The notes under the pieces were generated by a model, which did no database searches, was not told the origin of the DNA, and was given only the letters and a program-made list of their open reading frames with translations. Positions 1 to 64,000 of a stretch of DNA of 64,000 bases are shown here, one piece after another; position 1 is the stretch's first letter; each line of letters begins with the position of its first letter. Made by a program: the position numbers and the translations under genes. The DNA is from an uncultured Prevotellaceae bacterium (GTDB taxonomy: Bacteria > Bacteroidota > Bacteroidia > Bacteroidales > Muribaculaceae), in the NCBI GenBank assembly GCA_900318205.1, contig ONJS01000004.1, positions 62,001 to 126,000 on the forward strand, written 5' to 3'.

Positions 1-1
1 C

Positions 2-457
2 ATCCCACGGTACACTCTCAACGGAGCGTCTATCGACTACAATCTCTATAAGACCATCTCCTTTGGCGAGTTCCCCATCCGAGCTGCGCTGGTGTATCCG
101 CCACTGCAGTCGATGTTCGAGAACCGCATGACCGACATGATAGCCCAGCAGACGCGCCTGCGTGTCATTGACGGCCGCAATGCCGACCTGCACATGGAGG
201 GCGAGATCACCAACTACCAGTTGTCGCCCCAGGCTGTCGGCGAGGATGCATACGCCAGCCAGACGCGCTTGACCATCACTGTCAAGGTAAAGTATGTCAA
301 CAACAAGAACCAGGCGTTGAGCAAGGATCTCTCCTTCAGTGCCTATCGCGACTTCTCGAGCAGCGAGATGCTGACTGATGTGCAGGACGAGTTGTGTAAC
401 CAGATCTGTAAAGACCTGAGTGACCTGATTTTCAATGCCACTCTGGGTGATTGGTAA
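2..457 (+). CDS. lptE: LPS assembly lipoprotein LptE, 5' end missing
   Basis: This is the C-terminal 151 residues of an LptE-like protein; the frame is open from base 2 and the start codon and lipobox lie outside the window. LptE is the outer-membrane lipoprotein that plugs LptD and helps insert lipopolysaccharide. Visible support is the Bacteroidetes-type N-terminal segment GASIDYNLYKTISFGEFPIR, followed by a mixed alpha/beta body (QSMFENRMTD, ITVKVKYVN, ALSKDLSFSAYRDF) and a helical end with DELCNQICKDLSDLIFNAT, which fits this family. The next genes, a small helical protein and secG, form the neighbourhood often seen around lptE in Bacteroidales. Identity rests on pattern and context, not on catalytic residues. 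Confidence 0.8.
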   Translation: MPRYTLNGASIDYNLYKTISFGEFPIRAALVYPPLQSMFENRMTDMIAQQTRLRVIDGRNADLHMEGEITNYQLSPQAVGEDAYASQTRLTITVKVKYVNNKNQALSKDLSFSAYRDFSSSEMLTDVQDELCNQICKDLSDLIFNATLGDW

Positions 458-500
458 CAAGTTAGGAGTTAGAAGTGAGAAGTTAGGAGTGAGGAGTTAT
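458..500. repeat. Intergenic AGTTAGGAGT-type simple repeat
   Basis: Directly after the lptE stop codon are several imperfect copies of AGTTAGGAGT / AGTTAGAAGT. The same family fills the gaps at about 34.44 kb, 41.62 kb and 43.79 kb. It is non-coding and is described further in the findings. Confidence 0.75.
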
Positions 501-575
501 CTTTCCAAGACTATTGGCACGGTGTTTGAAATGTAGAATGTAGGGTCTCGCCTTGGCGTGGCCGCTTGTAATGAA

Positions 576-1346
576 ATGACAATGGCAGCATGGATTGAGG
601 ATCTGAAGCAGATGGCCCAGGATGGCGGCAATGAGGCTTCATTGCAATGGCTCGAGGACAGCACGCAGGCTGCCCCCTATTGCGTGTTGCCGGCATTGCT
701 GTACCTCAAGAAGAATGGTGTCAAGGGCAACGAGAAACTGTTGTCCAAACTCGCCATTTCCTTCCCCGACAGGCAGGCGTTGGCGCTCTTGCTCAGCCAG
801 GAGGCCGATGCCCTCGCTGCTTTTTATCCGCCTGAAGCCAAGCCCGAAACGCCCGACACCGTCACTACCATCGACCGCTTCCTGGACAACTACGGCAAAA
901 CGAGCCCCAGCGAGGTGGAAGCCATCAGCCGAGCCATCTTCAATCCCCAGCCTGATTATGCCGACGTACTGGCAGCACAGGAAAAAGAAGAAGGTGGAGC
1001 AGAACTCACGGGAGGCGACTCACAGGACAAACTCATCAACCAGTTTATTGCCGAGCAGATGCAACTGGGCGAACAGGCGGCACAAACGCCTATCACCAGC
1101 CCTGTCGGAGAAAAAGAGAAAGCCGAAATTGCCGATGACGCCATCAATGATCCTACCAAAATTGATGACTCCATGCTGAGCGAAAGTCTCGCCAAAATGT
1201 ACATCGCCCGACACAAATATTCACAGGCTCTTGAAATTATTAAGCGATTAAATTTGAATTATCCAGAAAATAGTATTTACTTTGCAGACCAAATTCGGTT
1301 TTTGACCAAATTGGTCTTAAATGAGACACTAAACGACAAAAAATAA
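576..1346 (+). CDS. Conserved helical protein between lptE and secG (TPR-like)
   Basis: A predicted cytoplasmic protein of 256 residues with no signal peptide or membrane segment. The C-terminal stretch SLAKMYIARHKYSQALEIIK followed by RLNLNYPENSIYFADQIRFL looks like one tetratricopeptide-type helix pair; the middle is acidic and probably disordered (AQEKEEGGAELTGGDSQDK). Proteins of this kind sit between lptE and secG in many Bacteroidales genomes, but no function is established from this sequence. The frame is open from a GTG at 558; the ATG at 576 (or 582) is preferred because the earlier codons look like spacer. It ends 6 bases before secG, so the two are probably cotranscribed. Confidence 0.7.
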   Translation: MTMAAWIEDLKQMAQDGGNEASLQWLEDSTQAAPYCVLPALLYLKKNGVKGNEKLLSKLAISFPDRQALALLLSQEADALAAFYPPEAKPETPDTVTTIDRFLDNYGKTSPSEVEAISRAIFNPQPDYADVLAAQEKEEGGAELTGGDSQDKLINQFIAEQMQLGEQAAQTPITSPVGEKEKAEIADDAINDPTKIDDSMLSESLAKMYIARHKYSQALEIIKRLNLNYPENSIYFADQIRFLTKLVLNETLNDKK

Positions 1347-1352
1347 GAAAAA

Positions 1353-1748
1353 ATGTACACTATTTTAGCAATTCTGATTTTGATTGCATCGATTCTGTTG
1401 ATCGGTGTTATCCTTATTCAAAAATCCAAAGGTGGCGGTCTCGCTGCCAACGTGAACAACTACAACCAGTTCATGGGTGTTCGCAAGACCACCGATTTCG
1501 TAGAGAAGGCAACTTGGTGCCTGGCAGCATTTATCTGCGCCGCCAGCATCGCTTCGGCTTTTGTAACTGCCCCCAGCATCATTGAGCACGCTCCTCAAAT
1601 CAAGAAGCTGCCCACCAGCGAGACTCAGGCTCCCAACTTCGGCACTCAGGCCGAGGAGGCTCCTGCAGCTGCAGCTGCTCCCGCAACCGATGGCAAGGTT
1701 ACCGTACCTGCTAAGGAGAGCGCTCCTGCCAAGCCCGAAGGCAAGTAA
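1353..1748 (+). CDS. secG: Preprotein translocase subunit SecG
   Basis: SecG is the small accessory membrane subunit of the SecYEG channel. The 131-residue protein has a first transmembrane helix at residues 1-22 (MYTILAILILIASILLIGVI), the conserved turn LIQKSKGGGLAANVNNYNQF with the Gly-rich SKGGGL motif, and a second helix near residues 50-70 (TWCLAAFICAASIASAFV). A tail of about 50 residues rich in Ala, Pro and Glu follows; such extensions are common in Bacteroidetes SecG. The ATG at 1353 lies 6 bases after the upstream stop, and a strong hairpin at 1780-1828 ends the unit. Confidence 0.93.
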   Translation: MYTILAILILIASILLIGVILIQKSKGGGLAANVNNYNQFMGVRKTTDFVEKATWCLAAFICAASIASAFVTAPSIIEHAPQIKKLPTSETQAPNFGTQAEEAPAAAAAPATDGKVTVPAKESAPAKPEGK

Positions 1749-1779
1749 TTACAATCGCATCTGTAACCAACTTTTAGAG

Positions 1780-1835
1780 GATGCGGTATGTCGTATCCGC
1801 ATCGCAGCGGAACAAGACATACCGCATCTTTTTAT
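1780..1835 (+). terminator. Rho-independent terminator after secG
   Basis: Arms GATGCGGTATGTC (1780-1792) and GACATACCGCATC (1816-1828) are perfect complements, with a small inner TCCGC/GCGGA pairing, and are followed by TTTTTATT. It closes the lptE-secG unit and lies just before the next gene's start at 1845, which argues against the longer upstream start at 1788 inside the hairpin. Confidence 0.85.
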
Positions 1836-1844
1836 TGTCCTGCT

Positions 1845-2819
1845 ATGAAGATGACATTATTATATATCATATTGGCTGCCCTCATGACGGCTTGTGGTAA
1901 TACGAATGCGACCTCCACCACCGAGGCCACTAACGACTCGACCGCGACGACATCAACGACGGCCGGGAAGGTACAGTTTGACGGCAATGCAGCCCTCAAC
2001 TTGGCGCAGCAGCAATGCGCCTTCGGCCCGCGCGTGCCCGGCACTCCCGCCCACGCCAAGTGTGCCGAATGGCTCACTACGACCTTGAAGGCTTCATGCG
2101 ACACGGTCATGGTGCAGACGGGTACAGTCCAGACGGCCAAGTCGGGACCGATGGGCATCAAGAACATCATTGGCATCATCAATCCCGATGCCAGCCAGCG
2201 ACTGTTGCTGCTCGCCCATTGGGACACACGCCCCTGGGCTGACAACGACCCCGATGCCGCTAACCACAACAAGCCCGTGATGGGTGCCAACGACGGCGCC
2301 AGTGGTGTGGCAGTGCTTCTGCAATTGGCTCACCAGCTCAAGCAGGCAGGTACCACCTTGGGCATTGATATTGTACTGGTCGATGTCGAAGACATGGGCG
2401 AGAACGACAACGAGGACTCATGGGGACTGGGCACTCAGTTCTGGGCCGAGCACCCTCACAAGAGCGGTTACAAGCCCGTGTTCGGTATCCTGCTCGACAT
2501 GGTGGGCTCAAGCGATGCCACCTTCACCCGCGAGTACTACTCGACGCAATATGCTGGCGGCTTTGTTGACCTCGTGTGGAACTGTGCAGCAGGCAATCAC
2601 TTTATCAACGCCCAGGGCGGCGCTGTGACCGATGACCACATCTTCGTCAACCGTGCCGGCATCCCTTGCGTCGATATCATCGACCTGCGTTCCGACAGCG
2701 ACACGGGCTTCTGCCCCGAGTGGCACACCATCCATGACACGATGGACGCCATCAACCCTGCCACCCTCACCGAGGTCGGTCAGACCCTCCTGAACGTCAT
2801 CGCCGAACTCGAGAAATAA
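1845..2819 (+). CDS. M28-family lipoprotein, glutaminyl-peptide cyclotransferase-like
   Basis: A 324-residue exported zinc enzyme. It starts with a lipoprotein signal: hydrophobic LLYIILAALMTAC with the lipid-accepting Cys at residue 17. The fold is an M28 aminopeptidase-like zinc hydrolase: LLLAHWDTRPW supplies the His-x-Asp zinc ligands, MGANDGASGVAVLLQLA the bridging Asp, DVEDMGENDNED the acidic residues, and later AVTDDHIFVNRAGIPCVDII and CPEWHTIHDTMD supply His residues. The WADND and VEDMGEND segments are closer to glutaminyl cyclases than to ordinary aminopeptidases. Such enzymes convert N-terminal glutamine into pyroglutamate on exported proteins. The start at 1845 is chosen because it gives a clean lipoprotein signal. 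A hairpin at 2842-2868 follows. Aminopeptidase activity remains possible. Confidence 0.82.
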   Translation: MKMTLLYIILAALMTACGNTNATSTTEATNDSTATTSTTAGKVQFDGNAALNLAQQQCAFGPRVPGTPAHAKCAEWLTTTLKASCDTVMVQTGTVQTAKSGPMGIKNIIGIINPDASQRLLLLAHWDTRPWADNDPDAANHNKPVMGANDGASGVAVLLQLAHQLKQAGTTLGIDIVLVDVEDMGENDNEDSWGLGTQFWAEHPHKSGYKPVFGILLDMVGSSDATFTREYYSTQYAGGFVDLVWNCAAGNHFINAQGGAVTDDHIFVNRAGIPCVDIIDLRSDSDTGFCPEWHTIHDTMDAINPATLTEVGQTLLNVIAELEK

Positions 2820-2841
2820 CTCATCCCACGATAAAGAAAAA

Positions 2842-2875
2842 CTCCCGCCAAGTAACTCTTAGCGGGAGATTTTTG
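2842..2875 (+). terminator. Terminator after the M28 lipoprotein gene
   Basis: CTCCCGC (2842-2848) pairs with GCGGGAG (2862-2868), followed by ATTTTTG. It lies between two convergent genes and could serve both. Confidence 0.75.
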
Positions 2876-2908
2876 TGCTGAATTAGCACTATTGTTCTGA
2901 AATAAGAT

Positions 2909-5173
2909 TTAATCCTTGCTGAGGAGGACACCTATCAGGACAGTCACATCATCGATGCTGACACGGCCATCGGTATTGATATCGGTACAAATGGGACAGC
3001 CGGAGTCCGTATCACTCAACAGGCAACTGATGAGGGCTGTCACGTCAGAGATACTGATCTGGCCATCATGGTCAACGTCTCCAATTTCAAAGGTGTGGTA
3101 ATGCTCCCAAATGTACGCCATGCCTGCCAGGGCATCTATCTTGCCGCTGCCAAAGTGGGTGGCGTTGGCGCCCTCGGTGACCCAAGCGTCGCGGATGGCG
3201 GTCTCACGCATGATGTCCTTGATCTCGCTCAGGGTGAACGTCTTGCCACATTCGGCGCCAACCTGCATCCACAGGGCGACGATGCCGGCGACTGCCGGGG
3301 TGCACATTGAGGTGCCTGACATCCTGCCGTAAGGGTAAGTCGGGTGGTTGATGACCATCTCATCGTAGTCATCGCCGTGGTTCACATTGTGGTTGAAGGC
3401 CGAGATGATGTCCTCGCCAGGTGCCGTAATCCAGGGATGCATCGTGCCCAAGGGGCCCATACCCTCAAGGGCATAGCAGGAGAAATCCGAGATATCACCC
3501 AACTCGTTGCTGCCCTCACGCGTGCGGGTCACATAGGAGCCCACCGAGATGACCTGCGGATAGCAGGCGTTGGCAAACACGCTCATGTCATCAGTACCCA
3601 GTGTCCACGTGTGGTCCTCGGTAGTGAGATGGTTGTCAAAGTAAGTGAACGTGCCACATGACCACATGTCGATGATGTCAGAACTGCCCCCGATGGGATA
3701 CACCTCGACGGCGAGCGTGTAATTGTTGCTGATCAGACCATTGGGCGTGAGTAGGAGAACCTGTTTGCGGTTATTGGCGGTCATGTAGTTATAGTAGATG
3801 CGCACCTGAGCCTTGCCAGCGCCGCCACTACCCGTGAAGTAGTCATCGACTTGAAGGGTTTTGTTCCCGTCATCGTTGGTGAAACTATAGGTGTCCACGA
3901 GTTCACCTGTCGCCTTGTCCAGCACCAGGATGTTCACGCCGATGCCAGTCGCATCGGTGGCGCGGGTAAAGGCATCGGCAATGTATTCACCCTTATAGTA
4001 CAGCCACCCGGCATCATAGACGATGGGGCTGGAGCAGACGATGGTTCCCAGCGGGGCTTCGCTTGACGCGCTGCCCGAAACATAGACGCCACCTGGCTCA
4101 CCGCCGCTATGGCCGGCATTGTTGCCCGTAGCAAAGACGCAGATGCGGTTAGGATGTTCTTCACCGAAGAGTTGCGAGATGACCTCGGCCTGGGTACCAC
4201 CACCGTCGCGGTTATAGACAAAATCGCCATAACTGTTGCTCACGACCAAGGGCTTGCCGACGCTGTCGGCATAACTGCACATCCGCCTGAAGGCATTGGC
4301 AATGCGAGCCGCGCCCATGCCATTGATACCGCACAAAAACAACTCTGCTCCCGGAGCCATACCGCCGTAGGTGGCGTTCTCGTGGTCGTCGGTTACGGTG
4401 ATATCCATGCCGTTGACCATCACACTGGAACCGCCGGCAATGGCGCTCGTGTGGGAGCCGTGATCGGTATTGGTGATGCCATCGTTGGGCAAGGGACCGG
4501 TGCCGTAGTATTCCACCGTTTGGCCGTTATAGACGTAGGCCCGCTTGAATCGGGGATTGCCGTCCTTGTCCTTGAAGGCAATGTGGTCATAGTCGATGCC
4601 GCGGTCGATGACACCCAGAATAACACCGCGACCGTCATATCCCTTGGGCAGACCTGCAGCCATGGCAGCAGCCGAATAGTTGAGCACGTCACCAACGTTG
4701 GTCGCCTTACGCGCCTCGTCGGTCGCCAATTGCATGACAGGTGAGACTTCTATCCCAGTCACCTCCTCGAAGGCAGCAACATCGTGAATCTTGTCCACAG
4801 GCAGCAATGCCGTGAGCAAACCGTTCTGGAAGCGGCTCTCGATGATGACACCCAAGGCTTCCATCATGCCGATGGCTTCATCACTTGCCACATGCACAAA
4901 GGACGAGATGTACACCTTGCCGTCAATCGTATCGGGCGTAACATACGGACGTTCAACAGCCTTGAGCATCAGCGGCTGGCCCGGCACGTTCATTCGAGTA
5001 ACCGGCTCTTTGTCAAAACTCAGGTTGCCCTGCAGTTCGTCCAGGAACATCTGGGTAGATATCGACAGTTTGTTGTTGGCAGACGCCACTCCATCATTAG
5101 CCATGGTAACGCTTGGACATGCCATTGTCAAGAGTAAGGTCGTCAATAATAAATACTTAGTAATCAGGTTCAT
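2909..5173 (-). CDS. Secreted subtilisin-family (S8) serine peptidase with C-terminal dockerin-like doublet
   Basis: A 754-residue secreted protease. Residues 1-25 form a signal peptide (KYLLLTTLLLTMACPSVTMA). The catalytic triad is visible as Asp190 in VILGVIDRGIDYDH, His238 in DHGSHTSAIAGG and Ser622 in RMSGTSMCTPAVAGIVALW; a long insertion lies between His and Ser. Residues about 697-754 hold two dockerin type I-like repeats, GDVDHDGQISISDVTALIS and DINTDGRVSIDDVTVLIGVLL, each with the Asp-x-Asp/Asn-x-Asp-Gly calcium loop. An N-terminal region of about 160 residues before the catalytic domain may act as a propeptide. The gene is alone on its strand, with a TATCTTTG promoter box at 5215-5222. 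It belongs to the dockerin set spread through this window. Catalytic identity is clear; the substrate is unknown. Confidence 0.92.
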   Translation of the reverse strand: MNLITKYLLLTTLLLTMACPSVTMANDGVASANNKLSISTQMFLDELQGNLSFDKEPVTRMNVPGQPLMLKAVERPYVTPDTIDGKVYISSFVHVASDEAIGMMEALGVIIESRFQNGLLTALLPVDKIHDVAAFEEVTGIEVSPVMQLATDEARKATNVGDVLNYSAAAMAAGLPKGYDGRGVILGVIDRGIDYDHIAFKDKDGNPRFKRAYVYNGQTVEYYGTGPLPNDGITNTDHGSHTSAIAGGSSVMVNGMDITVTDDHENATYGGMAPGAELFLCGINGMGAARIANAFRRMCSYADSVGKPLVVSNSYGDFVYNRDGGGTQAEVISQLFGEEHPNRICVFATGNNAGHSGGEPGGVYVSGSASSEAPLGTIVCSSPIVYDAGWLYYKGEYIADAFTRATDATGIGVNILVLDKATGELVDTYSFTNDDGNKTLQVDDYFTGSGGAGKAQVRIYYNYMTANNRKQVLLLTPNGLISNNYTLAVEVYPIGGSSDIIDMWSCGTFTYFDNHLTTEDHTWTLGTDDMSVFANACYPQVISVGSYVTRTREGSNELGDISDFSCYALEGMGPLGTMHPWITAPGEDIISAFNHNVNHGDDYDEMVINHPTYPYGRMSGTSMCTPAVAGIVALWMQVGAECGKTFTLSEIKDIMRETAIRDAWVTEGANATHFGSGKIDALAGMAYIWEHYHTFEIGDVDHDGQISISDVTALISCLLSDTDSGCPICTDINTDGRVSIDDVTVLIGVLLSKD

Positions 5174-5214
5174 GAAGGTAAAGACATTTTGGTTATTATC
5201 TATTCTCGGGTGTA

Positions 5215-5222
5215 CAAAGATA
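5215..5222 (-). promoter_or_regulatory. Bacteroidetes-type -7 box for the S8 peptidase
   Basis: TATCTTTG on the minus strand matches TAnnTTTG, 42 bases before the start codon. No clear TTTG -33 box is seen. Confidence 0.55.
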
Positions 5223-5297
5223 CAACACCTTTTTCATTGCTCAACAATCTTTTGAACCTTTTATCTTAAAGATTAGGTTTTTATCACTAAGAATCGC

Positions 5298-5305
5298 TAA
5301 CTTTG
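5298..5305 (+). promoter_or_regulatory. -7 box for the prolyl oligopeptidase
   Basis: TAACTTTG matches TAnnTTTG. It implies a leader of roughly 85 bases before the ATG at 5396. The -33 position is weak. Confidence 0.55.
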
Positions 5306-5395
5306 CAGCAATGAAATGCTTACTGCAGGCGTTTGGCTCCCGTTCAGACGCCAGCATATCACGACAATTAACTACAACCAATAAAGTATCAACCA

Positions 5396-7513
5396 ATGAG
5401 AAAAGAAAGGATTTTACTCATGAGCGCATTGATTGCAGCGTCGGCTGTGACAACACAGGCTCGCATCAACTATCCCGACACACGTCGCGTGGATAGTGTG
5501 GACACTTACTTCGGCACTAAGGTGCCTGACCCTTACCGCTGGCTTGAGGATGACCGTAGCGCCGAGACCGAGGCGTGGGTCGCCGCCCAGAACAAGGTAA
5601 CCCAGAACTACCTTAACAAGATTCCCTTCCGCAAGGATGTGAAGAAACGCATTACCGAGCTCGCCAACTACGAGAAGATGGGTGCTCCCTTCAAGGTGAA
5701 GGACAAATTTTACTTCTTCAAGAACAACGGCCTGCAGAACCAGAGCGTCCTCTACGAGTATGACAAGAACGGCAACCACAAGATGGTGCTCGACCCCAAC
5801 ACACTGAGCGACGACGGCACCGTGGCTCTGCAGCAGCTGGACTTTTCCAACGACGGCCGCTACCTGGCCTATGTCATCACCCGCAGCGGCAGTGACTGGA
5901 ACGAGATTTTTGTGAAGGACCTCAAGGAGGACAAGGTACTCGATGACCACATCGTCTGGGCCAAGTTCACCGACGCCCAGTGGCTGGGTGACGGCTTCTT
6001 CTACAGCGGCTATGACGCTCCCGAGGACGCCAAATCGTCCAAGAACGAGTTCCAAAAGGTGTATTACCACAAGCTGGGAACCCCTCAGAGCGAGGACTAT
6101 ATCGAGTATCAGGACAAGAGCGAACCGCTGCACTTCCATCAGGTGAGCGTCACCGAGGACGAGCGCTACGTCATCCTGTGGAAGAGCGATGCCGAGGGCA
6201 ACGATATCTATATCAAGGACCTCAAGGACCGCAACCCGCACTATGTGCAGCTGATTGGCGGCATGAAGTATGAGCGCGGCATCATCGGTATCGACAACGG
6301 CAAGATCTATGTGATGACCAACGAGAATGCCCCCAAGGGCAAGATCGTCACCTATGATGCCAACACTTTGTCTCCCGCCAGCTGCGCCGAGTTCATCCCC
6401 GAGCAGGAATTCGTTCTCTCGGGTGCCCAAATGGCTGACCACAAGTTCATCCTCACCTATGACAAGGACGCTTCTAACCATCCTTACCTGTATGACCTGA
6501 ACGGCAAGCTCATCCGCGAGATTGAACTGCCCACCTATGGCTCGGTAGGCTTCAGCTGCAAGAAGACCGCCAAGGAGGTCTTCTACAGCTTCACCAGCTA
6601 CACCTTCCCCGGCGCTATCTACAAGTATGACCTGGAGACCGGCAAGAGCGAACTGTTCTTCCAACCCAAGGTGAACCTCAAGAGTGAGGACTATGTCACC
6701 GAGCAGGTCTTCTTCAACAGCAAGGACGGCACACGCATCCCCATGTTCCTGGTATATAAGAAAGGCTTGAAGCGTGACGGCCAGCGTCCCACCTTCCTCT
6801 ATGGTTACGGCGGCTTCAACGTCAGCCTGAATCCCGGTTTCACCTACACCCGCACGCTGTTTGCCATGCTGGATTGCGGCGGTATCTGCGCCTATGTCAA
6901 CCTGCGCGGTGGCGGCGAATACGGCGAGGAGTGGCACCAGGCAGGTACCAAGATGAACAAGCAGAACGTGTTTGACGACTTCATCGCCGCTGCCGAGTGG
7001 CTCATCAGCAACAACTACACCAACCCCAAGAAGCTGGCTTGCAACGGTGCCAGCAACGGCGGTCTGCTCGTCGGCGCAGTCGTTAACCAGCGTCCCGACC
7101 TGTTTGCCGCTGCCGTACCCCAGGTGGGTGTAATGGATATGCTGCGTTACCACGAGTTCACCATCGGTTGGAACTGGGCTCCCGACTACGGCCGCAGCGA
7201 CGACAGTCCCGAGATGTTCCGCTACCTGCGTGGCTACTCGCCCCTGCACAACATCAAGAACGACGGCACCCGCTACCCCGCCATCATGGTGACCACCGGT
7301 GACCACGATGACCGCGTCGTGCCCGCCCACAGCTTCAAGTATGCCGCCGAACTGCAGCACTGCAACACCGGCGACCAGCCCAAGCTCATCCGCATCGACA
7401 GCAAGGCTGGCCATGGCCACAGCAAGCCCATCAGCAAGATCATCGACGAGTACACCGACATCCAATCGTTCATCATGTACAACCTGGGCGTCAAGTACAA
7501 ATACAAAAAGTAA
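5396..7513 (+). CDS. Prolyl oligopeptidase family protein (S9A)
   Basis: A 705-residue serine peptidase that cleaves short peptides after proline. A signal peptide (ILLMSALIAASAVTTQA) suggests a periplasmic location. The N-terminal segment YFGTKVPDPYRWLEDDRSAE is the family hallmark; a beta-propeller follows to about residue 430, then the alpha/beta hydrolase domain. The triad is Ser553 in NGASNGGLLVGAV, Asp at about 639 in TTGDHDDRVVPAHS and His673 in KAGHGHSKP. The length equals the family norm. It has its own promoter box at 5298-5305 and a strong terminator at 7540-7576, so it is monocistronic. It carries no dockerin, unlike the adjacent subtilisin gene. Confidence 0.94.
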   Translation: MRKERILLMSALIAASAVTTQARINYPDTRRVDSVDTYFGTKVPDPYRWLEDDRSAETEAWVAAQNKVTQNYLNKIPFRKDVKKRITELANYEKMGAPFKVKDKFYFFKNNGLQNQSVLYEYDKNGNHKMVLDPNTLSDDGTVALQQLDFSNDGRYLAYVITRSGSDWNEIFVKDLKEDKVLDDHIVWAKFTDAQWLGDGFFYSGYDAPEDAKSSKNEFQKVYYHKLGTPQSEDYIEYQDKSEPLHFHQVSVTEDERYVILWKSDAEGNDIYIKDLKDRNPHYVQLIGGMKYERGIIGIDNGKIYVMTNENAPKGKIVTYDANTLSPASCAEFIPEQEFVLSGAQMADHKFILTYDKDASNHPYLYDLNGKLIREIELPTYGSVGFSCKKTAKEVFYSFTSYTFPGAIYKYDLETGKSELFFQPKVNLKSEDYVTEQVFFNSKDGTRIPMFLVYKKGLKRDGQRPTFLYGYGGFNVSLNPGFTYTRTLFAMLDCGGICAYVNLRGGGEYGEEWHQAGTKMNKQNVFDDFIAAAEWLISNNYTNPKKLACNGASNGGLLVGAVVNQRPDLFAAAVPQVGVMDMLRYHEFTIGWNWAPDYGRSDDSPEMFRYLRGYSPLHNIKNDGTRYPAIMVTTGDHDDRVVPAHSFKYAAELQHCNTGDQPKLIRIDSKAGHGHSKPISKIIDEYTDIQSFIMYNLGVKYKYKK

Positions 7514-7539
7514 CTGAATTAGATTCAGTTAATAACACA

Positions 7540-7582
7540 AGAAGAGGGAGCACCGCAATTTGGTGCTCCCTCTTCTATTTAT
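7540..7582 (+). terminator. Terminator after the prolyl oligopeptidase gene
   Basis: AGAAGAGGGAGCACC (7540-7554) and GGTGCTCCCTCTTCT (7562-7576) are perfect 15-base arms around a 7-base loop, followed by ATTTATATT. It may also serve the convergent lipoprotein gene. Confidence 0.88.
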
Positions 7583-7608
7583 ATTAAGTTTAATGTGAAT
7601 TCAGCTGT

Positions 7609-8169
7609 TTAGAGGCCAACGTTAGTGGTAGCCACGGCTGCTCCGCTAGCAGAAATATCATAGCCGAACATCATGCCATCCTTCTTGGACAATAAATCGA
7701 TAATTTTGGCAGCACGAACGCCTTTGCTTTGACTAACGATCTTGGGAGTGGTATTACCTTTTGACGTGCCATTAACGATAACATCGTTCACAAGCGTGAT
7801 AATCACGTCATATTTCTCCTTTGTCAGCTCGACTCCGCTCTTCATCTTAATGCCGAACTTCACGCCGACAGTTGACGGCAGATTCTTGACGGTCACCTTT
7901 TTGGTCCACGTGGTGGAAGTGACGGTTTCGGTAATGGTTTTGCCATCGGAATCCTTGTAGCTCATGGTCAAGTCACAGAGGTCGAGAACATCCTGCGAGA
8001 AGTATGCAGTAGCCTCATAGAGTACGCTTTTGCTCGTGGGCTCGCTGGGACCGCTGGGGCCGCCGGGCTCGCTGGGGCCGCTAGGTCCGCTGGGCTCGTC
8101 ACCGCCACAACTTGCAAGGGTGAGGGCTGCCATCAGGACCAGCACACTCATGTAAAAGAACTTCTTCAT
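7609..8169 (-). CDS. Small lipoprotein with Pro/Gly/Ser linker
   Basis: A 186-residue predicted lipoprotein of unknown function. The signal ends in a lipobox with Cys21 (LMAALTLASC), followed by an acidic GGDEPSG and a low-complexity linker of PSGPSEP/GGPSGPSEP repeats (residues about 25-45). The rest is a beta-rich domain (VLYEATAYFSQDVLDL, TWTKKVTVKNLP) with no recognised motif. It is the last of four genes read in the same direction from 10303; a 61-base gap separates it from the upstream gene. Base composition looks more AT-rich than the housekeeping genes. It is presumably anchored facing the periplasm or surface. Confidence 0.7.
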   Translation of the reverse strand: MKKFFYMSVLVLMAALTLASCGGDEPSGPSGPSEPGGPSGPSEPTSKSVLYEATAYFSQDVLDLCDLTMSYKDSDGKTITETVTSTTWTKKVTVKNLPSTVGVKFGIKMKSGVELTKEKYDVIITLVNDVIVNGTSKGNTTPKIVSQSKGVRAAKIIDLLSKKDGMMFGYDISASGAAVATTNVGL

Positions 8170-8230
8170 AATTTTGATTTTGATTTTTTTAAAAAATAAT
8201 TTTAGGTGTATAATTGTTTGTTAATCACTA

Positions 8231-8722
8231 TCAGTTATTGCCAGTGTAATTGATGATTACCTTCTGGGTAGCAATGGACTTGTCGATATTGAGTCCGGAA
8301 CGCTTGCAAGTCATATCAACATTGTAATCCCAGTTAAACTGGTTCTTTGCTTGCGTCTTGTCAAGGTTATCAAGCTTTACCTTGAAAGCATTAACCTTGG
8401 CAATCATATCGTCAAATTTCTTCTTGGCATTTTCATCTTCACGATTCAGGACCTCATTCTGATTTTTACTATTGAAGTTTACAGTCCATGAATCGACATT
8501 GAGAATACTGCTGAGCTCATTACGGAGGGCTTGATAATTAGCTTCGGCTTGAGCCGCGGCTTCCGGATTGGCGGTTATACTATGTGTCTCACTGTTAACT
8601 TTGCATTCAAAGCCATAGATAGCAGATACGGGCTCTTTATCCTCCTTACCGCACGAAGTTAAGTTAACACTCAGTAATGCAACGCACACGATGGCAGCTG
8701 CAGCAAATAAGAATTTCTTCAT
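8231..8722 (-). CDS. Small lipoprotein of unknown function
   Basis: A 163-residue predicted lipoprotein: signal AAAAIVCVALLSVNLTSC with the lipobox Cys at residue 24, then GKEDKEP. The mature part is charged and largely helical in its centre (EAAAQAEANYQALRNELSSI, ENAKKKFDDMIAKVNAFKVK), ending in a beta segment (QKVIINYTGNN). It resembles many unassigned Bacteroidales cell-envelope lipoproteins. It lies between two other exported proteins in a same-strand group whose first gene is an AraC-type regulator. No function can be assigned. Confidence 0.7.
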   Translation of the reverse strand: MKKFLFAAAAIVCVALLSVNLTSCGKEDKEPVSAIYGFECKVNSETHSITANPEAAAQAEANYQALRNELSSILNVDSWTVNFNSKNQNEVLNREDENAKKKFDDMIAKVNAFKVKLDNLDKTQAKNQFNWDYNVDMTCKRSGLNIDKSIATQKVIINYTGNN

Positions 8723-8799
8723 TTTTTGATTGTTTTAGATTTAAATAAAAATTAATAATGTGTTTTATTAAAACTGTTTATGATGGTGTTAATACGTGA

Positions 8800-9573
8800 T
8801 TACTTGCACGGAATCTTCTTGAAATGCCACCAGCTGCTCTCCTTAAGTTCAAACTCGCTGTCTTCAAGCGACAGTGGCGGGAAGATGAGGGCAAAACGCA
8901 GTTTCTGGTAAGGCTGTTCAATAATGGTTCTAGCGGGCTCGACAGTGATGTTCTGGGTGCTCACAATCCCCAATTTGCCACTCTTTTTGCCCTTGATGTA
9001 AGCATCAGGGTTAATGTTGGCATTGACGTTCATCTTCACGCTCTCACATTCCATTTCGATACGCGTCTCGGTGTCGGAGCAGCACACGCGCACAATCTGA
9101 ATGTTTTTGGCATTCTTGCCAGGCTTGCAGATCGGGTTCTCCCTCATGAAGCGGTAGCCCGAGTAGTCAGGCAGCGTCACTTTACTGTTATTGAGGACGC
9201 TGGGACCATCTTCGGTGCGGCCTGCAGGACCATACAGACTGGTGATTTTGCGCGTGAGATTGCGCTGGTCACTATACTCATAATTCCAATTCAACTTAGC
9301 AGCTTCCTCATACTTGGCAAGGGCATCGGCAAATTTGCCTTCTTCTTCAAACTCGCGTGCTTCTTCCATAGTTTCGTCGAAGGCGGGTTTGAACTGAGCC
9401 TTCTCGCGAGCGAAGAGTTCGGCCTTCTGCTTGCGTTCCTGGGACTCCAGCACTGAGTTGAGGCCGTTGAGCACATTATGGGTAATACGCTCGGCTTCGG
9501 TAAATTGTGCAGTCATCGTCATGTTGATGGCGAGGAGTGCAACCAATGTCATGTAAAATCTTGCTTTCTTCAT
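8800..9573 (-). CDS. Exported protein with helical repeat, next to AraC regulator
   Basis: A 257-residue exported protein. The start at 9573 is preferred over an upstream in-frame codon at 9630 because it gives a clean signal peptide (MKKARFYMTLVALLAINMTM) with predicted cleavage before Gln (MTA-QFTEAE). Residues about 45-100 are a charged helical stretch (REFEEEGKFADALAKYEEAA) of tetratricopeptide type, followed by a beta-rich region with several cysteines (CKPGKNAK, VRVCCSDTETRIEMECESVK). It ends with a basic, aromatic tail (ESSWWHFKKIPCK). It starts 35 bases after the AraC-like gene and is probably cotranscribed with it. Function unknown. Confidence 0.68.
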   Translation of the reverse strand: MKKARFYMTLVALLAINMTMTAQFTEAERITHNVLNGLNSVLESQERKQKAELFAREKAQFKPAFDETMEEAREFEEEGKFADALAKYEEAAKLNWNYEYSDQRNLTRKITSLYGPAGRTEDGPSVLNNSKVTLPDYSGYRFMRENPICKPGKNAKNIQIVRVCCSDTETRIEMECESVKMNVNANINPDAYIKGKKSGKLGIVSTQNITVEPARTIIEQPYQKLRFALIFPPLSLEDSEFELKESSWWHFKKIPCK

Positions 9574-9607
9574 TTCTGTGTAAATTTTATGATTGATTAA
9601 ATGTTTA

Positions 9608-10303
9608 TTATTCTTCTTGGGTGCCCACAATCAGTCGCTTTTTCTCACGATACTGCTTGGGCGACATGCCGAAGCGGTTCCTGAAGATGGTGCGGAAGGT
9701 GGTCGTGCCGCCGAAACCCGCCTCATGGGCCACAGCATCGATCGTCCAGTTGGGCTGCTCCACCAGCAAGCGGCAACCGTTCAGCAGACGCTTGGTGTTC
9801 AGGTACTCGGCGAGCGTATTGTCTTCCTTGCGGGTCTTGATGGCCTGAATCACACGCCGCTGGGTCAAGCCGAGCGCCTGGGCAATCTCCTTGAGCGTCA
9901 CGTCGGGGTCCCTGTGCAATCCCAATTTATCCATCTGCGCGTCAATCCAGTCCATGAGCTGTTCGTCGGTCATGTCGGCAACGTTGGTCACATTTTTGAT
10001 TTCCTGCTGTAGCGACTGGTCAGCATGCTCGGCCCGATTGGCTTGACGCATCATGTCATTGATCTTATCTTGGGCTATCTTGAGTTGTGCCTCAGCCTCA
10101 TGCAGTTCATGCTCGGTCTCGTATAAGGCTTGCCTGGTCGATGCCTGCTGCTGGTCGCTCTCCTTCACCTGACCCACCAGATTAGCATTATGCTTCATCA
10201 GCTTCTGGGTCACATTAAAAGACAGCACCAGTGCGATGATGACTGCAATAAATGTGACGGCAAGTGCCAGTATGATGAGTTTGAGGATGAGTGCCTCCTG
10301 CAT
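9608..10303 (-). CDS. Membrane-anchored AraC-family regulator with coiled coil
   Basis: A 231-residue protein with an unusual layout: one N-terminal transmembrane helix (residues 6-28, LKLIILALAVTFIAVIIALV), a coiled coil of about 75 residues rich in Gln, Glu and Ala (QALYETEHELHEAEAQLKIA), then an AraC/XylS DNA-binding domain at about 125-231. Both helix-turn-helix units are visible: TLKEIAQALGLTQRRVIQAI and WTIDAVAHEAGFGGTTTFRT followed by the family signature RNRFGMSPKQYREKKR. There is no periplasmic sensor or receiver domain. It heads a same-strand group with three exported proteins, so it may control them. A TATCTTTG promoter box lies at 10336-10343. Confidence 0.85.
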   Translation of the reverse strand: MQEALILKLIILALAVTFIAVIIALVLSFNVTQKLMKHNANLVGQVKESDQQQASTRQALYETEHELHEAEAQLKIAQDKINDMMRQANRAEHADQSLQQEIKNVTNVADMTDEQLMDWIDAQMDKLGLHRDPDVTLKEIAQALGLTQRRVIQAIKTRKEDNTLAEYLNTKRLLNGCRLLVEQPNWTIDAVAHEAGFGGTTTFRTIFRNRFGMSPKQYREKKRLIVGTQEE

Positions 10304-10335
10304 ATGCTTCGGTACCTTATTGCGAAATTTAGGCG

Positions 10336-10343
10336 CAAAGATA
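10336..10343 (-). promoter_or_regulatory. -7 box for the AraC-like gene
   Basis: TATCTTTG on the minus strand, 33 bases before the start codon. A CAAA at 10367-10370 could be the -33 box, though the 23-base spacing is longer than usual. Confidence 0.5.
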
Positions 10344-10492
10344 CTATTAATTTATATAAGATTACGCAAATTGGGCGAAAACAACCATTCTGCAGCAACC
10401 AAATTGGCATCAAAGCGACCAAATTGCCTCTTTTGCGCCAAAATCCGCTATTCCCATCAACTGCCGTGTCCATTCTTTTAAAAGAGAATGAT

Positions 10493-10500
10493 TACCTTTG
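10493..10500 (+). promoter_or_regulatory. -7 box for the membrane protein at 10526
   Basis: TACCTTTG matches TAnnTTTG, 25 bases before the ATG. Confidence 0.5.
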
Positions 10501-10525
10501 TAGCATCAAATAAAACTACAGACAA

Positions 10526-11113
10526 ATGCATAACCAAACCAACGACAATCTCGATTATACGCAGAATGATAAGCGCTACATCAACCGGCTGGTCTCTGGT
10601 CTGCCCCAATGGGTCATCACTGCAGTCTTCATCATCATGGTGGTGTCAGCAATATGCACCATCACTCCGATTGACAACTGGTTAAAAGATCATGCTCCAG
10701 TAGTTATTGCTCTCATCAACACGGTGGGCATGATAATGATGTATTTTGCCGCGATGCGCGGCATGAAGCGTCTGTATCACCCTCTCACGGCATGGTGGAT
10801 CGTTGTTATAGCGCTCAACATTGTCAGTTTTTTTGCTATCTTCTTTGAGGCGGCGTTCCCCGAGGTCAGTTTCGTTATTGCTTGTGTGTTGCCCTTGTGC
10901 TATCTGCCGCTGGGTGCAATGATGATCATCTGGTACCGTGGGCTGTTACAATATTTGGGCATTTGGATGATTGTCCGCATCCTCATCCTCTTCCTTCTCC
11001 CCATTGTCTGGTGGCTCATACTGAGAGACGACCATAGCCTCTATCTCATGGATGCCATCGTTGTCATCATCGAATTCATCTACGCCTGGTTATTCTACCG
11101 CATCCTGCGATAA
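10526..11113 (+). CDS. Integral membrane protein of unknown function
   Basis: A 195-residue protein with an N-terminal soluble stretch of about 27 residues (MHNQTNDNLDYTQNDKRYIN) and five or six hydrophobic helices: WVITAVFIIMVVSAICTI, VVIALINTVGMIMMYFAAM, WWIVVIALNIVSFFAIFF, VIACVLPLCYLPLGAMMIIW, MIVRILILFLLPIVWWLIL and AIVVIIEFIYAWLFYRI. It has no motif that identifies a transporter or enzyme. It is monocistronic with its own promoter box at 10493-10500 and is divergent from the AraC-like gene. The family is not recognised. Confidence 0.72.
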   Translation: MHNQTNDNLDYTQNDKRYINRLVSGLPQWVITAVFIIMVVSAICTITPIDNWLKDHAPVVIALINTVGMIMMYFAAMRGMKRLYHPLTAWWIVVIALNIVSFFAIFFEAAFPEVSFVIACVLPLCYLPLGAMMIIWYRGLLQYLGIWMIVRILILFLLPIVWWLILRDDHSLYLMDAIVVIIEFIYAWLFYRILR

Positions 11114-11152
11114 TCAAGCAATAAATCGCTGATACTCAATTTATTCGCTATG

Positions 11153-11231
11153 TAGAGGCACATAATTTTGTGTCTCCAATCGTTAACATTACCAAAATGC
11201 TTCCCTGGAGACGCAAAATTTTGCGTCTCTA
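11153..11231. repeat. GAGACGCAAAATTTTGCGTCTC-type palindromic repeat element
   Basis: Positions 11208-11229 are a perfect 22-base palindrome. A degenerate copy (GTAGAGGCACATAATTTTGT region) lies at 11153-11177, and the whole stretch forms a larger inverted repeat ending in GTCTCTAC. This looks like a dispersed REP-like element. The 261-base gap 11114-11374 otherwise holds only the promoter of the next gene and short inverted motifs at 11284-11313. Confidence 0.65.
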
Positions 11232-11361
11232 CAAGTCTCAGCTAGACAACCCAGTACGATTTAAAACAGAATTTCGTCAAACTCACGTCAATTAACGTGG
11301 TTTGCTATGCAAAGCTGATGGCTAATAGTGTAGAGCTAACCGCCAATCGCTAAAAAATCAC

Positions 11362-11369
11362 TACCTTTG
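11362..11369 (+). promoter_or_regulatory. -7 box almost touching the UvrA-like start codon
   Basis: TACCTTTG ends 5 bases before the ATG at 11375. If used, the transcript would be leaderless or nearly so. Confidence 0.5.
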
Positions 11370-11374
11370 CAGGC

Positions 11375-13639
<2,265 letters not shown>

Positions 13640-13978
13640 ACTACGAATTCCGCGAATTCAACGTATTTGGCATCCGCCTCCGTATAAACTAATTAAGCGA
13701 AGGGCATCCGCGCTCCTCTTTCATAAACAGCTGATTAGTCTAATTTTTCTGAGGGCTGACGCGCTCCTTTTCAGATAAGCCCTATGTTTGCACCGTCAAA
13801 GTCAAACATAGGGTTTGTTTTAGAGGAATGCGGATGCCTCTCGTAAAATTCGTATAATTTGCCGACATGACTTGTGAACAGATGCCTTCAGAACATTCAG
13901 ATTGGTCAGTTGTTAGTTTAAAAGTTGTCCAAGTTGTTCCCATGTTGTCATCGTTGTTTGATTACTAAGATTTCAAAA
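13640..13978. other. Intergenic stretch between the UvrA-like gene and higBA
   Basis: No gene is visible in these 339 bases. They hold a pair of imperfect direct repeats around GGGCATCCGCGCTCC and GGGCTGACGCGCTCC (13699-13768), the terminator at 13780-13820 and AT-rich spacer. Confidence 0.6.
13780..13820 (+). terminator. Terminator downstream of the UvrA-like gene
   Basis: CCCTATGTTTG (13780-13790) pairs perfectly with CAAACATAGGG (13803-13813) and is followed by TTTGTTTT. It isolates the UvrA paralogue from higBA. Confidence 0.82.
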
Positions 13979-14023
13979 AAATGTTCACAAATTTGTGAAC
14001 ATTTGGATTTGTTTGTACCTTTG
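13979..14023 (+). promoter_or_regulatory. higBA promoter with overlapping 26-base palindromic operator
   Basis: Bases 13979-14004 are a perfect 26-base palindrome (half-site AAATGTTCACAAA). A TTTG at 13992-13995, 20 bases, then TACCTTTG at 14016-14023 form a full Bacteroidetes -33/-7 promoter, and the palindrome covers the -33 box. This is the expected layout for autorepression by the HigA antitoxin, alone or with HigB. Confidence 0.72.
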
Positions 14024-14041
14024 CCAGTGAATTTTGATGAT

Positions 14042-14359
14042 ATGCAAGTTATTTTTGAAAAAGAATATCTGCGCGACTTGTACTTGGGCAACAAACCCAA
14101 AGACAAGAAACATCGCTATCAGCCTCAGATTGTTCGTAAATACATACGGACAATTGACTTAATGATGGCCCAAGAGAACGTTTTGGATTTGTCACGATAC
14201 GTGGGTTTGCATTATGAGAAATTGACTGGAGACAAAGCTGGTCTCTCATCGGTTCGCGTAAATAATCAGTATCGGATTGAATTCAGGGAAATCATTAAGG
14301 ATAATGAAATCATAGCACGAGTGTGCAGCATTGTAGAATTATCAAATCATTATGAGTGA
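14042..14359 (+). CDS. higB: HigB-type toxin (RelE superfamily)
   Basis: A 106- to 145-residue frame is open here; the ATG at 14042 gives a compact 105-residue toxin and lies 19 bases after the promoter box, while the upstream start at 13925 would run through the operator. HigB toxins are ribosome-dependent mRNA interferases. Supporting features are the N-terminal MQVIFEKEYLRDLYLG, the central QIVRKYIRTIDLMM, and the beta-hairpin end SVRVNNQYRIEFREIIKD with VCSIVELSNHYE, typical of HigB/RelE folds. The toxin gene comes before the antitoxin, as in classic higBA, and its stop codon overlaps the antitoxin start (TGATG). The pair is AT-rich compared with ruvB next door, which suggests it is an accessory module. 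Confidence 0.85.
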   Translation: MQVIFEKEYLRDLYLGNKPKDKKHRYQPQIVRKYIRTIDLMMAQENVLDLSRYVGLHYEKLTGDKAGLSSVRVNNQYRIEFREIIKDNEIIARVCSIVELSNHYE

Positions 14360-14706
14360 TGAAGAAAATAACTGACAACGTTGACGAGAAAATGGTCGCC
14401 AATAACTTGGAACCTGCCTATCTCACTCATCCTGGAGAAGTTATCAAGGATGAGATAGAGTCACGCGGGATATCTCAGCGCAAACTGGCAAAAGAGATAG
14501 GTGTGTCCTATTCTCAGCTGAACGAGGTGCTTAACGGCAAGCGCCCTGTAAACACGGAATTGGCTTTGCTCATTGAGGCAGCACTTGACATTCCGTCTGC
14601 ACCGTTGCTGACATTGCAAACACGCTATGACCTCTTATCAGTCAAGCGCAATAAGTCATTCCTTGCCCGACTAAATGGCATCAGGAAAATAGCCGCTGCA
14701 TTCTAA
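14359..14706 (+). CDS. higA: HigA-type antitoxin (XRE helix-turn-helix)
   Basis: A 115-residue antitoxin with a helix-turn-helix at about residues 36-60: GISQRKLAKEIGVSYSQLNE followed by VLNGKRPVNTELALLIEAAL. The preceding segment AYLTHPGEVIKDEIESRGIS is the usual HigA opening. The ATG at 14359 shares bases with the toxin stop codon; a GTG one codon earlier is possible but less likely. It should bind and neutralise HigB and repress the operon through the palindrome at 13979-14004. It ends 17 bases before ruvB, so some read-through is possible. Confidence 0.88.
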   Translation: MKKITDNVDEKMVANNLEPAYLTHPGEVIKDEIESRGISQRKLAKEIGVSYSQLNEVLNGKRPVNTELALLIEAALDIPSAPLLTLQTRYDLLSVKRNKSFLARLNGIRKIAAAF

Positions 14707-14723
14707 CGATAATCTTTTGAGAT

Positions 14724-15740
14724 ATGGAGGAATTTGATATCAGACGGGAGTCGCTCAAGACCGATCAGGACTTTGAGCGGGCGTTGAGGCCTGTGAGGTT
14801 TGAGGACTTTGCGGGACAGGACAAGATTATCGAGAACCTGCGCGTGTTTGTCGCTGCGGCGAAGATGCGCGGCGAGTCGCTGGACCATGTGCTGTTCCAC
14901 GGCCCTCCGGGTCTGGGCAAGACGACGCTGAGCAACATCATCGCTAACGAGCTTGGCGTGGGCTTCAAGGTGACATCGGGTCCCGTGCTGGACAAGCCGG
15001 GTGACCTGGCTGGTCTGCTGACGTCGCTCGACGAGAACGATGTGCTGTTCATCGACGAGATCCACCGCCTGAGCCCCATCGTCGAAGAATACCTCTACAG
15101 CGCGATGGAGGACTACCGCATCGACATCATGATTGACAAGGGCCCCGGCGCTCGCTCGGTGCAACTGACACTCGCCCCGTTCACCCTCATCGGCGCTACC
15201 ACCCGCAGCGGCCTGCTGACGTCGCCCCTGCGTGCTCGCTTCGGCATCAACTGCCACTTGGAATACTATGACCACAAGGTGCTGGAGGGCATCATCCGCC
15301 GCTCGGCACGCTTGCTGGCGGTGCCCATCGACGACAAAGCCGCCATAGAAATTGCCCTGCGCAGCCGTGGCACGCCCCGTATCGCAAATTCGCTGCTGCG
15401 CCGCGTCCGCGACTTCGCCCAGGTGAAGGGCAGCGGCCGCATCGACCTGGAGATTGCCCGCTATGCCCTCGAGGCGCTGAACATCGACAAATATGGCCTC
15501 GACGAAATCGACAACAAGATCCTGCTGACCATCATCGACAAGTTCGGCGGCGGTCCCGTGGGCCTGAACACCATCGCCACGGCAATGAACGAGGATGCCG
15601 GCACCATCGAGGAGGTCTATGAGCCCTACCTGATCAAGGAAGGCTTCATCAACCGCACCCCTCGCGGCCGCGAGGCAACCACGCTGGCCTATAACCACCT
15701 GAAACGCGAGCGTCCCGGCGAAGTGGGATCAATATTTTAA
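14724..15740 (+). CDS. ruvB: Holliday junction branch migration helicase RuvB
   Basis: A 338-residue AAA+ motor that drives branch migration with RuvA. Motifs are [20 protein letters not shown] (Walker A), [16 protein letters not shown] (Walker B), the sensor 1 segment [20 protein letters not shown], and the C-terminal winged-helix region with [40 protein letters not shown]. Length and motifs are standard. It begins 17 bases after higA and is followed by a repeat-filled gap of 100 bases and a flippase gene. Confidence 0.97.
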
Positions 15741-15744
15741 TTGA

Positions 15745-15838
15745 GTCGTCAGTTGTCAGTCTTCAGTTACTGGCGGATGCCGCTGAAAACTAAAAACTGA
15801 CAACTGCAAACCGACGACTGAAAACTGAAAAACTGAAA
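15745..15838. repeat. Intergenic TCAGTTTTCAGTT-type repeat
   Basis: Copies of GTCAGTT / CTTCAGTT are followed by the inverted forms AAAACTGACAACTG and GAAAACTGAAAAACTG, ending just before the ATG at 15841. Related copies occur at 34.48, 41.58 and 57.26 kb. Confidence 0.7.
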
Positions 15839-15840
15839 TC

Positions 15841-17331
15841 ATGGCTAACCTGAAATCACTGGCAAAAGATACGGCCATCTACGGCCTCTCGAGCATTGTC
15901 GCCCGATTTATCAACTACCTGCTCGTACCCATCCAGACGGCACGCTTCGCCGCATCGGGTGGCGAATACGGCATCATCACCAACGTCTATGCCTATGTGT
16001 CGCTGCTCATCATCCTGCTCACCTATGGCATGGAGACCACCTTCTTCCGCTTCATGACCAAGGAAGGGGAAGACCCGAAGCGCATCTACTCCACCACCCT
16101 GCGCATGGTCGGCTTCACGTCGCTGCTGTCCATCGCCGTGGTGTTTGCCTTCCTCGGCCCCATCTCCTCACTTATCGGCTATCAAGACCATCCCGAGTTC
16201 ATTGCCGTGATGTTTACCACGGTCGCCATCGACGCCTTCACCGCCATCCCCTTTGCCTACTTGAGGATACAGCACAAGCCCGTCAAGTTTGCCGCACTCA
16301 AGATTGCCAACATCCTGCTCAATATCTTCCTGAACCTGCTCTACCTCGTGATATTGCCCGAGCTGAAGATCAACCTGTTTGGCATCTACGACGACAAGTT
16401 CACGCTCGATGTGGCATATGTCTTCTATATCAACCTCGTCTGCACCCTCTTCACCCTGCTGTTGCTCTACAAGGAGTTGCGCGGCATCTCCTTCGGCTTT
16501 GACATGGCGGCATGCAAGCGGATGCTGGGCTATGCATGGCCCTTACTCGTCATGGGCCTGGTGGGACAGCTCAATCAGGCTATCTCGCAGATCATATTCC
16601 CCTACTTCTATGACGGCGACATCGCCGAGGCACGTGCTCAACTCGGTATCTACGGAGCCTGCATCAAGATTGCCATGATCATGGTGATGCTCACCCAGGC
16701 CTTCCGCTTCGCCTACGAGCCCTTTGTGTTCAGCAACAAGGATGCCGACAAGCGCGAAACCTATGCCCGTGCCATGAAGTTCTACATCATCTTCACGCTG
16801 CTGGCCTTCCTGGCTGTGATGGCGTGGATTGACTTGCTGCGCTACATCGTGGGCCGCGACTATTGGGAAGGACTGCGTGTTGTACCCATCGTGATGGCAG
16901 CCGAGATCATGTTCGGCGTGTTCTTCAACCTCTCGTTCTGGTACAAACTCACCGACCGTACCATCTGGGGAGCCTATTTCTCGGGCATTGGTGCTCTGGT
17001 GCTCATCGCCATCGACATCTTCCTCATCCCACGTTTCAGTTACATGGCTTGTGCTTGGGCAGGCTTTGCCGCCTATGGTGTGTCGATGCTCCTCTCCTAC
17101 TTCATCGGGCAAAAGTATTATCCCATCAACTATCCGCTGCGTGACATCGCCCTGTACACCGTAGTGGCAGGCGTACTGTTCGCCGCCATGATGCTGCCCG
17201 TGGAGAACATGTGGCTCAGGCTGGCCTTCCGCACCGTGCTGCTGCTCTTGTTCGTAGGTCTCATCTACCGCAAGGAGGGTTTCGGCAAGATGCTCGCCAA
17301 GGTCCCCGTCATCGGCCGCTTCTTCAAATAA
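15841..17331 (+). CDS. Oligosaccharide flippase / polysaccharide export membrane protein
   Basis: A 496-residue membrane protein with about 12-14 hydrophobic helices, of the MATE-like Wzx/polysaccharide synthesis family that moves lipid-linked sugars across the inner membrane. The N-terminus LAKDTAIYGLSSIVARFINY and the following LLVPIQTARFAASGGEYGII are characteristic of the family, as are ILLTYGMETTFFRFMTKEG and the pattern of paired helices to the end (YRKEGFGKMLAKVPVIGRFF). The glycan carried is unknown; there is no glycan cluster directly beside it. The strong terminator at 17344-17397 ends the unit. Confidence 0.88.
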   Translation: MANLKSLAKDTAIYGLSSIVARFINYLLVPIQTARFAASGGEYGIITNVYAYVSLLIILLTYGMETTFFRFMTKEGEDPKRIYSTTLRMVGFTSLLSIAVVFAFLGPISSLIGYQDHPEFIAVMFTTVAIDAFTAIPFAYLRIQHKPVKFAALKIANILLNIFLNLLYLVILPELKINLFGIYDDKFTLDVAYVFYINLVCTLFTLLLLYKELRGISFGFDMAACKRMLGYAWPLLVMGLVGQLNQAISQIIFPYFYDGDIAEARAQLGIYGACIKIAMIMVMLTQAFRFAYEPFVFSNKDADKRETYARAMKFYIIFTLLAFLAVMAWIDLLRYIVGRDYWEGLRVVPIVMAAEIMFGVFFNLSFWYKLTDRTIWGAYFSGIGALVLIAIDIFLIPRFSYMACAWAGFAAYGVSMLLSYFIGQKYYPINYPLRDIALYTVVAGVLFAAMMLPVENMWLRLAFRTVLLLLFVGLIYRKEGFGKMLAKVPVIGRFFK

Positions 17332-17343
17332 AAAAAGAAAAAA

Positions 17344-17397
17344 GAATAGCCTGAAATATCTGATGGCATCTGCCTCTCAGAATATTTCAGGCTATTC
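17344..17397 (+). terminator. Terminator after the flippase gene
   Basis: GAATAGCCTGAAATAT (17344-17359) and ATATTTCAGGCTATTC (17382-17397) are perfect 16-base arms, followed by TGTTGTTT. It can act in both directions between convergent genes. Confidence 0.85.
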
Positions 17398-17408
17398 TGT
17401 TGTTTACC

Positions 17409-17714
17409 TTACTGGCCTAGGATGATGTCAATAAGGTAGTTGGCATCGGAGATATTGACCTCGTAATCATCATTGACGTCAAAAGGCTCTCTACGATAGG
17501 ATGCTTGTGTCGGCTCTGATCCATCGGAGTATAGTATATTGTTGCCCCATTGTCGTAACACCTCATCGAGACTTGTATGGGTTCTCCATAGGTGCCGCCA
17601 TCAGGCGAAATCCCGTGTGCAGACAATGTTGCCGCCAAGGCTTGCATGGCGACACATCCGGCTACTGCCAGCACCAACAGAGCAAAATAAGACAAATAAC
17701 CTTTTCAACGCCAT
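17409..17714 (-). pseudogene. Frameshifted mini-gene: signal peptide, chitobiase-like domain and dockerin half-repeat
   Basis: Read from the ATG at 17714 to the TAA at 17409, the minus strand encodes a sensible protein of about 100 residues only if two errors are repaired. A run of four A on the plus strand (17684-17687) carries one extra base, breaking the signal MALKRLFVLF-ALLVLAVAGC; near 17525-17530 one base is missing, breaking GATIYYT-DGSEPTQASY. The shifts compensate, so the start and end share one frame. The repaired product has a signal peptide, ISPDGGTYGEPIQVSM... of the chitobiase C-terminal type, and the dockerin half DVNDDYEVNISDANYLIDII. Its ATG overlaps the stop of the upstream gene (TAATG), so it was built to be translationally coupled. 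It could be a true pseudogene or a site of sequencing errors. Confidence 0.8.
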
Positions 17715-20239
17715 TATGATTTGTTGGTTGCCATGTAATCAACAAGGGCATTGACGTCAGCGACATTAAGCTCACCGTCAAAGTTCAAGTCACCGATGAT
17801 GTGGATTGCGCTACCTGCCGAAGTAATCTCAACAGGATAGAGTTCAAGCTGATTATTGTAAACAGTCAGGAAGCCCGACACATTCCATTTCATATCGCCA
17901 TCATCCTCTTGTGTCCAGGTCCAATCATAGTCAATCTTACCAGACAGAATAATATCAATCAGGCTGTTGATGTCGGCAATGGTTACCTCACCGTCATTGT
18001 TCAAGTCATAGGGATTGCGCGGTGGAGCGATTGGGAGCTCTGGCCCCGGTATCTCTATGTGGAACTTGTTGAAAACCAGCAATCGGTCACACTCGTCCTC
18101 GATATAGGTATTGCCGCCCTCGGTAACAAACTTCACATTCTCAAAACGTACATACCAGTGGCACATGTCCTGCGACACTTCTTCGGTACATCCGGCATCC
18201 TCAGGTTCTACAGGGAGGCCATGACCGACCTTGACCCAATCCCCAACGGGCATAAGTTGCCTTTGATTTTGATAGGTTGTCCAACGGGCAACGCCCTCGA
18301 TGGTGTCGCCATTGACAAATTCTCCACCGACATTGCCATACATCAGAATATAATCTTCACACAGGTCCTGAGCGTACAGATTCACACCATTCTGATAGAT
18401 GACGACAAGCTTGATCTTGAATGTCTCATTATTCTCTAAATTATACGCATCCTGCAGGCAATGGACAGGTTCCGGATCTTGATCATCAAAATCCCATACC
18501 AGCAACTGGAAAATGCCCCTATGGGCCGATACAATGCCACGGATATCTATCCGCTGCGTCTCGTCAGGATAAGTAAAGGGGAGTCCAGGCCTGATGTAGA
18601 TGGGCAATTCGTTGCCGTTCTCGTCACGGATTACACCCTTCTCCTTGTCAACAATCACGTTCTTGATGATGACATAATGTGCCCAAAGTTCTGGGCCGAC
18701 TTGCGGGATAGTCACCTCTTCAGGAACCACCTCCACATGAGCTTTGGACGGTTGGAAGCCGGATAACGGTTGAGCCAGTTCAGGCCAGCCGTCATAATAG
18801 GTCACCTTGCCACCAAAGCCAGAGGGTATCACGTCACCATGATAGTAGATCTGCCCCACATTTCCATAGATAAGTCCGTAGCCCGTCTCGTCCTTGGCAT
18901 AAAGATAGTTACCTGACTGCAGGATGACCGTGGCATCATAGTCAAAGGTAATCTCGTAGGGATTGGGATTCTCGGGATTATAGAATTGCCAGTAGTTGCC
19001 CAGTCCGATGCGCAGATTATCATGAGGAGTAATCGTTATCGGCAAGAGCTGATAAATGACATTCTCCCTGCCATAGGAGCCGATGATGCCTGTGATATCA
19101 TAGTGGCGAGACAAGTCGGGCGGGACAGGACAATCAAAACGGTTGAAATACATGGGAATCCTGTTGCCCGAGGCATCAACAGCATAGTATATACCGTCCT
19201 CCTCGATGATGGTCACATCCTCGAGAATCACGTAGTGGGCAAACAGCTCGTGGCCTACCTGGTCAAGAGCGATCTGCTCGGGCTCAATAGGGATATTGCT
19301 GGTGGCAGTCTGGAAATTGACCGGGTTTATCAATTCCATCTCTCCGGAGTAGGTGGTTCTGGTGACTACAAAGCCAGCGGGAATCACGTCTCCAGTGCGG
19401 TAGGTCTGCCCCACATTACCATAAATCAAGGCATAACCGCCACAGCCGTCCTTGACAAACAAATATCGGGACGTCTGAGCCACAGCATAGATAGGCGAGG
19501 TGAAACGCACCTCGGTGTTATCATCCAATGGTTCCAAATCCTCAAAACAGTTGAAAGACGGCAGACTGACGATGGTATAATCGGCACTCACGACGTCACT
19601 CACCTCTCCATCAAGGATTGCAACAGCCTTGATGGTCATGTCATGATTGACAACAATTGGGGCTGTGTACACGGGAGACTGGGCATCAGGGTTACTGCCG
19701 TTGGTCGTGTAGTGAACGGTGGCGCCAGCGGTGTAACTGGTGATGGTCGCCTCAAAGGGCTCGTAATAAGTACCGGACGCTGGGCTGATGATAGGAGCGC
19801 ACAAGCCTTCACCATCATCAATGGTAACGATAATCTTGGTGATACGCACTTGATTGGTCTTGGCTATAAAGCTAACCACAGGCGCACTACCCGTCCACAC
19901 ACCGATTTTCTCTTGATAAGCATAGTCGCCAACACTCTGTTCAAAGCATCCGGGACCATACTGGGCATCGCCCTCGCCAGTACAGTGAAACTCAATTTTA
20001 ATGATATTTCCATAGCAGGTACTGATGCGGAGAATCTGGCCCTTGTACACACGAAATTGGGTCTCATTGACAAGGCCGTTGCTCACTTCAACCGTCACAC
20101 AGTCCTTTTCAATAGCGTAGGATGAGGGAGCAGGAGTCAAGCCGACTCCATCCTGAGGCACAAAGACGACAACCCTCACCCCTGCCCAAGCAGCAACCGC
20201 CATCAGGCACAACAACAATAACGTAAAGATTCTTTTCAT
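17714..20239 (-). CDS. Large secreted protein: chitobiase-like domain, OB-like repeats, C-terminal dockerin-like repeats
   Basis: An 841-residue exported protein. The start at 20239 gives a clean signal peptide (MKRIFTLLLLCLMAVAAWAG); an in-frame codon at 20308 is upstream of the promoter box and is rejected. Domains in order: a beta domain of about 120 residues (YGPGCFEQSVGDYAYQEKIG), a chitobiase C-terminal-like Ig domain (ISPASGTYYEPFEATITS, HYTTNGSNPD), then three OB-like repeats each with a GYxLIYGNVGQxYxxGDVIP core, and two C-terminal dockerin-like units (DLNNDGEVTIADINSLIDII and GDLNFDGELNVADVNALVDY) separated by a spacer of about 40 residues. It is a close architectural paralogue of the gene at 27279-29783. 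Function is unknown; surface glycan binding is one possibility. Confidence 0.85.
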   Translation of the reverse strand: MKRIFTLLLLCLMAVAAWAGVRVVVFVPQDGVGLTPAPSSYAIEKDCVTVEVSNGLVNETQFRVYKGQILRISTCYGNIIKIEFHCTGEGDAQYGPGCFEQSVGDYAYQEKIGVWTGSAPVVSFIAKTNQVRITKIIVTIDDGEGLCAPIISPASGTYYEPFEATITSYTAGATVHYTTNGSNPDAQSPVYTAPIVVNHDMTIKAVAILDGEVSDVVSADYTIVSLPSFNCFEDLEPLDDNTEVRFTSPIYAVAQTSRYLFVKDGCGGYALIYGNVGQTYRTGDVIPAGFVVTRTTYSGEMELINPVNFQTATSNIPIEPEQIALDQVGHELFAHYVILEDVTIIEEDGIYYAVDASGNRIPMYFNRFDCPVPPDLSRHYDITGIIGSYGRENVIYQLLPITITPHDNLRIGLGNYWQFYNPENPNPYEITFDYDATVILQSGNYLYAKDETGYGLIYGNVGQIYYHGDVIPSGFGGKVTYYDGWPELAQPLSGFQPSKAHVEVVPEEVTIPQVGPELWAHYVIIKNVIVDKEKGVIRDENGNELPIYIRPGLPFTYPDETQRIDIRGIVSAHRGIFQLLVWDFDDQDPEPVHCLQDAYNLENNETFKIKLVVIYQNGVNLYAQDLCEDYILMYGNVGGEFVNGDTIEGVARWTTYQNQRQLMPVGDWVKVGHGLPVEPEDAGCTEEVSQDMCHWYVRFENVKFVTEGGNTYIEDECDRLLVFNKFHIEIPGPELPIAPPRNPYDLNNDGEVTIADINSLIDIILSGKIDYDWTWTQEDDGDMKWNVSGFLTVYNNQLELYPVEITSAGSAIHIIGDLNFDGELNVADVNALVDYMATNKS

Positions 20240-20268
20240 AACAATCGATATAGTTAATAGTGAATGTG

Positions 20269-20276
20269 CAAATATA
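20269..20276 (-). promoter_or_regulatory. -7 box for the gene at 17714-20239
   Basis: TATATTTG on the minus strand, 29 bases before the chosen ATG. Its position supports the shorter start. Confidence 0.5.
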
Positions 20277-20309
20277 TGAATTCTTTGTGACATTGCTATC
20301 TCCCTCATC

Positions 20310-20350
20310 TGTGCGATTGCACTTTTTCTTCATTCCTGTGCAATCGCACA
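20310..20350 (-). terminator. Inverted repeat after the Ig-repeat gene
   Basis: TGTGCGATTGCAC (20310-20322) and GTGCAATCGCACA (20338-20350) are perfect 13-base arms with a 15-base loop. It sits between the stop of the 20394-23888 gene and the next promoter and is probably a terminator, although no clear T run follows on the minus strand. Confidence 0.55.
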
Positions 20351-20393
20351 CCAGAGAGAGCATGTTTTCTGATTTAATAGTATCTACTAGTCA

Positions 20394-23300
20394 TTAAGGA
20401 TTAGAACAAATTCCCAACAACGTTACAGTTTTTGATTCAGCACCATCGCTACTTATGGTAATCTTCGCCAATGAACGTCCTGCTTTCTGTGGATTATATT
20501 GCACTTCAACACTGGCACCAGCAGCAGCCTGAGCAGCAGTAATGCTCGTTCTATCAATACTGAAGCATCCAGAATTATCTTCAAGTTTCAACGTCAGATT
20601 GCCTGTCAGGTTTGTACCCCTAACAGTGAAACCATCAAGATATGCCCCATTTGGAACACCGCTGAAACTCAACGAAGATGGATTGACCGTAATTGTCGGT
20701 GTGACGGCTGTACCCTTCAACGAGACAGTCATTCCATTGCTAATGTTAACAGTAGCATTATGAGTACCTGCCGAGGTGGGCTTATACGTCACGGTCACGG
20801 TCGCTCCACTAAGGGCTTGAGCTGGAGTTATAGTGGTTCTGCTCAACGAGTAATAACCCGAAGTGCCAGATAGACTTAACGTCAGGGAACTTGCAGTATA
20901 ACCTTTGACTGTGAACGTCTTGGTCACTGTTGTATTTGTTACAACATTGCTAAAGGTTAAGGATGTAGGTGTGACCGTGAGCGGTTCAATGGCACTACCG
21001 TACAATGTGACGGTCTGTGGCTGAGCTCCACCTCCGCTAATTGTGACCGTAGCGCTGTGGCTAGGAAGGTTTGACGTGGGCCTATATTGTACTTCAACAC
21101 TGGCACCAGCAGCAGCCTGAGCAGCACTAATGCTCGTTCTATTAATCGTAAAGAATCCAGAATTGTCATTAAGGGTCAGCGTCAAGCTGCTGGTCAAGTT
21201 TGATCCCGTGACAGTAAAGCCATTAAGATAGGCTCCATTTGGAACACCGCTGAAGCTCAACGAAGATGGATTGACCGTAATTGTCGGTGTGACCGCAGTG
21301 CCATTCAACGCGACAGTATTAGTTGTAGTGCCGTCTCCGATATTGACTGTGGCATTATGAGTGCCTGCCGAGGTGGGCTTATATGTCACGGTCACGGTCA
21401 CTCCACTAAGGGCTTGAGCTGGAGTTATAGTGGTTCTGCTCAGCGTATAATATGATGAAGTTCCCAACAGACTTAAGGTCAAAGTTTTCTCAGTATAGCC
21501 TTTGACCATAAACGTCTTGGTCACAGTAGTATTCGTAACGACATTACTGAAATATAATGTCGAAGGAGTAACCGAGAGCGGCTCAATGGCTGTACCAGTC
21601 AGTATAAGAGTTTCGGTAATAGTACCGTCGCTGATGGTAACGCTGGCATTATGTGTACCAGCTGACATGGGACTATATTGCACATCAACTATGGCACCAG
21701 CAGCGGCCTGTGCAACACTAATACTAGTTGTGCCAATCGTAAAAAATCCCGTATTGTCATTTAGGGTCAGTGTCAAGTTGTTGGTCAGGTTTGTTCCAGT
21801 GACAGTAAAACCATCAATATAAGCTCCATTGGGTACGCCGCTGAAACTCAACGATGATGGATTAACGGTGATGGATGGCATTTGGCCCGAATATACAGTT
21901 ACGCCAACAGTTGGCTCATAATTAGCACGCGCATCTTTAACCTTTAGTGTAGCAGTGCCATTTTTGAGAGCTGTTAATTTCACCTTCGGTGTTTGATTCT
22001 CATAGCCTGAACCTATTGTTGGTGGCCATGTTGTGCCCACTTCGGTGTCGTTAGAAACAAATGAAGCTCTGCATATACTTGATTCACTATTGGTAAGCGT
22101 AAAATTACCCCAACCGCCATTGAGATCGATGATTTCAGTTTCTCCATTTTTTACTATAATAGACTCAGGGATTGATAGAGGCTCAGGAACAGTTATAACC
22201 GAAGCAGGTGCTGCTTCTACAGTTCTGTTCCAAATCTTGAAGATGGGCTTAGCAGTGTAGGTACCTACAGGGTAGTTACCGTTCAGTTCCATCTGCAGGT
22301 CTTTATTGTTCCAATTAGCCCCACGTTTATACGTCTTAGTAGAGAAATAAGTATATTTCAGCTGGTTGTTGCTGTCATACAGCCCGATACCTGGTGTTAC
22401 AGTGAACAGAAGGTTTCTGGAAATGTCGGTTGTCAATGCAGTAAGGGAGTAGCCATTTGTGCCTAAGTCGGGCAAGGCGGGAGCAGTGAACTCGGGGAAC
22501 AGATAAACGTATCTCGGCTCAAAAACCGGGAACCATGAGGAAATAGGCAACTCCCAAAGTTCCCAATCTTTATTGAAAGAGAAAATGTTCACGCCACCAC
22601 TCAAATTTGCAGTTAACGGTTCAAATGTGAGACGGCTATCTTTGAAGTCATACCAGGAGGGGGTTTGGCTCATATTGGTATTGAATTCAATATCACCTGA
22701 GACTTTGGGACCAACCAGCATCGTGAGATTAGCCCCAGCTATATCTTCGGTAAAAAGACAAACGCCGACTTGGAATGCCAATCCAGCCGATAACGAGGTG
22801 TGCAAATTGACACTGCCATTGGGTGAATCAAAACCTGTTCCGTCAAAGCCAAACACGAGACCATCTCGTCCATTGTTCCGTTCTCTGGAGTCATAACCGA
22901 ATTGTGACACTAATTTGAAGTGTTGAGTCAGGTCAAGTGAAGCACTGCCGTTAAAGTCCAGATAACCACCAATATTGACGAAAGCATTAAGACCGAAGAT
23001 CGGTGTGTGGATTTTCAGTGATTCATGAGGATATACCACAGTATCCACCTCAAAGGATTCTTCCCATTTCCAATCAAAATCACAATCAAGTTCTTTCTTG
23101 ATGACAAACCTGAATCGGTTGTTTGCGCTGTCAAACAACTTATATCGGATAACGTACTCAAATGTTAATTTTGGGCTCACATCCAGAGTGACCTCATTTG
23201 AATCATCTTCAAAAAGATTAAGAGAGAAAGTTCCAAAGGGAATGGTTTGCTCACCCTGCTCGTTGATGAACCTTCTTGGGGCTCTTGGAGTAGATGAACT

Positions 23301-23888
23301 GTCATTATAGGTTACGACTTTTCCTACGCAGATTAGCTCGTCATAAATATCTTCAATGGATACCTCTTCACACTCGATAATAACTACTCCTTCTGTCCTG
23401 ACGATGCGAGTTACCCTTCCTGCAAAACCGTTTACAAAGGGAGCCTCGTATGCAATGTCACTTACAACTACCTGACCAACGCTTGGTAGCGAATCTGAAG
23501 GGATTGACGCATCAAAAGTCACTGTCGTTTCCGTCGCTTCAATCACATACGGGAAATGGAACAATGTAATGTGGAAAATGCCTTCTTTAAGAATAGGCTC
23601 GGGGGCTCTGAAAGTGATGCTATCGATAGCAGCGAGAGGAATCCGGTACAAACTGTCTGGAGTCCATATCTCTTGGACGACAACGTTAGAATGCCTCCTA
23701 CCGTTGAGATCTATTTTGCTATAAGTGATACTGTCAACATCATAGTTAAGGAAGGCATTAAAGTCTCCATCGTTACGCCAATTGAAAATGGCATACTGAT
23801 TATCGTCTTGTTGTCCAAATGCAGTAATCGGAAAGACGTTGCCGAATATTGCCACCAGCAGGCTGAAAAAAACAATGTGCTTTTTCAT
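20394..23888 (-). CDS. Giant exported protein with five C-terminal Ig-like repeats
   Basis: An 1164-residue exported protein. The signal peptide (IVFFSLLVAIFGNVFPITAF) is predicted to be cleaved before GQQDDNQ. The N-terminal 75 residues contain FNWRNDGDFNAFLNYDVDSI and PLAAIDSITFRAPEP, a segment common at the start of Bacteroidales exported proteins. Residues about 90-650 form a large beta-rich region. The last about 480 residues are five Ig-like repeats of about 95 residues in an A-B-A-B-A order: type A has TITVNPSSLSFSGVPNGAY, type B has LSVTPSTLYFSNVVTNTTVT. There is no dockerin and no recognised sorting signal at the C-terminus (VTLLGICSNP). Its ATG overlaps the stop of the upstream dockerin gene (ATGA). 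An adhesin or scaffold role is inferred. Confidence 0.8.
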   Translation of the reverse strand: MKKHIVFFSLLVAIFGNVFPITAFGQQDDNQYAIFNWRNDGDFNAFLNYDVDSITYSKIDLNGRRHSNVVVQEIWTPDSLYRIPLAAIDSITFRAPEPILKEGIFHITLFHFPYVIEATETTVTFDASIPSDSLPSVGQVVVSDIAYEAPFVNGFAGRVTRIVRTEGVVIIECEEVSIEDIYDELICVGKVVTYNDSSSTPRAPRRFINEQGEQTIPFGTFSLNLFEDDSNEVTLDVSPKLTFEYVIRYKLFDSANNRFRFVIKKELDCDFDWKWEESFEVDTVVYPHESLKIHTPIFGLNAFVNIGGYLDFNGSASLDLTQHFKLVSQFGYDSRERNNGRDGLVFGFDGTGFDSPNGSVNLHTSLSAGLAFQVGVCLFTEDIAGANLTMLVGPKVSGDIEFNTNMSQTPSWYDFKDSRLTFEPLTANLSGGVNIFSFNKDWELWELPISSWFPVFEPRYVYLFPEFTAPALPDLGTNGYSLTALTTDISRNLLFTVTPGIGLYDSNNQLKYTYFSTKTYKRGANWNNKDLQMELNGNYPVGTYTAKPIFKIWNRTVEAAPASVITVPEPLSIPESIIVKNGETEIIDLNGGWGNFTLTNSESSICRASFVSNDTEVGTTWPPTIGSGYENQTPKVKLTALKNGTATLKVKDARANYEPTVGVTVYSGQMPSITVNPSSLSFSGVPNGAYIDGFTVTGTNLTNNLTLTLNDNTGFFTIGTTSISVAQAAAGAIVDVQYSPMSAGTHNASVTISDGTITETLILTGTAIEPLSVTPSTLYFSNVVTNTTVTKTFMVKGYTEKTLTLSLLGTSSYYTLSRTTITPAQALSGVTVTVTYKPTSAGTHNATVNIGDGTTTNTVALNGTAVTPTITVNPSSLSFSGVPNGAYLNGFTVTGSNLTSSLTLTLNDNSGFFTINRTSISAAQAAAGASVEVQYRPTSNLPSHSATVTISGGGAQPQTVTLYGSAIEPLTVTPTSLTFSNVVTNTTVTKTFTVKGYTASSLTLSLSGTSGYYSLSRTTITPAQALSGATVTVTYKPTSAGTHNATVNISNGMTVSLKGTAVTPTITVNPSSLSFSGVPNGAYLDGFTVRGTNLTGNLTLKLEDNSGCFSIDRTSITAAQAAAGASVEVQYNPQKAGRSLAKITISSDGAESKTVTLLGICSNP
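20430..21890 (-). repeat. Tandem repeat of about 590 bases inside the Ig-repeat gene
   Basis: The segment GCTGAAACTCAACGA recurs at 20661, 21249 (one change) and 21840 on the plus strand, giving a period of 588-591 bases. Each period encodes one A plus one B Ig-like repeat; 2.5 periods are present and large parts are nearly identical in DNA. Confidence 0.85.
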
Positions 23889-24592
23889 CGCTTCACGATT
23901 TTAATGATTTGACTACCTGCTTTAACCACATATTCGCCCGAGGGCTCTTTATCAAGTGACACCTTGACGTTATCGTTTCCTTGCATAATCTTGACAATTC
24001 TACCATCGGCACAAGCCACCTCAGTCAAGTCATTTTCCTTCAAACCATGCAGGAAAATGGTACCAGCGGATGGCATTTCAAGGTCGTTTTGCAATAAAAG
24101 CTCGTTAGAAACAGTCATTTGACCATAACGCAACTGAACTATGTTCGCAAGTCCGTAGGTCATCATCATGCCATCGGTCTCTATAACAAAATCTGGCTTT
24201 AAAATCATGAGCCTACTGTCGTCATTAAGTAGGTATTCCATGGTGATGCCATCAGTTGTTGTTATGAGAATAGTCGAATAGAGTTGAGCTGAAGGCAAAC
24301 TCAGAATGATGTCAATCAGTTTGGCAACATCCACTATATTCATCTGTCCGTTGCCATCAACGTCAACGACGGGAGAATCGCCATTTTCGTCAGTGTTCAA
24401 TAGTTTATTAATGAGGAAAGTGACATCTCCAATATTCACTTTGCCATCACCATTCAAATCACCTTGCTGCATGGTGGTCCCTTCTTCAAAATTGATTGTG
24501 ATGTGAGCGGCATTTTCGGTGACAGTATCAACCGCTAAAACTTGTAACGTTGACAAGAAAAAGGATAAAATAAAAAGAAATCTGTAACTCAT
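23885..24592 (-). CDS. Secreted protein with N-terminal dockerin-like doublet and type IX-like C-terminal sorting region
   Basis: A 235-residue exported protein. The signal peptide is FLFILSFFLSTLQVLA. Residues about 42-98 are two dockerin-like repeats (GDLNGDGKVNIGDVTFLINK and DVDGNGQMNIVDVAKLIDII), placed at the N-terminus rather than the usual C-terminus. A short beta domain follows (ILITTTDGITMEYLL...). The last 50 residues, with VACADGRIVKI, VKVSLDKEPSGEYVVKAGSQ and a basic end IIKIVKR, resemble the type A C-terminal sorting domain of type IX secretion. It overlaps the giant Ig-repeat gene by 4 bases and probably shares its mRNA. Promoter box at 24658-24665. Confidence 0.78.
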   Translation of the reverse strand: MSYRFLFILSFFLSTLQVLAVDTVTENAAHITINFEEGTTMQQGDLNGDGKVNIGDVTFLINKLLNTDENGDSPVVDVDGNGQMNIVDVAKLIDIILSLPSAQLYSTILITTTDGITMEYLLNDDSRLMILKPDFVIETDGMMMTYGLANIVQLRYGQMTVSNELLLQNDLEMPSAGTIFLHGLKENDLTEVACADGRIVKIMQGNDNVKVSLDKEPSGEYVVKAGSQIIKIVKR

Positions 24593-24657
24593 AACATTGG
24601 AAATAATAATAATGATGAAAGGTAATAATCAAATAAGTCAAGATGATAATCTCGTTG

Positions 24658-24665
24658 CAAAGTTA
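24658..24665 (-). promoter_or_regulatory. -7 box for the dockerin / Ig-repeat operon
   Basis: TAACTTTG on the minus strand, 66 bases before the ATG at 24592. Confidence 0.5.
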
Positions 24666-24683
24666 AGCAATTCTCTTGAGTTA

Positions 24684-24720
24684 TCATAAGGCTCTCCACA
24701 TCTATAGGAGAGCCTTATGA
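24684..24720 (-). terminator. Hairpin after the DUF5689 gene
   Basis: TCATAAGGCTCTCC (24684-24697) and GGAGAGCCTTATGA (24707-24720) are perfect 14-base arms, 14 bases after the stop codon of the 24734-26677 gene. No long T run follows. Confidence 0.65.
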
Positions 24721-24733
24721 AGAATGTCAGTGA

Positions 24734-26677
24734 TTATTCGTCAGTGCTCCAGGTTATATTCCAGATGGAAACCCTGTTCTTGTTGGTCGTTGCATTTGAC
24801 GGGCACAGGTTGGTGAACTCGATGGTGAAATCACCGTCGATGGAGCAGACTTCGTCAAAGGGATAAACCTCGTGCTTGGTCACATTCTCATTGGTGACGG
24901 TCCAGGTCTTGACGACCTCGCCATTCTGCTTCACATCAACGCGGAAAGAGAGTACATTATCGGTGAACGCAGCGCCATAGTTGAAGCGCAGCCTGTTCAT
25001 ACCGCCATGCAGGACGGGTGACACGAGCGTGCCCACAGCTGTGGTCTTGCCGTTCAGGGTCGGTGCCTTGGCATATTCGGTCGTGGAACCGTTCACATAG
25101 CCAATGAAGGTAAAGATGGGATTGGCATCGGATTCGCCGCCACTCAGGAGCGCGCTGTTCTCTGCCACCCAACCATTGGCCGACGTGAGGGAGACATAGT
25201 TCCCTGTGGGATTTCCCATCGTTTCGAGGTCAGCGCGGTTTCCATCTGCTCCTATGATACCAAATTTCACATCATCAACGCACCAAGTGGCATAGTTGGC
25301 ATCAGGGTCAGCATAATAGCGGAAACCGATAAAGTAGGCCCCGTCGGCCCACTGGCTCAGGTCAATGTCACCACTTGCAGTCCAATCGCTGTAGACCATC
25401 TCAGGGGCAACGGCCAATATCGGGTCAAGTTTTACCTTGACGGTAGCCTTTGTCGGGTTAATTGAGTCCATGAGATAGACCTCTAACATGCTGGTCGTGC
25501 TACCGTAAGCTCTGACCTGGGTGCGGAAGCTCAGCGTCTTGGACTCAGCATTCTGGATATCAAGTCGCGGAGTAACCAACCAGGCATCAAACGGCGGTTG
25601 TGTTCCTTTGTAGCCTGTCACGGCAGCATAGCCGTTTTCATTGAAAGTAGTCTGATACCACTTTCTGTCGCCACTGACGGCAAAATTGTTCCAAGTGTCT
25701 GGCAATTCGTAGTCAAAGCCCTCGTCCAGACTGGTAACAGTTATAGGTTCAGGATCAGGGACGGGATCGCCCTCGTGTGGTGTCACATCGTTGATGTCGC
25801 GCAACATTAGCTGCCAAACATAGCCACGAGATGAGAGTAAACCCACGACATCAACCTTCCCAATGGGCAGCGGGAGAGAAGCGAAGCTGGCATAGTTGGA
25901 GGTATACACACCCAAGAGGTTGCCGTCCTTATCCTTGATCACGCGTCTGGTACCAAACTGCTGGTCGGAATAGGTCGTCAGGCCATCGGCATCAACAAAT
26001 GTGACACCCTCCAGACGCACCAGCTTGGATTGATAACTGAGTTGCGTCTCGGCATCGTACTTCTCTGCAAAGTCACTCATGTTGACGGTAACGGGCTGCA
26101 CCTCGGCACGCTCGGGATCGGGCATACCGTTCAGCTCGACAAAAGACTCCCAAAGGCTCTGGGGCATGAATGTGGTTTCCCATGCGCTGATGGGTGCATA
26201 CCATTCAGGATAGCCCAACAGCTGCTGGCCATTGTACTTGCCGACATAGTAGCCCTGCATGGGCAATACGATCTCTTGACCGATGGGATAGTCAAAGTAC
26301 ATGTCGCTCTGGTTCACCGAAATAGTCAGTCCCGCCCCCGACTCGTCGGTGATGTAGAGGGCCTTGTAGATGTTGCCCGACTGATCGCTGCTGGTAATCC
26401 AGCCGTGGATGACCTCATTCTCGGTTACCGTGTCGACGTAATTCCTAGCATCCTGCCAGTGCTTGGCCTTGAACTCGGCAATGGTCATATTGGGACTATG
26501 GATTGCCTCAGGACCTGCCATTTCACCTGTCAAGAGGTAATTGATCAAGTCGGTGACGTCAGTGATGTTGGCTTTCCTGTCGCCATTCACGTCACCATAC
26601 AACCGGTTGTAATCATTGCTTCCCACTACCATCAGGAGAGACAGCGAGAAAAGGAGAGAAAATGTAAAGCGTTTCAT
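24734..26677 (-). CDS. Secreted DUF5689 / choice-of-anchor J protein with N-terminal dockerin-like repeat
   Basis: A 647-residue exported protein. Signal peptide FTFSLLFSLSLLMVVGS, then one dockerin-like repeat at residues about 27-50 (YGDVNGDRKANITDVTDLIN). Residues about 60-300 match the DUF5689 OB-fold pattern: TIAEFKAKHWQDA, VHGWITSSDQSGNIYKALYI-like strands (VIHGWITSSDQSGNIYKALY), DESGAGLTISVNQSDMYFDY and QLMLRDINDV. Residues about 320-490 match the choice-of-anchor J jelly roll: LDEGFDYELPDTWNN, FDAWLVTPRLDIQNAES, WCVDDVKFGI. The rest is a second beta-sandwich. These proteins are surface or extracellular in Bacteroidetes; the ligand is unknown. Only one dockerin unit is present here. 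Confidence 0.85.
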   Translation of the reverse strand: MKRFTFSLLFSLSLLMVVGSNDYNRLYGDVNGDRKANITDVTDLINYLLTGEMAGPEAIHSPNMTIAEFKAKHWQDARNYVDTVTENEVIHGWITSSDQSGNIYKALYITDESGAGLTISVNQSDMYFDYPIGQEIVLPMQGYYVGKYNGQQLLGYPEWYAPISAWETTFMPQSLWESFVELNGMPDPERAEVQPVTVNMSDFAEKYDAETQLSYQSKLVRLEGVTFVDADGLTTYSDQQFGTRRVIKDKDGNLLGVYTSNYASFASLPLPIGKVDVVGLLSSRGYVWQLMLRDINDVTPHEGDPVPDPEPITVTSLDEGFDYELPDTWNNFAVSGDRKWYQTTFNENGYAAVTGYKGTQPPFDAWLVTPRLDIQNAESKTLSFRTQVRAYGSTTSMLEVYLMDSINPTKATVKVKLDPILAVAPEMVYSDWTASGDIDLSQWADGAYFIGFRYYADPDANYATWCVDDVKFGIIGADGNRADLETMGNPTGNYVSLTSANGWVAENSALLSGGESDANPIFTFIGYVNGSTTEYAKAPTLNGKTTAVGTLVSPVLHGGMNRLRFNYGAAFTDNVLSFRVDVKQNGEVVKTWTVTNENVTKHEVYPFDEVCSIDGDFTIEFTNLCPSNATTNKNRVSIWNITWSTDE

Positions 26678-26854
26678 TGAAAAAACTAATGGTTTGTGTT
26701 AGATAAAACCGGGCCCTATAATACTTTTTTCGGGAGGCCAATACAAGAGGGTGAACCCGCTAGTCCCTCCTGGGCTGGCCTTCATATTTAGTGGATGAGT
26801 TGATCGTCGACAAGAAACAGAGCTAATGATGTCAACACATAAACGGCAAGAAAC
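26678..26854. other. Leader region of the DUF5689 gene with nested hairpin
   Basis: No gene. Bases 26736-26780 can fold as a nested hairpin: outer arms GGCCA/TGGCC and inner arms GAGGG/CCCTC. No TAnnTTTG box is clear, so the gene at 24734-26677 may depend on this leader or on a promoter not of the usual form. Confidence 0.4.
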
Positions 26855-27088
26855 AAGAAAGCGCAAAACCTGACATATCCGGTTTTGCGCTCCTTTTATC
26901 CGTAATTCGGGCCCATAGCTTCGTTGGCTGCTCACGTGGGATGGCCACAAGCCTCCACCACAAGGCTCTGGCATTATTCCTAAAGAGGATAAGCCAGTGC
27001 GCAGTTTTTTCCAACATCCAGTTTTGAGGTATTTGCTACACGCCTGATACATTATTTCCTAATAACAATAAAGGATATTGCTTAAATT
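26855..27088 (-). ncRNA. Candidate structured RNA, 6S-like layout
   Basis: A promoter on the minus strand at 27095-27126 and an intrinsic terminator at 26860-26891 bound about 230 bases with no convincing protein. The terminator has 11-base arms AGCGCAAAACC/GGTTTTGCGCT followed on the minus strand by TTTCTTGTTTC. Within the transcript, GGCTTATCC near 26990 can pair with GGATAAAAG near 26902, enclosing a bubble (TCTTTAGGAATAAT opposite GAATTAC) and an apical domain of two hairpins with GAGCC/GGCTT and GGCCAT/ATGGGCC arms. A long stem with a central bubble is the plan of 6S RNA, for which Bacteroidetes have their own family, but family membership is not proven. A 117-residue reading frame overlapping it looks spurious. 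Confidence 0.5.
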
Positions 27089-27094
27089 TGGGCG

Positions 27095-27126
27095 CAAAAT
27101 TACAATTTAATTCCCAATCCGCCAAA
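27095..27126 (-). promoter_or_regulatory. Complete -33/-7 promoter for the structured RNA candidate
   Basis: On the minus strand TTTG (27123-27126) is followed after exactly 20 bases by TAATTTTG (27095-27102). No protein gene starts downstream within 400 bases, so the promoter most likely drives the RNA. Confidence 0.65.
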
Positions 27127-27205
27127 CAATTAACAAAAATTAATCCATTCACTTCTTTCCTTACAAGAAAACACACAGATCCGCCTTTTTGCTTAAAAAC
27201 TGAAA

Positions 27206-27238
27206 TCGGGAGGCACTGCCATGCAGCACGCCTCCCGA
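27206..27238 (-). terminator. Terminator of the gene at 27279-29783
   Basis: TCGGGAGGC (27206-27214) pairs with GCCTCCCGA (27230-27238); on the minus strand a T-rich tract (TTTCAGTTTTT) follows. The AT-rich bases 27103-27205 hold nothing recognisable. Confidence 0.8.
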
Positions 27239-27278
27239 CTCCATTATCGGTAGATTATCTTATCTTGTCACATGATGA

Positions 27279-29783
27279 TCAATGGCTCAAGATATTGTCT
27301 GACAGAGCGTTCACGTCGGCAAGGCCGATCTCGCCGTCACCGTTCATGTCGGCACGCCAGCGGGTGCACTCGTCAGCACTAGCGCCCAGGATGATGTCGA
27401 GCAGTGCATTGATATCAGCAATGTTGATCTCCTTGTCGTTGTTAACGTCACCCTTGATACCGCAATCGGGAGTACCACCGTCAATCAGGATGGGATAGAA
27501 CTCAATCTCGCCCTTATAGACGGTCAGGAAGCCCTCTACATAGTGGGTAACACTATAGTCGAGATCCTCGGGAACTACACCGAACTGGTCGAACAACTGG
27601 ATACGGCCAGTCTCATCAACGATATAGATCTTGCCATCTTCCTCGATGATGTAAACATCCTCGAAGCTCAGATACCTGTGAACCATATCCTGAGAGATTT
27701 CCTCGATGGGCATGGGCTCATCGGGCTCAACCTCGGTACCCTTGCCGGCAGGAACGAAGTTCTCAGCAGGAACCATCTGCTTGGCACCCTGATACTCGCT
27801 CCAGGTGGCAATAGCATCAACGATCAGGTCGCCATTGACGAATTCGCCGGGAACCGTACCGTAAACCAGGGTCTGAACGCCTTCGGCATCCTGGACATAC
27901 ATGCGGAGACCATTCTGATAGATAGCAGTCAGCGGGGTCGTGAACTGACCTTGCTTACCCTTGTCAAGGCTGTAGAGTTCATTGATACCGATTACGGGAA
28001 CGGGCTTCTCGGGTTCGGGAGGTGTGGGAGCCACATCATAGGAGAGCGGCAGGAACTGATAGTTGCTGAATACACCTACAATACCATACCAATCGTGTGC
28101 CTGGCCATCGGTGGGCAACGTGATGTTGAACGTGCCGTTATAGAACTCACAAGTGCCGGCAGCATCAGTCAACTGCTTTCCGTCATCGCTGAGCTTAGCA
28201 TTCTTGATGAGCACATAGTGTGCCCAATTGCCATGGTTCACACCAGCAGTGGTAATGGTCTCAGGAGTGAGGGCAGCAGTTCCGGATGCAGCCTTGAAAC
28301 CAGCAGGACTGGCCAACTCGGGCTCACCCTTGTAGGTAGTCTTCTTGCCACTATAGCCCTTGGGAATCACATCACCGATGTGGTAGGTCTGGCCCACACC
28401 ACCATACACGAGGCCAAAGCCCGTGGCATCCTTGAGGTACAGGTAGTTGTTGTTATTACCACCCTGCCAGATAACGGTTGCGTCATATTCCAGCGTTACC
28501 GTCGTGTTGTCGGGCACGTTAGGCAAGTCACCCAGACCAGAGCCCGGGGGAGGAGTCGGCTCGAAACCTTCAATAAATACGGGCAGAACCTGATAAACAG
28601 GATCACCCTGGCCACCTTGCTGGTAGGAAGCTACGATAGCATGAACGTTGTAGGGCTTGCCGTCGGTGGGCAACTCAATGCCGAAGGTCTTGTTATAGAT
28701 CGGGCAGCTGCCGCTGGCATCGCTCAGGGTACCGTTATTGGCATCGGTCATGCTGATCGTTGCGTTATTGAACTTCACATAGTGTGCCCAATAGGTATGA
28801 CCTACCTGAGAGCAGGTAATCGGTTCGGGAGTAACATCAACGTGGCCACTCTTGGGAGTGAAACCGGTCGGGTTCTTCAGCTCGGGCTCGGCGTTGTAGG
28901 TCACCTTCAGGCCACCATAACCCTTGGTAATCACATCACCCTGCTCGTAGTTCTGATCCACGCTGCCGTAGATGAGGCCGTAGCCGGTCTCGTCCTTCAC
29001 GTACATGGTGGTACCAGCCTGCTTCAGCACGGTAGCATCATAGCCCAGAACGAGTTGGGTATCGTCAGCGATGCTGCCAAGAGCACCCAGACCGATGCGC
29101 TCGCTTGAGAAGACGAACTCGGCGGTTACCACAGCGCTCGTCTCGCCATCCAATACCGACACAGCCTTCACTGTCGTGTTCTTGTTCAGCGTGAAAGCAC
29201 CAGTGTACTGTGTTGAGCTAGCGGTAGGTTCGCTGCCGTTGGTGGTGTAATAGATCTTGGCACCCTGGGTCGGGCAGGTGATCGTCACCTCAACGGGATC
29301 AAAGAAGGTACCGCCTGCAGGCTTAATCACGGGAGCTACAAGACCAGCATCACCTACAGTGACGATAATCTTGGAAGCACGCACCTGATTGAGGCTTGCC
29401 GTGAAGACAATAGTTTCGTTAGCACCAGTCCATGTACCGACCTTATCGGCAAAGGTGTAAGTGCCCACATTGGCAGTAAAGCAACCAGGACCGTACTGGG
29501 CTTCGCCAGAGGCCGTGCACTCAAACTTAACTTCTGAGATTTCACCGACAGTACTGCTGAGGGTTGCCGTCTGGCCCTTGTAGATGCGGTAAGCAGTGAT
29601 GTTGCTGGCGGTAGCGATAGTACCATTGGAAATACTGATCGTGACGCCATCTTTCGAGACAGAGAAAGCTCCGGCACTGCCACCGAATGTACCAATATCG
29701 GTAGTCGGGTCAAAGACAATCTCGCCTGCCAAGGCTGTACCAGCCAGCAGACACAAGGTTAATAAAGTAAAAAGTTTCCTCAT
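27279..29783 (-). CDS. Large secreted protein: chitobiase-like domain, OB-like repeats, C-terminal dockerin-like doublet
   Basis: An 834-residue exported protein, architectural paralogue of the gene at 17714-20239. The start at 29783 gives the signal MRKLFTLLTLCLLAGTALAG; the longer in-frame start at 29990 would run across the promoter and is rejected. Order: a beta domain (YGPGCFTANVGTYTFADKVG), a chitobiase-like Ig domain (KPAGGTFFDPVEVTITCP, YYTTNGSEPTASSTQY), three OB-like repeats with GLIYGSVDQNYEQGDVI and GLVYGGVGQTYHIGDVIPKG cores, and a C-terminal dockerin-like doublet (GDVNNDKEINIADINALLDI, DMNGDGEIGLADVNALSDNI). A promoter box lies at 29843-29850. Function unknown; the domain set suggests an extracellular binding protein. 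Confidence 0.86.
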   Translation of the reverse strand: MRKLFTLLTLCLLAGTALAGEIVFDPTTDIGTFGGSAGAFSVSKDGVTISISNGTIATASNITAYRIYKGQTATLSSTVGEISEVKFECTASGEAQYGPGCFTANVGTYTFADKVGTWTGANETIVFTASLNQVRASKIIVTVGDAGLVAPVIKPAGGTFFDPVEVTITCPTQGAKIYYTTNGSEPTASSTQYTGAFTLNKNTTVKAVSVLDGETSAVVTAEFVFSSERIGLGALGSIADDTQLVLGYDATVLKQAGTTMYVKDETGYGLIYGSVDQNYEQGDVITKGYGGLKVTYNAEPELKNPTGFTPKSGHVDVTPEPITCSQVGHTYWAHYVKFNNATISMTDANNGTLSDASGSCPIYNKTFGIELPTDGKPYNVHAIVASYQQGGQGDPVYQVLPVFIEGFEPTPPPGSGLGDLPNVPDNTTVTLEYDATVIWQGGNNNNYLYLKDATGFGLVYGGVGQTYHIGDVIPKGYSGKKTTYKGEPELASPAGFKAASGTAALTPETITTAGVNHGNWAHYVLIKNAKLSDDGKQLTDAAGTCEFYNGTFNITLPTDGQAHDWYGIVGVFSNYQFLPLSYDVAPTPPEPEKPVPVIGINELYSLDKGKQGQFTTPLTAIYQNGLRMYVQDAEGVQTLVYGTVPGEFVNGDLIVDAIATWSEYQGAKQMVPAENFVPAGKGTEVEPDEPMPIEEISQDMVHRYLSFEDVYIIEEDGKIYIVDETGRIQLFDQFGVVPEDLDYSVTHYVEGFLTVYKGEIEFYPILIDGGTPDCGIKGDVNNDKEINIADINALLDIILGASADECTRWRADMNGDGEIGLADVNALSDNILSH

Positions 29784-29842
29784 TGCAATGAAAGTTATTA
29801 AATGGTTAATAATGAATTGTTCAGCGTTAAGATATATTTGGG

Positions 29843-29850
29843 CAAAGATA
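29843..29850 (-). promoter_or_regulatory. -7 box for the gene at 27279-29783
   Basis: TATCTTTG on the minus strand, 59 bases before the chosen ATG. Confidence 0.5.
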
Positions 29851-29966
29851 CACCTTTTTTCCAAAACAGAACATAATATCCAGCATATTTTTTTCAGTGC
29901 AGAAAAAACTTCTTTTGCTACAGCAAAAAAATAAAAATTGAGGGGCGGATACTGAAAAAAATGTAT

Positions 29967-29974
29967 TACCTTTG
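29967..29974 (+). promoter_or_regulatory. -7 box for recA
   Basis: TACCTTTG lies 57 bases before the recA ATG. No SOS-type operator palindrome is evident around it. Confidence 0.5.
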
Positions 29975-30031
29975 CCAGTTGCTTCGACATATAAAAATCA
30001 CATTAAAACTATCAACTCAACAAATACTTTC

Positions 30032-31075
30032 ATGGCAGACGAAATCATCAACCAAGAAGGAACGAATCAGCCGCAGCGCAAGGAGGTTTCCCCCGAAAAG
30101 CTCAAAGCCCTGCAGGTAGCAATGGATAAAATCGGTAAAACTTTTGGCAGTGGCAGCATCATGAAGCTGGGCGACGACCACATCGAGGACATCGAGGTCA
30201 TCCCTACAGGCTCCATCGGCCTTGACAATGCCCTGGGCGTGGGCGGATATCCCCGCGGACGCATCATCGAGATCTACGGTCCCGAATCGTCAGGTAAGAC
30301 CACGCTGGCCATCCATGCCATCGCCGAGGCGCAGAAGATGGGTGGCATCGCCGCCATCATCGATGCCGAGCACGCCTTTGACCGCTTCTATGCCGAGGCT
30401 CTGGGCGTTGACGTGAACAACCTGTGGATCTCACAGCCCGACAACGGTGAGCAGGCTCTGGAGATTGCCGACCAACTCATCCGCAGCAGCGCCATCGACA
30501 TCATCGTCATCGACAGTGTCGCCGCCTTGACCCCCAAGGCTGAAATTGAGGGCGAGATGGGCGAGAGCAAAATGGGTCTGCAGGCACGCCTGATGAGCCA
30601 GGCGCTGAGGAAATTGACCGCCACCATCAGCCGCACCAACACCTGCTGCATCTTCATCAACCAGTTGCGCGAGAAACTGGGCGTGATGTTCGGCAACCCC
30701 GAGACCACGACCGGTGGCAACGCCCTGAAGTTCTACAGCAGTGTGCGCCTTGACATCCGCCGCACGGGCCAAATCAAGGACGGCGATCAGGTAGTGGGTA
30801 ACCTCACACGCGTAAAAGTGGTGAAAAACAAGGTGGCTCCCCCCTTCCGCAAGACCGAGTTTGAAATCCGTTTCGGCGAGGGCATCAGCAAGGTGGGCGA
30901 AATCATTGACCTGGGCGTAGAATTCGGCATCGTCAAGAAGAGCGGTGCATGGTTCTCCTATGAGGGCACTAAGCTGGGACAGGGCCGCGACGCTGCCAAG
31001 CAGATGGTAGCCGACAACCCCGAGCTGGCCGAAGAACTCGAGACCAAGATCAAGGAAGCCATGAAGGCCAAGTAA
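30032..31075 (+). CDS. recA: Recombinase RecA
   Basis: A 347-residue recombinase that coats single-stranded DNA and drives strand exchange and the SOS response. Motifs: [20 protein letters not shown] (Walker A), the conserved [39 protein letters not shown] (Walker B and loop L1), and [20 protein letters not shown] (L2 region, with [20 protein letters not shown]). The ATG at 30032 is preferred; an upstream in-frame start at 29972 lies inside the promoter box. A hairpin (GGCCGCC/GGAGCGGC-like arms) lies at about 31100-31130. Confidence 0.98.
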
Positions 31076-31184
31076 CCCTTAGCCTCATATAACTAACGAT
31101 ACGGGCCGCCCCAAATGGAGCGGCACGTATTGTGTAACCCTAGATGATCTGGATATTCCAGAAAATCCAGAAACAAGGCACCCT

Positions 31185-32450
31185 TTACAAGAGGCCGAAG
31201 GCGGCACGCAGCGTCTCGGTCATGTTGAGTTTTTCCCAAGTGAAGAGTTCTACCTCAACCTCCTTGGTCTCGTTGTAGAGCGACTCAAACTTCTTGACCT
31301 TCAGCTCATACTTGCGACCCATGTGGCCGTAGGCTGCGGTTTCCACATAGATGGGCTGCAGCAACTTCAGGCGCTCGATGATGGCAGCAGGCCTCATGTC
31401 GAACAACGTCTTGAGGATGTCTGAAATTTCGGCATCACTCTTATCGACGTGGCTCGTGCCATAGGTGTTGATGTAGAAGCTCACGGGCTCGGCACGGCCG
31501 ATGGCATAAGCCACCTGTACCAGCACCTCGTCGGCGATACCTGCAGCAACGACGTTCTTGGCAATGTGGCGGCAGGCATAGGCAGCACTGCGGTCCACCT
31601 TGCTGGGATCCTTACCACTGAAGGCGCCACCGCCGTGGGCTCCGCGACCACCGTAGGTGTCCACGATGATCTTGCGTCCCGTGAGACCCGTGTCTCCGTG
31701 GGGACCGCCAATGACGAACTTGCCGGTGGGATTGACAAAGAGCTCGGTCTTTTCATCGACCAGCGCACGGATGTCATCGCCAAAGTGTTCCAGCGTTCTG
31801 GGAATAAGGATGTTGCGCACGTCCTTCATGATGCGCGGCTGATCCACGTCATCATCATGCTGTGTGCTCACCACGATGGTGTGGACGTGCACGGGGCGGT
31901 GTGTGTCACCGTCATACTCGACGGTCACCTGGGCCTTGCTATCGGGGCGCAGGTAAGGCATTAATTCAAGGTGATTGTGGCGGATGTCGGCCAGCTCACG
32001 CATCAGCGCATGAGCCAGGTCAAGGGTCAACGGCATGTAGTTGGGCGTCTCGTTGCAGGCGTAGCCAAACATCATACCCTGGTCTCCTGCACCCTGGTCA
32101 GCCTGGTTGTCCTCGGCTTTGTCCACGCCCTGCTTGATGTCGCCGCTCTGCTCGTGCACGCTGTTGAGGATGCCGCATGAGTTGGCATCAAACTGATACT
32201 CGCTCTTGGTGTAACCGATTTGCCTGATCACGTCACGGGCAGTACGCTGCAGGTCGATGTAAACATTGGTGGTCACCTCGCCCGAGATAACGACTTGGCC
32301 TGTAGTGACAAGCGTCTCACATGCCACATGAGCCTGAGGGTCAAAAGCCAGGAACTTGTCCAGGATGGCATCACTGATCTGGTCAGCGACTTTGTCGGGG
32401 TGCCCTTCGGACACGCTCTCCGACGTGAATAAATAATTCTTACTGTTCAT
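31185..32450 (-). CDS. metK: S-adenosylmethionine synthetase MetK
   Basis: MetK makes S-adenosylmethionine from methionine and ATP. The 421-residue protein carries the family signatures [20 protein letters not shown] (N-terminus with ATP-binding His), [40 protein letters not shown] and [20 protein letters not shown]. The length is slightly above the classic 385-400 residues because of Bacteroidetes-type insertions and a C-terminal extension. The leader at 32451-32605 contains a SAM-II-like riboswitch candidate, which is the expected feedback control for this gene. It is convergent with recA. Confidence 0.97.
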
Positions 32451-32481
32451 TGTACCAATAATTTAATTTTTGTGGGACATG

Positions 32482-32580
32482 AACGCTAAAATAAACCGAT
32501 AAAGTAAGGTGATTATCGCAGTTTTAGCATTTTTTCAAGTGGTTGCAAGCAGCCAAATTTGTCCACTGTCAGTATAACTT
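32482..32580 (-). promoter_or_regulatory. SAM-II-like riboswitch candidate with competing hairpin upstream of metK
   Basis: On the minus strand the metK leader has a stem AGTGG/CCACT (32573-32577 with 32538-32542) whose loop holds TTTGGCTGCTTGCAA, and a 3' segment AAAAAATGCTAAAACTG. TTTGGC in the loop can pair with GCTAAA downstream, forming an H-type pseudoknot. The conserved TTGCAA and GCTAAAA elements match the SAM-II/SAM-V core. The same GCTAAAA is also part of a 10-base pairing, AATGCTAAAA (32522-32531) with TTTTAGCGTT (32482-32491), enclosing an inner CGATAA/TTATCG stem. The two structures exclude each other, so this looks like an aptamer plus switch located just before the start codon at 32450. 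Confidence 0.68.
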
Positions 32581-32597
32581 ATCTCCAAATGTGGCTG

Positions 32598-32605
32598 CAA
32601 AGGTA
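32598..32605 (-). promoter_or_regulatory. -7 box for metK
   Basis: TACCTTTG on the minus strand; transcription would start near 32591 and include the whole riboswitch candidate, giving a leader of about 140 bases. Confidence 0.6.
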
Positions 32606-32710
32606 CAACATTCTTTTTACACCAAGCCCATCTGCCCACATCTTTTTTATAAAACGCCCCGCAAAAGACCTTTTTTCTGCCCTTTTGGCCCCAATTTGAC
32701 AAATCTTTGC

Positions 32711-32718
32711 TAACTTTG
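32711..32718 (+). promoter_or_regulatory. -7 box for the lolD operon
   Basis: TAACTTTG, 13 bases before the ATG at 32732, so the leader is very short. Confidence 0.5.
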
Positions 32719-32731
32719 CAAGTTAAATGAA

Positions 32732-33418
32732 ATGTCACAAGAGATGATTGAGGCACGGAACATAGTGAAACGGTATGGCGACCTGGAGGTGTTGCGGGGT
32801 GTGGACCTCGACATCACCCAGGGCGAAATCGTGTCGATTGTCGGCCCCAGCGGCGCCGGCAAGACGACCTTGCTGCAGATTGTCGGCACGCTCGACACAC
32901 CGCAGCAGGGCGAAGTGCGCTACGAGGGCAAGAACGTGCTCACGTTGAAGGACAAGGAGCTGGCGCACTTCCGTAACCGCAACATCGGCTTCGTGTTTCA
33001 GTTCCACCAGCTGCTGCCCGAGTTCACCATGCTCGAGAATGTCGCCATCCCGGCACTGCTGGGCGGTGACAACCGCAGTGATGCCATGGATCGTGCACGT
33101 CGCCTGCTGGAACGCATGCATCTGGCCGACCGCCTTGACCACAAGCCGTCACAGCTCAGCGGCGGTGAGTGCCAGCGTGTCGCCGTAGCACGTGCACTCA
33201 TCAACAGCCCCAAGGTCATCCTTGCCGACGAGCCGTCGGGAAGTCTTGACACTCAAAACAAGCAGGAACTCCACCAACTGTTTTTTGACCTGCGTGACGA
33301 GTTGGGCCAGACGTTTATCATTGTAACCCACGACGAGGGCCTTGCAGCCCAAGCCGACCGCACCCTGCACATGCGCGACGGCATGATTGTTGACCAGACT
33401 ATCCGCACTGCCCGATGA
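32732..33418 (+). CDS. lolD: ABC transporter ATP-binding protein, LolD-like
   Basis: A 228-residue ATPase of the LolD/MacB type, which powers release of lipoproteins from the inner membrane with LolCE-type permeases. Motifs: [20 protein letters not shown] (Walker A), [20 protein letters not shown] (Q-loop and the LolD-typical LLPEFTxxENV), [19 protein letters not shown] (signature) and [19 protein letters not shown] (Walker B), then the switch His in [11 protein letters not shown]. No permease gene is adjacent. It overlaps the next gene by 4 bases (ATGA), so the two are translationally coupled. A macrolide-type exporter ATPase cannot be excluded. Confidence 0.88.
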
Positions 33419-34080
33419 AACACCTGCGCTACCTGCCAATATTACTCATGGCGGTCCTGTCCGCCCTTGCCTCATGCGACAAGCAGGAGGACATCGACCG
33501 TTCCTATACCGACTACCGCTACGACATCGTCACCTATCTGGGCGTGAACGGAACGGGAGCAGTGTTTGAGTACCTGGGGCACGGCGACTCGGCGTCCGTC
33601 AAGCTGCAATCCCGCGTGACAGTGAAAGACGTCAAGACCAACCAGCGCGTGCTGCTGCGCTACGAATTTGCCGACAAGTCCACAGGTGCTGAACGCGATG
33701 TCAACGTCTATGGCTGCAACGGCATCTTCAGCGACTCGCTGCGCCAGACACAGGCCTCACCCGACAGCCTGCCCTGTCAAGAAATCAAGCTGCGCAGCCT
33801 GTGGCGGACCGGTGAGTTCATCAACCTGCACTGCCAGGTGGAATACACCGGCAAGGCTCGCACCTTAATGCTGGTCGCCGACGCCAATACCCTCGCCAGC
33901 GACACGGTGGACTGCTACCTGGTCCATGACCTCAGGGGCGAGCGTGCCACCTTCTGGCGCGACTGCTATGCCTCGTTCAACGTGGGAGCCCTGTGGCGCA
34001 AGGACACCTTCCGCTGCCTGCGCATCCACCTCAACGACGTGACATTTCCTGAAACAGAGTATTACGATTTTACCAAATAA
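33415..34080 (+). CDS. NigD-like lipoprotein
   Basis: A 221-residue predicted lipoprotein: signal [15 protein letters not shown] with the lipobox Cys at residue 21, followed by DKQED. The mature protein is beta-rich ([33 protein letters not shown]) and ends with the segment [20 protein letters not shown]. This resembles NigD-like proteins of Bacteroidales, first named from a bacteriocin locus but widespread as lipoproteins of unknown role. Its overlap with lolD hints at a shared role in the envelope, though the coupling may only be transcriptional convenience. Confidence 0.72.
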
Positions 34081-34112
34081 ATCATTTAATAAATCAGAAC
34101 TAAAAAAACATT

Positions 34113-34433
34113 ATGGCAAACGAAAATCAAAACCAGAACCAAATTAAGATTGAACTTCCCAAGGAAGAGTTGCAGGGCCGCTATGCTAACATGGCTATGA
34201 TTGCCCATGGTCCCAACGATTTCTTTATCGATATGATCCTGCGTGGCCCCAACATGCCCCAGGCACGCGTTCAGAGCCGCATCATCATGGCTCCCCAGCA
34301 CGCCAAGGAACTCATGCTCGCCCTGCAGGACAACATCCGCCGCTACGAGCAGAACTTCGGTGAGATTAAGGTACACCGCCCCTCTGGCAGTGGCAACATC
34401 ATGGATTTCCCCCTCCCCAAGGGACAGGCTTAA
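34113..34433 (+). CDS. DUF3467 family protein
   Basis: A 106-residue cytoplasmic protein of a widespread Bacteroidetes family (DUF3467) without known function. The pattern is clear: an acidic-Gln N-terminus (MANENQNQNQIKIELPKEEL), the core QGRYANMAMIAHGPNDFFID and MILRGPNMPQARVQSRIIMA, then PQHAKELMLALQDNIRRYEQ with a Gly/Pro tail. It begins 33 bases after the NigD-like gene and is followed by an 80-base intergenic repeat leading into cysS. Confidence 0.85.
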   Translation: MANENQNQNQIKIELPKEELQGRYANMAMIAHGPNDFFIDMILRGPNMPQARVQSRIIMAPQHAKELMLALQDNIRRYEQNFGEIKVHRPSGSGNIMDFPLPKGQA

Positions 34434-34513
34434 TTAGTTAGAAGTTAGGAGTTAGGAGTTAGGAGTCTGACAACTAACAACTGACAACTAACAACTGAAA
34501 ACCGAAAACCGAA
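34434..34513. repeat. Intergenic composite repeat before cysS
   Basis: Three tandem AGTTAGGAGTT units are followed by CAACTAACAACTGA units and AAAACCGAAAACCGAA, ending directly at the cysS ATG. It combines two repeat families seen separately elsewhere in the window. Confidence 0.75.
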
Positions 34514-35989
34514 ATGGAACATCCCTTGTACATCTACAACACCCTCACCAGGCGCAAGGAGCACTTCGTTCCCCTGAATGAGCCGATGGTGGGCATGTAC
34601 GTCTGCGGACCGACGGTCTATGGTGACCCCCACCTGGGGCACACCAGACCGGCCATCACGTTCGACGTGCTGTTCCGCTACCTGCAGCAGCTGGGCTACA
34701 AGGTACGCTATGTGCGCAATATCACCGATGTGGGCCACCTGGAGCATGATGCCGACGAGGGTGAGGACAAGATTGCCAAGAAGGCTCGTCTCGAACAGTT
34801 GGAGCCCATGGAGGTAGCGCAATATTACACCAACCGCTACCATGCCGCCATGCAGGCGCTCAACGTGCTGCCTCCCAGCATTGAGCCGCACGCTACGGGA
34901 CATATCATCGAGCAGGAGGAACTGGCAAAGCAGATCATGGAGAACGGATACGCCTATGAGAGTAACGGCAGTATCTATTTTGACATCGAGGCCTATAACC
35001 GTGACCACCGCTACGGTGTCCTGTCAGGCCGCAACCTCGACGACATCCTTAACGCCAGCCGCGAGCTGGAAGGCGTCGGTGAGAAGCGCAACCAGGCCGA
35101 CTTCGCCCTGTGGAAGAAGGCACAGCCCGAGCACATCATGCGCTGGCCGTCACCCTGGAGCGAAGGCTTCCCCGGTTGGCACTGCGAGTGCACCGCCATG
35201 GGACGCAAGTACCTGGGCAAGCACTTTGACATCCACGGCGGCGGCATGGACCTCGTGTTCCCGCACCACGAGTGCGAGATTGCACAAGCCGTAGCCAGCC
35301 AGGGCGACGAAATGGTGCGCTACTGGATGCACAACAACATGATCACCATCAATGGTCAGAAGATGGGTAAGTCCTTGGGCAACTTCATCACCCTGGAGCA
35401 GTTCTTCACGGGTGACCACCCTGCCCTCACCCAGGCTTACACACCCATGACCATCCGCTTCTTCATCCTTCAGGCCCACTACCGCGGCACCGTCGATTTC
35501 AGCAACGAGGCACTGCAGGCTGCCGAGAAAGCCCTGGAGCGTATGCTCGACGGCTGGCACCGCCTGAACGCCCTCACCGCTGCACCGCAGTCGTCGCTCA
35601 CGCTTGACAACTACCGTCAGCGCTGCGCCGACGCGATGAACGACGACCTGAACACTCCGACCGTCATCGCCACCCTGTTTGATGCCTGCAAGGTCATCAA
35701 CCAGGCCAATGACGGCCATGCCACCCTCAGCCAAGCCGACATTGATGAGCTGAAGAGTGTCTTCCAGAACTACCTGTTTGACGTGCTGGGCATCCGCGAC
35801 GATGCTGCCGGCGGCGACAGCGTGAATCTGGAGCCTTACCGCCAGGCCGTCGACCTGCTGCTGGAGATGCGCCGCAATGCCAAGGCTGCCAAGGACTGGG
35901 CAACCAGCGACCTGATCCGCGACAAGCTCGCCGAGTTTGGCTTTGAGGTCAAGGATACCAAGGACGGCTTTGAGTGGAAAGTGAAGTAG
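34514..35989 (+). CDS. cysS: Cysteinyl-tRNA synthetase
   Basis: A 491-residue class I aminoacyl-tRNA synthetase that charges tRNA-Cys. The family motifs are [20 protein letters not shown] (zinc Cys and the HIGH-type HLGH), [20 protein letters not shown] (zinc Cys and substrate site), [19 protein letters not shown], and [18 protein letters not shown] (KMSKS-type KMGKS). The C-terminal helical domain is complete ([20 protein letters not shown]). The ATG follows the repeat-filled gap directly. Some 50 bases with CTATAG repeats separate it from the glycosyltransferase gene. Confidence 0.97.
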
Positions 35990-35997
35990 AATAATAT

Positions 35998-36032
35998 AGT
36001 AACTATAGTTTCTATAGTACCTATAGCTTCTA
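35998..36032. repeat. CTATAG-type repeat between cysS and the glycosyltransferase
   Basis: The stretch contains AACTATAGTTTCTATAGTACCTATAGCTTCTAT written as four spaced CTATA(G) units with period 11-12. A related array lies at 52758-52797. Confidence 0.65.
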
Positions 36033-36041
36033 TTTGAGAAC

Positions 36042-37028
36042 ATGAATCAAGAGCCGCTGATATCGGTCATCGTCCCCGTCTATAACGTGGAGAGGTATCT
36101 GGATCAATGCCTGGAGAGCATTGTGAACCAGAGTTACCGCCATCTTGAAATCCTCGTTGTGGATGACGGCAGCACCGACAGCAGCGGCAAGATGTGCGAC
36201 CGTTGGGCCGAGCGAGATGAACGCATCCGCGTCATCCACCAGCCCAACGGTGGCTTATCTGCAGCCCGCAACTCAGCCCTCGATGTGATGAAGGGCGAAT
36301 GGGTCATCATGGTGGACAGCGATGACCTGCTGCATCCCGAGGCAACGGCTACGCTTGTCAAGGCCATCACGCAGCACAGTGCCGACATCGTCGTGGGCGA
36401 CTATATCGCCTTTAACGACAACGAGTTGCCGCAATGGCCCGACAACCAAAGCAAGGACGACACAGGCCACACCTTCAGTCAGGAGGAAGCTTTAACGGCT
36501 ATCTTCTATCAACGGGGGCTCACCCACTCGGCGTGGGCGAGGATCTACCGGGCAGACCTCTTTGACGGCATACGATACCCCGTGGGACAACTCTATGAGG
36601 ACCTTGCCATCATTTACCCCCTGCTGAAAAAATGCGACAAGGTGGTCAAGATTGAGTCCATCGTCTATGGCTACCGCCAGCGTGAAAGCAGCATCCTGGG
36701 CAATTTCTCGCCTCGTCGCGCCGATGTGCTGGAAATCTGCGAAGGGCTGGAAAACCTCACCCTCAACCAGGACCATCGATACCTCAGGTCGGTACGCAGT
36801 CGCCTGTTGAGTGCCTATTTCAACATCCTTTTGCTAAGTCACCACGACAAGAACGGCAACCACAAGACACTGCAAGACCGTTGCTGGGCGGGCATCAAGC
36901 GCCTGAGGCTCAGTTGCCTTTTTGATTCCAACGTACGCATGAAAAACAAACTGGGAATCCTCGCTTCACTGCTGGGACGCAATGTCCTCTGCTCCGTTAT
37001 CGGCCGCAATTACAAGCCACAACCGTGA
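36042..37028 (+). CDS. Family 2 glycosyltransferase
   Basis: A 328-residue GT-A fold transferase. The N-terminus ISVIVPVYNVERYLDQCLES is diagnostic; VVDDGSTDSSGKMCDRWAER carries the nucleotide-binding Asp residues; QPNGGLSAARNSALDVMKGE and WVIMVDSDDLLHPEA supply the DxD-type metal site. The acceptor side includes YQRGLTHSAWARIYRADLFD. The last about 100 residues are basic and helical and lack membrane helices. It would add a sugar to a lipid-linked or surface glycan; the sugar is unknown. No other glycan gene is adjacent. It is followed by the 311-base gap to the convergent CotH gene. Confidence 0.92.
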   Translation: MNQEPLISVIVPVYNVERYLDQCLESIVNQSYRHLEILVVDDGSTDSSGKMCDRWAERDERIRVIHQPNGGLSAARNSALDVMKGEWVIMVDSDDLLHPEATATLVKAITQHSADIVVGDYIAFNDNELPQWPDNQSKDDTGHTFSQEEALTAIFYQRGLTHSAWARIYRADLFDGIRYPVGQLYEDLAIIYPLLKKCDKVVKIESIVYGYRQRESSILGNFSPRRADVLEICEGLENLTLNQDHRYLRSVRSRLLSAYFNILLLSHHDKNGNHKTLQDRCWAGIKRLRLSCLFDSNVRMKNKLGILASLLGRNVLCSVIGRNYKPQP

Positions 37029-37339
37029 GCTGACACTTCCATCCGAGAAGAGGAAACCTTTCCATTTCGCTTTTTACTGATAAAAACTGCCGATTGATAG
37101 AAAAGAATTGGGCAGTTCATTATTATTATATTACTTTGCATCTAGATGATTAGACAATCAACGTTTTACAGCCAATAACTATCATAGAATTTCACTAGTC
37201 AATACCATGAGCATTTGGGTTTAGTTAAAAGTTTTCTATAGGCTTCAGAACACTTTGACAGGAAAAGACAGGATGTGAACCCCGTCTTTTCCATTTTTTA
37301 TATGTAGGTTGATGTCCCTCCTTACGATATTCGGGTTCC
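37029..37339. other. Intergenic stretch with two hairpins
   Basis: No protein gene is seen. An AACTGCC/GGCAGTT hairpin lies at about 37087-37118, followed by an AT-rich tract and a weak promoter-like TTACTTTG at 37131-37138. A second hairpin at 37261-37292 has the form of an intrinsic terminator. Confidence 0.5.
37261..37300 (+). terminator. Terminator between the glycosyltransferase and CotH genes
   Basis: GGAAAAGAC (37261-37269) pairs with GTCTTTTCC (37284-37292), followed by ATTTTTTAT on the plus strand. Confidence 0.75.
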
Positions 37340-38812
37340 TCAATTACCCAACAGCATGTTGACAAGATAAGATACGTCACTGATGTTGACAACACCATTC
37401 ATGTCAACATCAGCATACGATTTTGAGGTGTCACCATTGAGCAACATGGCAATGAGAGCAGTCACATCTTCAATACTTACTGTTGCGTCAACATTCACAT
37501 CACCCCGCGGACACATGGCTTCGATGGAGTTATTCAACCACGAGTATCGGCTTGTAATCCAACTGTTGCCACCATTGATCTGAGTATTAACCGATGTGGT
37601 CCTGTTATAGAGAATCTGGTCCAGCGCAAAACTTGCATCGAGAGCCATGCCCTCGGCTGACTTGCTGAAGGCTGTCATAGCGGAATTCACATCGTAGATA
37701 AAAGTGAATCGGATCCTTCGCCACAACGCGGCATATTCTCCCGTAAAGGTGCGGTTGGAACTGTTGAACAGTTTGGTCATGTGCTCAATGTGAGAAGCTG
37801 ACCATGCCGATGGCGTCCTGTATGCCATATCAAAGTCCCAAGCCAGCGGCATCACCATCTTGCTGGCGAAAGTCGTGTCATACTTGGTATAGAACATGTT
37901 GGTTCCACCGGCATCTTTAGTTCCCAGGATGTCATGAATCAGACACCAACCGGCAAACGATTTCACATCAATGTAATCGGTGTAAGTGCCATTCTGCAGG
38001 CTTCGCTCATAGGCGGTCACCAGCGATAGCATATAGGCCAGTTGGTCTTCAGTGATGTCTTCGTCGTCAGGATACTTAAAAGTATAACTATAGGATGGAT
38101 AGCGCGATGACTTGACATAGACGGGCTCGTTCCACCAGTAAGGGTCAAACTCAAAGATATAGCCACAATTCTTGTCAACGTTGAGGCGGCAATCGGGATT
38201 TCGCTTAATGGACTCACACAACAGGTAAGCGCCACGGTAACAATTATTGATGATCAGGTTCACAAAACGGTGGCGGGGAGTCCACGTCATACCGACCACT
38301 TCATTGACTTTGAGACCGCGGATCGTTGTCAGAAAGTCGTCTCGCAACAACAGCCACTCCTTATCCTTATAGACGGCGTCATTGCCACCAAACATGAGGT
38401 CAAATTTCTTCTGAAGCTTGATTTTGTAAGGCTTTTTCACATCATACGCACTCTTGTTGCCGCGTATCTTGATGGTCATGCCACTCACATCCTCCTCAAA
38501 CTCTCCACTATCATACATCACACTGTCCACATCGGCTATCCTGTTATAGACGATAAGACGGCCGGGAACTTTGGTGGCATTGGCAATTGACGAGCTCATG
38601 GCCCCTGGCGGAGCGGTAACATAGTCACAGGTAGGTTCCTCATGATCCACTGTCTCGACATATAACACAGGCAGGCCCAGCGCAATAATTTCAGACAAAG
38701 TCATCTCATCACTGTCTCCCAGGGCGATTACTGTGGTCGATGTGCTGGCCGACAACGAGAGTGGGCAACACATGAGTGCTACCAGAGCAATGATTAGGTT
38801 AATTCGTTTCAT
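37340..38812 (-). CDS. CotH kinase-like protein with C-terminal dockerin-like doublet (second of two)
   Basis: A 490-residue exported protein of the CotH family, atypical secreted protein kinases first known from Bacillus spore coats. Signal peptide INLIIALVALMCCPLSLSAS. The kinase-like core shows DVSGMTIKIRGNKSAYDVKK with PYKIKLQKK (nucleotide-binding side), LLLRDDFL, and ATP/metal residues in HDILGTKDAGGTN and MPLAWDFDMAYRTPSAW. The C-terminal about 60 residues are a dockerin-like doublet (GDVNVDATVSIEDVTALIAM, DVDMNGVVNISDVSYLVNML). It lies 25 bases after its paralogue and is probably cotranscribed with it. Substrate unknown; kinase activity is inferred from family. Confidence 0.88.
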   Translation of the reverse strand: MKRINLIIALVALMCCPLSLSASTSTTVIALGDSDEMTLSEIIALGLPVLYVETVDHEEPTCDYVTAPPGAMSSSIANATKVPGRLIVYNRIADVDSVMYDSGEFEEDVSGMTIKIRGNKSAYDVKKPYKIKLQKKFDLMFGGNDAVYKDKEWLLLRDDFLTTIRGLKVNEVVGMTWTPRHRFVNLIINNCYRGAYLLCESIKRNPDCRLNVDKNCGYIFEFDPYWWNEPVYVKSSRYPSYSYTFKYPDDEDITEDQLAYMLSLVTAYERSLQNGTYTDYIDVKSFAGWCLIHDILGTKDAGGTNMFYTKYDTTFASKMVMPLAWDFDMAYRTPSAWSASHIEHMTKLFNSSNRTFTGEYAALWRRIRFTFIYDVNSAMTAFSKSAEGMALDASFALDQILYNRTTSVNTQINGGNSWITSRYSWLNNSIEAMCPRGDVNVDATVSIEDVTALIAMLLNGDTSKSYADVDMNGVVNISDVSYLVNMLLGN

Positions 38813-38837
38813 ATTATGAAAGATAAAAGTACTCTAT

Positions 38838-40301
38838 CTATCTCAACAGCAGATTGACCAACTCGGTCACATCGGTGATACTGATATTGCCATCACCCGA
38901 AATATCGGCGGCAAGCATCTGCTCGCTATTGCCTAACAGCATATCGATGAGTTGTGAAACATCAGCGATGCTCACTTTACCATCAAAGTTGATGTCATTG
39001 GGGACATGCATTGCCATGATCTGCGTATCCAGCCAGGCATAACGATCCTCCAGCCACTGGTGACGCCATGAAGCAAGATGAGTAAACCATGTGTTCTGCT
39101 CCCAGATAACATTACAGAGGGTATAGCAGTCATTCAAGGCACGACCTTCATTAGAGTTGACAAATTCATTATAGTGGTCCGTCACATCGTCCAAGAAGGT
39201 GTCACGCATCATGCACCACGCGCGTACAAACTCGTTGATAAACGTACGGTTTGAGTTATTGAACAACTGTTTCATGTAAACAGTATGGCATCTGGACCAA
39301 GCCGAAGGCGTGCGTTCTGCCATATCAAAGTCCCAAGCCACAGGCATGTAAATCTTGCTCGTGGCGGTCGTGTCATATTTTGTGTAGAAGCGATTACAGC
39401 CGCCACCGTCCTTGATACCCATAATGTCATGGACCAGACACCAGGTGGCAAACGACCGCACGTCGATCATGTCAGGATAATTATTTGACGTGAGGCATGT
39501 CTCAAAGGCATACACCAGTGACTGCATATAAGCCAGTTGTTCCTCGGTGATGTCATCCTCATCGGGATACTTGAAGGTATAGTTATAATTGGGAGAATCA
39601 TAGGAGTAGACATAGACCGGCTCGTTCCACCAATAGATGTCACATTCAAAGATGAACCCCCAATCCTTATCGACGTTGAGGCGGCAGTCAGGATTACGCT
39701 TGACCGATTCGGTCAACAGATAGATACCACGGTACACGTCATTGATCACCACGTTGACATAGCGGTGGCCCGGCACCCACAGCATACCAACCAGATGGCT
39801 GACGTTGAATGCAGTTGACGTGAACAGGTTATCATCCTTGAGCAGAAGCCAGTCCTTATCCTTAAAGACCGATTCATCACCACGGAACAACAGGTCACGC
39901 TTTTTTTGCAACTTGATTTTATAGGGTTTTCTCTCTGGACGGGCACTGGAATTGCCTCGCACCCTGATGGTCATGCCGCTCACGTCCTTCTCATAGTCGC
40001 CACTGTCATACAGCGTGCTGTCCACTCCATCAATACAATCATAGATGGAAAGACGCCCCGGCACTTTTTCGGCGTTGATCGTCGTGCCCCAAGAGCCTGC
40101 CGGCGCAGAAACGATTTCACAGGTGGGCTCCACTCCATCCACCGTCGTCACATATACTACAGGCAACCCCTTGCCGATCAGGTTGTGTAAACTCATATGC
40201 AAGTTATCGTTCAACCGTATCGAGACCGGTGGCACATCTGCCTTAGCCGTACTACCGCAAAACAATAGCAATAGCAGCAATGATGTAATAACCTTTCTCA
40301 T
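38838..40301 (-). CDS. CotH kinase-like protein with C-terminal dockerin-like doublet (first of two)
   Basis: A 487-residue paralogue of the next gene, with the same order: signal peptide (VITSLLLLLLFCGSTAKA), CotH core (DVSGMTIRVRGNSSARPERK, PYKIKLQKKRDLLFRG, HDIMGIKDGGGCN, MPVAWDFDMAERTPSAW) and a C-terminal dockerin-like doublet (FDGKVSIADVSQLIDMLLG, ISGDGNISITDVTELVNLLL). Blocks such as NPDCRLNVDK and WWNEPVYV are identical in both, so this is a tandem duplication. It starts only 40 bases after sufS and no clear promoter box lies in the gap, so it may be read as the tail of the suf transcript. The role is unknown. Confidence 0.88.
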   Translation of the reverse strand: MRKVITSLLLLLLFCGSTAKADVPPVSIRLNDNLHMSLHNLIGKGLPVVYVTTVDGVEPTCEIVSAPAGSWGTTINAEKVPGRLSIYDCIDGVDSTLYDSGDYEKDVSGMTIRVRGNSSARPERKPYKIKLQKKRDLLFRGDESVFKDKDWLLLKDDNLFTSTAFNVSHLVGMLWVPGHRYVNVVINDVYRGIYLLTESVKRNPDCRLNVDKDWGFIFECDIYWWNEPVYVYSYDSPNYNYTFKYPDEDDITEEQLAYMQSLVYAFETCLTSNNYPDMIDVRSFATWCLVHDIMGIKDGGGCNRFYTKYDTTATSKIYMPVAWDFDMAERTPSAWSRCHTVYMKQLFNNSNRTFINEFVRAWCMMRDTFLDDVTDHYNEFVNSNEGRALNDCYTLCNVIWEQNTWFTHLASWRHQWLEDRYAWLDTQIMAMHVPNDINFDGKVSIADVSQLIDMLLGNSEQMLAADISGDGNISITDVTELVNLLLR

Positions 40302-40341
40302 AATTCCACTATTTAGATTTAGATACTATTCTCAATTCGGA

Positions 40342-41553
40342 TTATTGCAGCATGGCGGCGACACGACGGGTGGCGGCGACAAAGGCAGCGACCTCGTCGA
40401 GTGTATTATAGACGGCAAACGAGGCACGCACCATACCGGTCACGCCATAGCGAGCCATCAGCGGTTGGGCACAGTGGTGACCCGTGCGCACGGCGATGCC
40501 CAGTTTGTCAAGCAGCAGACCCATGTCATAGCTGCTGATATTTCCTACCAGGAAGGACACCACACCACTCTTGCCAGGGGCAGTGCCGAACAGGCGGATG
40601 CCGTCAATCGTCTGCAATCCATCGACGGCGGCAGCGAGCAGTTCGTGCTCATGGGCAGCGATGTTGTCGATACCCAAACCCTGAATATAGTCAATCGCAG
40701 CACCAAAGGCGGCTATATCGACAAAGTCGGGCGTGCCTGCTTCAAACTTGAACGGCAGCGCGGCAAACGTGGTGCGCTCAAACGATACCTGACCGATCAT
40801 CTCTCCACCACCCTGGTAGGGCGGCATCTTGTCCAACCAGTAACGCTTACCGTAAAGGATGCCCACTCCTGCCGGGCCATACATCTTGTGGCTCGAAAAA
40901 GCATAGAAGTCGCAATCCAGATCCTGCACATCCACCTTGACATGAGGAGCGGCCTGTGCTCCGTCGATAAGAACGGGAACGCCATGACGATGGGCGATGG
41001 CAATCATCTCCTTGACGGGATTGACCGTTCCCAACACATTTGAAACGTGGGCGATGGCGACAAAGCGTGTGCTGTCGCTGAACAGGTCCTCATAGGCCTG
41101 CATATCCACCTGACCACTGTCGTCGATGGGCACGACACGCAGAGTCACACGCTTGCGCTGCCCGATGAGTTGCCAGGGCACGATATTGCTGTGATGCTCC
41201 ATCACGGTGACAATGATTTCGTCGCCGTTTTCCAGCATCTGACCGAAAGATGAGGCCACGAGGTTGATACCCTCGGTGGTGCCACGGGTAAATATCACCT
41301 CCTCGATGCTGCCGGCATTGATAAAGGAGCGCACCTTCTCTCGCGTGAGTTCCACCAGGTCGGTCGCTTCCTGCGAGAGGGTGTGGACGCCACGGTGCAC
41401 ATTGGCCTTATAGTGATAGTACATCCGGTCGATGGCCTCCACCACGGGACGAGGTGTCTGGGACGTTGCCGCGTTATCGAGGTAGATGAGCGGGCGCCCC
41501 TCAATCTGCCGTTGCAGAATAGGATAATCCTCACGTATCTTGTTGATGTCCAT
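40342..41553 (-). CDS. sufS: Cysteine desulfurase SufS
   Basis: A 403-residue pyridoxal-phosphate enzyme that takes sulfur from cysteine for Fe-S cluster assembly. The N-terminal IREDYPILQRQIEGRPLIYL and DNAATSQTPRPVVEAIDRMY are typical; the PLP lysine is in DCDFYAFSSHKMYGPAGVGI, the phosphate site in VTVMEHHSNIVPWQL, and the active-site Cys in AVRTGHHCAQPLMARYGVTG, which is the group II (SufS/CsdA) form. It is the last suf gene, after sufB-sufC-sufD. An 83-base repeat-filled gap separates it from sufD. No SufE or SufU gene is nearby. Confidence 0.96.
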   Translation of the reverse strand: MDINKIREDYPILQRQIEGRPLIYLDNAATSQTPRPVVEAIDRMYYHYKANVHRGVHTLSQEATDLVELTREKVRSFINAGSIEEVIFTRGTTEGINLVASSFGQMLENGDEIIVTVMEHHSNIVPWQLIGQRKRVTLRVVPIDDSGQVDMQAYEDLFSDSTRFVAIAHVSNVLGTVNPVKEMIAIAHRHGVPVLIDGAQAAPHVKVDVQDLDCDFYAFSSHKMYGPAGVGILYGKRYWLDKMPPYQGGGEMIGQVSFERTTFAALPFKFEAGTPDFVDIAAFGAAIDYIQGLGIDNIAAHEHELLAAAVDGLQTIDGIRLFGTAPGKSGVVSFLVGNISSYDMGLLLDKLGIAVRTGHHCAQPLMARYGVTGMVRASFAVYNTLDEVAAFVAATRRVAAMLQ

Positions 41554-41636
41554 ATTTCTTTAGTTTTCAGTTGCCAGTTTTCAGTTTTTAGTTGTTAGTT
41601 GTCAGACGACAACTTCTAACTTCTAACTCCTAACTC
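41554..41636. repeat. Intergenic composite repeat between sufS and sufD
   Basis: TTTTCAGTT-type units (41564-41592) are followed by TTAGTTGTCAG and four ACTTCTAACTCCTAAC-type units. The sufD stop codon TAG lies inside the last unit on the minus strand. Confidence 0.75.
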
Positions 41637-42992
41637 CTAACTTTTCTTGCAGGCTGCCATACAGCTGGCACAGTTGCTCAATGTTCCAGAGAAGCGCTTC
41701 TCCACCAAGTAGTGCAAGCGGTCCTTGAGGGCATCGAGGCGTACACCGTCGATGACATCGGCGACAAAGGCCTGCATCAACAAGCGGCGAGCCTCGTCGA
41801 TACCGATGCCGCGGGTACGCATGTAGAACAAGGCGTCCTCATCGAGTTGGCCTACTGCCGAGCCATGAGAACACATCACGTCGTCGGTGTAAATCTCGAG
41901 TTGCGGCTTGGTGTACATCTTGGCTGTCGGTGCTCCGCACAGGTTGCGGTTACCCTGATAGGCCTCGACACGCGGGCAATTGGGCTGTACCAGAATCTTG
42001 CCGGCAAAGGCACCTACCGCATTGTCGTTGAGCACATACTTGAACATCTCGTTGCTGTGGCAACGGGGCGCATTGTGGCTGATGAAGGTGTGGCTATCCA
42101 CATGCTGCTCACCGCTGGCGATAGTCATGCCCAACAGATGAGTCTCGGCGTGTTCGCCATTGACTTCAACATGGTAATTGTTGCGGGTAAAGCCGTTGAT
42201 GAGTGTGATGCCGTCGATGAGCACATTGCTGCCCTCATGCTGTTCCACATAGATGGACGACACGCGATTGGTCTGCGGCGTGCTCTCCTCCATGTCATAG
42301 TAATCAACCGTGCTACCCTGCATGGCAACGATTTCCACAACCTGGTTGTTGAGGTAGCGGTAATCGGGACTTTGGGTGTGGTCACAGGCCAGCAACTTGA
42401 GGGCGGCATTCTTGCCCACCACGATGAGCAGGCGACGCTGCACCATCATGTCAAGTGCGGCATTGAAGATGTTCACCAGTTGGATAGGACGTTCGGGAAC
42501 GACACCGTCGGGCACATAGATGAACAGGCCATCCTGCACCAGCAGGCTGTTAAGCGCAACCGTGGGATCGCCCAGGTGAGCCAACTTGCCATAGTAGGCC
42601 GACATCAGTTCGGGGTAATCCACGGCCGCCATGCTGAAGGGCAACACGACCACCTGGCCAATGTTGCGCTCGGCGGTGGGACTGCTATGGAAAGCGTCAT
42701 TACTGCTGTAGTACAGGCAGGTGCTCATATTGGGCACATCGCAGTGGAAGGTCTCACCCGGATCGGCTTCAAACGGCAGACGATTCACGTTCACGCCATA
42801 GTCATGGGCAAACACAGCCTCCAGGTCGGTCGCCTCATAGTCCTCGCTGCCCTTACGGGGCAGGCGGGCACCATCCAAGTGGGTGCGGGCCTCCTCGCGC
42901 AGCTTGTTCAGCAGGGCGGGAGACTGCTGCTCGAGGAGTTCGCGGTTCTCATCATACAGGTCTATATATTGCTTGAGCGCGTTCATCTCCAT
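41637..42992 (-). CDS. sufD: Fe-S cluster assembly protein SufD
   Basis: A 451-residue beta-helix scaffold partner of SufB in the SufBCD complex. Supporting segments are GLFIYVPDGVVPERPIQLVN (shared SufB/SufD core), SSIYVEQHEGSNVLIDGITL, NGEHAETHLLGMTIASGEQH, VDSHTFISHNAPRCHSNEMF and KILVQPNCPRVEAYQGNRNL, then the C-terminal EIYTDDVMCSHGSAVGQLDE with the conserved His. The last residues, CASCMAACKKS, form a cysteine-rich tail that is unusual. The start codon abuts the sufC stop. Part of the sufBCDS operon. Confidence 0.95.
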   Translation of the reverse strand: MEMNALKQYIDLYDENRELLEQQSPALLNKLREEARTHLDGARLPRKGSEDYEATDLEAVFAHDYGVNVNRLPFEADPGETFHCDVPNMSTCLYYSSNDAFHSSPTAERNIGQVVVLPFSMAAVDYPELMSAYYGKLAHLGDPTVALNSLLVQDGLFIYVPDGVVPERPIQLVNIFNAALDMMVQRRLLIVVGKNAALKLLACDHTQSPDYRYLNNQVVEIVAMQGSTVDYYDMEESTPQTNRVSSIYVEQHEGSNVLIDGITLINGFTRNNYHVEVNGEHAETHLLGMTIASGEQHVDSHTFISHNAPRCHSNEMFKYVLNDNAVGAFAGKILVQPNCPRVEAYQGNRNLCGAPTAKMYTKPQLEIYTDDVMCSHGSAVGQLDEDALFYMRTRGIGIDEARRLLMQAFVADVIDGVRLDALKDRLHYLVEKRFSGTLSNCASCMAACKKS

Positions 42993-43751
42993 TTACTGCT
43001 GTGAATCGACTTGTTCCTTGATCCAGTCATAACCCTTATCCTCAAGTTCAAGTGCCAGTTCAGGACCGGCGCTCATGACGATGCGTCCCTTGTAGAGGAC
43101 ATGTACAAAGTCGGGCTTGATATAATCCAGCAGACGCTGGTAGTGGGTGATGACAATCGTAGCGTTTTCCTTGCTCTTGAGCGTGTTCACACCGCTGGCA
43201 ACGATACGCAGGGCATCGATGTCAAGGCCGCTGTCGGTCTCGTCGAGGATGCTCAGCTTGGGTTCCAGCATAGCCATCTGGAAAATCTCGTTGCGCTTCT
43301 TCTCGCCACCCGAGAAGCCCTCGTTGACGGCACGCGAGGCGAGTTTGTTGTCGAGTTGCACGATGCTGCGCTTCTCACGCATGAGTTTCAAGAAGTCGGC
43401 GGCACTCAGCGGATCCTGACCGAAGTATTTGCGCTTCTCGTTCAAGGCGGTGCGCATGAAATTGACCATCGACACGCCAGGAATCTCGACAGGATACTGG
43501 AAACTCAAGAACAGTCCCTCGTGGGCACGGTCCTCGGGAGAAAGAGCCAGCAGGTCCTTACCGTAGAATTCCACACTGCCGCCCGTAACGGTATAGGCAG
43601 GGTTGCCCGTGAGCACAGCACTCAGCGTGCTCTTGCCCGAGCCATTGGGACCCATGATGGCATGCACCTCACCAGGCTTGACGGTCAGGTTGATACCCTT
43701 TAATATCTGCTTGTCCTCTATCGAAGCTTGTAAATCCTTTATTACTAACAT
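42993..43751 (-). CDS. sufC: Fe-S cluster assembly ATPase SufC
   Basis: A 252-residue ABC-type ATPase that drives conformational change in SufBCD. Motifs: [20 protein letters not shown] (Walker A), [20 protein letters not shown] (Q-loop with the SufC-typical YPVEIPG), [20 protein letters not shown] (signature) and [20 protein letters not shown] (Walker B with the SufC-typical DSGLDIDA), then [12 protein letters not shown]. It sits between sufB and sufD. Confidence 0.97.
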
Positions 43752-43778
43752 AATTGTTATATCTTGTTTTTTGTTGTT

Positions 43779-43806
43779 TCAACTCCTAACTTCTAACTCC
43801 TAACCC
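43779..43806. repeat. Intergenic ACTCCTAAC repeat between sufC and sufB
   Basis: AACTCCTAACTTCTAACTCC followed by TAACCC; the sufB stop codon (TAG, 43800-43802 on the minus strand) lies within the repeat. Confidence 0.75.
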
Positions 43807-45260
43807 ACGCTGCCCTCGAGCGAGATGCTGAGGAGTTTCTGAGCCTCGACGGCAAACTCCATCGGCAACTTGGCCATCACCTCCTTGGCATAGCCGTTGA
43901 CGATGAGTCCCACGGCGTCCTCGGTCGGGATACCGCGCTGGTTGCAGTAGAAGATCTGGTCCTCGTTGATTTTGCTCGTCGTTGCCTCGTGCTCGACTAC
44001 CGACGTGTCGTTACCCACCTCAATGACAGGGAAGGTGTGGGCACCGCTGGTGTCACTCAACAGCAGGCTGTCACACTGGGTAAAGTTGCGGCAACCAGTC
44101 GCCTTGGGGGCAATCTTGACCATGCCGCGATAGCTGTTCTGGCTATGTCCGGCACTGATACCCTTGCTCACGATGGTGCTCGTGCTATTCTTGCCCAAGT
44201 GAATCATCTTGGTGCCGGTGTCGGCCTCCTGCCAGTTGTTGGTCAGGGCCACGCTGTAGAACTCGCCTACCGAATGGTCACCCTTGAGCACACAGCTCGG
44301 GTATTTCCACGTGATGGCACTACCGGTCTCTACCTGAGTCCACGACAACTTGCTGTGGTCGCCACGGCACAGGCCGCGCTTGGTCACCAGGTTGTAGATA
44401 CCGCCCTTGCCGTCCTTGTCACCAGGATACCAGTTCTGGACGGTGCTGTACTTGACCTCGGCACGGTCCTCAACGATGATTTCGACGATGGCAGCGTGCA
44501 ACTGGTTCTCGTCACGCATGGGAGCGGTACATCCCTCCAGATAGGAAACATAGGCATCATCGTCGGCAACGATGAGCGTACGCTCAAACTGACCCGTCTG
44601 TGCCGCATTGATGCGGAAGTAAGTGGACAATTCCATCGGGCAACGTACGCCCTTGGGAATATAGACAAATGAACCGTCACTGAAGACTGCCGAATTCAAG
44701 GCAGCATAGAAATTGTCGGTATAGGGAACCACCTTGCCCAGGTACTTGCGCACCAGGTCGGGGTAGTCCTTCACAGCCTCGCTGATGGAGCAGAAGATGA
44801 CACCCAACTCAGCCAGGCGCTCGCGGTAAGTGGTCTTAACGCTCACGCTATCCATCACGGCGTCAACCGCCATGCCACTCAGGCGCAACTGTTCCTCCAG
44901 GGGGATACCCAACTTGTCGAAGGTTTTCTTCAACTCGGGATCAATGTCCTCGACACCACCTTTCTTCAGCTGGCGCGGGGCAGCATAGTAACTGATGGCC
45001 TGATAGTCGATTTCAGGCACATGGACATGGCCCCACGTGGGAGCCTTCAACGTCAGCCAGTGGCGGTAAGCCTTCAGGCGGAACTCCAACAGCCACTCGG
45101 GCTCACCCTTCAGGGCCGAGATGCGTCGCACCACATCCTCGTCAAGTCCCTTGGGGATCACCTCGGTCTCGATATCGGTCACAAAGCCGTACTTGTACTC
45201 GGCTTGTGCCGCTTCTTCTATAATCTGATTCCCTTTTTCAGGTTTCTCGGTCTCTTTCAT
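43800..45260 (-). CDS. sufB: Fe-S cluster assembly scaffold SufB
   Basis: The 486-residue scaffold of the SufBCD complex. Hallmarks are the N-terminal [40 protein letters not shown], the core [40 protein letters not shown] (conserved Cys), [40 protein letters not shown] and the C-terminal [13 protein letters not shown]-like segment with [20 protein letters not shown]. It is the first gene of the operon; a promoter box TAATTTTG lies at 45296-45303. Order sufB-sufC-sufD-sufS matches other Bacteroidetes. Confidence 0.97.
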
Positions 45261-45295
45261 GAGTTATTAATGGTTACCTCTACGGTTTGAACCCG

Positions 45296-45303
45296 CAAAA
45301 TTA
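45296..45303 (-). promoter_or_regulatory. -7 box for the suf operon
   Basis: TAATTTTG on the minus strand, 36 bases before the sufB ATG. No IscR- or Fur-like site was recognised. Confidence 0.55.
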
Positions 45304-45382
45304 CAAAAAAATCTCGTTACTATCCTAATTGTTGGGCTCTTATTATTGATAGTTGGTCTCACCATGAGTTTGGCATGCATAG

Positions 45383-45420
45383 AGAAAGCGAGGGGGACTC
45401 TTCATCCACCCTCGCTTCTT
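45383..45420 (-). terminator. Terminator after the triple FGE-like gene
   Basis: AGCGAGGG (45387-45394) pairs with CCCTCGCT (45409-45416) and on the minus strand is followed by TTCTC. It separates this gene from the suf operon. Confidence 0.7.
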
Positions 45421-45449
45421 ATTGATTCACTCTCTTTTAAAGGGAGAAC

Positions 45450-48400
45450 TTATAGTGCCAATCTGAGGCCGACATGGTACTCGGCATAGTCCGGCTCGTT
45501 ATAGTTGCGGCAAGATACACGGCAGTACTTGGCAGAGTTGCACCAGCTGCCGCCACGCATCACACGGTAAGAACCCGTGGTAGGACCTGTCGGGTCGGTC
45601 TGCGGCTCGCTGCTGTAGGCGCCATACCAGTCCTGGCACCACTCCCACACATTGCCTGACATATCGTAAGCTCTATTCTGATAGCAATATTTGGTTCCCA
45701 CAGGATGAGTGCCATAATCAGGGTTACCCATGCCCACGGCATAACTGTTATCATAATACCAAGCCACATCGTCAATATTCCAGCTACCCGCATATAGGTA
45801 TTCATCCATGTCGTTCCTGCCACGAGCAGCATATTCCCATTCAGCCTCGGTGGGCAAGCGGAACTTCCTGCCGGTCAGTTCGTTCAGCTTGGCGATAAAC
45901 GTTTGGCAATCTTTCCACGACACACTCTCCACAGGACGGTTCATGTCTCCCAAAAAATAGCTCGGGTTGCTACCCATCACCGCCTGCCACAAGGCTTGCG
46001 TGACCTCGGTCTCACCGATTCGGTAATTCGAGAGTGTCACCTCATGAACAGGGTTCTCATTCTCGTTTGCTTGGGAGGCCTGACGTGAAGTTGCACCCAT
46101 TCTGAACTTGCCACCCATGACTGCATACATCTTGAACGACACGCCATTGACTGTAAAAGTTTTGGTCTCGAATTGCATGTCAACCACTACGATGATAAGT
46201 TCAGTGAAAGCGCCAGTAGTGTTGTCGGTGACTCGGATGATGGCTAAGCCTTCCTCAACAGTCATCACGTTCAACGTGTTGCCGTTCAGGCTGCAATTTA
46301 CGCAGCCTTCGCCTTCGGTCACGCTGAAGGTATAACTACCACTGCCGTTGAGGATATCAACTGGCAGGCTCTCACCTAACTCAAGTTCCATGACGGTTTC
46401 GCTCAAGCGAAACTTAGGGCTATCCTCCGCATCATGGGCAAGGCGCAGGCCCAGATTGTAGGACGCGTAACCAGGGTGATAACAGTCACGTCTCGACACT
46501 CGACAATCACTGGGGGTGTTGTTCCAGCCACCGCCTCGCGCCACGCGTTCATAGCCTGTTGCGGTACCCCTCGGGTCAATCTGGGCCGTGTTGCCGTAAT
46601 TACTGTACCAATCCTGGCACCATTCCCACACATTACCACTCATGTTATACAGTCCCAACTCGTTAGGCATCTTGCGAGGAATGGAAAGCGGGCCCCATTC
46701 TTGTCTGAACATCGCTAAATCGTTGATTGAATCGCTACCTGAATACTTGTAGCCTCGACTCAGGTTACCACCTCGGGCAGCAAATTCCCACTCAGCCTCA
46801 GTCGGCAGTCTGAAATGTTTACCTGTCTCCTTATTCAGCTTGGCAATAAACCTTTGGCAGTCATACCAAGTGACATGTTCCACTGGGTTATCTATTCCAT
46901 AGCTATCGATATAGGGGTTGTCACGCAGTTTATCACCCTTCGCGGGCATCTCATAGATAGGTTCATAATGGAAATAGCTTGGGTCGCTTATATCTGTCCC
47001 CCACATCATTCTCCACCACAGCATTTGCGGCACCTCGGTCAGAGATATGAAGAAGTCTGACACGGTCACCTGGTGTACAGGCCGTTCGTCCTCACTGTAT
47101 TCGTCACCCTGCTCGGCAGTTGCACCCATCATGAATGTGCCACCCTTGACTGAAACCATCGTGATACCCGACATGATTACACTATCCAGATCAACAATGA
47201 TATTGAGAACAGTCGTCATGCCTGTAGAATTATCTTTGACATATAGGGCAGAATTACCTACAGCCCTTCCCGTCACGCTCAGATGGTCTCCATCCAGTTG
47301 ATAATCATAATAATAGTCTCCATACTTTCCCCTAGAGATGGTATAATCCCCACTACCATTGAGTAGATCAACCGACTTGCTTCCACCGATAACTAACGGC
47401 ACTGCCATTTCAGACACACGGAATTTAGGACTATTTTCCTCTTCAAGTGCAAGACGTAAACCATAGGCCCAGAAATCAGTACTATATGTGCGGAATCGAC
47501 ATGAAACACGACAATACTGCGGTTCGGTAGTACAGCCTCCGCCACGATGTACTAATTCAGATTCCGTAGTGGGACCAACAGGATTGGTTTGAGCCATGCT
47601 GACATAGTCTCCGTACATGTCCTGGCACAATTCTTTCACATTGCCAATCATGTCATACAGACCCAATTCGTTGGGCTGCTTCTTCGCAACACCTCTGGTT
47701 CTCGTACCAGGATCCGGAACTCCAGCTCGGTTCCTCTCGTCACCAATCATTGAATTGCCACTGTACCACGCCACATCTTCCAGCGTATTACTGCCAGCAT
47801 ACTTGTAGCCCTGGCTGCGATTACCGCCACGAGCAGCAAATTCCCACTCAGCCTCGGTGGGAAGACGGAAATGCCTTCCTGTCAATTCGTTCAGCTTGAT
47901 AATAAACAACTGGCATTCTCTCCATGAAACATTATCAACGGGTAACTGCTTCCAGTCCTCGCTTTCGCTGCCAATCATGCTATTGTTATAGCCCATGACT
48001 GCCTGCCACAGTTCCTGGGTCACCTCGGTCTGACCGATGCTGTAGGTCGACAGCGTCACCTGATGGGTCGGCAACTCATCAGGTTCATATTCATCGCCCT
48101 GCTCGGCAGTCGCACCCATCGTGAAGGTGCCACCCTCGACCTTCACCATTGTGAACTTCACGCCGTTCACTTCAAAGGTCTCGGTCACTGGCGGGTTCGG
48201 TTCTCCACCGTTCAACAGATGGTTGATCAATACCGACACGTCAGCGATGGTAATCAGACCATCACGGTTCACGTCGGCATTGGTGGTGCCATAGGTATCA
48301 GAGTCACTACTCAGCAGATAGGAAATTAATGATGTCACGTCGCTGATGTTCACATGGTCATCCTGGTTCACGTCGCCCAACAAATCACGGGCACTTGCTG

Positions 48401-48455
48401 TCACCGGCAGTAACGCCACCAGCAACAACACAAGAGTTTGCAAAGTTTTCTTCAC
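45450..48455 (-). CDS. Secreted protein with N-terminal dockerin-like doublet and three formylglycine-generating-enzyme-like domains
   Basis: A 1001-residue exported protein. Signal peptide LQTLVLLLVALLPVTASA; residues about 24-82 are two dockerin-like repeats (GDVNQDDHVNISDVTSLISY, ADVNRDGLITIADVSVLINH). Three SUMF1/FGE-sulfatase type domains follow, at about 100-340, 435-680 and 765-1001. Each has GGTFxMGA near its start, EVTQxLWxxxMG, a WxxCQxFIxKLNxxTGxxFRLPTEAEWEFAARGG core and an end with CRVS and GLRLA. Between them are beta spacers with LNGSGxYTxS. The two-cysteine active site of true FGE is not convincing (CRVSCR, CRVSRR, CRVSCR), so enzymatic activity is uncertain; such domains also act in binding. 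It is monocistronic. Confidence 0.88.
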   Translation of the reverse strand: MKKTLQTLVLLLVALLPVTASARDLLGDVNQDDHVNISDVTSLISYLLSSDSDTYGTTNADVNRDGLITIADVSVLINHLLNGGEPNPPVTETFEVNGVKFTMVKVEGGTFTMGATAEQGDEYEPDELPTHQVTLSTYSIGQTEVTQELWQAVMGYNNSMIGSESEDWKQLPVDNVSWRECQLFIIKLNELTGRHFRLPTEAEWEFAARGGNRSQGYKYAGSNTLEDVAWYSGNSMIGDERNRAGVPDPGTRTRGVAKKQPNELGLYDMIGNVKELCQDMYGDYVSMAQTNPVGPTTESELVHRGGGCTTEPQYCRVSCRFRTYSTDFWAYGLRLALEEENSPKFRVSEMAVPLVIGGSKSVDLLNGSGDYTISRGKYGDYYYDYQLDGDHLSVTGRAVGNSALYVKDNSTGMTTVLNIIVDLDSVIMSGITMVSVKGGTFMMGATAEQGDEYSEDERPVHQVTVSDFFISLTEVPQMLWWRMMWGTDISDPSYFHYEPIYEMPAKGDKLRDNPYIDSYGIDNPVEHVTWYDCQRFIAKLNKETGKHFRLPTEAEWEFAARGGNLSRGYKYSGSDSINDLAMFRQEWGPLSIPRKMPNELGLYNMSGNVWEWCQDWYSNYGNTAQIDPRGTATGYERVARGGGWNNTPSDCRVSRRDCYHPGYASYNLGLRLAHDAEDSPKFRLSETVMELELGESLPVDILNGSGSYTFSVTEGEGCVNCSLNGNTLNVMTVEEGLAIIRVTDNTTGAFTELIIVVVDMQFETKTFTVNGVSFKMYAVMGGKFRMGATSRQASQANENENPVHEVTLSNYRIGETEVTQALWQAVMGSNPSYFLGDMNRPVESVSWKDCQTFIAKLNELTGRKFRLPTEAEWEYAARGRNDMDEYLYAGSWNIDDVAWYYDNSYAVGMGNPDYGTHPVGTKYCYQNRAYDMSGNVWEWCQDWYGAYSSEPQTDPTGPTTGSYRVMRGGSWCNSAKYCRVSCRNYNEPDYAEYHVGLRLAL

Positions 48456-48524
48456 GGCTTCTTTTTAAGTGTTAATTAATTGATTGTTAATTAGTTATCT
48501 GTTATTTGTATATGATTTATTCTG

Positions 48525-48532
48525 CAAATATA
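48525..48532 (-). promoter_or_regulatory. -7 box for the triple FGE-like gene
   Basis: TATATTTG on the minus strand, 69 bases before the start codon. Confidence 0.5.
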
Positions 48533-48540
48533 CAAAATTT

Positions 48541-48568
48541 CTCCTTGTAATATGCATACTACAAGGAG
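48541..48568 (-). terminator. Hairpin after the phosphodiester glycosidase gene
   Basis: CTCCTTGTA (48541-48549) pairs with TACAAGGAG (48560-48568); on the minus strand AAATTTTG follows. It lies directly upstream of the promoter of the next gene. Confidence 0.65.
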
Positions 48569-48646
48569 AATAAACGTTGTTAATGATTATCGCATGTCAT
48601 GGGCGACACGAGATTGCCGCCAATCAGGATGGCCTATAACAGAACT

Positions 48647-51097
48647 TTAATGGGCCAGGATGATATCCATGACGGCGTTGATATCGGCGATGTTGACCTC
48701 GCTGTCGTGATTGACATCGGCAGGAAGAACAGACGCGCCCGAGAGAATAACGTCGATAATGGCATTGACATCGGCAATATTGACTTCGTTGTCACCGTTC
48801 ACGTCACCCGGCAGGTGCTCAAGTCCTGAGAGAGGATAGTGGCAGTAGAGCGACTTGATGGACATGGTCTGCTCACCAGCCTCGGCATCCTTATTAATGG
48901 AGAACTTGATCAGTTTGATGGACACGGGATAGGTACCCACATAATCGCTGCCTCCCAGCGAAGCCAGGTCCAACACGATGTGGTAATCCTTACCGGGTTC
49001 GAAGACCTCGGAACCGTCTTCGGGGAAATACTTGATGTAATTGGTCTTGGTCTTAAATCGGTTGCGCGTATCAATCTGCACATAGTCGATGGGCAGCGAC
49101 GAATTGAAGACCATACCAATTGTGTCGGGCAAGCCATAGAAGGTCAAGTCCTTGGCCAGCGACAGCGACGGGGAGCGGTTGGTCACATAGGTGTAAGTGA
49201 TGTCTCCGGTTTCCTCATCGAGGACCATATTCTTGGCACCGACACCCCTCAGTGTCCAATCGTCCCAACCCTCATACAGGTAGGCCGAGGGGGCCAGCTG
49301 CACCTGTACCTGGGTCGTGTCATTGAAGGTACCGACCATGCAGCTCAACTGGGTCTCGCCATTGGCCTTGCCAGACAACACGCCATTCGTGACTGAAGCG
49401 ACTTCGGGATCTTCGACAGTCCAATGAAGCGTGGCAGGGTCAAAGAAATAGGTGTTATCCAGAACCTGGGCCGACACCTCAACGGGATATTCGCGCTTGT
49501 CGATAACGATGGGCTTGAGGACAAGACCCGGCTCGGCGGCGAGCACATGAACAGGCATCGTGGCGGTCATCTCGCCCAACGTGGCGGTGAGCAGTCCCGT
49601 GGCATCCTCGCTGCCAGCGACAAACATATCACCGTCGGCGGTGCCGATGGCCTCGTCGCAGGACAGGGTGAAGCCCTTCACGTCCTCATCAATGAGTTCA
49701 CCAATCTTGTTATAGCCCAGGATGCGCGGCGTCATCGTGGCATAACTGGGTATGTCAACGCGATGCTTCTCAAAAGCGATGCTTGCCAACTCGTTGTCCT
49801 CCTCGCCGATGGCCTCGACCATCCATCCGGTCGCTACGCCACGAGGAGTCCCCTCCATCGTCCTATTGATGATTTCGCCTCGCACGAGCATCTCGGCCGA
49901 GCCTCCGGCATCCATATTGACCATATCATTGACGTCGGGGCACATCTGCTGCAGGATCTGGCAGGCGTGGCCTGTGGTACAGCCGATGGACTTGCCGTAT
50001 AGAGGGCTCACCGACTTGTCAATCACCAGCAGATACAAGTGCTTGCCATCGGCACTGGTACCGTAGCAAGTGCGGGAATAGTCGATTGAGTTATAGCTGT
50101 CGCCATAGTTGCGATAAGTGAGTTCGCCGTTGTGCATGATGGTCGCATTGCCGGTCACCAGGTTCTCGACATCGGTGATGACAGTCGCAGCATCAGCGTC
50201 AAGATTGGTCCAGTAGGACGACAACTGAATCGTGTCGCCCACAGCATGGACAGCCATGGCAGCCTTGTTGGCGTCGCCTGTAACCGTCAGGCAGGCGTCA
50301 TAGTCGCCCAGCGTCTGTTTGTCCATGCCCGGGACGATGTTGGCGACAACAAAGGTCATCGGCTTGTTGGTACACCAGTCTTCTCCCTCGGCAAACATCA
50401 GGTAGTAGTTGTCACTCGCGTTATCACCACGGGTATCAAAAGACACCCAGTCGTCCTCAAACTTGCGGGTGCGGGTATAAGCAGGTCCCCACAGGCAGAT
50501 TTCGCCCGTCACGGCACGGCGGTTGATGTTGTGGTAAATCAGCCATTGCGGCAGTTTGCTCGAAGTGATAATGCCATCCCATCTCACACGACCCATCACG
50601 AGGGTCTTGTCGCTGGTGATGGCAGCAACGCCCGTTTCGGTTGGGCCACCGCTCCACATGTCACTGGTGTTGTTGTCATTCACGATGGTGGTGTCGTTGC
50701 ACACCACACCGCCATTAGGTGAGCCCATCGCGTAGGCATTGAAGGGGTATCCGCTGCCGGTGACAATCCAGAAGTTGGCGTTACAGGCGGCAATCGGGCG
50801 CTTGGTGGGTGTTCGATGGCGTTTTACGGCGTCAGCCAGCAATTCGGTCTTGCCGACGATGCCACGTCCATAGGTGGTTTCCACACGGTTATTGGGATTG
50901 TTGAGATCAACAGTCACTACATACACATTGAGCGGGAAATCGGGAAGGCGCACAATCACATTGATCATGCCTGGACCGACCTGCCGATAGACCAGTGTGT
51001 CGGCACGGTATGCTTTTCCGTCAATGACAATGTCGGCTCCAGCCGAAAAAGCACTTAAAACAAATGCCAATAAAAAAAGAAGTAGTGATTTTTTCAT
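48647..51097 (-). CDS. Phosphodiester glycosidase (NAGPA-like) with C-terminal dockerin-like doublet
   Basis: An 816-residue exported protein. Signal peptide SLLLFLLAFVLSAFSAGA. Residues about 40-440 match the phosphodiester glycosidase domain of the human uncovering enzyme: RPIAACNANFWIVTGSGYPF, NGGVVCNDTTIVND, LYLLVIDKSVSPLYGKSIGC, TTGHACQILQQMCP and VNMDAGGSAEMLVRGEIINR (family D-GGS motif). A bacterial Ig-like domain (VSAQVLDNTYFFDPATLHWT) and a beta-sandwich follow, and residues about 760-816 are a dockerin-like doublet (GDVNGDNEVNIADVNAIIDV, DVNHDSEVNIADINAVMDII). It may remove phosphodiester-linked sugars from glycoconjugates. Promoter box at 51130-51137. Confidence 0.87.
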   Translation of the reverse strand: MKKSLLLFLLAFVLSAFSAGADIVIDGKAYRADTLVYRQVGPGMINVIVRLPDFPLNVYVVTVDLNNPNNRVETTYGRGIVGKTELLADAVKRHRTPTKRPIAACNANFWIVTGSGYPFNAYAMGSPNGGVVCNDTTIVNDNNTSDMWSGGPTETGVAAITSDKTLVMGRVRWDGIITSSKLPQWLIYHNINRRAVTGEICLWGPAYTRTRKFEDDWVSFDTRGDNASDNYYLMFAEGEDWCTNKPMTFVVANIVPGMDKQTLGDYDACLTVTGDANKAAMAVHAVGDTIQLSSYWTNLDADAATVITDVENLVTGNATIMHNGELTYRNYGDSYNSIDYSRTCYGTSADGKHLYLLVIDKSVSPLYGKSIGCTTGHACQILQQMCPDVNDMVNMDAGGSAEMLVRGEIINRTMEGTPRGVATGWMVEAIGEEDNELASIAFEKHRVDIPSYATMTPRILGYNKIGELIDEDVKGFTLSCDEAIGTADGDMFVAGSEDATGLLTATLGEMTATMPVHVLAAEPGLVLKPIVIDKREYPVEVSAQVLDNTYFFDPATLHWTVEDPEVASVTNGVLSGKANGETQLSCMVGTFNDTTQVQVQLAPSAYLYEGWDDWTLRGVGAKNMVLDEETGDITYTYVTNRSPSLSLAKDLTFYGLPDTIGMVFNSSLPIDYVQIDTRNRFKTKTNYIKYFPEDGSEVFEPGKDYHIVLDLASLGGSDYVGTYPVSIKLIKFSINKDAEAGEQTMSIKSLYCHYPLSGLEHLPGDVNGDNEVNIADVNAIIDVILSGASVLPADVNHDSEVNIADINAVMDIILAH

Positions 51098-51129
51098 ATC
51101 GCTTGCAAGATTTATAGTTTTTACTGGCG

Positions 51130-51137
51130 CAAAGATA
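51130..51137 (-). promoter_or_regulatory. -7 box for the phosphodiester glycosidase gene
   Basis: TATCTTTG on the minus strand, 32 bases before the start codon. Confidence 0.5.
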
Positions 51138-51180
51138 ATGCAAGTTACCGAGAACTATAACATCATCCAGCCAATAAATT

Positions 51181-52254
51181 TCACTTGCCAACGATAAAGC
51201 GACGAACGGGGAGCATGCGCAGCAATACCACGAGCAACAGGCACACGACAAAGGCCAACACGCCGCTCACGAGGCTGTCAACGACCCAATGTGCCCTGCC
51301 TAGCCATGAGGCGGTCATGGGCCACACCACCTGCCGCAAGACAATCATCTGTGACAGATAGATGCCAAAGGTGCACTTGCTCAGCAGGGGCCACCACAAG
51401 GCGGCACGCGGGTGAGATTTAGAGTCATAGCGTTGAGGCGCAAATCGCTGTATGGTGATAAACAGCAAGGTCGCCATCGCCACGTTATTGATGCTGATGT
51501 CGTTGGTTATCGTGTCGATGTGCTGCTGCCAGGAAATGTTGAACTGACCCTGCACCAAGAACTCAAACAACGGCATCGCCACGATGCCGAAGGCCAGCAA
51601 CAGGGGCCAAATCAGGCGATTGCCGCGGCCCAGGTTGGGCAAGCCGTAGGTGTGCAGGTAATAACCCAACAGTACGTAGCCGTAATAGTTGGCAAAGGCG
51701 CCAAACATGTTGTGGCTATACTGCGAGGCTTCAATGAATATGCCATGCTGGTAGGGAATGAACGACGACAGGACCCACAAGGCCAATACCACCTCTACCC
51801 CACGCTTGCCGATGGCATCAATGCACTTGCTCACCAATGGCAAAGTCACATAGATGACCAGCAGCACATAGACATACCACAGCAAGCCCTCAACGGGATG
51901 GAACAGGACTGACGTCAGCAGCCTGGGGGTGAAATTGTGCAGCAGGAAAGCATGTTCCAGCAGGTAAACCACGGTCCACACCACCAATGGCGGCAGCACC
52001 ACACGCAGGCGACGCCTGATGAAACGCCTACCTGTCCCCTTGACCGGGAGCAGCAGGGCACCCGTAATCATGAAGAACAGGTTGCAGTTCACCGCCACCA
52101 GCACGGTATAGACCGCTCCGGCGATGGATGGTGTGTTATAATAAGTGTCATACTGACGGATGGGCGTGTGGATGAGGATGACCAGCAGACACGCCAGCAC
52201 GCGCAGGATGTCCAGATAAGGGACGCGCCGCTGCAGTCTCGCCTCGCTCATCAT
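51181..52254 (-). CDS. Acyltransferase family 3 membrane protein
   Basis: A 357-residue integral membrane protein of the OafA/YrhL acyltransferase 3 family, which acetylates or otherwise acylates glycans. About ten hydrophobic helices are visible. Family features are the N-terminal [20 protein letters not shown] with its Arg and His residues, [20 protein letters not shown], the cytoplasmic [20 protein letters not shown], and [18 protein letters not shown] near the end. The substrate is not known. It overlaps ispF by 4 bases (ATGA) and is probably translated from the same mRNA, an odd pairing functionally. Confidence 0.88.
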
Positions 52255-52742
52255 GGCTGGGTGGGTTTAGATTCAATCAGTGCCACAGCATAGGCGGCAA
52301 TGCCCTCGCCACGGCCCGTATAGCCTAATTTCTCGGTCGTGGTGGCCTTGATGGAGACCTGGCCAGGGTCACAGTCCATGCAGGCAGCAAGTTCCTGCTG
52401 CATGGCGGGGATGTGGGGATTGAGTTTGGGTTGCTCGGCACAGATGGTGATGTCACAGTTGCCCAAGCGGTAACCCTTTTCATCAAGCAACCGCATCACA
52501 TGGCGCAGCAACAAGCGGCTGTCAATACCTTTGTAACGCGGGTCAGTGTCAGGGAAGTGGTATCCGATGTCGCGCAGGGCGGCGGCACCCAGCAGGGCAT
52601 CGCACAGGGCGTGGATGGCAACGTCGGCATCGCTGTGTCCCAGCAATCCGCGCTCCCAAGGAATATTGACACCACCCAGCCACAGGGCCCTGCCCTCGAC
52701 CAGGCGGTGAACGTCAAATCCCATTCCCACGCGCATCATCAT
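52251..52742 (-). CDS. ispF: 2-C-methyl-D-erythritol 2,4-cyclodiphosphate synthase
   Basis: IspF makes the cyclic diphosphate intermediate of the non-mevalonate isoprenoid pathway. The 163-residue protein shows [20 protein letters not shown] with metal ligands Asp10 and His12, [20 protein letters not shown] with the third metal His, [20 protein letters not shown], and [20 protein letters not shown], then [20 protein letters not shown]. The length is standard. The start could be any of three consecutive Met codons. Order is porV, ispF, acyltransferase on the minus strand. Confidence 0.96.
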
Positions 52743-52757
52743 TCCGTTTTCTTTATA

Positions 52758-52797
52758 TAATATCTATAGTGACTATAGAACTATAGTCACTATAACC
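52758..52797. repeat. CTATAG-type inverted repeat between ispF and porV
   Basis: TATAGTGACTATAG (52765-52778) and CTATAGTCACTATA (52781-52794) form a 14-base perfect inverted repeat with a 2-base loop. It is related to the array at 35998-36032. Confidence 0.75.
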
Positions 52798-53970
52798 TTA
52801 GTTGCGACCGAAGAGGTCTTTAATGCCGTCCAGGTCAAAGGACAGGGTGAAGCGCAGCGTCTGGTCCAGAGGACTGTTCTGGGCTGTTGCAATCATATAG
52901 CTGGCATCAATCTTGATGACGTTGAGCGAGAAACCTGCACCCAGACCGAAGTACTGGCGATTACCGGCATACTTGCTCTCATAGTAGTAGCCACCACGCA
53001 GGAAGAACTGCTGGTTATAGGCATACTCGGCACCCACCGAATAGGTGATGCGCTTGGCAAAGTTATCCTTGAAGCTGTCAAAGATACCTGCGATAGAGGA
53101 TTTGTCCTTCCACTCCTGCAAAGCGTCGTCGTAGGCCAGGTTGTCATCATAGTCGTTCAAGCGCGGCTTGGCGGGAACGAGCATGCGGTTGGCATCAAAG
53201 GCCAGCGTCAGGTTATTGTAATCGGCCAGCGGGAACGTGAATGCCGTACCCAACTTGATGTTTGCGGGCAGGTAGGCAGGGTCATTACCCTTGTTGTAGT
53301 TCACCTTGGAACCGATGTTCGACAGGTTGAAACCCAGCGACCACTGGCACTCGTTTCGGCCAATGACGGGGAACGTGGTGTAATAGCCCGAGATGTCGGC
53401 GGCAAATGCCGTGGCACTCGACGATTCACCCGTGTTCATCATCGAACCGTAGCCCAGGTCACTATAGACGAAACGCAGGGTTACACCCATCGAGAATTTC
53501 TCACTCAACTTGCGGCTATAGCCAGCGTCAACAGCCATCTCAAACGGGTTGATGGTTGACAGCACCGCTCCGTCGCCGTCGGTTGCCATGACCTCACCCA
53601 GCGAGAAGTAGCGCAACGAGGCACTGATTGCCTGGTTGTCACTGCTACCCACCTTGTAATAGCCTGCCAGATTGGCAAGATAGATGTCGTTGACAATCTT
53701 GCGCAACCACGGCGTATAGGACAAGGAAACGCCTGCCCGGCTGTAGGCAAAGGCATATTTTGACGAGTTCCAATACTGAGAATTGACATCGGCCTCGGTA
53801 GCGGCACCCAGGTCACCCATTGATGCACCACGGGCATCAGGGGTGATACTCAGCGAGGTCACACCCGTCGTGATGGGATTGAACTCAGCATCCTTGATGT
53901 CACCCTGGGCAGCGGCCGTCAGGGCTGTTGCCATCATGGCGATGGCAAGTATCGACTTATACAATTTCAT
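52798..53970 (-). CDS. porV: PorV-type outer membrane protein (type IX secretion)
   Basis: A 390-residue outer-membrane beta-barrel of the PorV/PorQ family. PorV shuttles type IX cargo from the translocon to the surface attachment complex in P. gingivalis. Signal peptide YKSILAIAMMATALTAAA, with cleavage before QGDIKDAEF. The N-terminal TTGVTSLSITPDARGASMGD and LGAATEADVNSQYWNSSKYA, YSRAGVSLSYTPWLRKIVND, and FSMGVTLRFVYSDLGYGSMM are the family hallmarks. It ends with alternating strands and RFTLSFDLDGIKDLFGRN with a C-terminal region typical of barrels. Upstream is the GH13 amylase, downstream ispF. Confidence 0.92.
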   Translation of the reverse strand: MKLYKSILAIAMMATALTAAAQGDIKDAEFNPITTGVTSLSITPDARGASMGDLGAATEADVNSQYWNSSKYAFAYSRAGVSLSYTPWLRKIVNDIYLANLAGYYKVGSSDNQAISASLRYFSLGEVMATDGDGAVLSTINPFEMAVDAGYSRKLSEKFSMGVTLRFVYSDLGYGSMMNTGESSSATAFAADISGYYTTFPVIGRNECQWSLGFNLSNIGSKVNYNKGNDPAYLPANIKLGTAFTFPLADYNNLTLAFDANRMLVPAKPRLNDYDDNLAYDDALQEWKDKSSIAGIFDSFKDNFAKRITYSVGAEYAYNQQFFLRGGYYYESKYAGNRQYFGLGAGFSLNVIKIDASYMIATAQNSPLDQTLRFTLSFDLDGIKDLFGRN

Positions 53971-54049
53971 TTCTTCTATTTTGTATTTGATATGTCTTAT
54001 ACCATATTAACTAAGAAACGGCCCTTTTATTGTATCAACCTAAAAGAAA

Positions 54050-54084
54050 CCTGTCGAGTTCCGCGCCAAACGGTCCTCGACAGT
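54050..54084 (-). terminator. Terminator after the GH13 gene
   Basis: CTGTCGAG (54051-54058) pairs with CTCGACAG (54076-54083); on the minus strand GTTTCTTTT follows. It separates the amylase gene from porV. Confidence 0.78.
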
Positions 54085-54126
54085 TCTCTTTCAATCCTTA
54101 TTCGGCACAACCTGTTGCTATTGAAA

Positions 54127-56208
54127 TCAATTGCCGGCAAGCAGCAGATTGATCAATGCCGATACATCGGCGATGGTAATACCTCCAATGCCATTGACAT
54201 CAGCGGCAGCCAGGTTGACCGACGTATCGTCGTCGCTCAACAGATAGCTGATCAGGTCGGTCACGTCCTTGATGGTCACACGGCCGTCGCCATTCACATC
54301 GCCCGTGGTAACATTGAGGTAAGGCAGATACTCGGCGGTAATATCACGCACCTGGTATTTGTTGGTTTGGGTCGTTACCTCAAAGAAGGCCGTCTCGTGC
54401 ACACCCGTCACGTCCACCGTCTGATGGCTGCCTGCAGTGCTGCCGCCCTGGCTGAAGACAAAGTTCAAGGTATACTGATTGCCTATAATCGTGAACGTCT
54501 TGTAGTAGAATTTCACGCCGTTGACCACCTTGGTATCGGTCACCACGACACCTGGCCAGTTGCCACATTGCTGGGCATTGTCGCTGTCCCAGCAGTAATA
54601 GGCTACCTGCGGCCAGTTGTTGGGCGACGTGGTAGGGTCCTTGAGATAGACGGTAATCTCGTAGCTGCCATAATCCTCGTTCACGACGGTATAATTGCGG
54701 GTGATGACGCCCGTTACCGTGCCGTTGATCAACAAGCCAGCCTTAAGTGTCAGACTCTTGCCGATGTGGGCTGTACTACCGCTGGCGATTACCGTACCAT
54801 TGGTAGCGGTGGGCTCGCTGCCGTCAAGGGTATAGACAATCTGGGCACCGCTGGACTGGCTCACGGCGGTCAGCGTGACGTTGAACGGGTCCTGACGGGT
54901 GCCGCTGGGCACGCTGGCCCAAGCGGTTTCGGTGCTCTTGCTGAGGGCGAGACGGTAGTTGGTACCGCTCAACACCGTGACATAGGTCGAGGGGATGGCA
55001 TAGCTGGTGCTACCCATCGCGGCGATCAGCATGCCACGGGTGCCCGTAGTGCGCTGGGCATAGTAATTGGCTGAAGAATTGTAGGCCTGCTGGGCTGTCG
55101 TGCTGGTGTTGGTGATGCCAGCCAGCTGGCGGGCATAAATCATCTGCTTGATGCTCTCCTTATATGCCTGCCAGTGCTTGAGGAAGATACAGGGTGTGCC
55201 CGGCATAGAGAGCATGTAGGCGTTAGCCGCTTCGACATTCTGTCGAATCGGATCCTGCTGGTCATTGTCATCGCGATATTGCGTGTCGTGGTTCTCGACA
55301 AAGGTCACAGCATAGCGCTTGTAGTTGGACTCCATGTTCAGACCCTTGCCGCTGCCGGACAGCGAAGTCCACGAGTTGTTGTTGACCGCGTCGCGGATGG
55401 TGTAGCGGAAGGTGAAGTCAAAGGCAGCGCTCTGGATGACGCCATTCACCTTAGTACCGTCAATCCACGCCTTGAGGGCACCCAAGTTGCCGTCCCAATA
55501 CTCGCCCACCGAGTAGGTGGGGTTGACCGCGGTGTTATAGATACCCGTATAAGATGGCGCATAACCCCTGGTCATATCGTAACGGAAGCCTGCATATTTC
55601 ATATCGTTGAGCAGCATATTCAAGTAGCCCTTAACCACAAACTGCACATTGCTGCTGGAGTGGTCCAGGTCACGCAAGCCGCTCCAATCCTCACCACTGT
55701 CGTTGTTGGCGCTCAAGGTCTTGCCGTTCTGGTTTGCCCATGCCAACGTGGCTCCGCCGTCATCATTACGGCAGATGTCGGTGGACAGCAGTTTGTAACT
55801 CACACCCCTATAGGTCTCTCCAGGGAAGGTCACCCAGTCGTTCAGGCTCTTGCGATGGTTGATGACCACATCGGCAATGGTGCCGATGCCCTTGCTATTG
55901 AAGGTGTTGATCATTGACAGCAGTTGCGCCTTGGTGCCGAAGGAACTGGTGTAGTTGTTGAACCAATACTCGGGGTCATAGCCCATCGAGACATAGCCGC
56001 CACAGCTGGCACTCTGGGGAACCCACACGAGTTGGAAGAACTCAGCCAGTTCGTCGGCTTGCGGCTCAAGGTTTGTCCACTTGCTGTCATCGTAGGAGTC
56101 CCAATAGAACGCCTGCAGCATCACGCCGCCATAATCGGCGGGCCATCCCTGCCCCAGCATCATCAGAGGCAGCATCATCCACATTACAATACTAAAAATC
56201 CGTTTCAT
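54127..56208 (-). CDS. Secreted GH13 alpha-amylase with starch-binding-like module and dockerin-like doublet
   Basis: A 693-residue secreted amylase. Signal peptide IFSIVMWMMLPLMMLG, then QGWPADYGGVMLQAFYWDSY. The catalytic residues are Asp211 in YAGFRYDMTRGYAPSY, Glu236 in YSVGEYWDGNLG and His307-Asp308 in TFVENHDTQYRDD. Residues up to about 440 make the barrel and C-domain. A chitobiase-like Ig domain follows (AQIVYTLDGSEPTATNGTVI), then about 100 residues like a CBM26-type starch-binding module (ITVYLKDPTTSPNNWPQVAY, CWDSDNAQQCGNWPG). The last 60 residues are a dockerin-like doublet (GDVNGDGRVTIKDVTDLISY, DVNGIGGITIADVSALINLL). It likely cleaves starch outside the cell. An orphan dockerin fragment lies just upstream. 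Confidence 0.93.
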   Translation of the reverse strand: MKRIFSIVMWMMLPLMMLGQGWPADYGGVMLQAFYWDSYDDSKWTNLEPQADELAEFFQLVWVPQSASCGGYVSMGYDPEYWFNNYTSSFGTKAQLLSMINTFNSKGIGTIADVVINHRKSLNDWVTFPGETYRGVSYKLLSTDICRNDDGGATLAWANQNGKTLSANNDSGEDWSGLRDLDHSSSNVQFVVKGYLNMLLNDMKYAGFRYDMTRGYAPSYTGIYNTAVNPTYSVGEYWDGNLGALKAWIDGTKVNGVIQSAAFDFTFRYTIRDAVNNNSWTSLSGSGKGLNMESNYKRYAVTFVENHDTQYRDDNDQQDPIRQNVEAANAYMLSMPGTPCIFLKHWQAYKESIKQMIYARQLAGITNTSTTAQQAYNSSANYYAQRTTGTRGMLIAAMGSTSYAIPSTYVTVLSGTNYRLALSKSTETAWASVPSGTRQDPFNVTLTAVSQSSGAQIVYTLDGSEPTATNGTVIASGSTAHIGKSLTLKAGLLINGTVTGVITRNYTVVNEDYGSYEITVYLKDPTTSPNNWPQVAYYCWDSDNAQQCGNWPGVVVTDTKVVNGVKFYYKTFTIIGNQYTLNFVFSQGGSTAGSHQTVDVTGVHETAFFEVTTQTNKYQVRDITAEYLPYLNVTTGDVNGDGRVTIKDVTDLISYLLSDDDTSVNLAAADVNGIGGITIADVSALINLLLAGN

Positions 56209-56253
56209 CTTTATAATACTCTAATTATTGGTTCATCACATTATTGTCCCACC

Positions 56254-56391
56254 TTAATACCATGTTGGAATATTCAGCAGACGGTTGATCAGTTCGGTAA
56301 TGTCATCAATACTAATAACACCTTCCTCATCATAAGGCAACTGCTTGAAAACTTGGAAATATACTTGCCACAAAGATAGTACTTTATCCAT
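56254..56391 (-). pseudogene. Orphan dockerin-like half-repeat fragment
   Basis: On the minus strand 45 codons from an ATG at 56391 to a TAA at 56254-56256 end in PYDEEGVISIDDITELINRL followed by LNIPTWY. This is a dockerin type I-like half with Asp-x-Glu-x-Gly loop and the usual helix. There is no signal peptide before it (MDKVLSLWQVYFQVFKQL), so it is probably the last remnant of a lost gene, or a mini-protein. It sits 46 bases upstream of the amylase gene on the same strand. Confidence 0.65.
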
Positions 56392-56444
56392 AAACAACAA
56401 AATAAATTCCCCGCAGGGTCACTTGACGGACTATACCGACAAAA

Positions 56445-56480
56445 ACAACCCCGGCAACGCGTTAGGTTGCCGGGGGTTGT
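56445..56480 (-). terminator. Terminator of the Bax inhibitor-1 gene
   Basis: ACAACCCCGGCAAC (56445-56458) pairs with GTTGCCGGGGGTTGT (56466-56480), one bulge, and on the minus strand is followed by TTTTTGTC. Confidence 0.85.
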
Positions 56481-56512
56481 CACTATCAGGTTATCTGTGC
56501 TGCCTGAATCTA

Positions 56513-57241
56513 TCAGTTGCGGTTGCCCAGGATGCGCAGCAGATGCAGGAACAGGTTGATGAAGTCGAGGTAGAGCCTCAAGGCGCCCAGTGTGGCGACC
56601 TTGCTGACCATGGTCGAATCAGACTCGGCACACATGCGCTTGATCATCTGGGTATCCCATGCCGTCAGTCCCACAAAGATGACCACGCCGGCGATGCTGA
56701 TGCACCAGTCCATCATCGAGTTGTGCATGAACAGGTTAACCAGGGAGCAGATAATCAGTCCAATCAGTGCCATGAAAAGGAAAGCGCCGAACTTGGACAA
56801 GTCATTCTTGGTCACATAGCCTGCTATCGTCATGGCGCCGAAGGTGCCTGCCGTGATAGCAAACGTCAAGGCAATCGACGATCCAGTATAAAAGCTGAAG
56901 ATGGGGGCCAAGACAATGCCGTTCAACGCACTATAGAGGTAGAACATGGCACTGGCAGTGGCATTGCTCATCTTCTCGATGCGGGCATTCAGGTAGATTA
57001 CCAGACCAATCTCAACAGCAAACAAGATGAAGATCATTGGCCTTACACTGAACAGGATATTCATCAAAGCGGGATTCATCACCATCAGCAAAGAGCAGAT
57101 GGCTGTTACCAGCAGGCCCAGCGTCATCTTGCCATACACACGACGCATCACGCTAGAGACATAACGCTGCAGCGCCCATTCATTCTCGGCTTGAACGGCG
57201 GTCTGATAGCCGTTCTGATTGTAGTTATTCCAATTGTCCAT
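56513..57241 (-). CDS. Bax inhibitor-1 / YccA family membrane protein
   Basis: A 242-residue inner-membrane protein with seven hydrophobic helices. The family is linked to calcium leak and, for YccA, FtsH regulation. An N-terminal soluble stretch (MDNWNNYNQNGYQTAVQAEN) precedes the helices MTLGLLVTAICSLLMVM, PMIFILFAVEIGLVIYLNAR, MFYLYSALNGIVLAPIFSFY, LTFAITAGTFGAMTIAGYVT, FLFMALIGLIICSLVNLF and WCISIAGVVIFVGLTAWDTQ. The segment GLTAWDTQMIKRM and the C-terminal GALRLYLDFINLFLHLLRIL are diagnostic. Monocistronic with a strong terminator. Confidence 0.93.
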   Translation of the reverse strand: MDNWNNYNQNGYQTAVQAENEWALQRYVSSVMRRVYGKMTLGLLVTAICSLLMVMNPALMNILFSVRPMIFILFAVEIGLVIYLNARIEKMSNATASAMFYLYSALNGIVLAPIFSFYTGSSIALTFAITAGTFGAMTIAGYVTKNDLSKFGAFLFMALIGLIICSLVNLFMHNSMMDWCISIAGVVIFVGLTAWDTQMIKRMCAESDSTMVSKVATLGALRLYLDFINLFLHLLRILGNRN

Positions 57242-57243
57242 TG

Positions 57244-57290
57244 TTTCTAATTTTCAGTTTTAGGTCTTTCTGTTTTCAGTAGCAAAAACC
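57244..57290. repeat. TTTTCAGTTT-type intergenic repeat
   Basis: Two units, CTAATTTTCAGTTTTAGG and CTGTTTTCAGTAGC, of the repeat family also present at 15.75, 34.48 and 41.58 kb. Confidence 0.6.
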
Positions 57291-57318
57291 ATGCCAACAG
57301 CGACACCTATACATCATC

Positions 57319-59103
57319 TTACATGCGGTTCGGCATCTCAATGCCCAGCAGTGACATGCCGCGCTTGATGACGTCGGCAACGGTCTCACTCAGCAGCTGG
57401 CGGAAGCAACGCACCTTCTGGTCCTGCTCCTTGAGGATGCTGCAGTCGTGATAGAACTGGTTGTATTCCTTGGCCAGGTCATATACATAGTTGGCGATGA
57501 GTGCGGGGCTGTAGTTGCGGCCGGCATCGGCAACAACCGAGGCGAAGTCGGCCAGACGCTGGATCAGCGAGGTCTCCTTCTCGTTGGGAGCCACCGAACT
57601 GATATCCACGGCCTTATAGTCTTCACAGCACTTGCGCAGTACTGACTGGATGCGGGCATAGGTGTATTGGATGAAGGGACCTGTGTTACCGTTGAAGTCG
57701 ATGGACTCGCTGGGGTCGAACAGCATGGTCTTCCTCGGATCCACCTTGAGGATGAAGTACTTCAAGGCACCCAGGCCAATCATGCGCAGCACGTCTTCGC
57801 GCTCGTCCTCGGGAACGCCCTGCAGACGACCGGGCTCATTGGCCATGTCGGTAGCGGTCTCGATCATCTCGTCCATCAGCTCATCGGCATCAACGACAGT
57901 ACCCTCGCGGGACTTCATCTTGCCGTTGGGCAGTTCTACCATACCATAGGAGAAGTGCACCAGATCCTTGCCCCACTTGAAGCCAAGCTTGTCGAGCAGC
58001 AGCGAGAGCACCTGGAAGTGGTAATTCTGCTCATTGCCCACGACATAGATCATGCGGTCGATGGGATAATCCTTGTAACGCAGCTGGGCGGTGCCGATGT
58101 CCTGTGTCATATAGACCGACGTACCGTCGCTGCGAAGCAACAACTTGTGGTCCAGGCCATCGGCGGTGAGGTCGGCCCACACGCTATTATCCTCCTTGCG
58201 GTAGAAGATACCCTTATCAAGTCCCTCGAGCACGGTGTCGCGGCCCACCAGATAGGTGTCGCTCTCGTAGTAGATCTTGTCAAACGAAACGCCCATGCGA
58301 CGGTAGGTCTCGTCAAAGCCGGCATATACCCAATTGTTCATCTTTTCCCACAGGGCGCGCACCTCGGGGTCGCCAGCTTCCCAGCGACGCAGCATGTCGT
58401 GTGCCTCCTGGATGAGGGGTGCCTGCTTCTCGGCCTCCTCCTGGCTCATGCCCTTGTCGACGAGTTCCTTGACTTCGGCCTTGTAGTGCTTGTCAAACGA
58501 CACATAGAAGTCACCAATCAGGTGGTCACCCTTCTTGCCAGCGGACTCGGGCGTAACACCTTTGCCCCACTTGAGCCAGGCGAGCATCGACTTGCAGATG
58601 TGGATGCCGCGGTCATTGACGATGTTGGTCTTCACCACCTTATAGCCATTGGCCTCCATAATGCACGACAGGCTGTAACCCAGCAGGTTGTTGCGCACAT
58701 GACCCAGGTGCAGCGGCTTGTTGGTGTTGGGCGATGAGTACTCAATCATCACCAGCTGGCTATCGTCGGTGACGGGTGTAAAACCATAATTAGGCGTCTC
58801 AGCAACGTGGCGAAGCACGTTGGTCCAGAACGACGGCTTGACGGTGATGTTCAGGAAGCCCTTGATGACGTTGAACTTCTCCACCGCCTCGCAGTGAGCC
58901 AGCATGTGCTCACCAATCTCCTGTGCCGTCACGTCGGGCGCCTTGTGCGACGCCTTCAGGAACGGGAACACCACAATCGTCAAATTGCCCTCAAACTCCT
59001 TCCTCGTCGTCTGCGGAACAATCTTCTCGGCGGGAAACTCCACGCCATACAACTCCTTCACTGCCAATGCAGTACCCTCGGCCAATATCTGATCAATCGA
59101 CAT
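57319..59103 (-). CDS. argS: Arginyl-tRNA synthetase
   Basis: A 594-residue class I synthetase for tRNA-Arg. Start at 59103 (MSIDQILAEGTALAVKELYG) is chosen; the frame extends upstream to 59229 but that part would overlie the promoter box at 59147-59154. Motifs: IEYSSPNTNKPLHLGHVRNN (HIGH-type HLGH), YALQL-like barrel segments, YVVGNEQNYHFQVLSLLLDK, and VELPNGKMKSREGTVVDADE (KMSKS-type MKSREGT). The C-terminal anticodon-binding region with the conserved YDLAKEYNQFYHDCSIL is complete. Confidence 0.97.
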   Translation of the reverse strand: MSIDQILAEGTALAVKELYGVEFPAEKIVPQTTRKEFEGNLTIVVFPFLKASHKAPDVTAQEIGEHMLAHCEAVEKFNVIKGFLNITVKPSFWTNVLRHVAETPNYGFTPVTDDSQLVMIEYSSPNTNKPLHLGHVRNNLLGYSLSCIMEANGYKVVKTNIVNDRGIHICKSMLAWLKWGKGVTPESAGKKGDHLIGDFYVSFDKHYKAEVKELVDKGMSQEEAEKQAPLIQEAHDMLRRWEAGDPEVRALWEKMNNWVYAGFDETYRRMGVSFDKIYYESDTYLVGRDTVLEGLDKGIFYRKEDNSVWADLTADGLDHKLLLRSDGTSVYMTQDIGTAQLRYKDYPIDRMIYVVGNEQNYHFQVLSLLLDKLGFKWGKDLVHFSYGMVELPNGKMKSREGTVVDADELMDEMIETATDMANEPGRLQGVPEDEREDVLRMIGLGALKYFILKVDPRKTMLFDPSESIDFNGNTGPFIQYTYARIQSVLRKCCEDYKAVDISSVAPNEKETSLIQRLADFASVVADAGRNYSPALIANYVYDLAKEYNQFYHDCSILKEQDQKVRCFRQLLSETVADVIKRGMSLLGIEMPNRM

Positions 59104-59146
59104 AGTATATAGTAGTTTTTTATTGTTATCAATCACGTTTAAACCG

Positions 59147-59154
59147 CAAAGGTA
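59147..59154 (-). promoter_or_regulatory. -7 box for argS
   Basis: TACCTTTG on the minus strand, 44 bases before the chosen ATG. Confidence 0.55.
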
Positions 59155-59273
59155 CAAAAAAGTTTTCAGTTTCCAGTCCTGACGCCACCAGTTTCTGGTT
59201 TCTCCAGGCAATCTAGAGGCTCTTGACAATCTGGAAATTCCAGATTATCTGGATTGACCGGGGGCTTGAGAAG

Positions 59274-62200
59274 CTATTGCTGGAGACTTATCGGCTTGCC
59301 TGCTTCGTTGAGGATGAGGTCTTGGGTGACGTACCAGATGCGGCCGGCGATGGGGGTGCCGGGGAAGATGAGGCGCAGCTTGGCGATGTAGCGGTCCAGC
59401 TGGCGCAGGTAGCGCTTGTCGTCGCGCTGTCCGCTCTTGTAGTCGATGACGATCAGACGGCCGTCGGGGAGGCGGACGATGCGGTCGGGGCGCACATTCT
59501 CGATGCCATCCTCGGCCCACAGGGAGTCGCTGGCAGAGGTGATGGTGCGCTCGCTATAGACGGTATTGGCAGGATCGAACCAAGCTGCCACCCGTGTGCC
59601 AGAATCAAGGATGGGGCGACGCACGTGGGCATTGATACTGTCGATGCCACAGGGATCATCGGGGTCATCGGTAGTGATGACACCATGCTTGAGGGCATCG
59701 TCAATCACGCGGTCCACATCGTTCTTGTCATGGATGCGGCTCATCAGGCTGTGCAGCCTCAATCCAGCGTCAATGCTGGCACTGGAGGCGTGCTCTACCC
59801 TGACGCGCAATTCCATGGGGATGTCATTGACGGTATAGCCGGTAATGGCAGCATGAACGATCTCTGACGGCGTTTCTTCCTGCTGAGACAGACTGGCCAT
59901 CTGCTCCCTGGAGAGCGGTGTTCCCACCTCATACCATCCCTCAACACCGGCACAGGGCGTCATCACGCCGCTGGAGTCAGCAAATTCGGTGAGCAAGGGG
60001 GCAATGGTATTGTTGGTGCCCGATGTGAAGACGTGGAGCTCGGTGCGGGGACGCGTCATGGCCACGTAGGTCTTGTTGAGGTTGTCGATGAGCACGTCAT
60101 CCACCTGCTTGTTGACAAAGGCCGCTGCCTCGCCTGTAAAGACGCCACTCCGCGTCAATTCGACGGTCTCGGTCTTGGCGACGTGAAGCAGAGGCGGCAC
60201 AATAGTGGGTTCACACGTCAAGCCGTCAAGTGACGGGCTATGAAGGGTATCCATAAAGGCTTCACGCGGCATCCAGTAGGCCTTCTCCTGAGAGTTGCCG
60301 TCCATTTCCCATTTGGCATAGGGGATCACGACACAGTCGAACTCCAGTCCCTTGGCTGCATGGATGGTCATGATGTTGATGGCATCGCCACCGTCGGCAC
60401 TGCTCACGGCAAGCTTGGTCTTCTTCTCGTCCCAGAACTTGAGGAATTCCCTCACGCTACCGCCATTACGCTGCGAACTGAACTGCATCACCGTGTCCTG
60501 GAAGGCCATCAGGAAAGCCACCTCACGGTCCACGTCGTGGCCACCGTCCCCGCGCTTGAAATGGGCGATAATCGTCTCGACAATGCTCACCAGGGTGGTG
60601 AGTTCTCCAGCCGGCGGCAGGAGTTGCTCAAGGGTGACAGCCATCGGCTGCTCGTCTTCCTGGTCACCCTCAACACTGGCGTCAATGGACTCCAGACACT
60701 GCTGCAGCAATGCACCGTTCTCCTCGGGCGAGGCATCAGGATTGGCAGCCACCGCCTTGATAAACTCGTTGAGCGCCGTATAAAGCCGCCTATCGCTCAA
60801 CCGCTTGCGGCTCATCCGTCGCTGGACATCGTCCTTCACATCATCGGGGTCTTCCTCCTCGTCGGCAGCACAGAACTGGCTGATGTCAATGAAGCGGAGC
60901 ATAGCGATAATGCGTCGGATGATGGGCGAATTGTTCAGCAACAACGACTCGCCCGAGATGATGTGTATCTTCTCTCCGTCGGTGCGTTTGTTGTAGTCCA
61001 GGATGCAGTCCACGACCTTGTCACCGTCGGAATGGGCATTGACCAGGATGCCGATGCGTCCCCAGTCAAAACGTTCGTGCAACTTGAGCAGATAGCCAGG
61101 CAGCACCGTCAACACATCCACATCCTTTTCGGCGGGCATCTCAAAGCCGTCGGGCAACGTCTCCCGCACCACGTCATCATCGGCAAGGCGCTTGTAATTG
61201 GCTGCCATCAGGCGCACATAACCCGGTGCCTTAGTATCAATGTCAGGCGGCATGCCTTGCTCGATGTCGGCATAGGTGCCCACGACGGGCGGACGGTCCC
61301 GATACTGGTCAAGCAGAAATTCAAAGAGCCTGTTATTGAAGTCGATAATCGTGCGGGAACTGCGGAAGTTGGTCGAAGTGGGACGGTTGTCATCGGGCTG
61401 CGATGCGTCATGTTTCCTGCCGTCGGTAATCTCGCCGGCAAAGTCCTGCCCTACCCGCTCGCGGAACACGGTAAGGTCAGCGTTGCGGAAACGATAAATG
61501 GACTGCTTGGCATCACCGATGAGCATATTGAAATTGCCGCTGGCGAGGCTCTCCTGGAGCAAACCGCGAAAGTTCTCATACTGCTTGGTGCTCGTGTCCT
61601 GGAACTCGTCGATCATGAAGTGGGCAATCGTCGTGCCCACACGCTCATAGACGAAGTCAGACCCGCTCTCGAGCACCGTGCCGATGAGTTCATTGGTATC
61701 CCCGATCAGGATGGAGTTGGTCTCATGACGGTATTCCTCAAGGAAAAGGTCAATCATCGCGAGCATACCCAGCAGACCCAGATTATCCTCAATATGCTGG
61801 AAGAAATCCGCCAGATAGCGGTCGGTGAAATGACCGCTCACCAGCTGGTAGATAGCCGTTATCGTCGCATCATCGGGCACATTGCCCTTGGTGAACTGGG
61901 TGCGTATCTTGTCCTCGTCGGCACCCGCCAGAGATTTGGTCAATGGGACAAGTTCCCCCTTGGCATACCAGTTCTTCAGCGTATTCTTCATCACGCCGTC
62001 AAAGGGTGCCAAGGCATCACGCAGCCTGGCCAGCCCCTCATCAATGGCGGTATTCACGCGCTTGACCGCCTCGTGCATCGTCTGCTTGAAGCGGCGTATC
62101 TTGGAGAAATCGTTAGAGAAACGGCCCTGCTCATCCACCGTCCCCAGATAGGCTCGGATCTCGTCCATCCTGGTGCGGAAGAGCTCGCTATTGATCTGCT

Positions 62201-62858
62201 TGGCGAACTTGTTCAAGCTGCCGCTGTCGTTGAAGAATCTCCAATCCTTCTTCTCGGCCTCGCCGCGTATCATGTGGCGCTGGTAATCCTTGACCCACTC
62301 GTCGAGTTGGGTGGGTTTGGACTCGTTGCCCAACGACAGCAGGAAGTTGTGAACCGCCACCCTCACGGCATAGTCCTCATCAAGCTGGATGTCGTAGTTG
62401 AAATCGCGGTCCAGCTCCCTTGCAAAGTTGCGCAGAATGGTCTGGAAAAACGAGTCGATGGTGCTCACGTTGAAGTTGCTGTAGTCAAACAGCAGCTCGT
62501 TCAACGCCTGGCGAGCCAACATCCTCACCGATGCCTCGTCAAGCTGGGACTCCTGCATGAAATCCTTCAGGTAATTGCTCTTGACGCCAGGCTGCGACAA
62601 GCGATACAGCTCGGCGACGATGCGTTGCTTCATCTCGTCGGTCGCCTTGTTGGTAAATGTGATGGCCAGCAAGTGACGGTGAGCATTGAGCGGGCGGCTG
62701 TCGCCCGGCGCACGCCTCGGCACCAGGTGGTCACTGTCCTCACTCGTGGTGAACAACAGGTGCCTGATGTATTCCAGGGCGAGACGGTAGGTCTTGCCAG
62801 AGCCAGCCGAAGCCTTTATCACCAGCAGGTTATGCCGATTGTGTTCGTTTTTCTCCAT
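59274..62858 (-). CDS. UvrD/AddA-like helicase with C-terminal nuclease domain
   Basis: A 1194-residue helicase-nuclease of the AddA/RecB type that processes DNA double-strand ends. Superfamily 1 motifs: LLVIKASAGSGKTYRLALEY (motif I), LAITFTNKATDEMKQRIVAE (Ia), IAHFMIDEFQDTSTKQYENF (II), MLIGDAKQSIYRFRNADLTV (III), INIMTIHAAKGLEFDCVVIP (V) and NKTYVAMTRPRTELHVFTSG (VI). The C-terminal about 150 residues hold a RecB-type nuclease with RPDRIVRLPDGRLIVIDYKS-G. The start is the ATG at 62858 (MEKNEHNRHNLLVIKAS). No AddB gene is next to it in the window; its neighbours are a SUI1 protein and argS. Confidence 0.92.
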   Translation of the reverse strand: MEKNEHNRHNLLVIKASAGSGKTYRLALEYIRHLLFTTSEDSDHLVPRRAPGDSRPLNAHRHLLAITFTNKATDEMKQRIVAELYRLSQPGVKSNYLKDFMQESQLDEASVRMLARQALNELLFDYSNFNVSTIDSFFQTILRNFARELDRDFNYDIQLDEDYAVRVAVHNFLLSLGNESKPTQLDEWVKDYQRHMIRGEAEKKDWRFFNDSGSLNKFAKQINSELFRTRMDEIRAYLGTVDEQGRFSNDFSKIRRFKQTMHEAVKRVNTAIDEGLARLRDALAPFDGVMKNTLKNWYAKGELVPLTKSLAGADEDKIRTQFTKGNVPDDATITAIYQLVSGHFTDRYLADFFQHIEDNLGLLGMLAMIDLFLEEYRHETNSILIGDTNELIGTVLESGSDFVYERVGTTIAHFMIDEFQDTSTKQYENFRGLLQESLASGNFNMLIGDAKQSIYRFRNADLTVFRERVGQDFAGEITDGRKHDASQPDDNRPTSTNFRSSRTIIDFNNRLFEFLLDQYRDRPPVVGTYADIEQGMPPDIDTKAPGYVRLMAANYKRLADDDVVRETLPDGFEMPAEKDVDVLTVLPGYLLKLHERFDWGRIGILVNAHSDGDKVVDCILDYNKRTDGEKIHIISGESLLLNNSPIIRRIIAMLRFIDISQFCAADEEEDPDDVKDDVQRRMSRKRLSDRRLYTALNEFIKAVAANPDASPEENGALLQQCLESIDASVEGDQEDEQPMAVTLEQLLPPAGELTTLVSIVETIIAHFKRGDGGHDVDREVAFLMAFQDTVMQFSSQRNGGSVREFLKFWDEKKTKLAVSSADGGDAINIMTIHAAKGLEFDCVVIPYAKWEMDGNSQEKAYWMPREAFMDTLHSPSLDGLTCEPTIVPPLLHVAKTETVELTRSGVFTGEAAAFVNKQVDDVLIDNLNKTYVAMTRPRTELHVFTSGTNNTIAPLLTEFADSSGVMTPCAGVEGWYEVGTPLSREQMASLSQQEETPSEIVHAAITGYTVNDIPMELRVRVEHASSASIDAGLRLHSLMSRIHDKNDVDRVIDDALKHGVITTDDPDDPCGIDSINAHVRRPILDSGTRVAAWFDPANTVYSERTITSASDSLWAEDGIENVRPDRIVRLPDGRLIVIDYKSGQRDDKRYLRQLDRYIAKLRLIFPGTPIAGRIWYVTQDLILNEAGKPISLQQ

Positions 62859-62895
62859 ATATGGTATGCCTTATTCTTTAAATCAAGTGGATGGA

Positions 62896-63255
62896 TCAGA
62901 TGATGCGGGCCTTGAAGCCCATTGCCGTCAACTCGTCGAGCACGCGCTGGCGGAAGTCACCCTGTATCAAAATCTCACCGCCGCGGGCACTGCCGCCCAC
63001 GCCCAGCGAGCGCTTGAGACGTGATGCCACATCCTTGAGGGCAGCCTCATCACAAGTGAACCCTGTCACAATGGTTGCCTGCTTGCCACCGCGTCCCTTT
63101 TTCTCCAGCACGATGTCGAGACGGGTCTTGCCCTGCTGCTGCAAGGCATCGCCACGGTCCTCGGCCTGTGGCTGCTGTTCATCAGTCGGGTTATCTTCAG
63201 GGACGGGCATGTTGAACGCTTTGCCCAGCGCATCTTTCCAGTCGGTTGTGTTCAT
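62896..63255 (-). CDS. yciH: SUI1 / YciH family translation factor
   Basis: A 119-residue protein of the eIF1/SUI1 family; the bacterial role in start-site fidelity is poorly defined. The ATG at 63255 (MNTTDWKDALGKAFNMPVPE) is preferred over an in-frame codon at 63288. After a Gln-rich, disordered region (ADRGDALQQQGKTRLDI-like) the SUI1 core is clear: VLEKKGRGGKQATIVTGFTC, LKDVASRLKRSLGVGGSARG and GEILIQGDFRQRVLDELTAM. It starts the minus-strand group that continues into the AddA-like helicase (37-base gap). Confidence 0.92.
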   Translation of the reverse strand: MNTTDWKDALGKAFNMPVPEDNPTDEQQPQAEDRGDALQQQGKTRLDIVLEKKGRGGKQATIVTGFTCDEAALKDVASRLKRSLGVGGSARGGEILIQGDFRQRVLDELTAMGFKARII

Positions 63256-63313
63256 AGTCGTGTTTCTTGAAAAATTTTTAGGGAGCAATTAAACTTTCCT
63301 GTATCTCCCACAT

Positions 63314-63321
63314 CAAAGGTA
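63314..63321 (-). promoter_or_regulatory. -7 box for the SUI1 gene
   Basis: TACCTTTG on the minus strand, 59 bases before the ATG. Confidence 0.5.
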
Positions 63322-63416
63322 CGAAATTTCCACGAGAAATGAACATTAAAACACAAAAAAACGACTCACGCCGAAGAAAAAACGGTAAAACATGCTACCA
63401 ATTAAAATAAAAGCAC

Positions 63417-63424
63417 TACTTTTG
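63417..63424 (+). promoter_or_regulatory. -7 box for the ferredoxin gene
   Basis: TACTTTTG, 54 bases before the ferredoxin ATG. Confidence 0.5.
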
Positions 63425-63477
63425 CCGTACTGTTTACTTTTACATTATTAATTAATTCACATTAAATTTATCGTACT

Positions 63478-63648
63478 ATGGCTTATGTAATTTCTGACAG
63501 CTGCGTGGCATGTGGAACTTGCCAGTCAGTATGCCCCGCCGACGCTATTAAGGAAGGCGACATCTATTCGATCGATCCCGACACCTGCCTCGACTGCGGC
63601 ACTTGCGCTGACGCTTGCCCCACTGGTGCAATCGCTCCTGGCGAATAA
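63478..63648 (+). CDS. Small 2[4Fe-4S] ferredoxin
   Basis: A 56-residue electron carrier. Both cluster motifs are complete: SCVACGTCQSVCPADAI and TCLDCGTCADACPTGAI, each CxxCxxCxxxCP. The length and the MAYVISDSCVACG opening are those of clostridial-type ferredoxins widespread in anaerobes. It is monocistronic, with a promoter box at 63417-63424 and a terminator at 63673-63700. It supports an anaerobic lifestyle. Confidence 0.96.
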   Translation: MAYVISDSCVACGTCQSVCPADAIKEGDIYSIDPDTCLDCGTCADACPTGAIAPGE

Positions 63649-63672
63649 TTAAAGAAACAACTAACAACAGTT

Positions 63673-63708
63673 GCGGCTGGTCCACTTGTGGATCAGCCGC
63701 GCTCTTTG
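63673..63708 (+). terminator. Terminator after the ferredoxin gene
   Basis: GCGGCTGGTCCA (63673-63684) pairs with TGGATCAGCCGC (63689-63700), one G-T pair, and is followed by GCTCTTTG. Confidence 0.78.
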
Positions 63709-63744
63709 TATATATAGCCCCAATAGCGGTGGCATGAAACATCA

Positions 63745-63774
63745 CGCGGGAGCATCCATGAGGATGTTCCCGCG
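63745..63774 (-). terminator. Hairpin downstream of the last, partial gene
   Basis: CGCGGGAGCATCC and GGATGTTCCCGCG are complementary with one mismatch-type pair and a 4-base loop. It lies 39 bases beyond the stop codon of the gene at 63813. Confidence 0.65.
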
Positions 63775-63812
63775 CGTTGCTTTATGGTCGATTACCCTCG
63801 ACGGGTATCGGA

Positions 63813-64000
63813 TTACTGGGCTGCGGTCTTGACGGGGTCAAGCACGATGAGCTTGTTGATGGGCGTGCCACCAAAGTTGATACCGTCGTTGTAGGTACCG
63901 AAGTAGCGGTACAATCCGGCAGGCACCTTGTTACCACTCATGTCCCTCATGTCCCAAGCAACGGGGAAGGCATCGGTGGTGGTCATCCATACCAGGTTAC
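63813..64000 (-). CDS. C-terminal end of an unidentified gene (FlgD-like Ig segment)
   Basis: The last 61 codons of a minus-strand gene whose start lies beyond the window. The visible end reads VAWDMRDMSGNKVPAGLYRY followed by FGTYNDGINFGGTPINKLIV and DPVKTAAQ. The WDMRDMSGNKVPAGLYRY pattern is like FlgD-type or cell-surface Ig modules (WD-xx-D/N-G-x-x-V-x-x-G-x-Y). The whole-protein function cannot be judged. Confidence 0.6.
   Translation of the reverse strand, partial: NLVWMTTTDAFPVAWDMRDMSGNKVPAGLYRYFGTYNDGINFGGTPINKLIVLDPVKTAAQ

What the first reader, a model, noticed from the sequence alone, without database searches (positions are those of the whole stretch)
2909..56391. Dense set of dockerin-like proteins with very different catalytic and binding domains and no cohesin in view
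Twelve loci in about 54 kb carry dockerin type I-like calcium loops (D-x-N/D-x-D-G followed by an xxDVxxLIxxLL helix): an S8 peptidase, two OB/chitobiase proteins, a frameshifted mini-gene, a sorting-domain protein, a DUF5689 protein, two CotH kinases, a triple FGE-like protein, a phosphodiester glycosidase, an amylase and an orphan fragment. They are not one operon. In clostridia dockerins bind cohesin scaffoldins to build cellulosomes, yet this is a gut-type Bacteroidales with no recognisable cohesin here, and the modules are placed at either end of the proteins. The set may define a common attachment, secretion or folding tag that is not a cellulosome.
Basis: partly seen in the sequence, partly recalled or inferred. 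Interest (0 to 1): 0.75.

Follow-up and report, generated by a model that had tools for sequence, protein, structure and literature searches.

The report
Dockerin-tagged secretome in rumen Bacteroidales
A rumen Bacteroidales carries well over a hundred secreted proteins with a cellulosome-type docking tag, has a small overlooked set of matching receptor domains elsewhere in its genome, and often puts the tag where related bacteria carry the sorting signal of the type IX secretion system, which hints at an unusual way of building the cell surface.

The parts
2909..5173 (-). Peptidase S8 with C-terminal dockerin doublet (repeats 2921-2983 and 3017-3082)
   Evidence: Pfam S8 8.4e-30, dockerin 5.9e-8; repeats
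17418..17480 (-). Single dockerin repeat in a 63-residue open frame beside a chitobiase-type start in another frame (seen by eye): remnant of a broken gene
   Evidence: repeat E 1.3e-7; frames shown, not joined
17714..20308 (-). Chitobiase-C/Fn3-type secreted protein with two separated dockerin repeats (17735-17794, 17945-18007)
23885..24592 (-). 235-aa protein: signal-peptide-like start, N-terminal dockerin doublet, C-terminal tail resembling a T9SS sorting domain
   Evidence: dockerin 1.4e-9; tail is a row of A2 and so matches A2 by construction
24734..26677 (-). DUF5689 protein with one N-terminal dockerin repeat (26531-26596); a stretch of about 170 residues has relatives in T9SS-tagged proteins of G049
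27279..29990 (-). Chitobiase-C/Fn3-type protein with C-terminal dockerin doublet
   Evidence: dockerin 1.8e-5; repeats 27303-27353, 27387-27452
37340..38812 (-). CotH-type protein with C-terminal dockerin doublet
38838..40301 (-). CotH-type protein with C-terminal dockerin doublet
45450..48455 (-). Triple FGE-sulfatase-domain protein with N-terminal dockerin doublet straight after the signal-peptide-like start
   Evidence: FGE 1.4e-125, dockerin 9.8e-13
48647..51097 (-). Phosphodiester glycosidase (NAGPA) protein with C-terminal dockerin doublet
52798..53970 (-). PorV, outer-membrane component of the type IX secretion system
   Evidence: NF033710 454.3 bits, cut-off 250
54127..56208 (-). Alpha-amylase with CBM26-like region (below cut-off) and C-terminal dockerin doublet
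56275..56322 (-). Orphan dockerin half-repeat in a 54-residue open frame
   Evidence: E 1.2e-4

Best explanation
The dockerins are working docking tags of a genus-wide, largely non-cellulosic complex. Secreted proteins (C10, M6 and S8 peptidases, amylases, CotH, FGE, endonuclease I and many leucine-rich-repeat proteins) bind calcium-dependently, through a mostly C-terminal dockerin, to a small set of divergent cohesins. The cohesins sit on large proteins with two or more cohesins around a dockerin or dockerin-like module, whose C-terminal tails resemble T9SS sorting domains and would place them on the cell surface, and on small cohesin-dockerin adaptors encoded next to three of them. Shown here: dockerin and cohesin identity, signal-peptide-like starts, co-occurrence, the repeated two-gene cassette, presence of T9SS genes, and that relatives of several of the same enzymes carry a T9SS sorting domain at the same end in other families. 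Inferred: that the two modules bind, that the tails are T9SS signals, and that assembly is on the surface.
Against: No binding was measured. Cohesins are few (13) against at least 150 dockerins. The tails on cohesin proteins do not reach TIGR04183 (three proteins tested, E up to 0.01), and a profile of 12 canonical sorting domains finds 0 of 10 cohesin ORFs at E<=0.1 and 2 at E<=1; profile-profile comparison gives E 7.8e-5 but only 61.5% probability. Plain Pfam cohesin is over cut-off in 23 of 61 genomes, 5 of them from other families, four of which have 0 or 1 dockerin, so cohesins do not always mean dockerins. Seven of 14 order-level genomes with 10 or more dockerins have no A1 cohesin. The order-level p-value ignores phylogeny.
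Confidence: 0.58

Rival explanations
1. It is an ordinary cellulosome or amylosome for plant polymers in a Gram-negative host, and the peptidases and LRR proteins are accessories, as in Ruminococcus flavefaciens.
For: R. flavefaciens FD-1 has 222 dockerin proteins including peptidases, LRR and serpins (PMC2930009, passages). Amylase, CBM26 and GH53 cargo is present.
Against: Pfam tallies of 146 of the 150 dockerin proteins show C10 peptidase 13, CotH 12, FGE 8, BspA-type LRR 30, amylase 5, GH53 2; no GH5, GH9 or GH48 among the 25 families shown of 38 and of 48, so rarer ones are not excluded. The one large cohesin protein scanned in Pfam has LRR and Big_2, no carbohydrate-binding module.
Confidence: 0.15
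2. The dockerin itself is a secretion or folding signal recognised by an unknown machine, and the cohesins serve something else.
For: Dockerin at the C-terminus in 124 of 150 and in the place of the T9SS sorting domain on related enzymes. Few cohesins for many dockerins. No accepted route over the outer membrane for most of the cargo.
Against: 8 are N-terminal and 18 internal, unlike a C-terminal signal. The sequence is that of classical dockerins, and A1 cohesins occur in all 37 genomes of the genus. Dockerin and sorting-domain profiles show no relation.
Confidence: 0.12
3. Most dockerins are inherited spacer modules with little function, spread by gene duplication, and only a few bind a cohesin.
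For: Excess of dockerins over cohesins; several cargo families in many copies; a broken copy and an orphan fragment in the window.
Against: Across unrelated enzymes position 10 is Ile in 141 of 149 first repeats; positions 1 and 12 are Asp in 149 of 149, although the pattern used already asked for D/N and D/E/N there.
Confidence: 0.1

Closest known systems
Candidatus Stygibacter complex (Cloacimonadota), PMC8542988
   Same: Predicted cohesin scaffoldin with a C-terminal sorting domain, and C-terminal dockerins on S8 and C25 peptidases and amylase- and chitinase-type enzymes in a Gram-negative bacterium (section 7 read)
   Different: One 3,755-aa scaffoldin with CBM2/CBM3 domains and few named cargo; here 10 cohesin ORFs, adaptor cassettes, at least 150 cargo ORFs, and homologous cargo carrying a sorting domain in other families
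Sodaliphilus / Muribaculaceae C941 dockerins, PMC10872696 and PMC9863278
   Same: Probably the same or kin genera: 63-107 dockerins per Sodaliphilus genome; C941 with dockerins and GH13 (passages)
   Different: The word cohesin does not occur in the first main text; the second says C941 lacks it and infers a non-amylosomal route. Here divergent cohesins are found in all 37 genomes of the genus
Rumen Bacteroidetes bins with dockerins and cohesins, PMC6071333 and PMC9863278
   Same: A camel-rumen Bacteroidetes bin (#136) is listed both for abundant dockerins and for tandem cohesins, and bovine Prevotella bins are said to have both (passages)
   Different: Read there as cellulosomes; no sorting tails, adaptors or exchange of tags in the passages seen
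Ruminococcus flavefaciens and R. albus dockerin systems, PMC2930009 and PMC6118326
   Same: Large dockerin excess, peptidase and LRR cargo; surface anchoring through few cohesins (passages)
   Different: Gram-positive; R. flavefaciens uses a sortase-type anchor on ScaE
Candidatus Paraporphyromonas polyenzymogenes, PMC5831590
   Same: Rumen Bacteroidetes exporting enzymes by T9SS (passages)
   Different: 42 genes with a CAZyme domain carry the sorting domain; no cohesins or dockerins reported

Membership tests
Type I dockerin (PF00404) | Two calcium-loop repeats with conserved Asp/Asn ligands and following helices, score over cut-off | tested here: met
   8 of 10 window ORFs over cut-off
Type I dockerin (PF00404) | Calcium-dependent binding to a cohesin | not testable with these tools
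   needs protein
Cohesin (PF00963) | Sequence and jelly-roll fold of cohesins | tested here: met
Cellulosome | Scaffoldin with several cohesins | tested here: met
   own 698-aa ORF: two full and one partial cohesin plus a dockerin
Cellulosome | Carbohydrate-binding module on the scaffoldin | tested here: inconclusive
   absent from the one large cohesin protein scanned in Pfam (L059, 1611 aa); others not scanned in Pfam
Cellulosome | Cargo mainly plant-cell-wall enzymes | tested here: inconclusive
   most frequent families are LRR, C10, CotH, FGE; only 25 of 38 and 25 of 48 families were shown
T9SS substrate (cohesin scaffolds) | TIGR04183/PF18962 sorting domain at the C-terminus | tested here: inconclusive
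   no TIGR04183 match in 3 of 3 cohesin proteins tested; canonical profile A10 finds 0 of 10 at E<=0.1; profile-profile E 7.8e-5, probability 61.5%
T9SS substrate (cohesin scaffolds) | T9SS present in the genome | tested here: met
   PorV, SprA; other components not searched

The most novel reading that the evidence does not exclude
In this genus the dockerin has taken over the role of the T9SS sorting domain: enzymes that carry a sorting domain in other Bacteroidales instead dock in the periplasm onto cohesin carriers that keep the sorting tail, and ride through the T9SS pore to the surface bound to them, a two-part export and display relay.
Probability: 0.22. Interest if true: 0.88.

Novelty: new variant of a known kind. 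Interest (0 to 1): 0.6.

Why it matters
It would place a large cohesin-dockerin system in abundant rumen Bacteroidales, offer partners for dockerins that have been reported there without cohesins, and give a testable case of one protein tag replacing another on the same enzymes. If cargo rides out on a carrier, it would be a new mode of T9SS export.

Tried and rejected
Reciprocal loss of sorting domains, weakened. TIGR04183 gives 5-18 matches per genome in the genus against 27 to at least 78 in 20 of 24 other-family genomes (0, 0, 2 and 8 in the other four), which looked like wholesale replacement. But a sample of two other genera of the same family (599 kb) gave 5 matches among 120 signal-peptide-like ORF tails, crudely about 20 per genome; and this genome has a second, short tail type, 8 examples in the 25.7% fetched, that is weakly related at best to canonical sorting domains (16.6% probability) and is largely missed by those profiles. 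So part of the deficit is family-wide or a profile artefact, and I do not rely on it.

Limits of the tag-swap test: the 40 queries were picked by hand from the best rows listed, spread over 15 genomes, knowing only score and length. The comparison set held nearly all listed dockerin ORFs (147 of 150, plus 18 more with repeats) but only about a quarter of the genome's other genes, so non-dockerin relatives elsewhere are not excluded; one of 14 had a non-dockerin best match. Queries are not independent: the 13 fall in about 7 families (C10 four, M6 two, amylase two, a DUF5689-linked region two, endonuclease I, Omp28, CotH). One best hit keeps a sorting-type tail behind its dockerin (C21:84593), and two go to the window DUF5689 protein, whose single repeat is N-terminal; 10 of 13 are clean C-terminal cases. 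Binomial p is 0.0015 against the share of dockerin ORFs among signal-peptide-like genes.

The iterated sorting-tail profile drifted into dockerins from about the third round; its later rounds are not used. The signal-peptide test is a simple hydrophobicity rule; the lipobox pattern (11 of 150) is crude. In the model of the 698-aa scaffold (mean pLDDT 69.7) the dockerin part is below 50, and the structure comparison of the adaptor tested its cohesin part only. The search for A1 in named genomes was not possible, so the organism name rests on PorV alone. Peer et al. 2009 is not held.

Full report
What is in the window. A profile of this genome's own dockerin repeats finds 21 repeats at E<0.001 at 12 places, with nothing better than E 4.4 in reversed proteins. 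Pfam and comparison with the sequences of solved structures both say dockerin rather than generic EF-hand. The cargo domains are as described. The window also holds PorV of the type IX secretion system (52798-53970), which the finding does not mention.

Genome and genus. PF00404 gives 151 matches, 150 of them listed, with 150 of 312 candidates scored, so this is a lower bound; the 150 lie in 150 ORFs, and 12 further ORFs with repeats turned up in the stretches fetched. The dockerin is C-terminal in 124 of 150, N-terminal in 8 and internal in 18. In 61 genomes, all 37 of this genus have 29 to 89 matches, with at most 87 candidates scored per genome, so many are lower bounds; of 24 from other families one has 38 and 23 have 0-2. 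Four other genera of the same family have 0, 0, 0 and 1; the last also has two A1 cohesins. PorV identity points to rumen Muribaculaceae: 94% to RUG412, titled uncultured Prevotellaceae, then many genomes titled Prevotellaceae, Muribaculaceae or Bacteroidales, with Candidatus Sodaliphilus fimicaballi at 72%. The genus name is inferred.

The overlooked cohesins. Pfam's model finds one cohesin above cut-off and one weak match in this genome. A profile of 56 cohesin domains, 50 from 21 genomes of the genus and 6 from two other families (A1), finds 13 strong matches on 10 ORFs, five of which were rows of A1; none is in the window, the nearest being C25:143393-143764. A1 matches solved cohesins (5n5p E 1.5e-8). 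The model of a cohesin-dockerin adaptor (mean pLDDT 78.6) matches PDB cohesins at the top of both lists. Every one of the 37 genus genomes has 1-15 A1 cohesins, including the 16 that gave no row, against 3 of 24 others. Plain Pfam is over cut-off in 18 of the 37 and in 5 of the 24, four of those five having 0 or 1 dockerin: cohesins of another type occur without dockerins. In a wider draw of 294 genomes, 27 of 30 with A1 cohesins have dockerins against 56 of 264 without; relatedness is not corrected for, and 7 of 14 genomes with 10 or more dockerins have no A1 cohesin.

Architecture. Three places (C32, C26, C23) carry the same kind of two-gene cassette: a large protein with cohesins and a C-terminal tail, followed by a small cohesin-dockerin protein of about 220 codons with a signal-peptide-like start. 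In C32 the middle module of the large protein is a listed dockerin; in C26 and C23 it looks like one by eye, but Pfam does not report it in C26 at E<=0.001. The order cohesin-dockerin-cohesin-tail is aligned across six genomes, with two kinds of tail. Two leucine-rich-repeat proteins (C39, C46) have dockerin-cohesin-tail. Five of 10 cohesin ORFs have a tail matching A2, against 3 of 143 dockerin ORFs without cohesin, but these eight tails were rows of A2. Likeness to canonical sorting domains is moderate: hhalign E 7.8e-5, probability 61.5%; the short tail type 16.6%; dockerins as control 0.5%; the canonical profile alone finds 0 of 10 at E<=0.1. SprA is present in this genome and in 57 of 61.

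The tag-swap test. From the rows listed I picked 40 ORFs with a T9SS sorting domain in 15 genomes of other families, without knowing their function, removed the last 90 residues, and compared them with 621 genes of this genome with dockerins masked. Fourteen have a match at E<1e-5, and for 13 the best match is a protein with dockerin repeats. The pairs share C10 peptidase with its inhibitor domain, M6 peptidase, alpha-amylase, Omp28, CotH, endonuclease I and a DUF5689-linked region; the outgroup proteins end in canonical sorting domains, while in 10 of the 13 cases the homologue here ends in a dockerin. Identities are 26-39%, so these are homologues, not proven orthologues. The set of non-dockerin genes was incomplete, as told under rejected ideas.

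Mechanism. Most likely the dockerin proteins are gathered on a few cohesin proteins, probably at the surface. Steps shown: modules, signal-peptide-like starts, co-occurrence, cassette, T9SS genes, exchange of C-terminal modules between families. Steps inferred: binding, T9SS nature of the scaffold tails, site of assembly. The weak point is the outer membrane. Most dockerin proteins have an ordinary-looking signal peptide; 3 of the 143 without cohesin have a sorting-type tail by A2, and by a crude pattern 11 of 150 have a lipobox, so the route outwards is unknown. Riding through T9SS on a cohesin carrier would solve this; that T9SS moves folded proteins is recalled, not taken from a call.

What is known. 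Dockerins in rumen Bacteroidetes are in print: camel rumen bins, one Bacteroidetes bin (#136) being named both for dockerins and for tandem cohesins (PMC6071333, passages); Sodaliphilus with 63-107 dockerins, read as candidates for cellulose degradation (PMC10872696, passages); Muribaculaceae C941 with dockerins but no cohesin, and Prevotella with both (PMC9863278, passages). The closest published idea is the Ca. Stygibacter complex, with a sorting domain on the scaffoldin and dockerins on peptidases and amylases (PMC8542988, section 7 read). In searches for dockerin with type IX secretion (11 papers), dockerin with T9SS (12 papers), dockerin with Muribaculaceae (5 papers) and dockerin, cohesin, Bacteroidales and scaffoldin (14 papers), I saw, in listings and in the passages or section read, no report of cohesins in this genus or of dockerins in place of sorting domains. 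Most of those papers were seen in listing only, and subscription papers are mostly not held.

Verdict. A real, genus-wide co-occurrence of divergent cohesins and very many dockerins, with unusual cargo and a plausible but unproven link to T9SS. The modules are known; the combination and the exchange of tags are the new part.

Noticed in passing
window 13925-14706 (+): HigB-like toxin (PF05015, 3.2e-9) followed by a helix-turn-helix gene (PF01381): looks like a type II toxin-antitoxin pair.
   Followed up: partly
window 20394-23888 (-): 1164-aa protein with three stretches matching Cep192_D4 and other ASH/HYDIN-type Ig families, no Pfam dockerin, between dockerin genes.
   Followed up: no
G000:C39:27773-37576 (-), L032: 3268-aa protein with laminin-G-type domains and the genome's only PF18962 match listed above cut-off (29.2 bits; 24.4 bits, below cut-off, when the protein was scanned), about 3.4 kb from an LRR-dockerin-cohesin gene.
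   Followed up: partly
L041 (C36:21685-25417) and L122 (C36:35951-37225): Four proteins with a near-identical short C-terminal tail; a like tail occurs on cohesin proteins and may be a short sorting domain not covered by TIGR04183.
   Followed up: partly
G000:C26:68953-70302 (+): Second, partial SprA-like match (483-aa frame, one TGA inside); similar partial matches in G025, G032, G036 and G021.
   Followed up: no
G039 (another family), C25:211551-221570: 24 A1 cohesins in the genome, many in tandem on 2467-aa and 1239-aa ORFs, with 38 dockerins and 75 sorting domains: a second lineage with a more classical scaffoldin.
   Followed up: no
G127, G218, G148, G151, G308: Genomes with 10 or more dockerin matches but no A1 cohesin; many of the listed matches start only at profile position 8 to 11, so these may be a different EF-hand type.
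   Followed up: no
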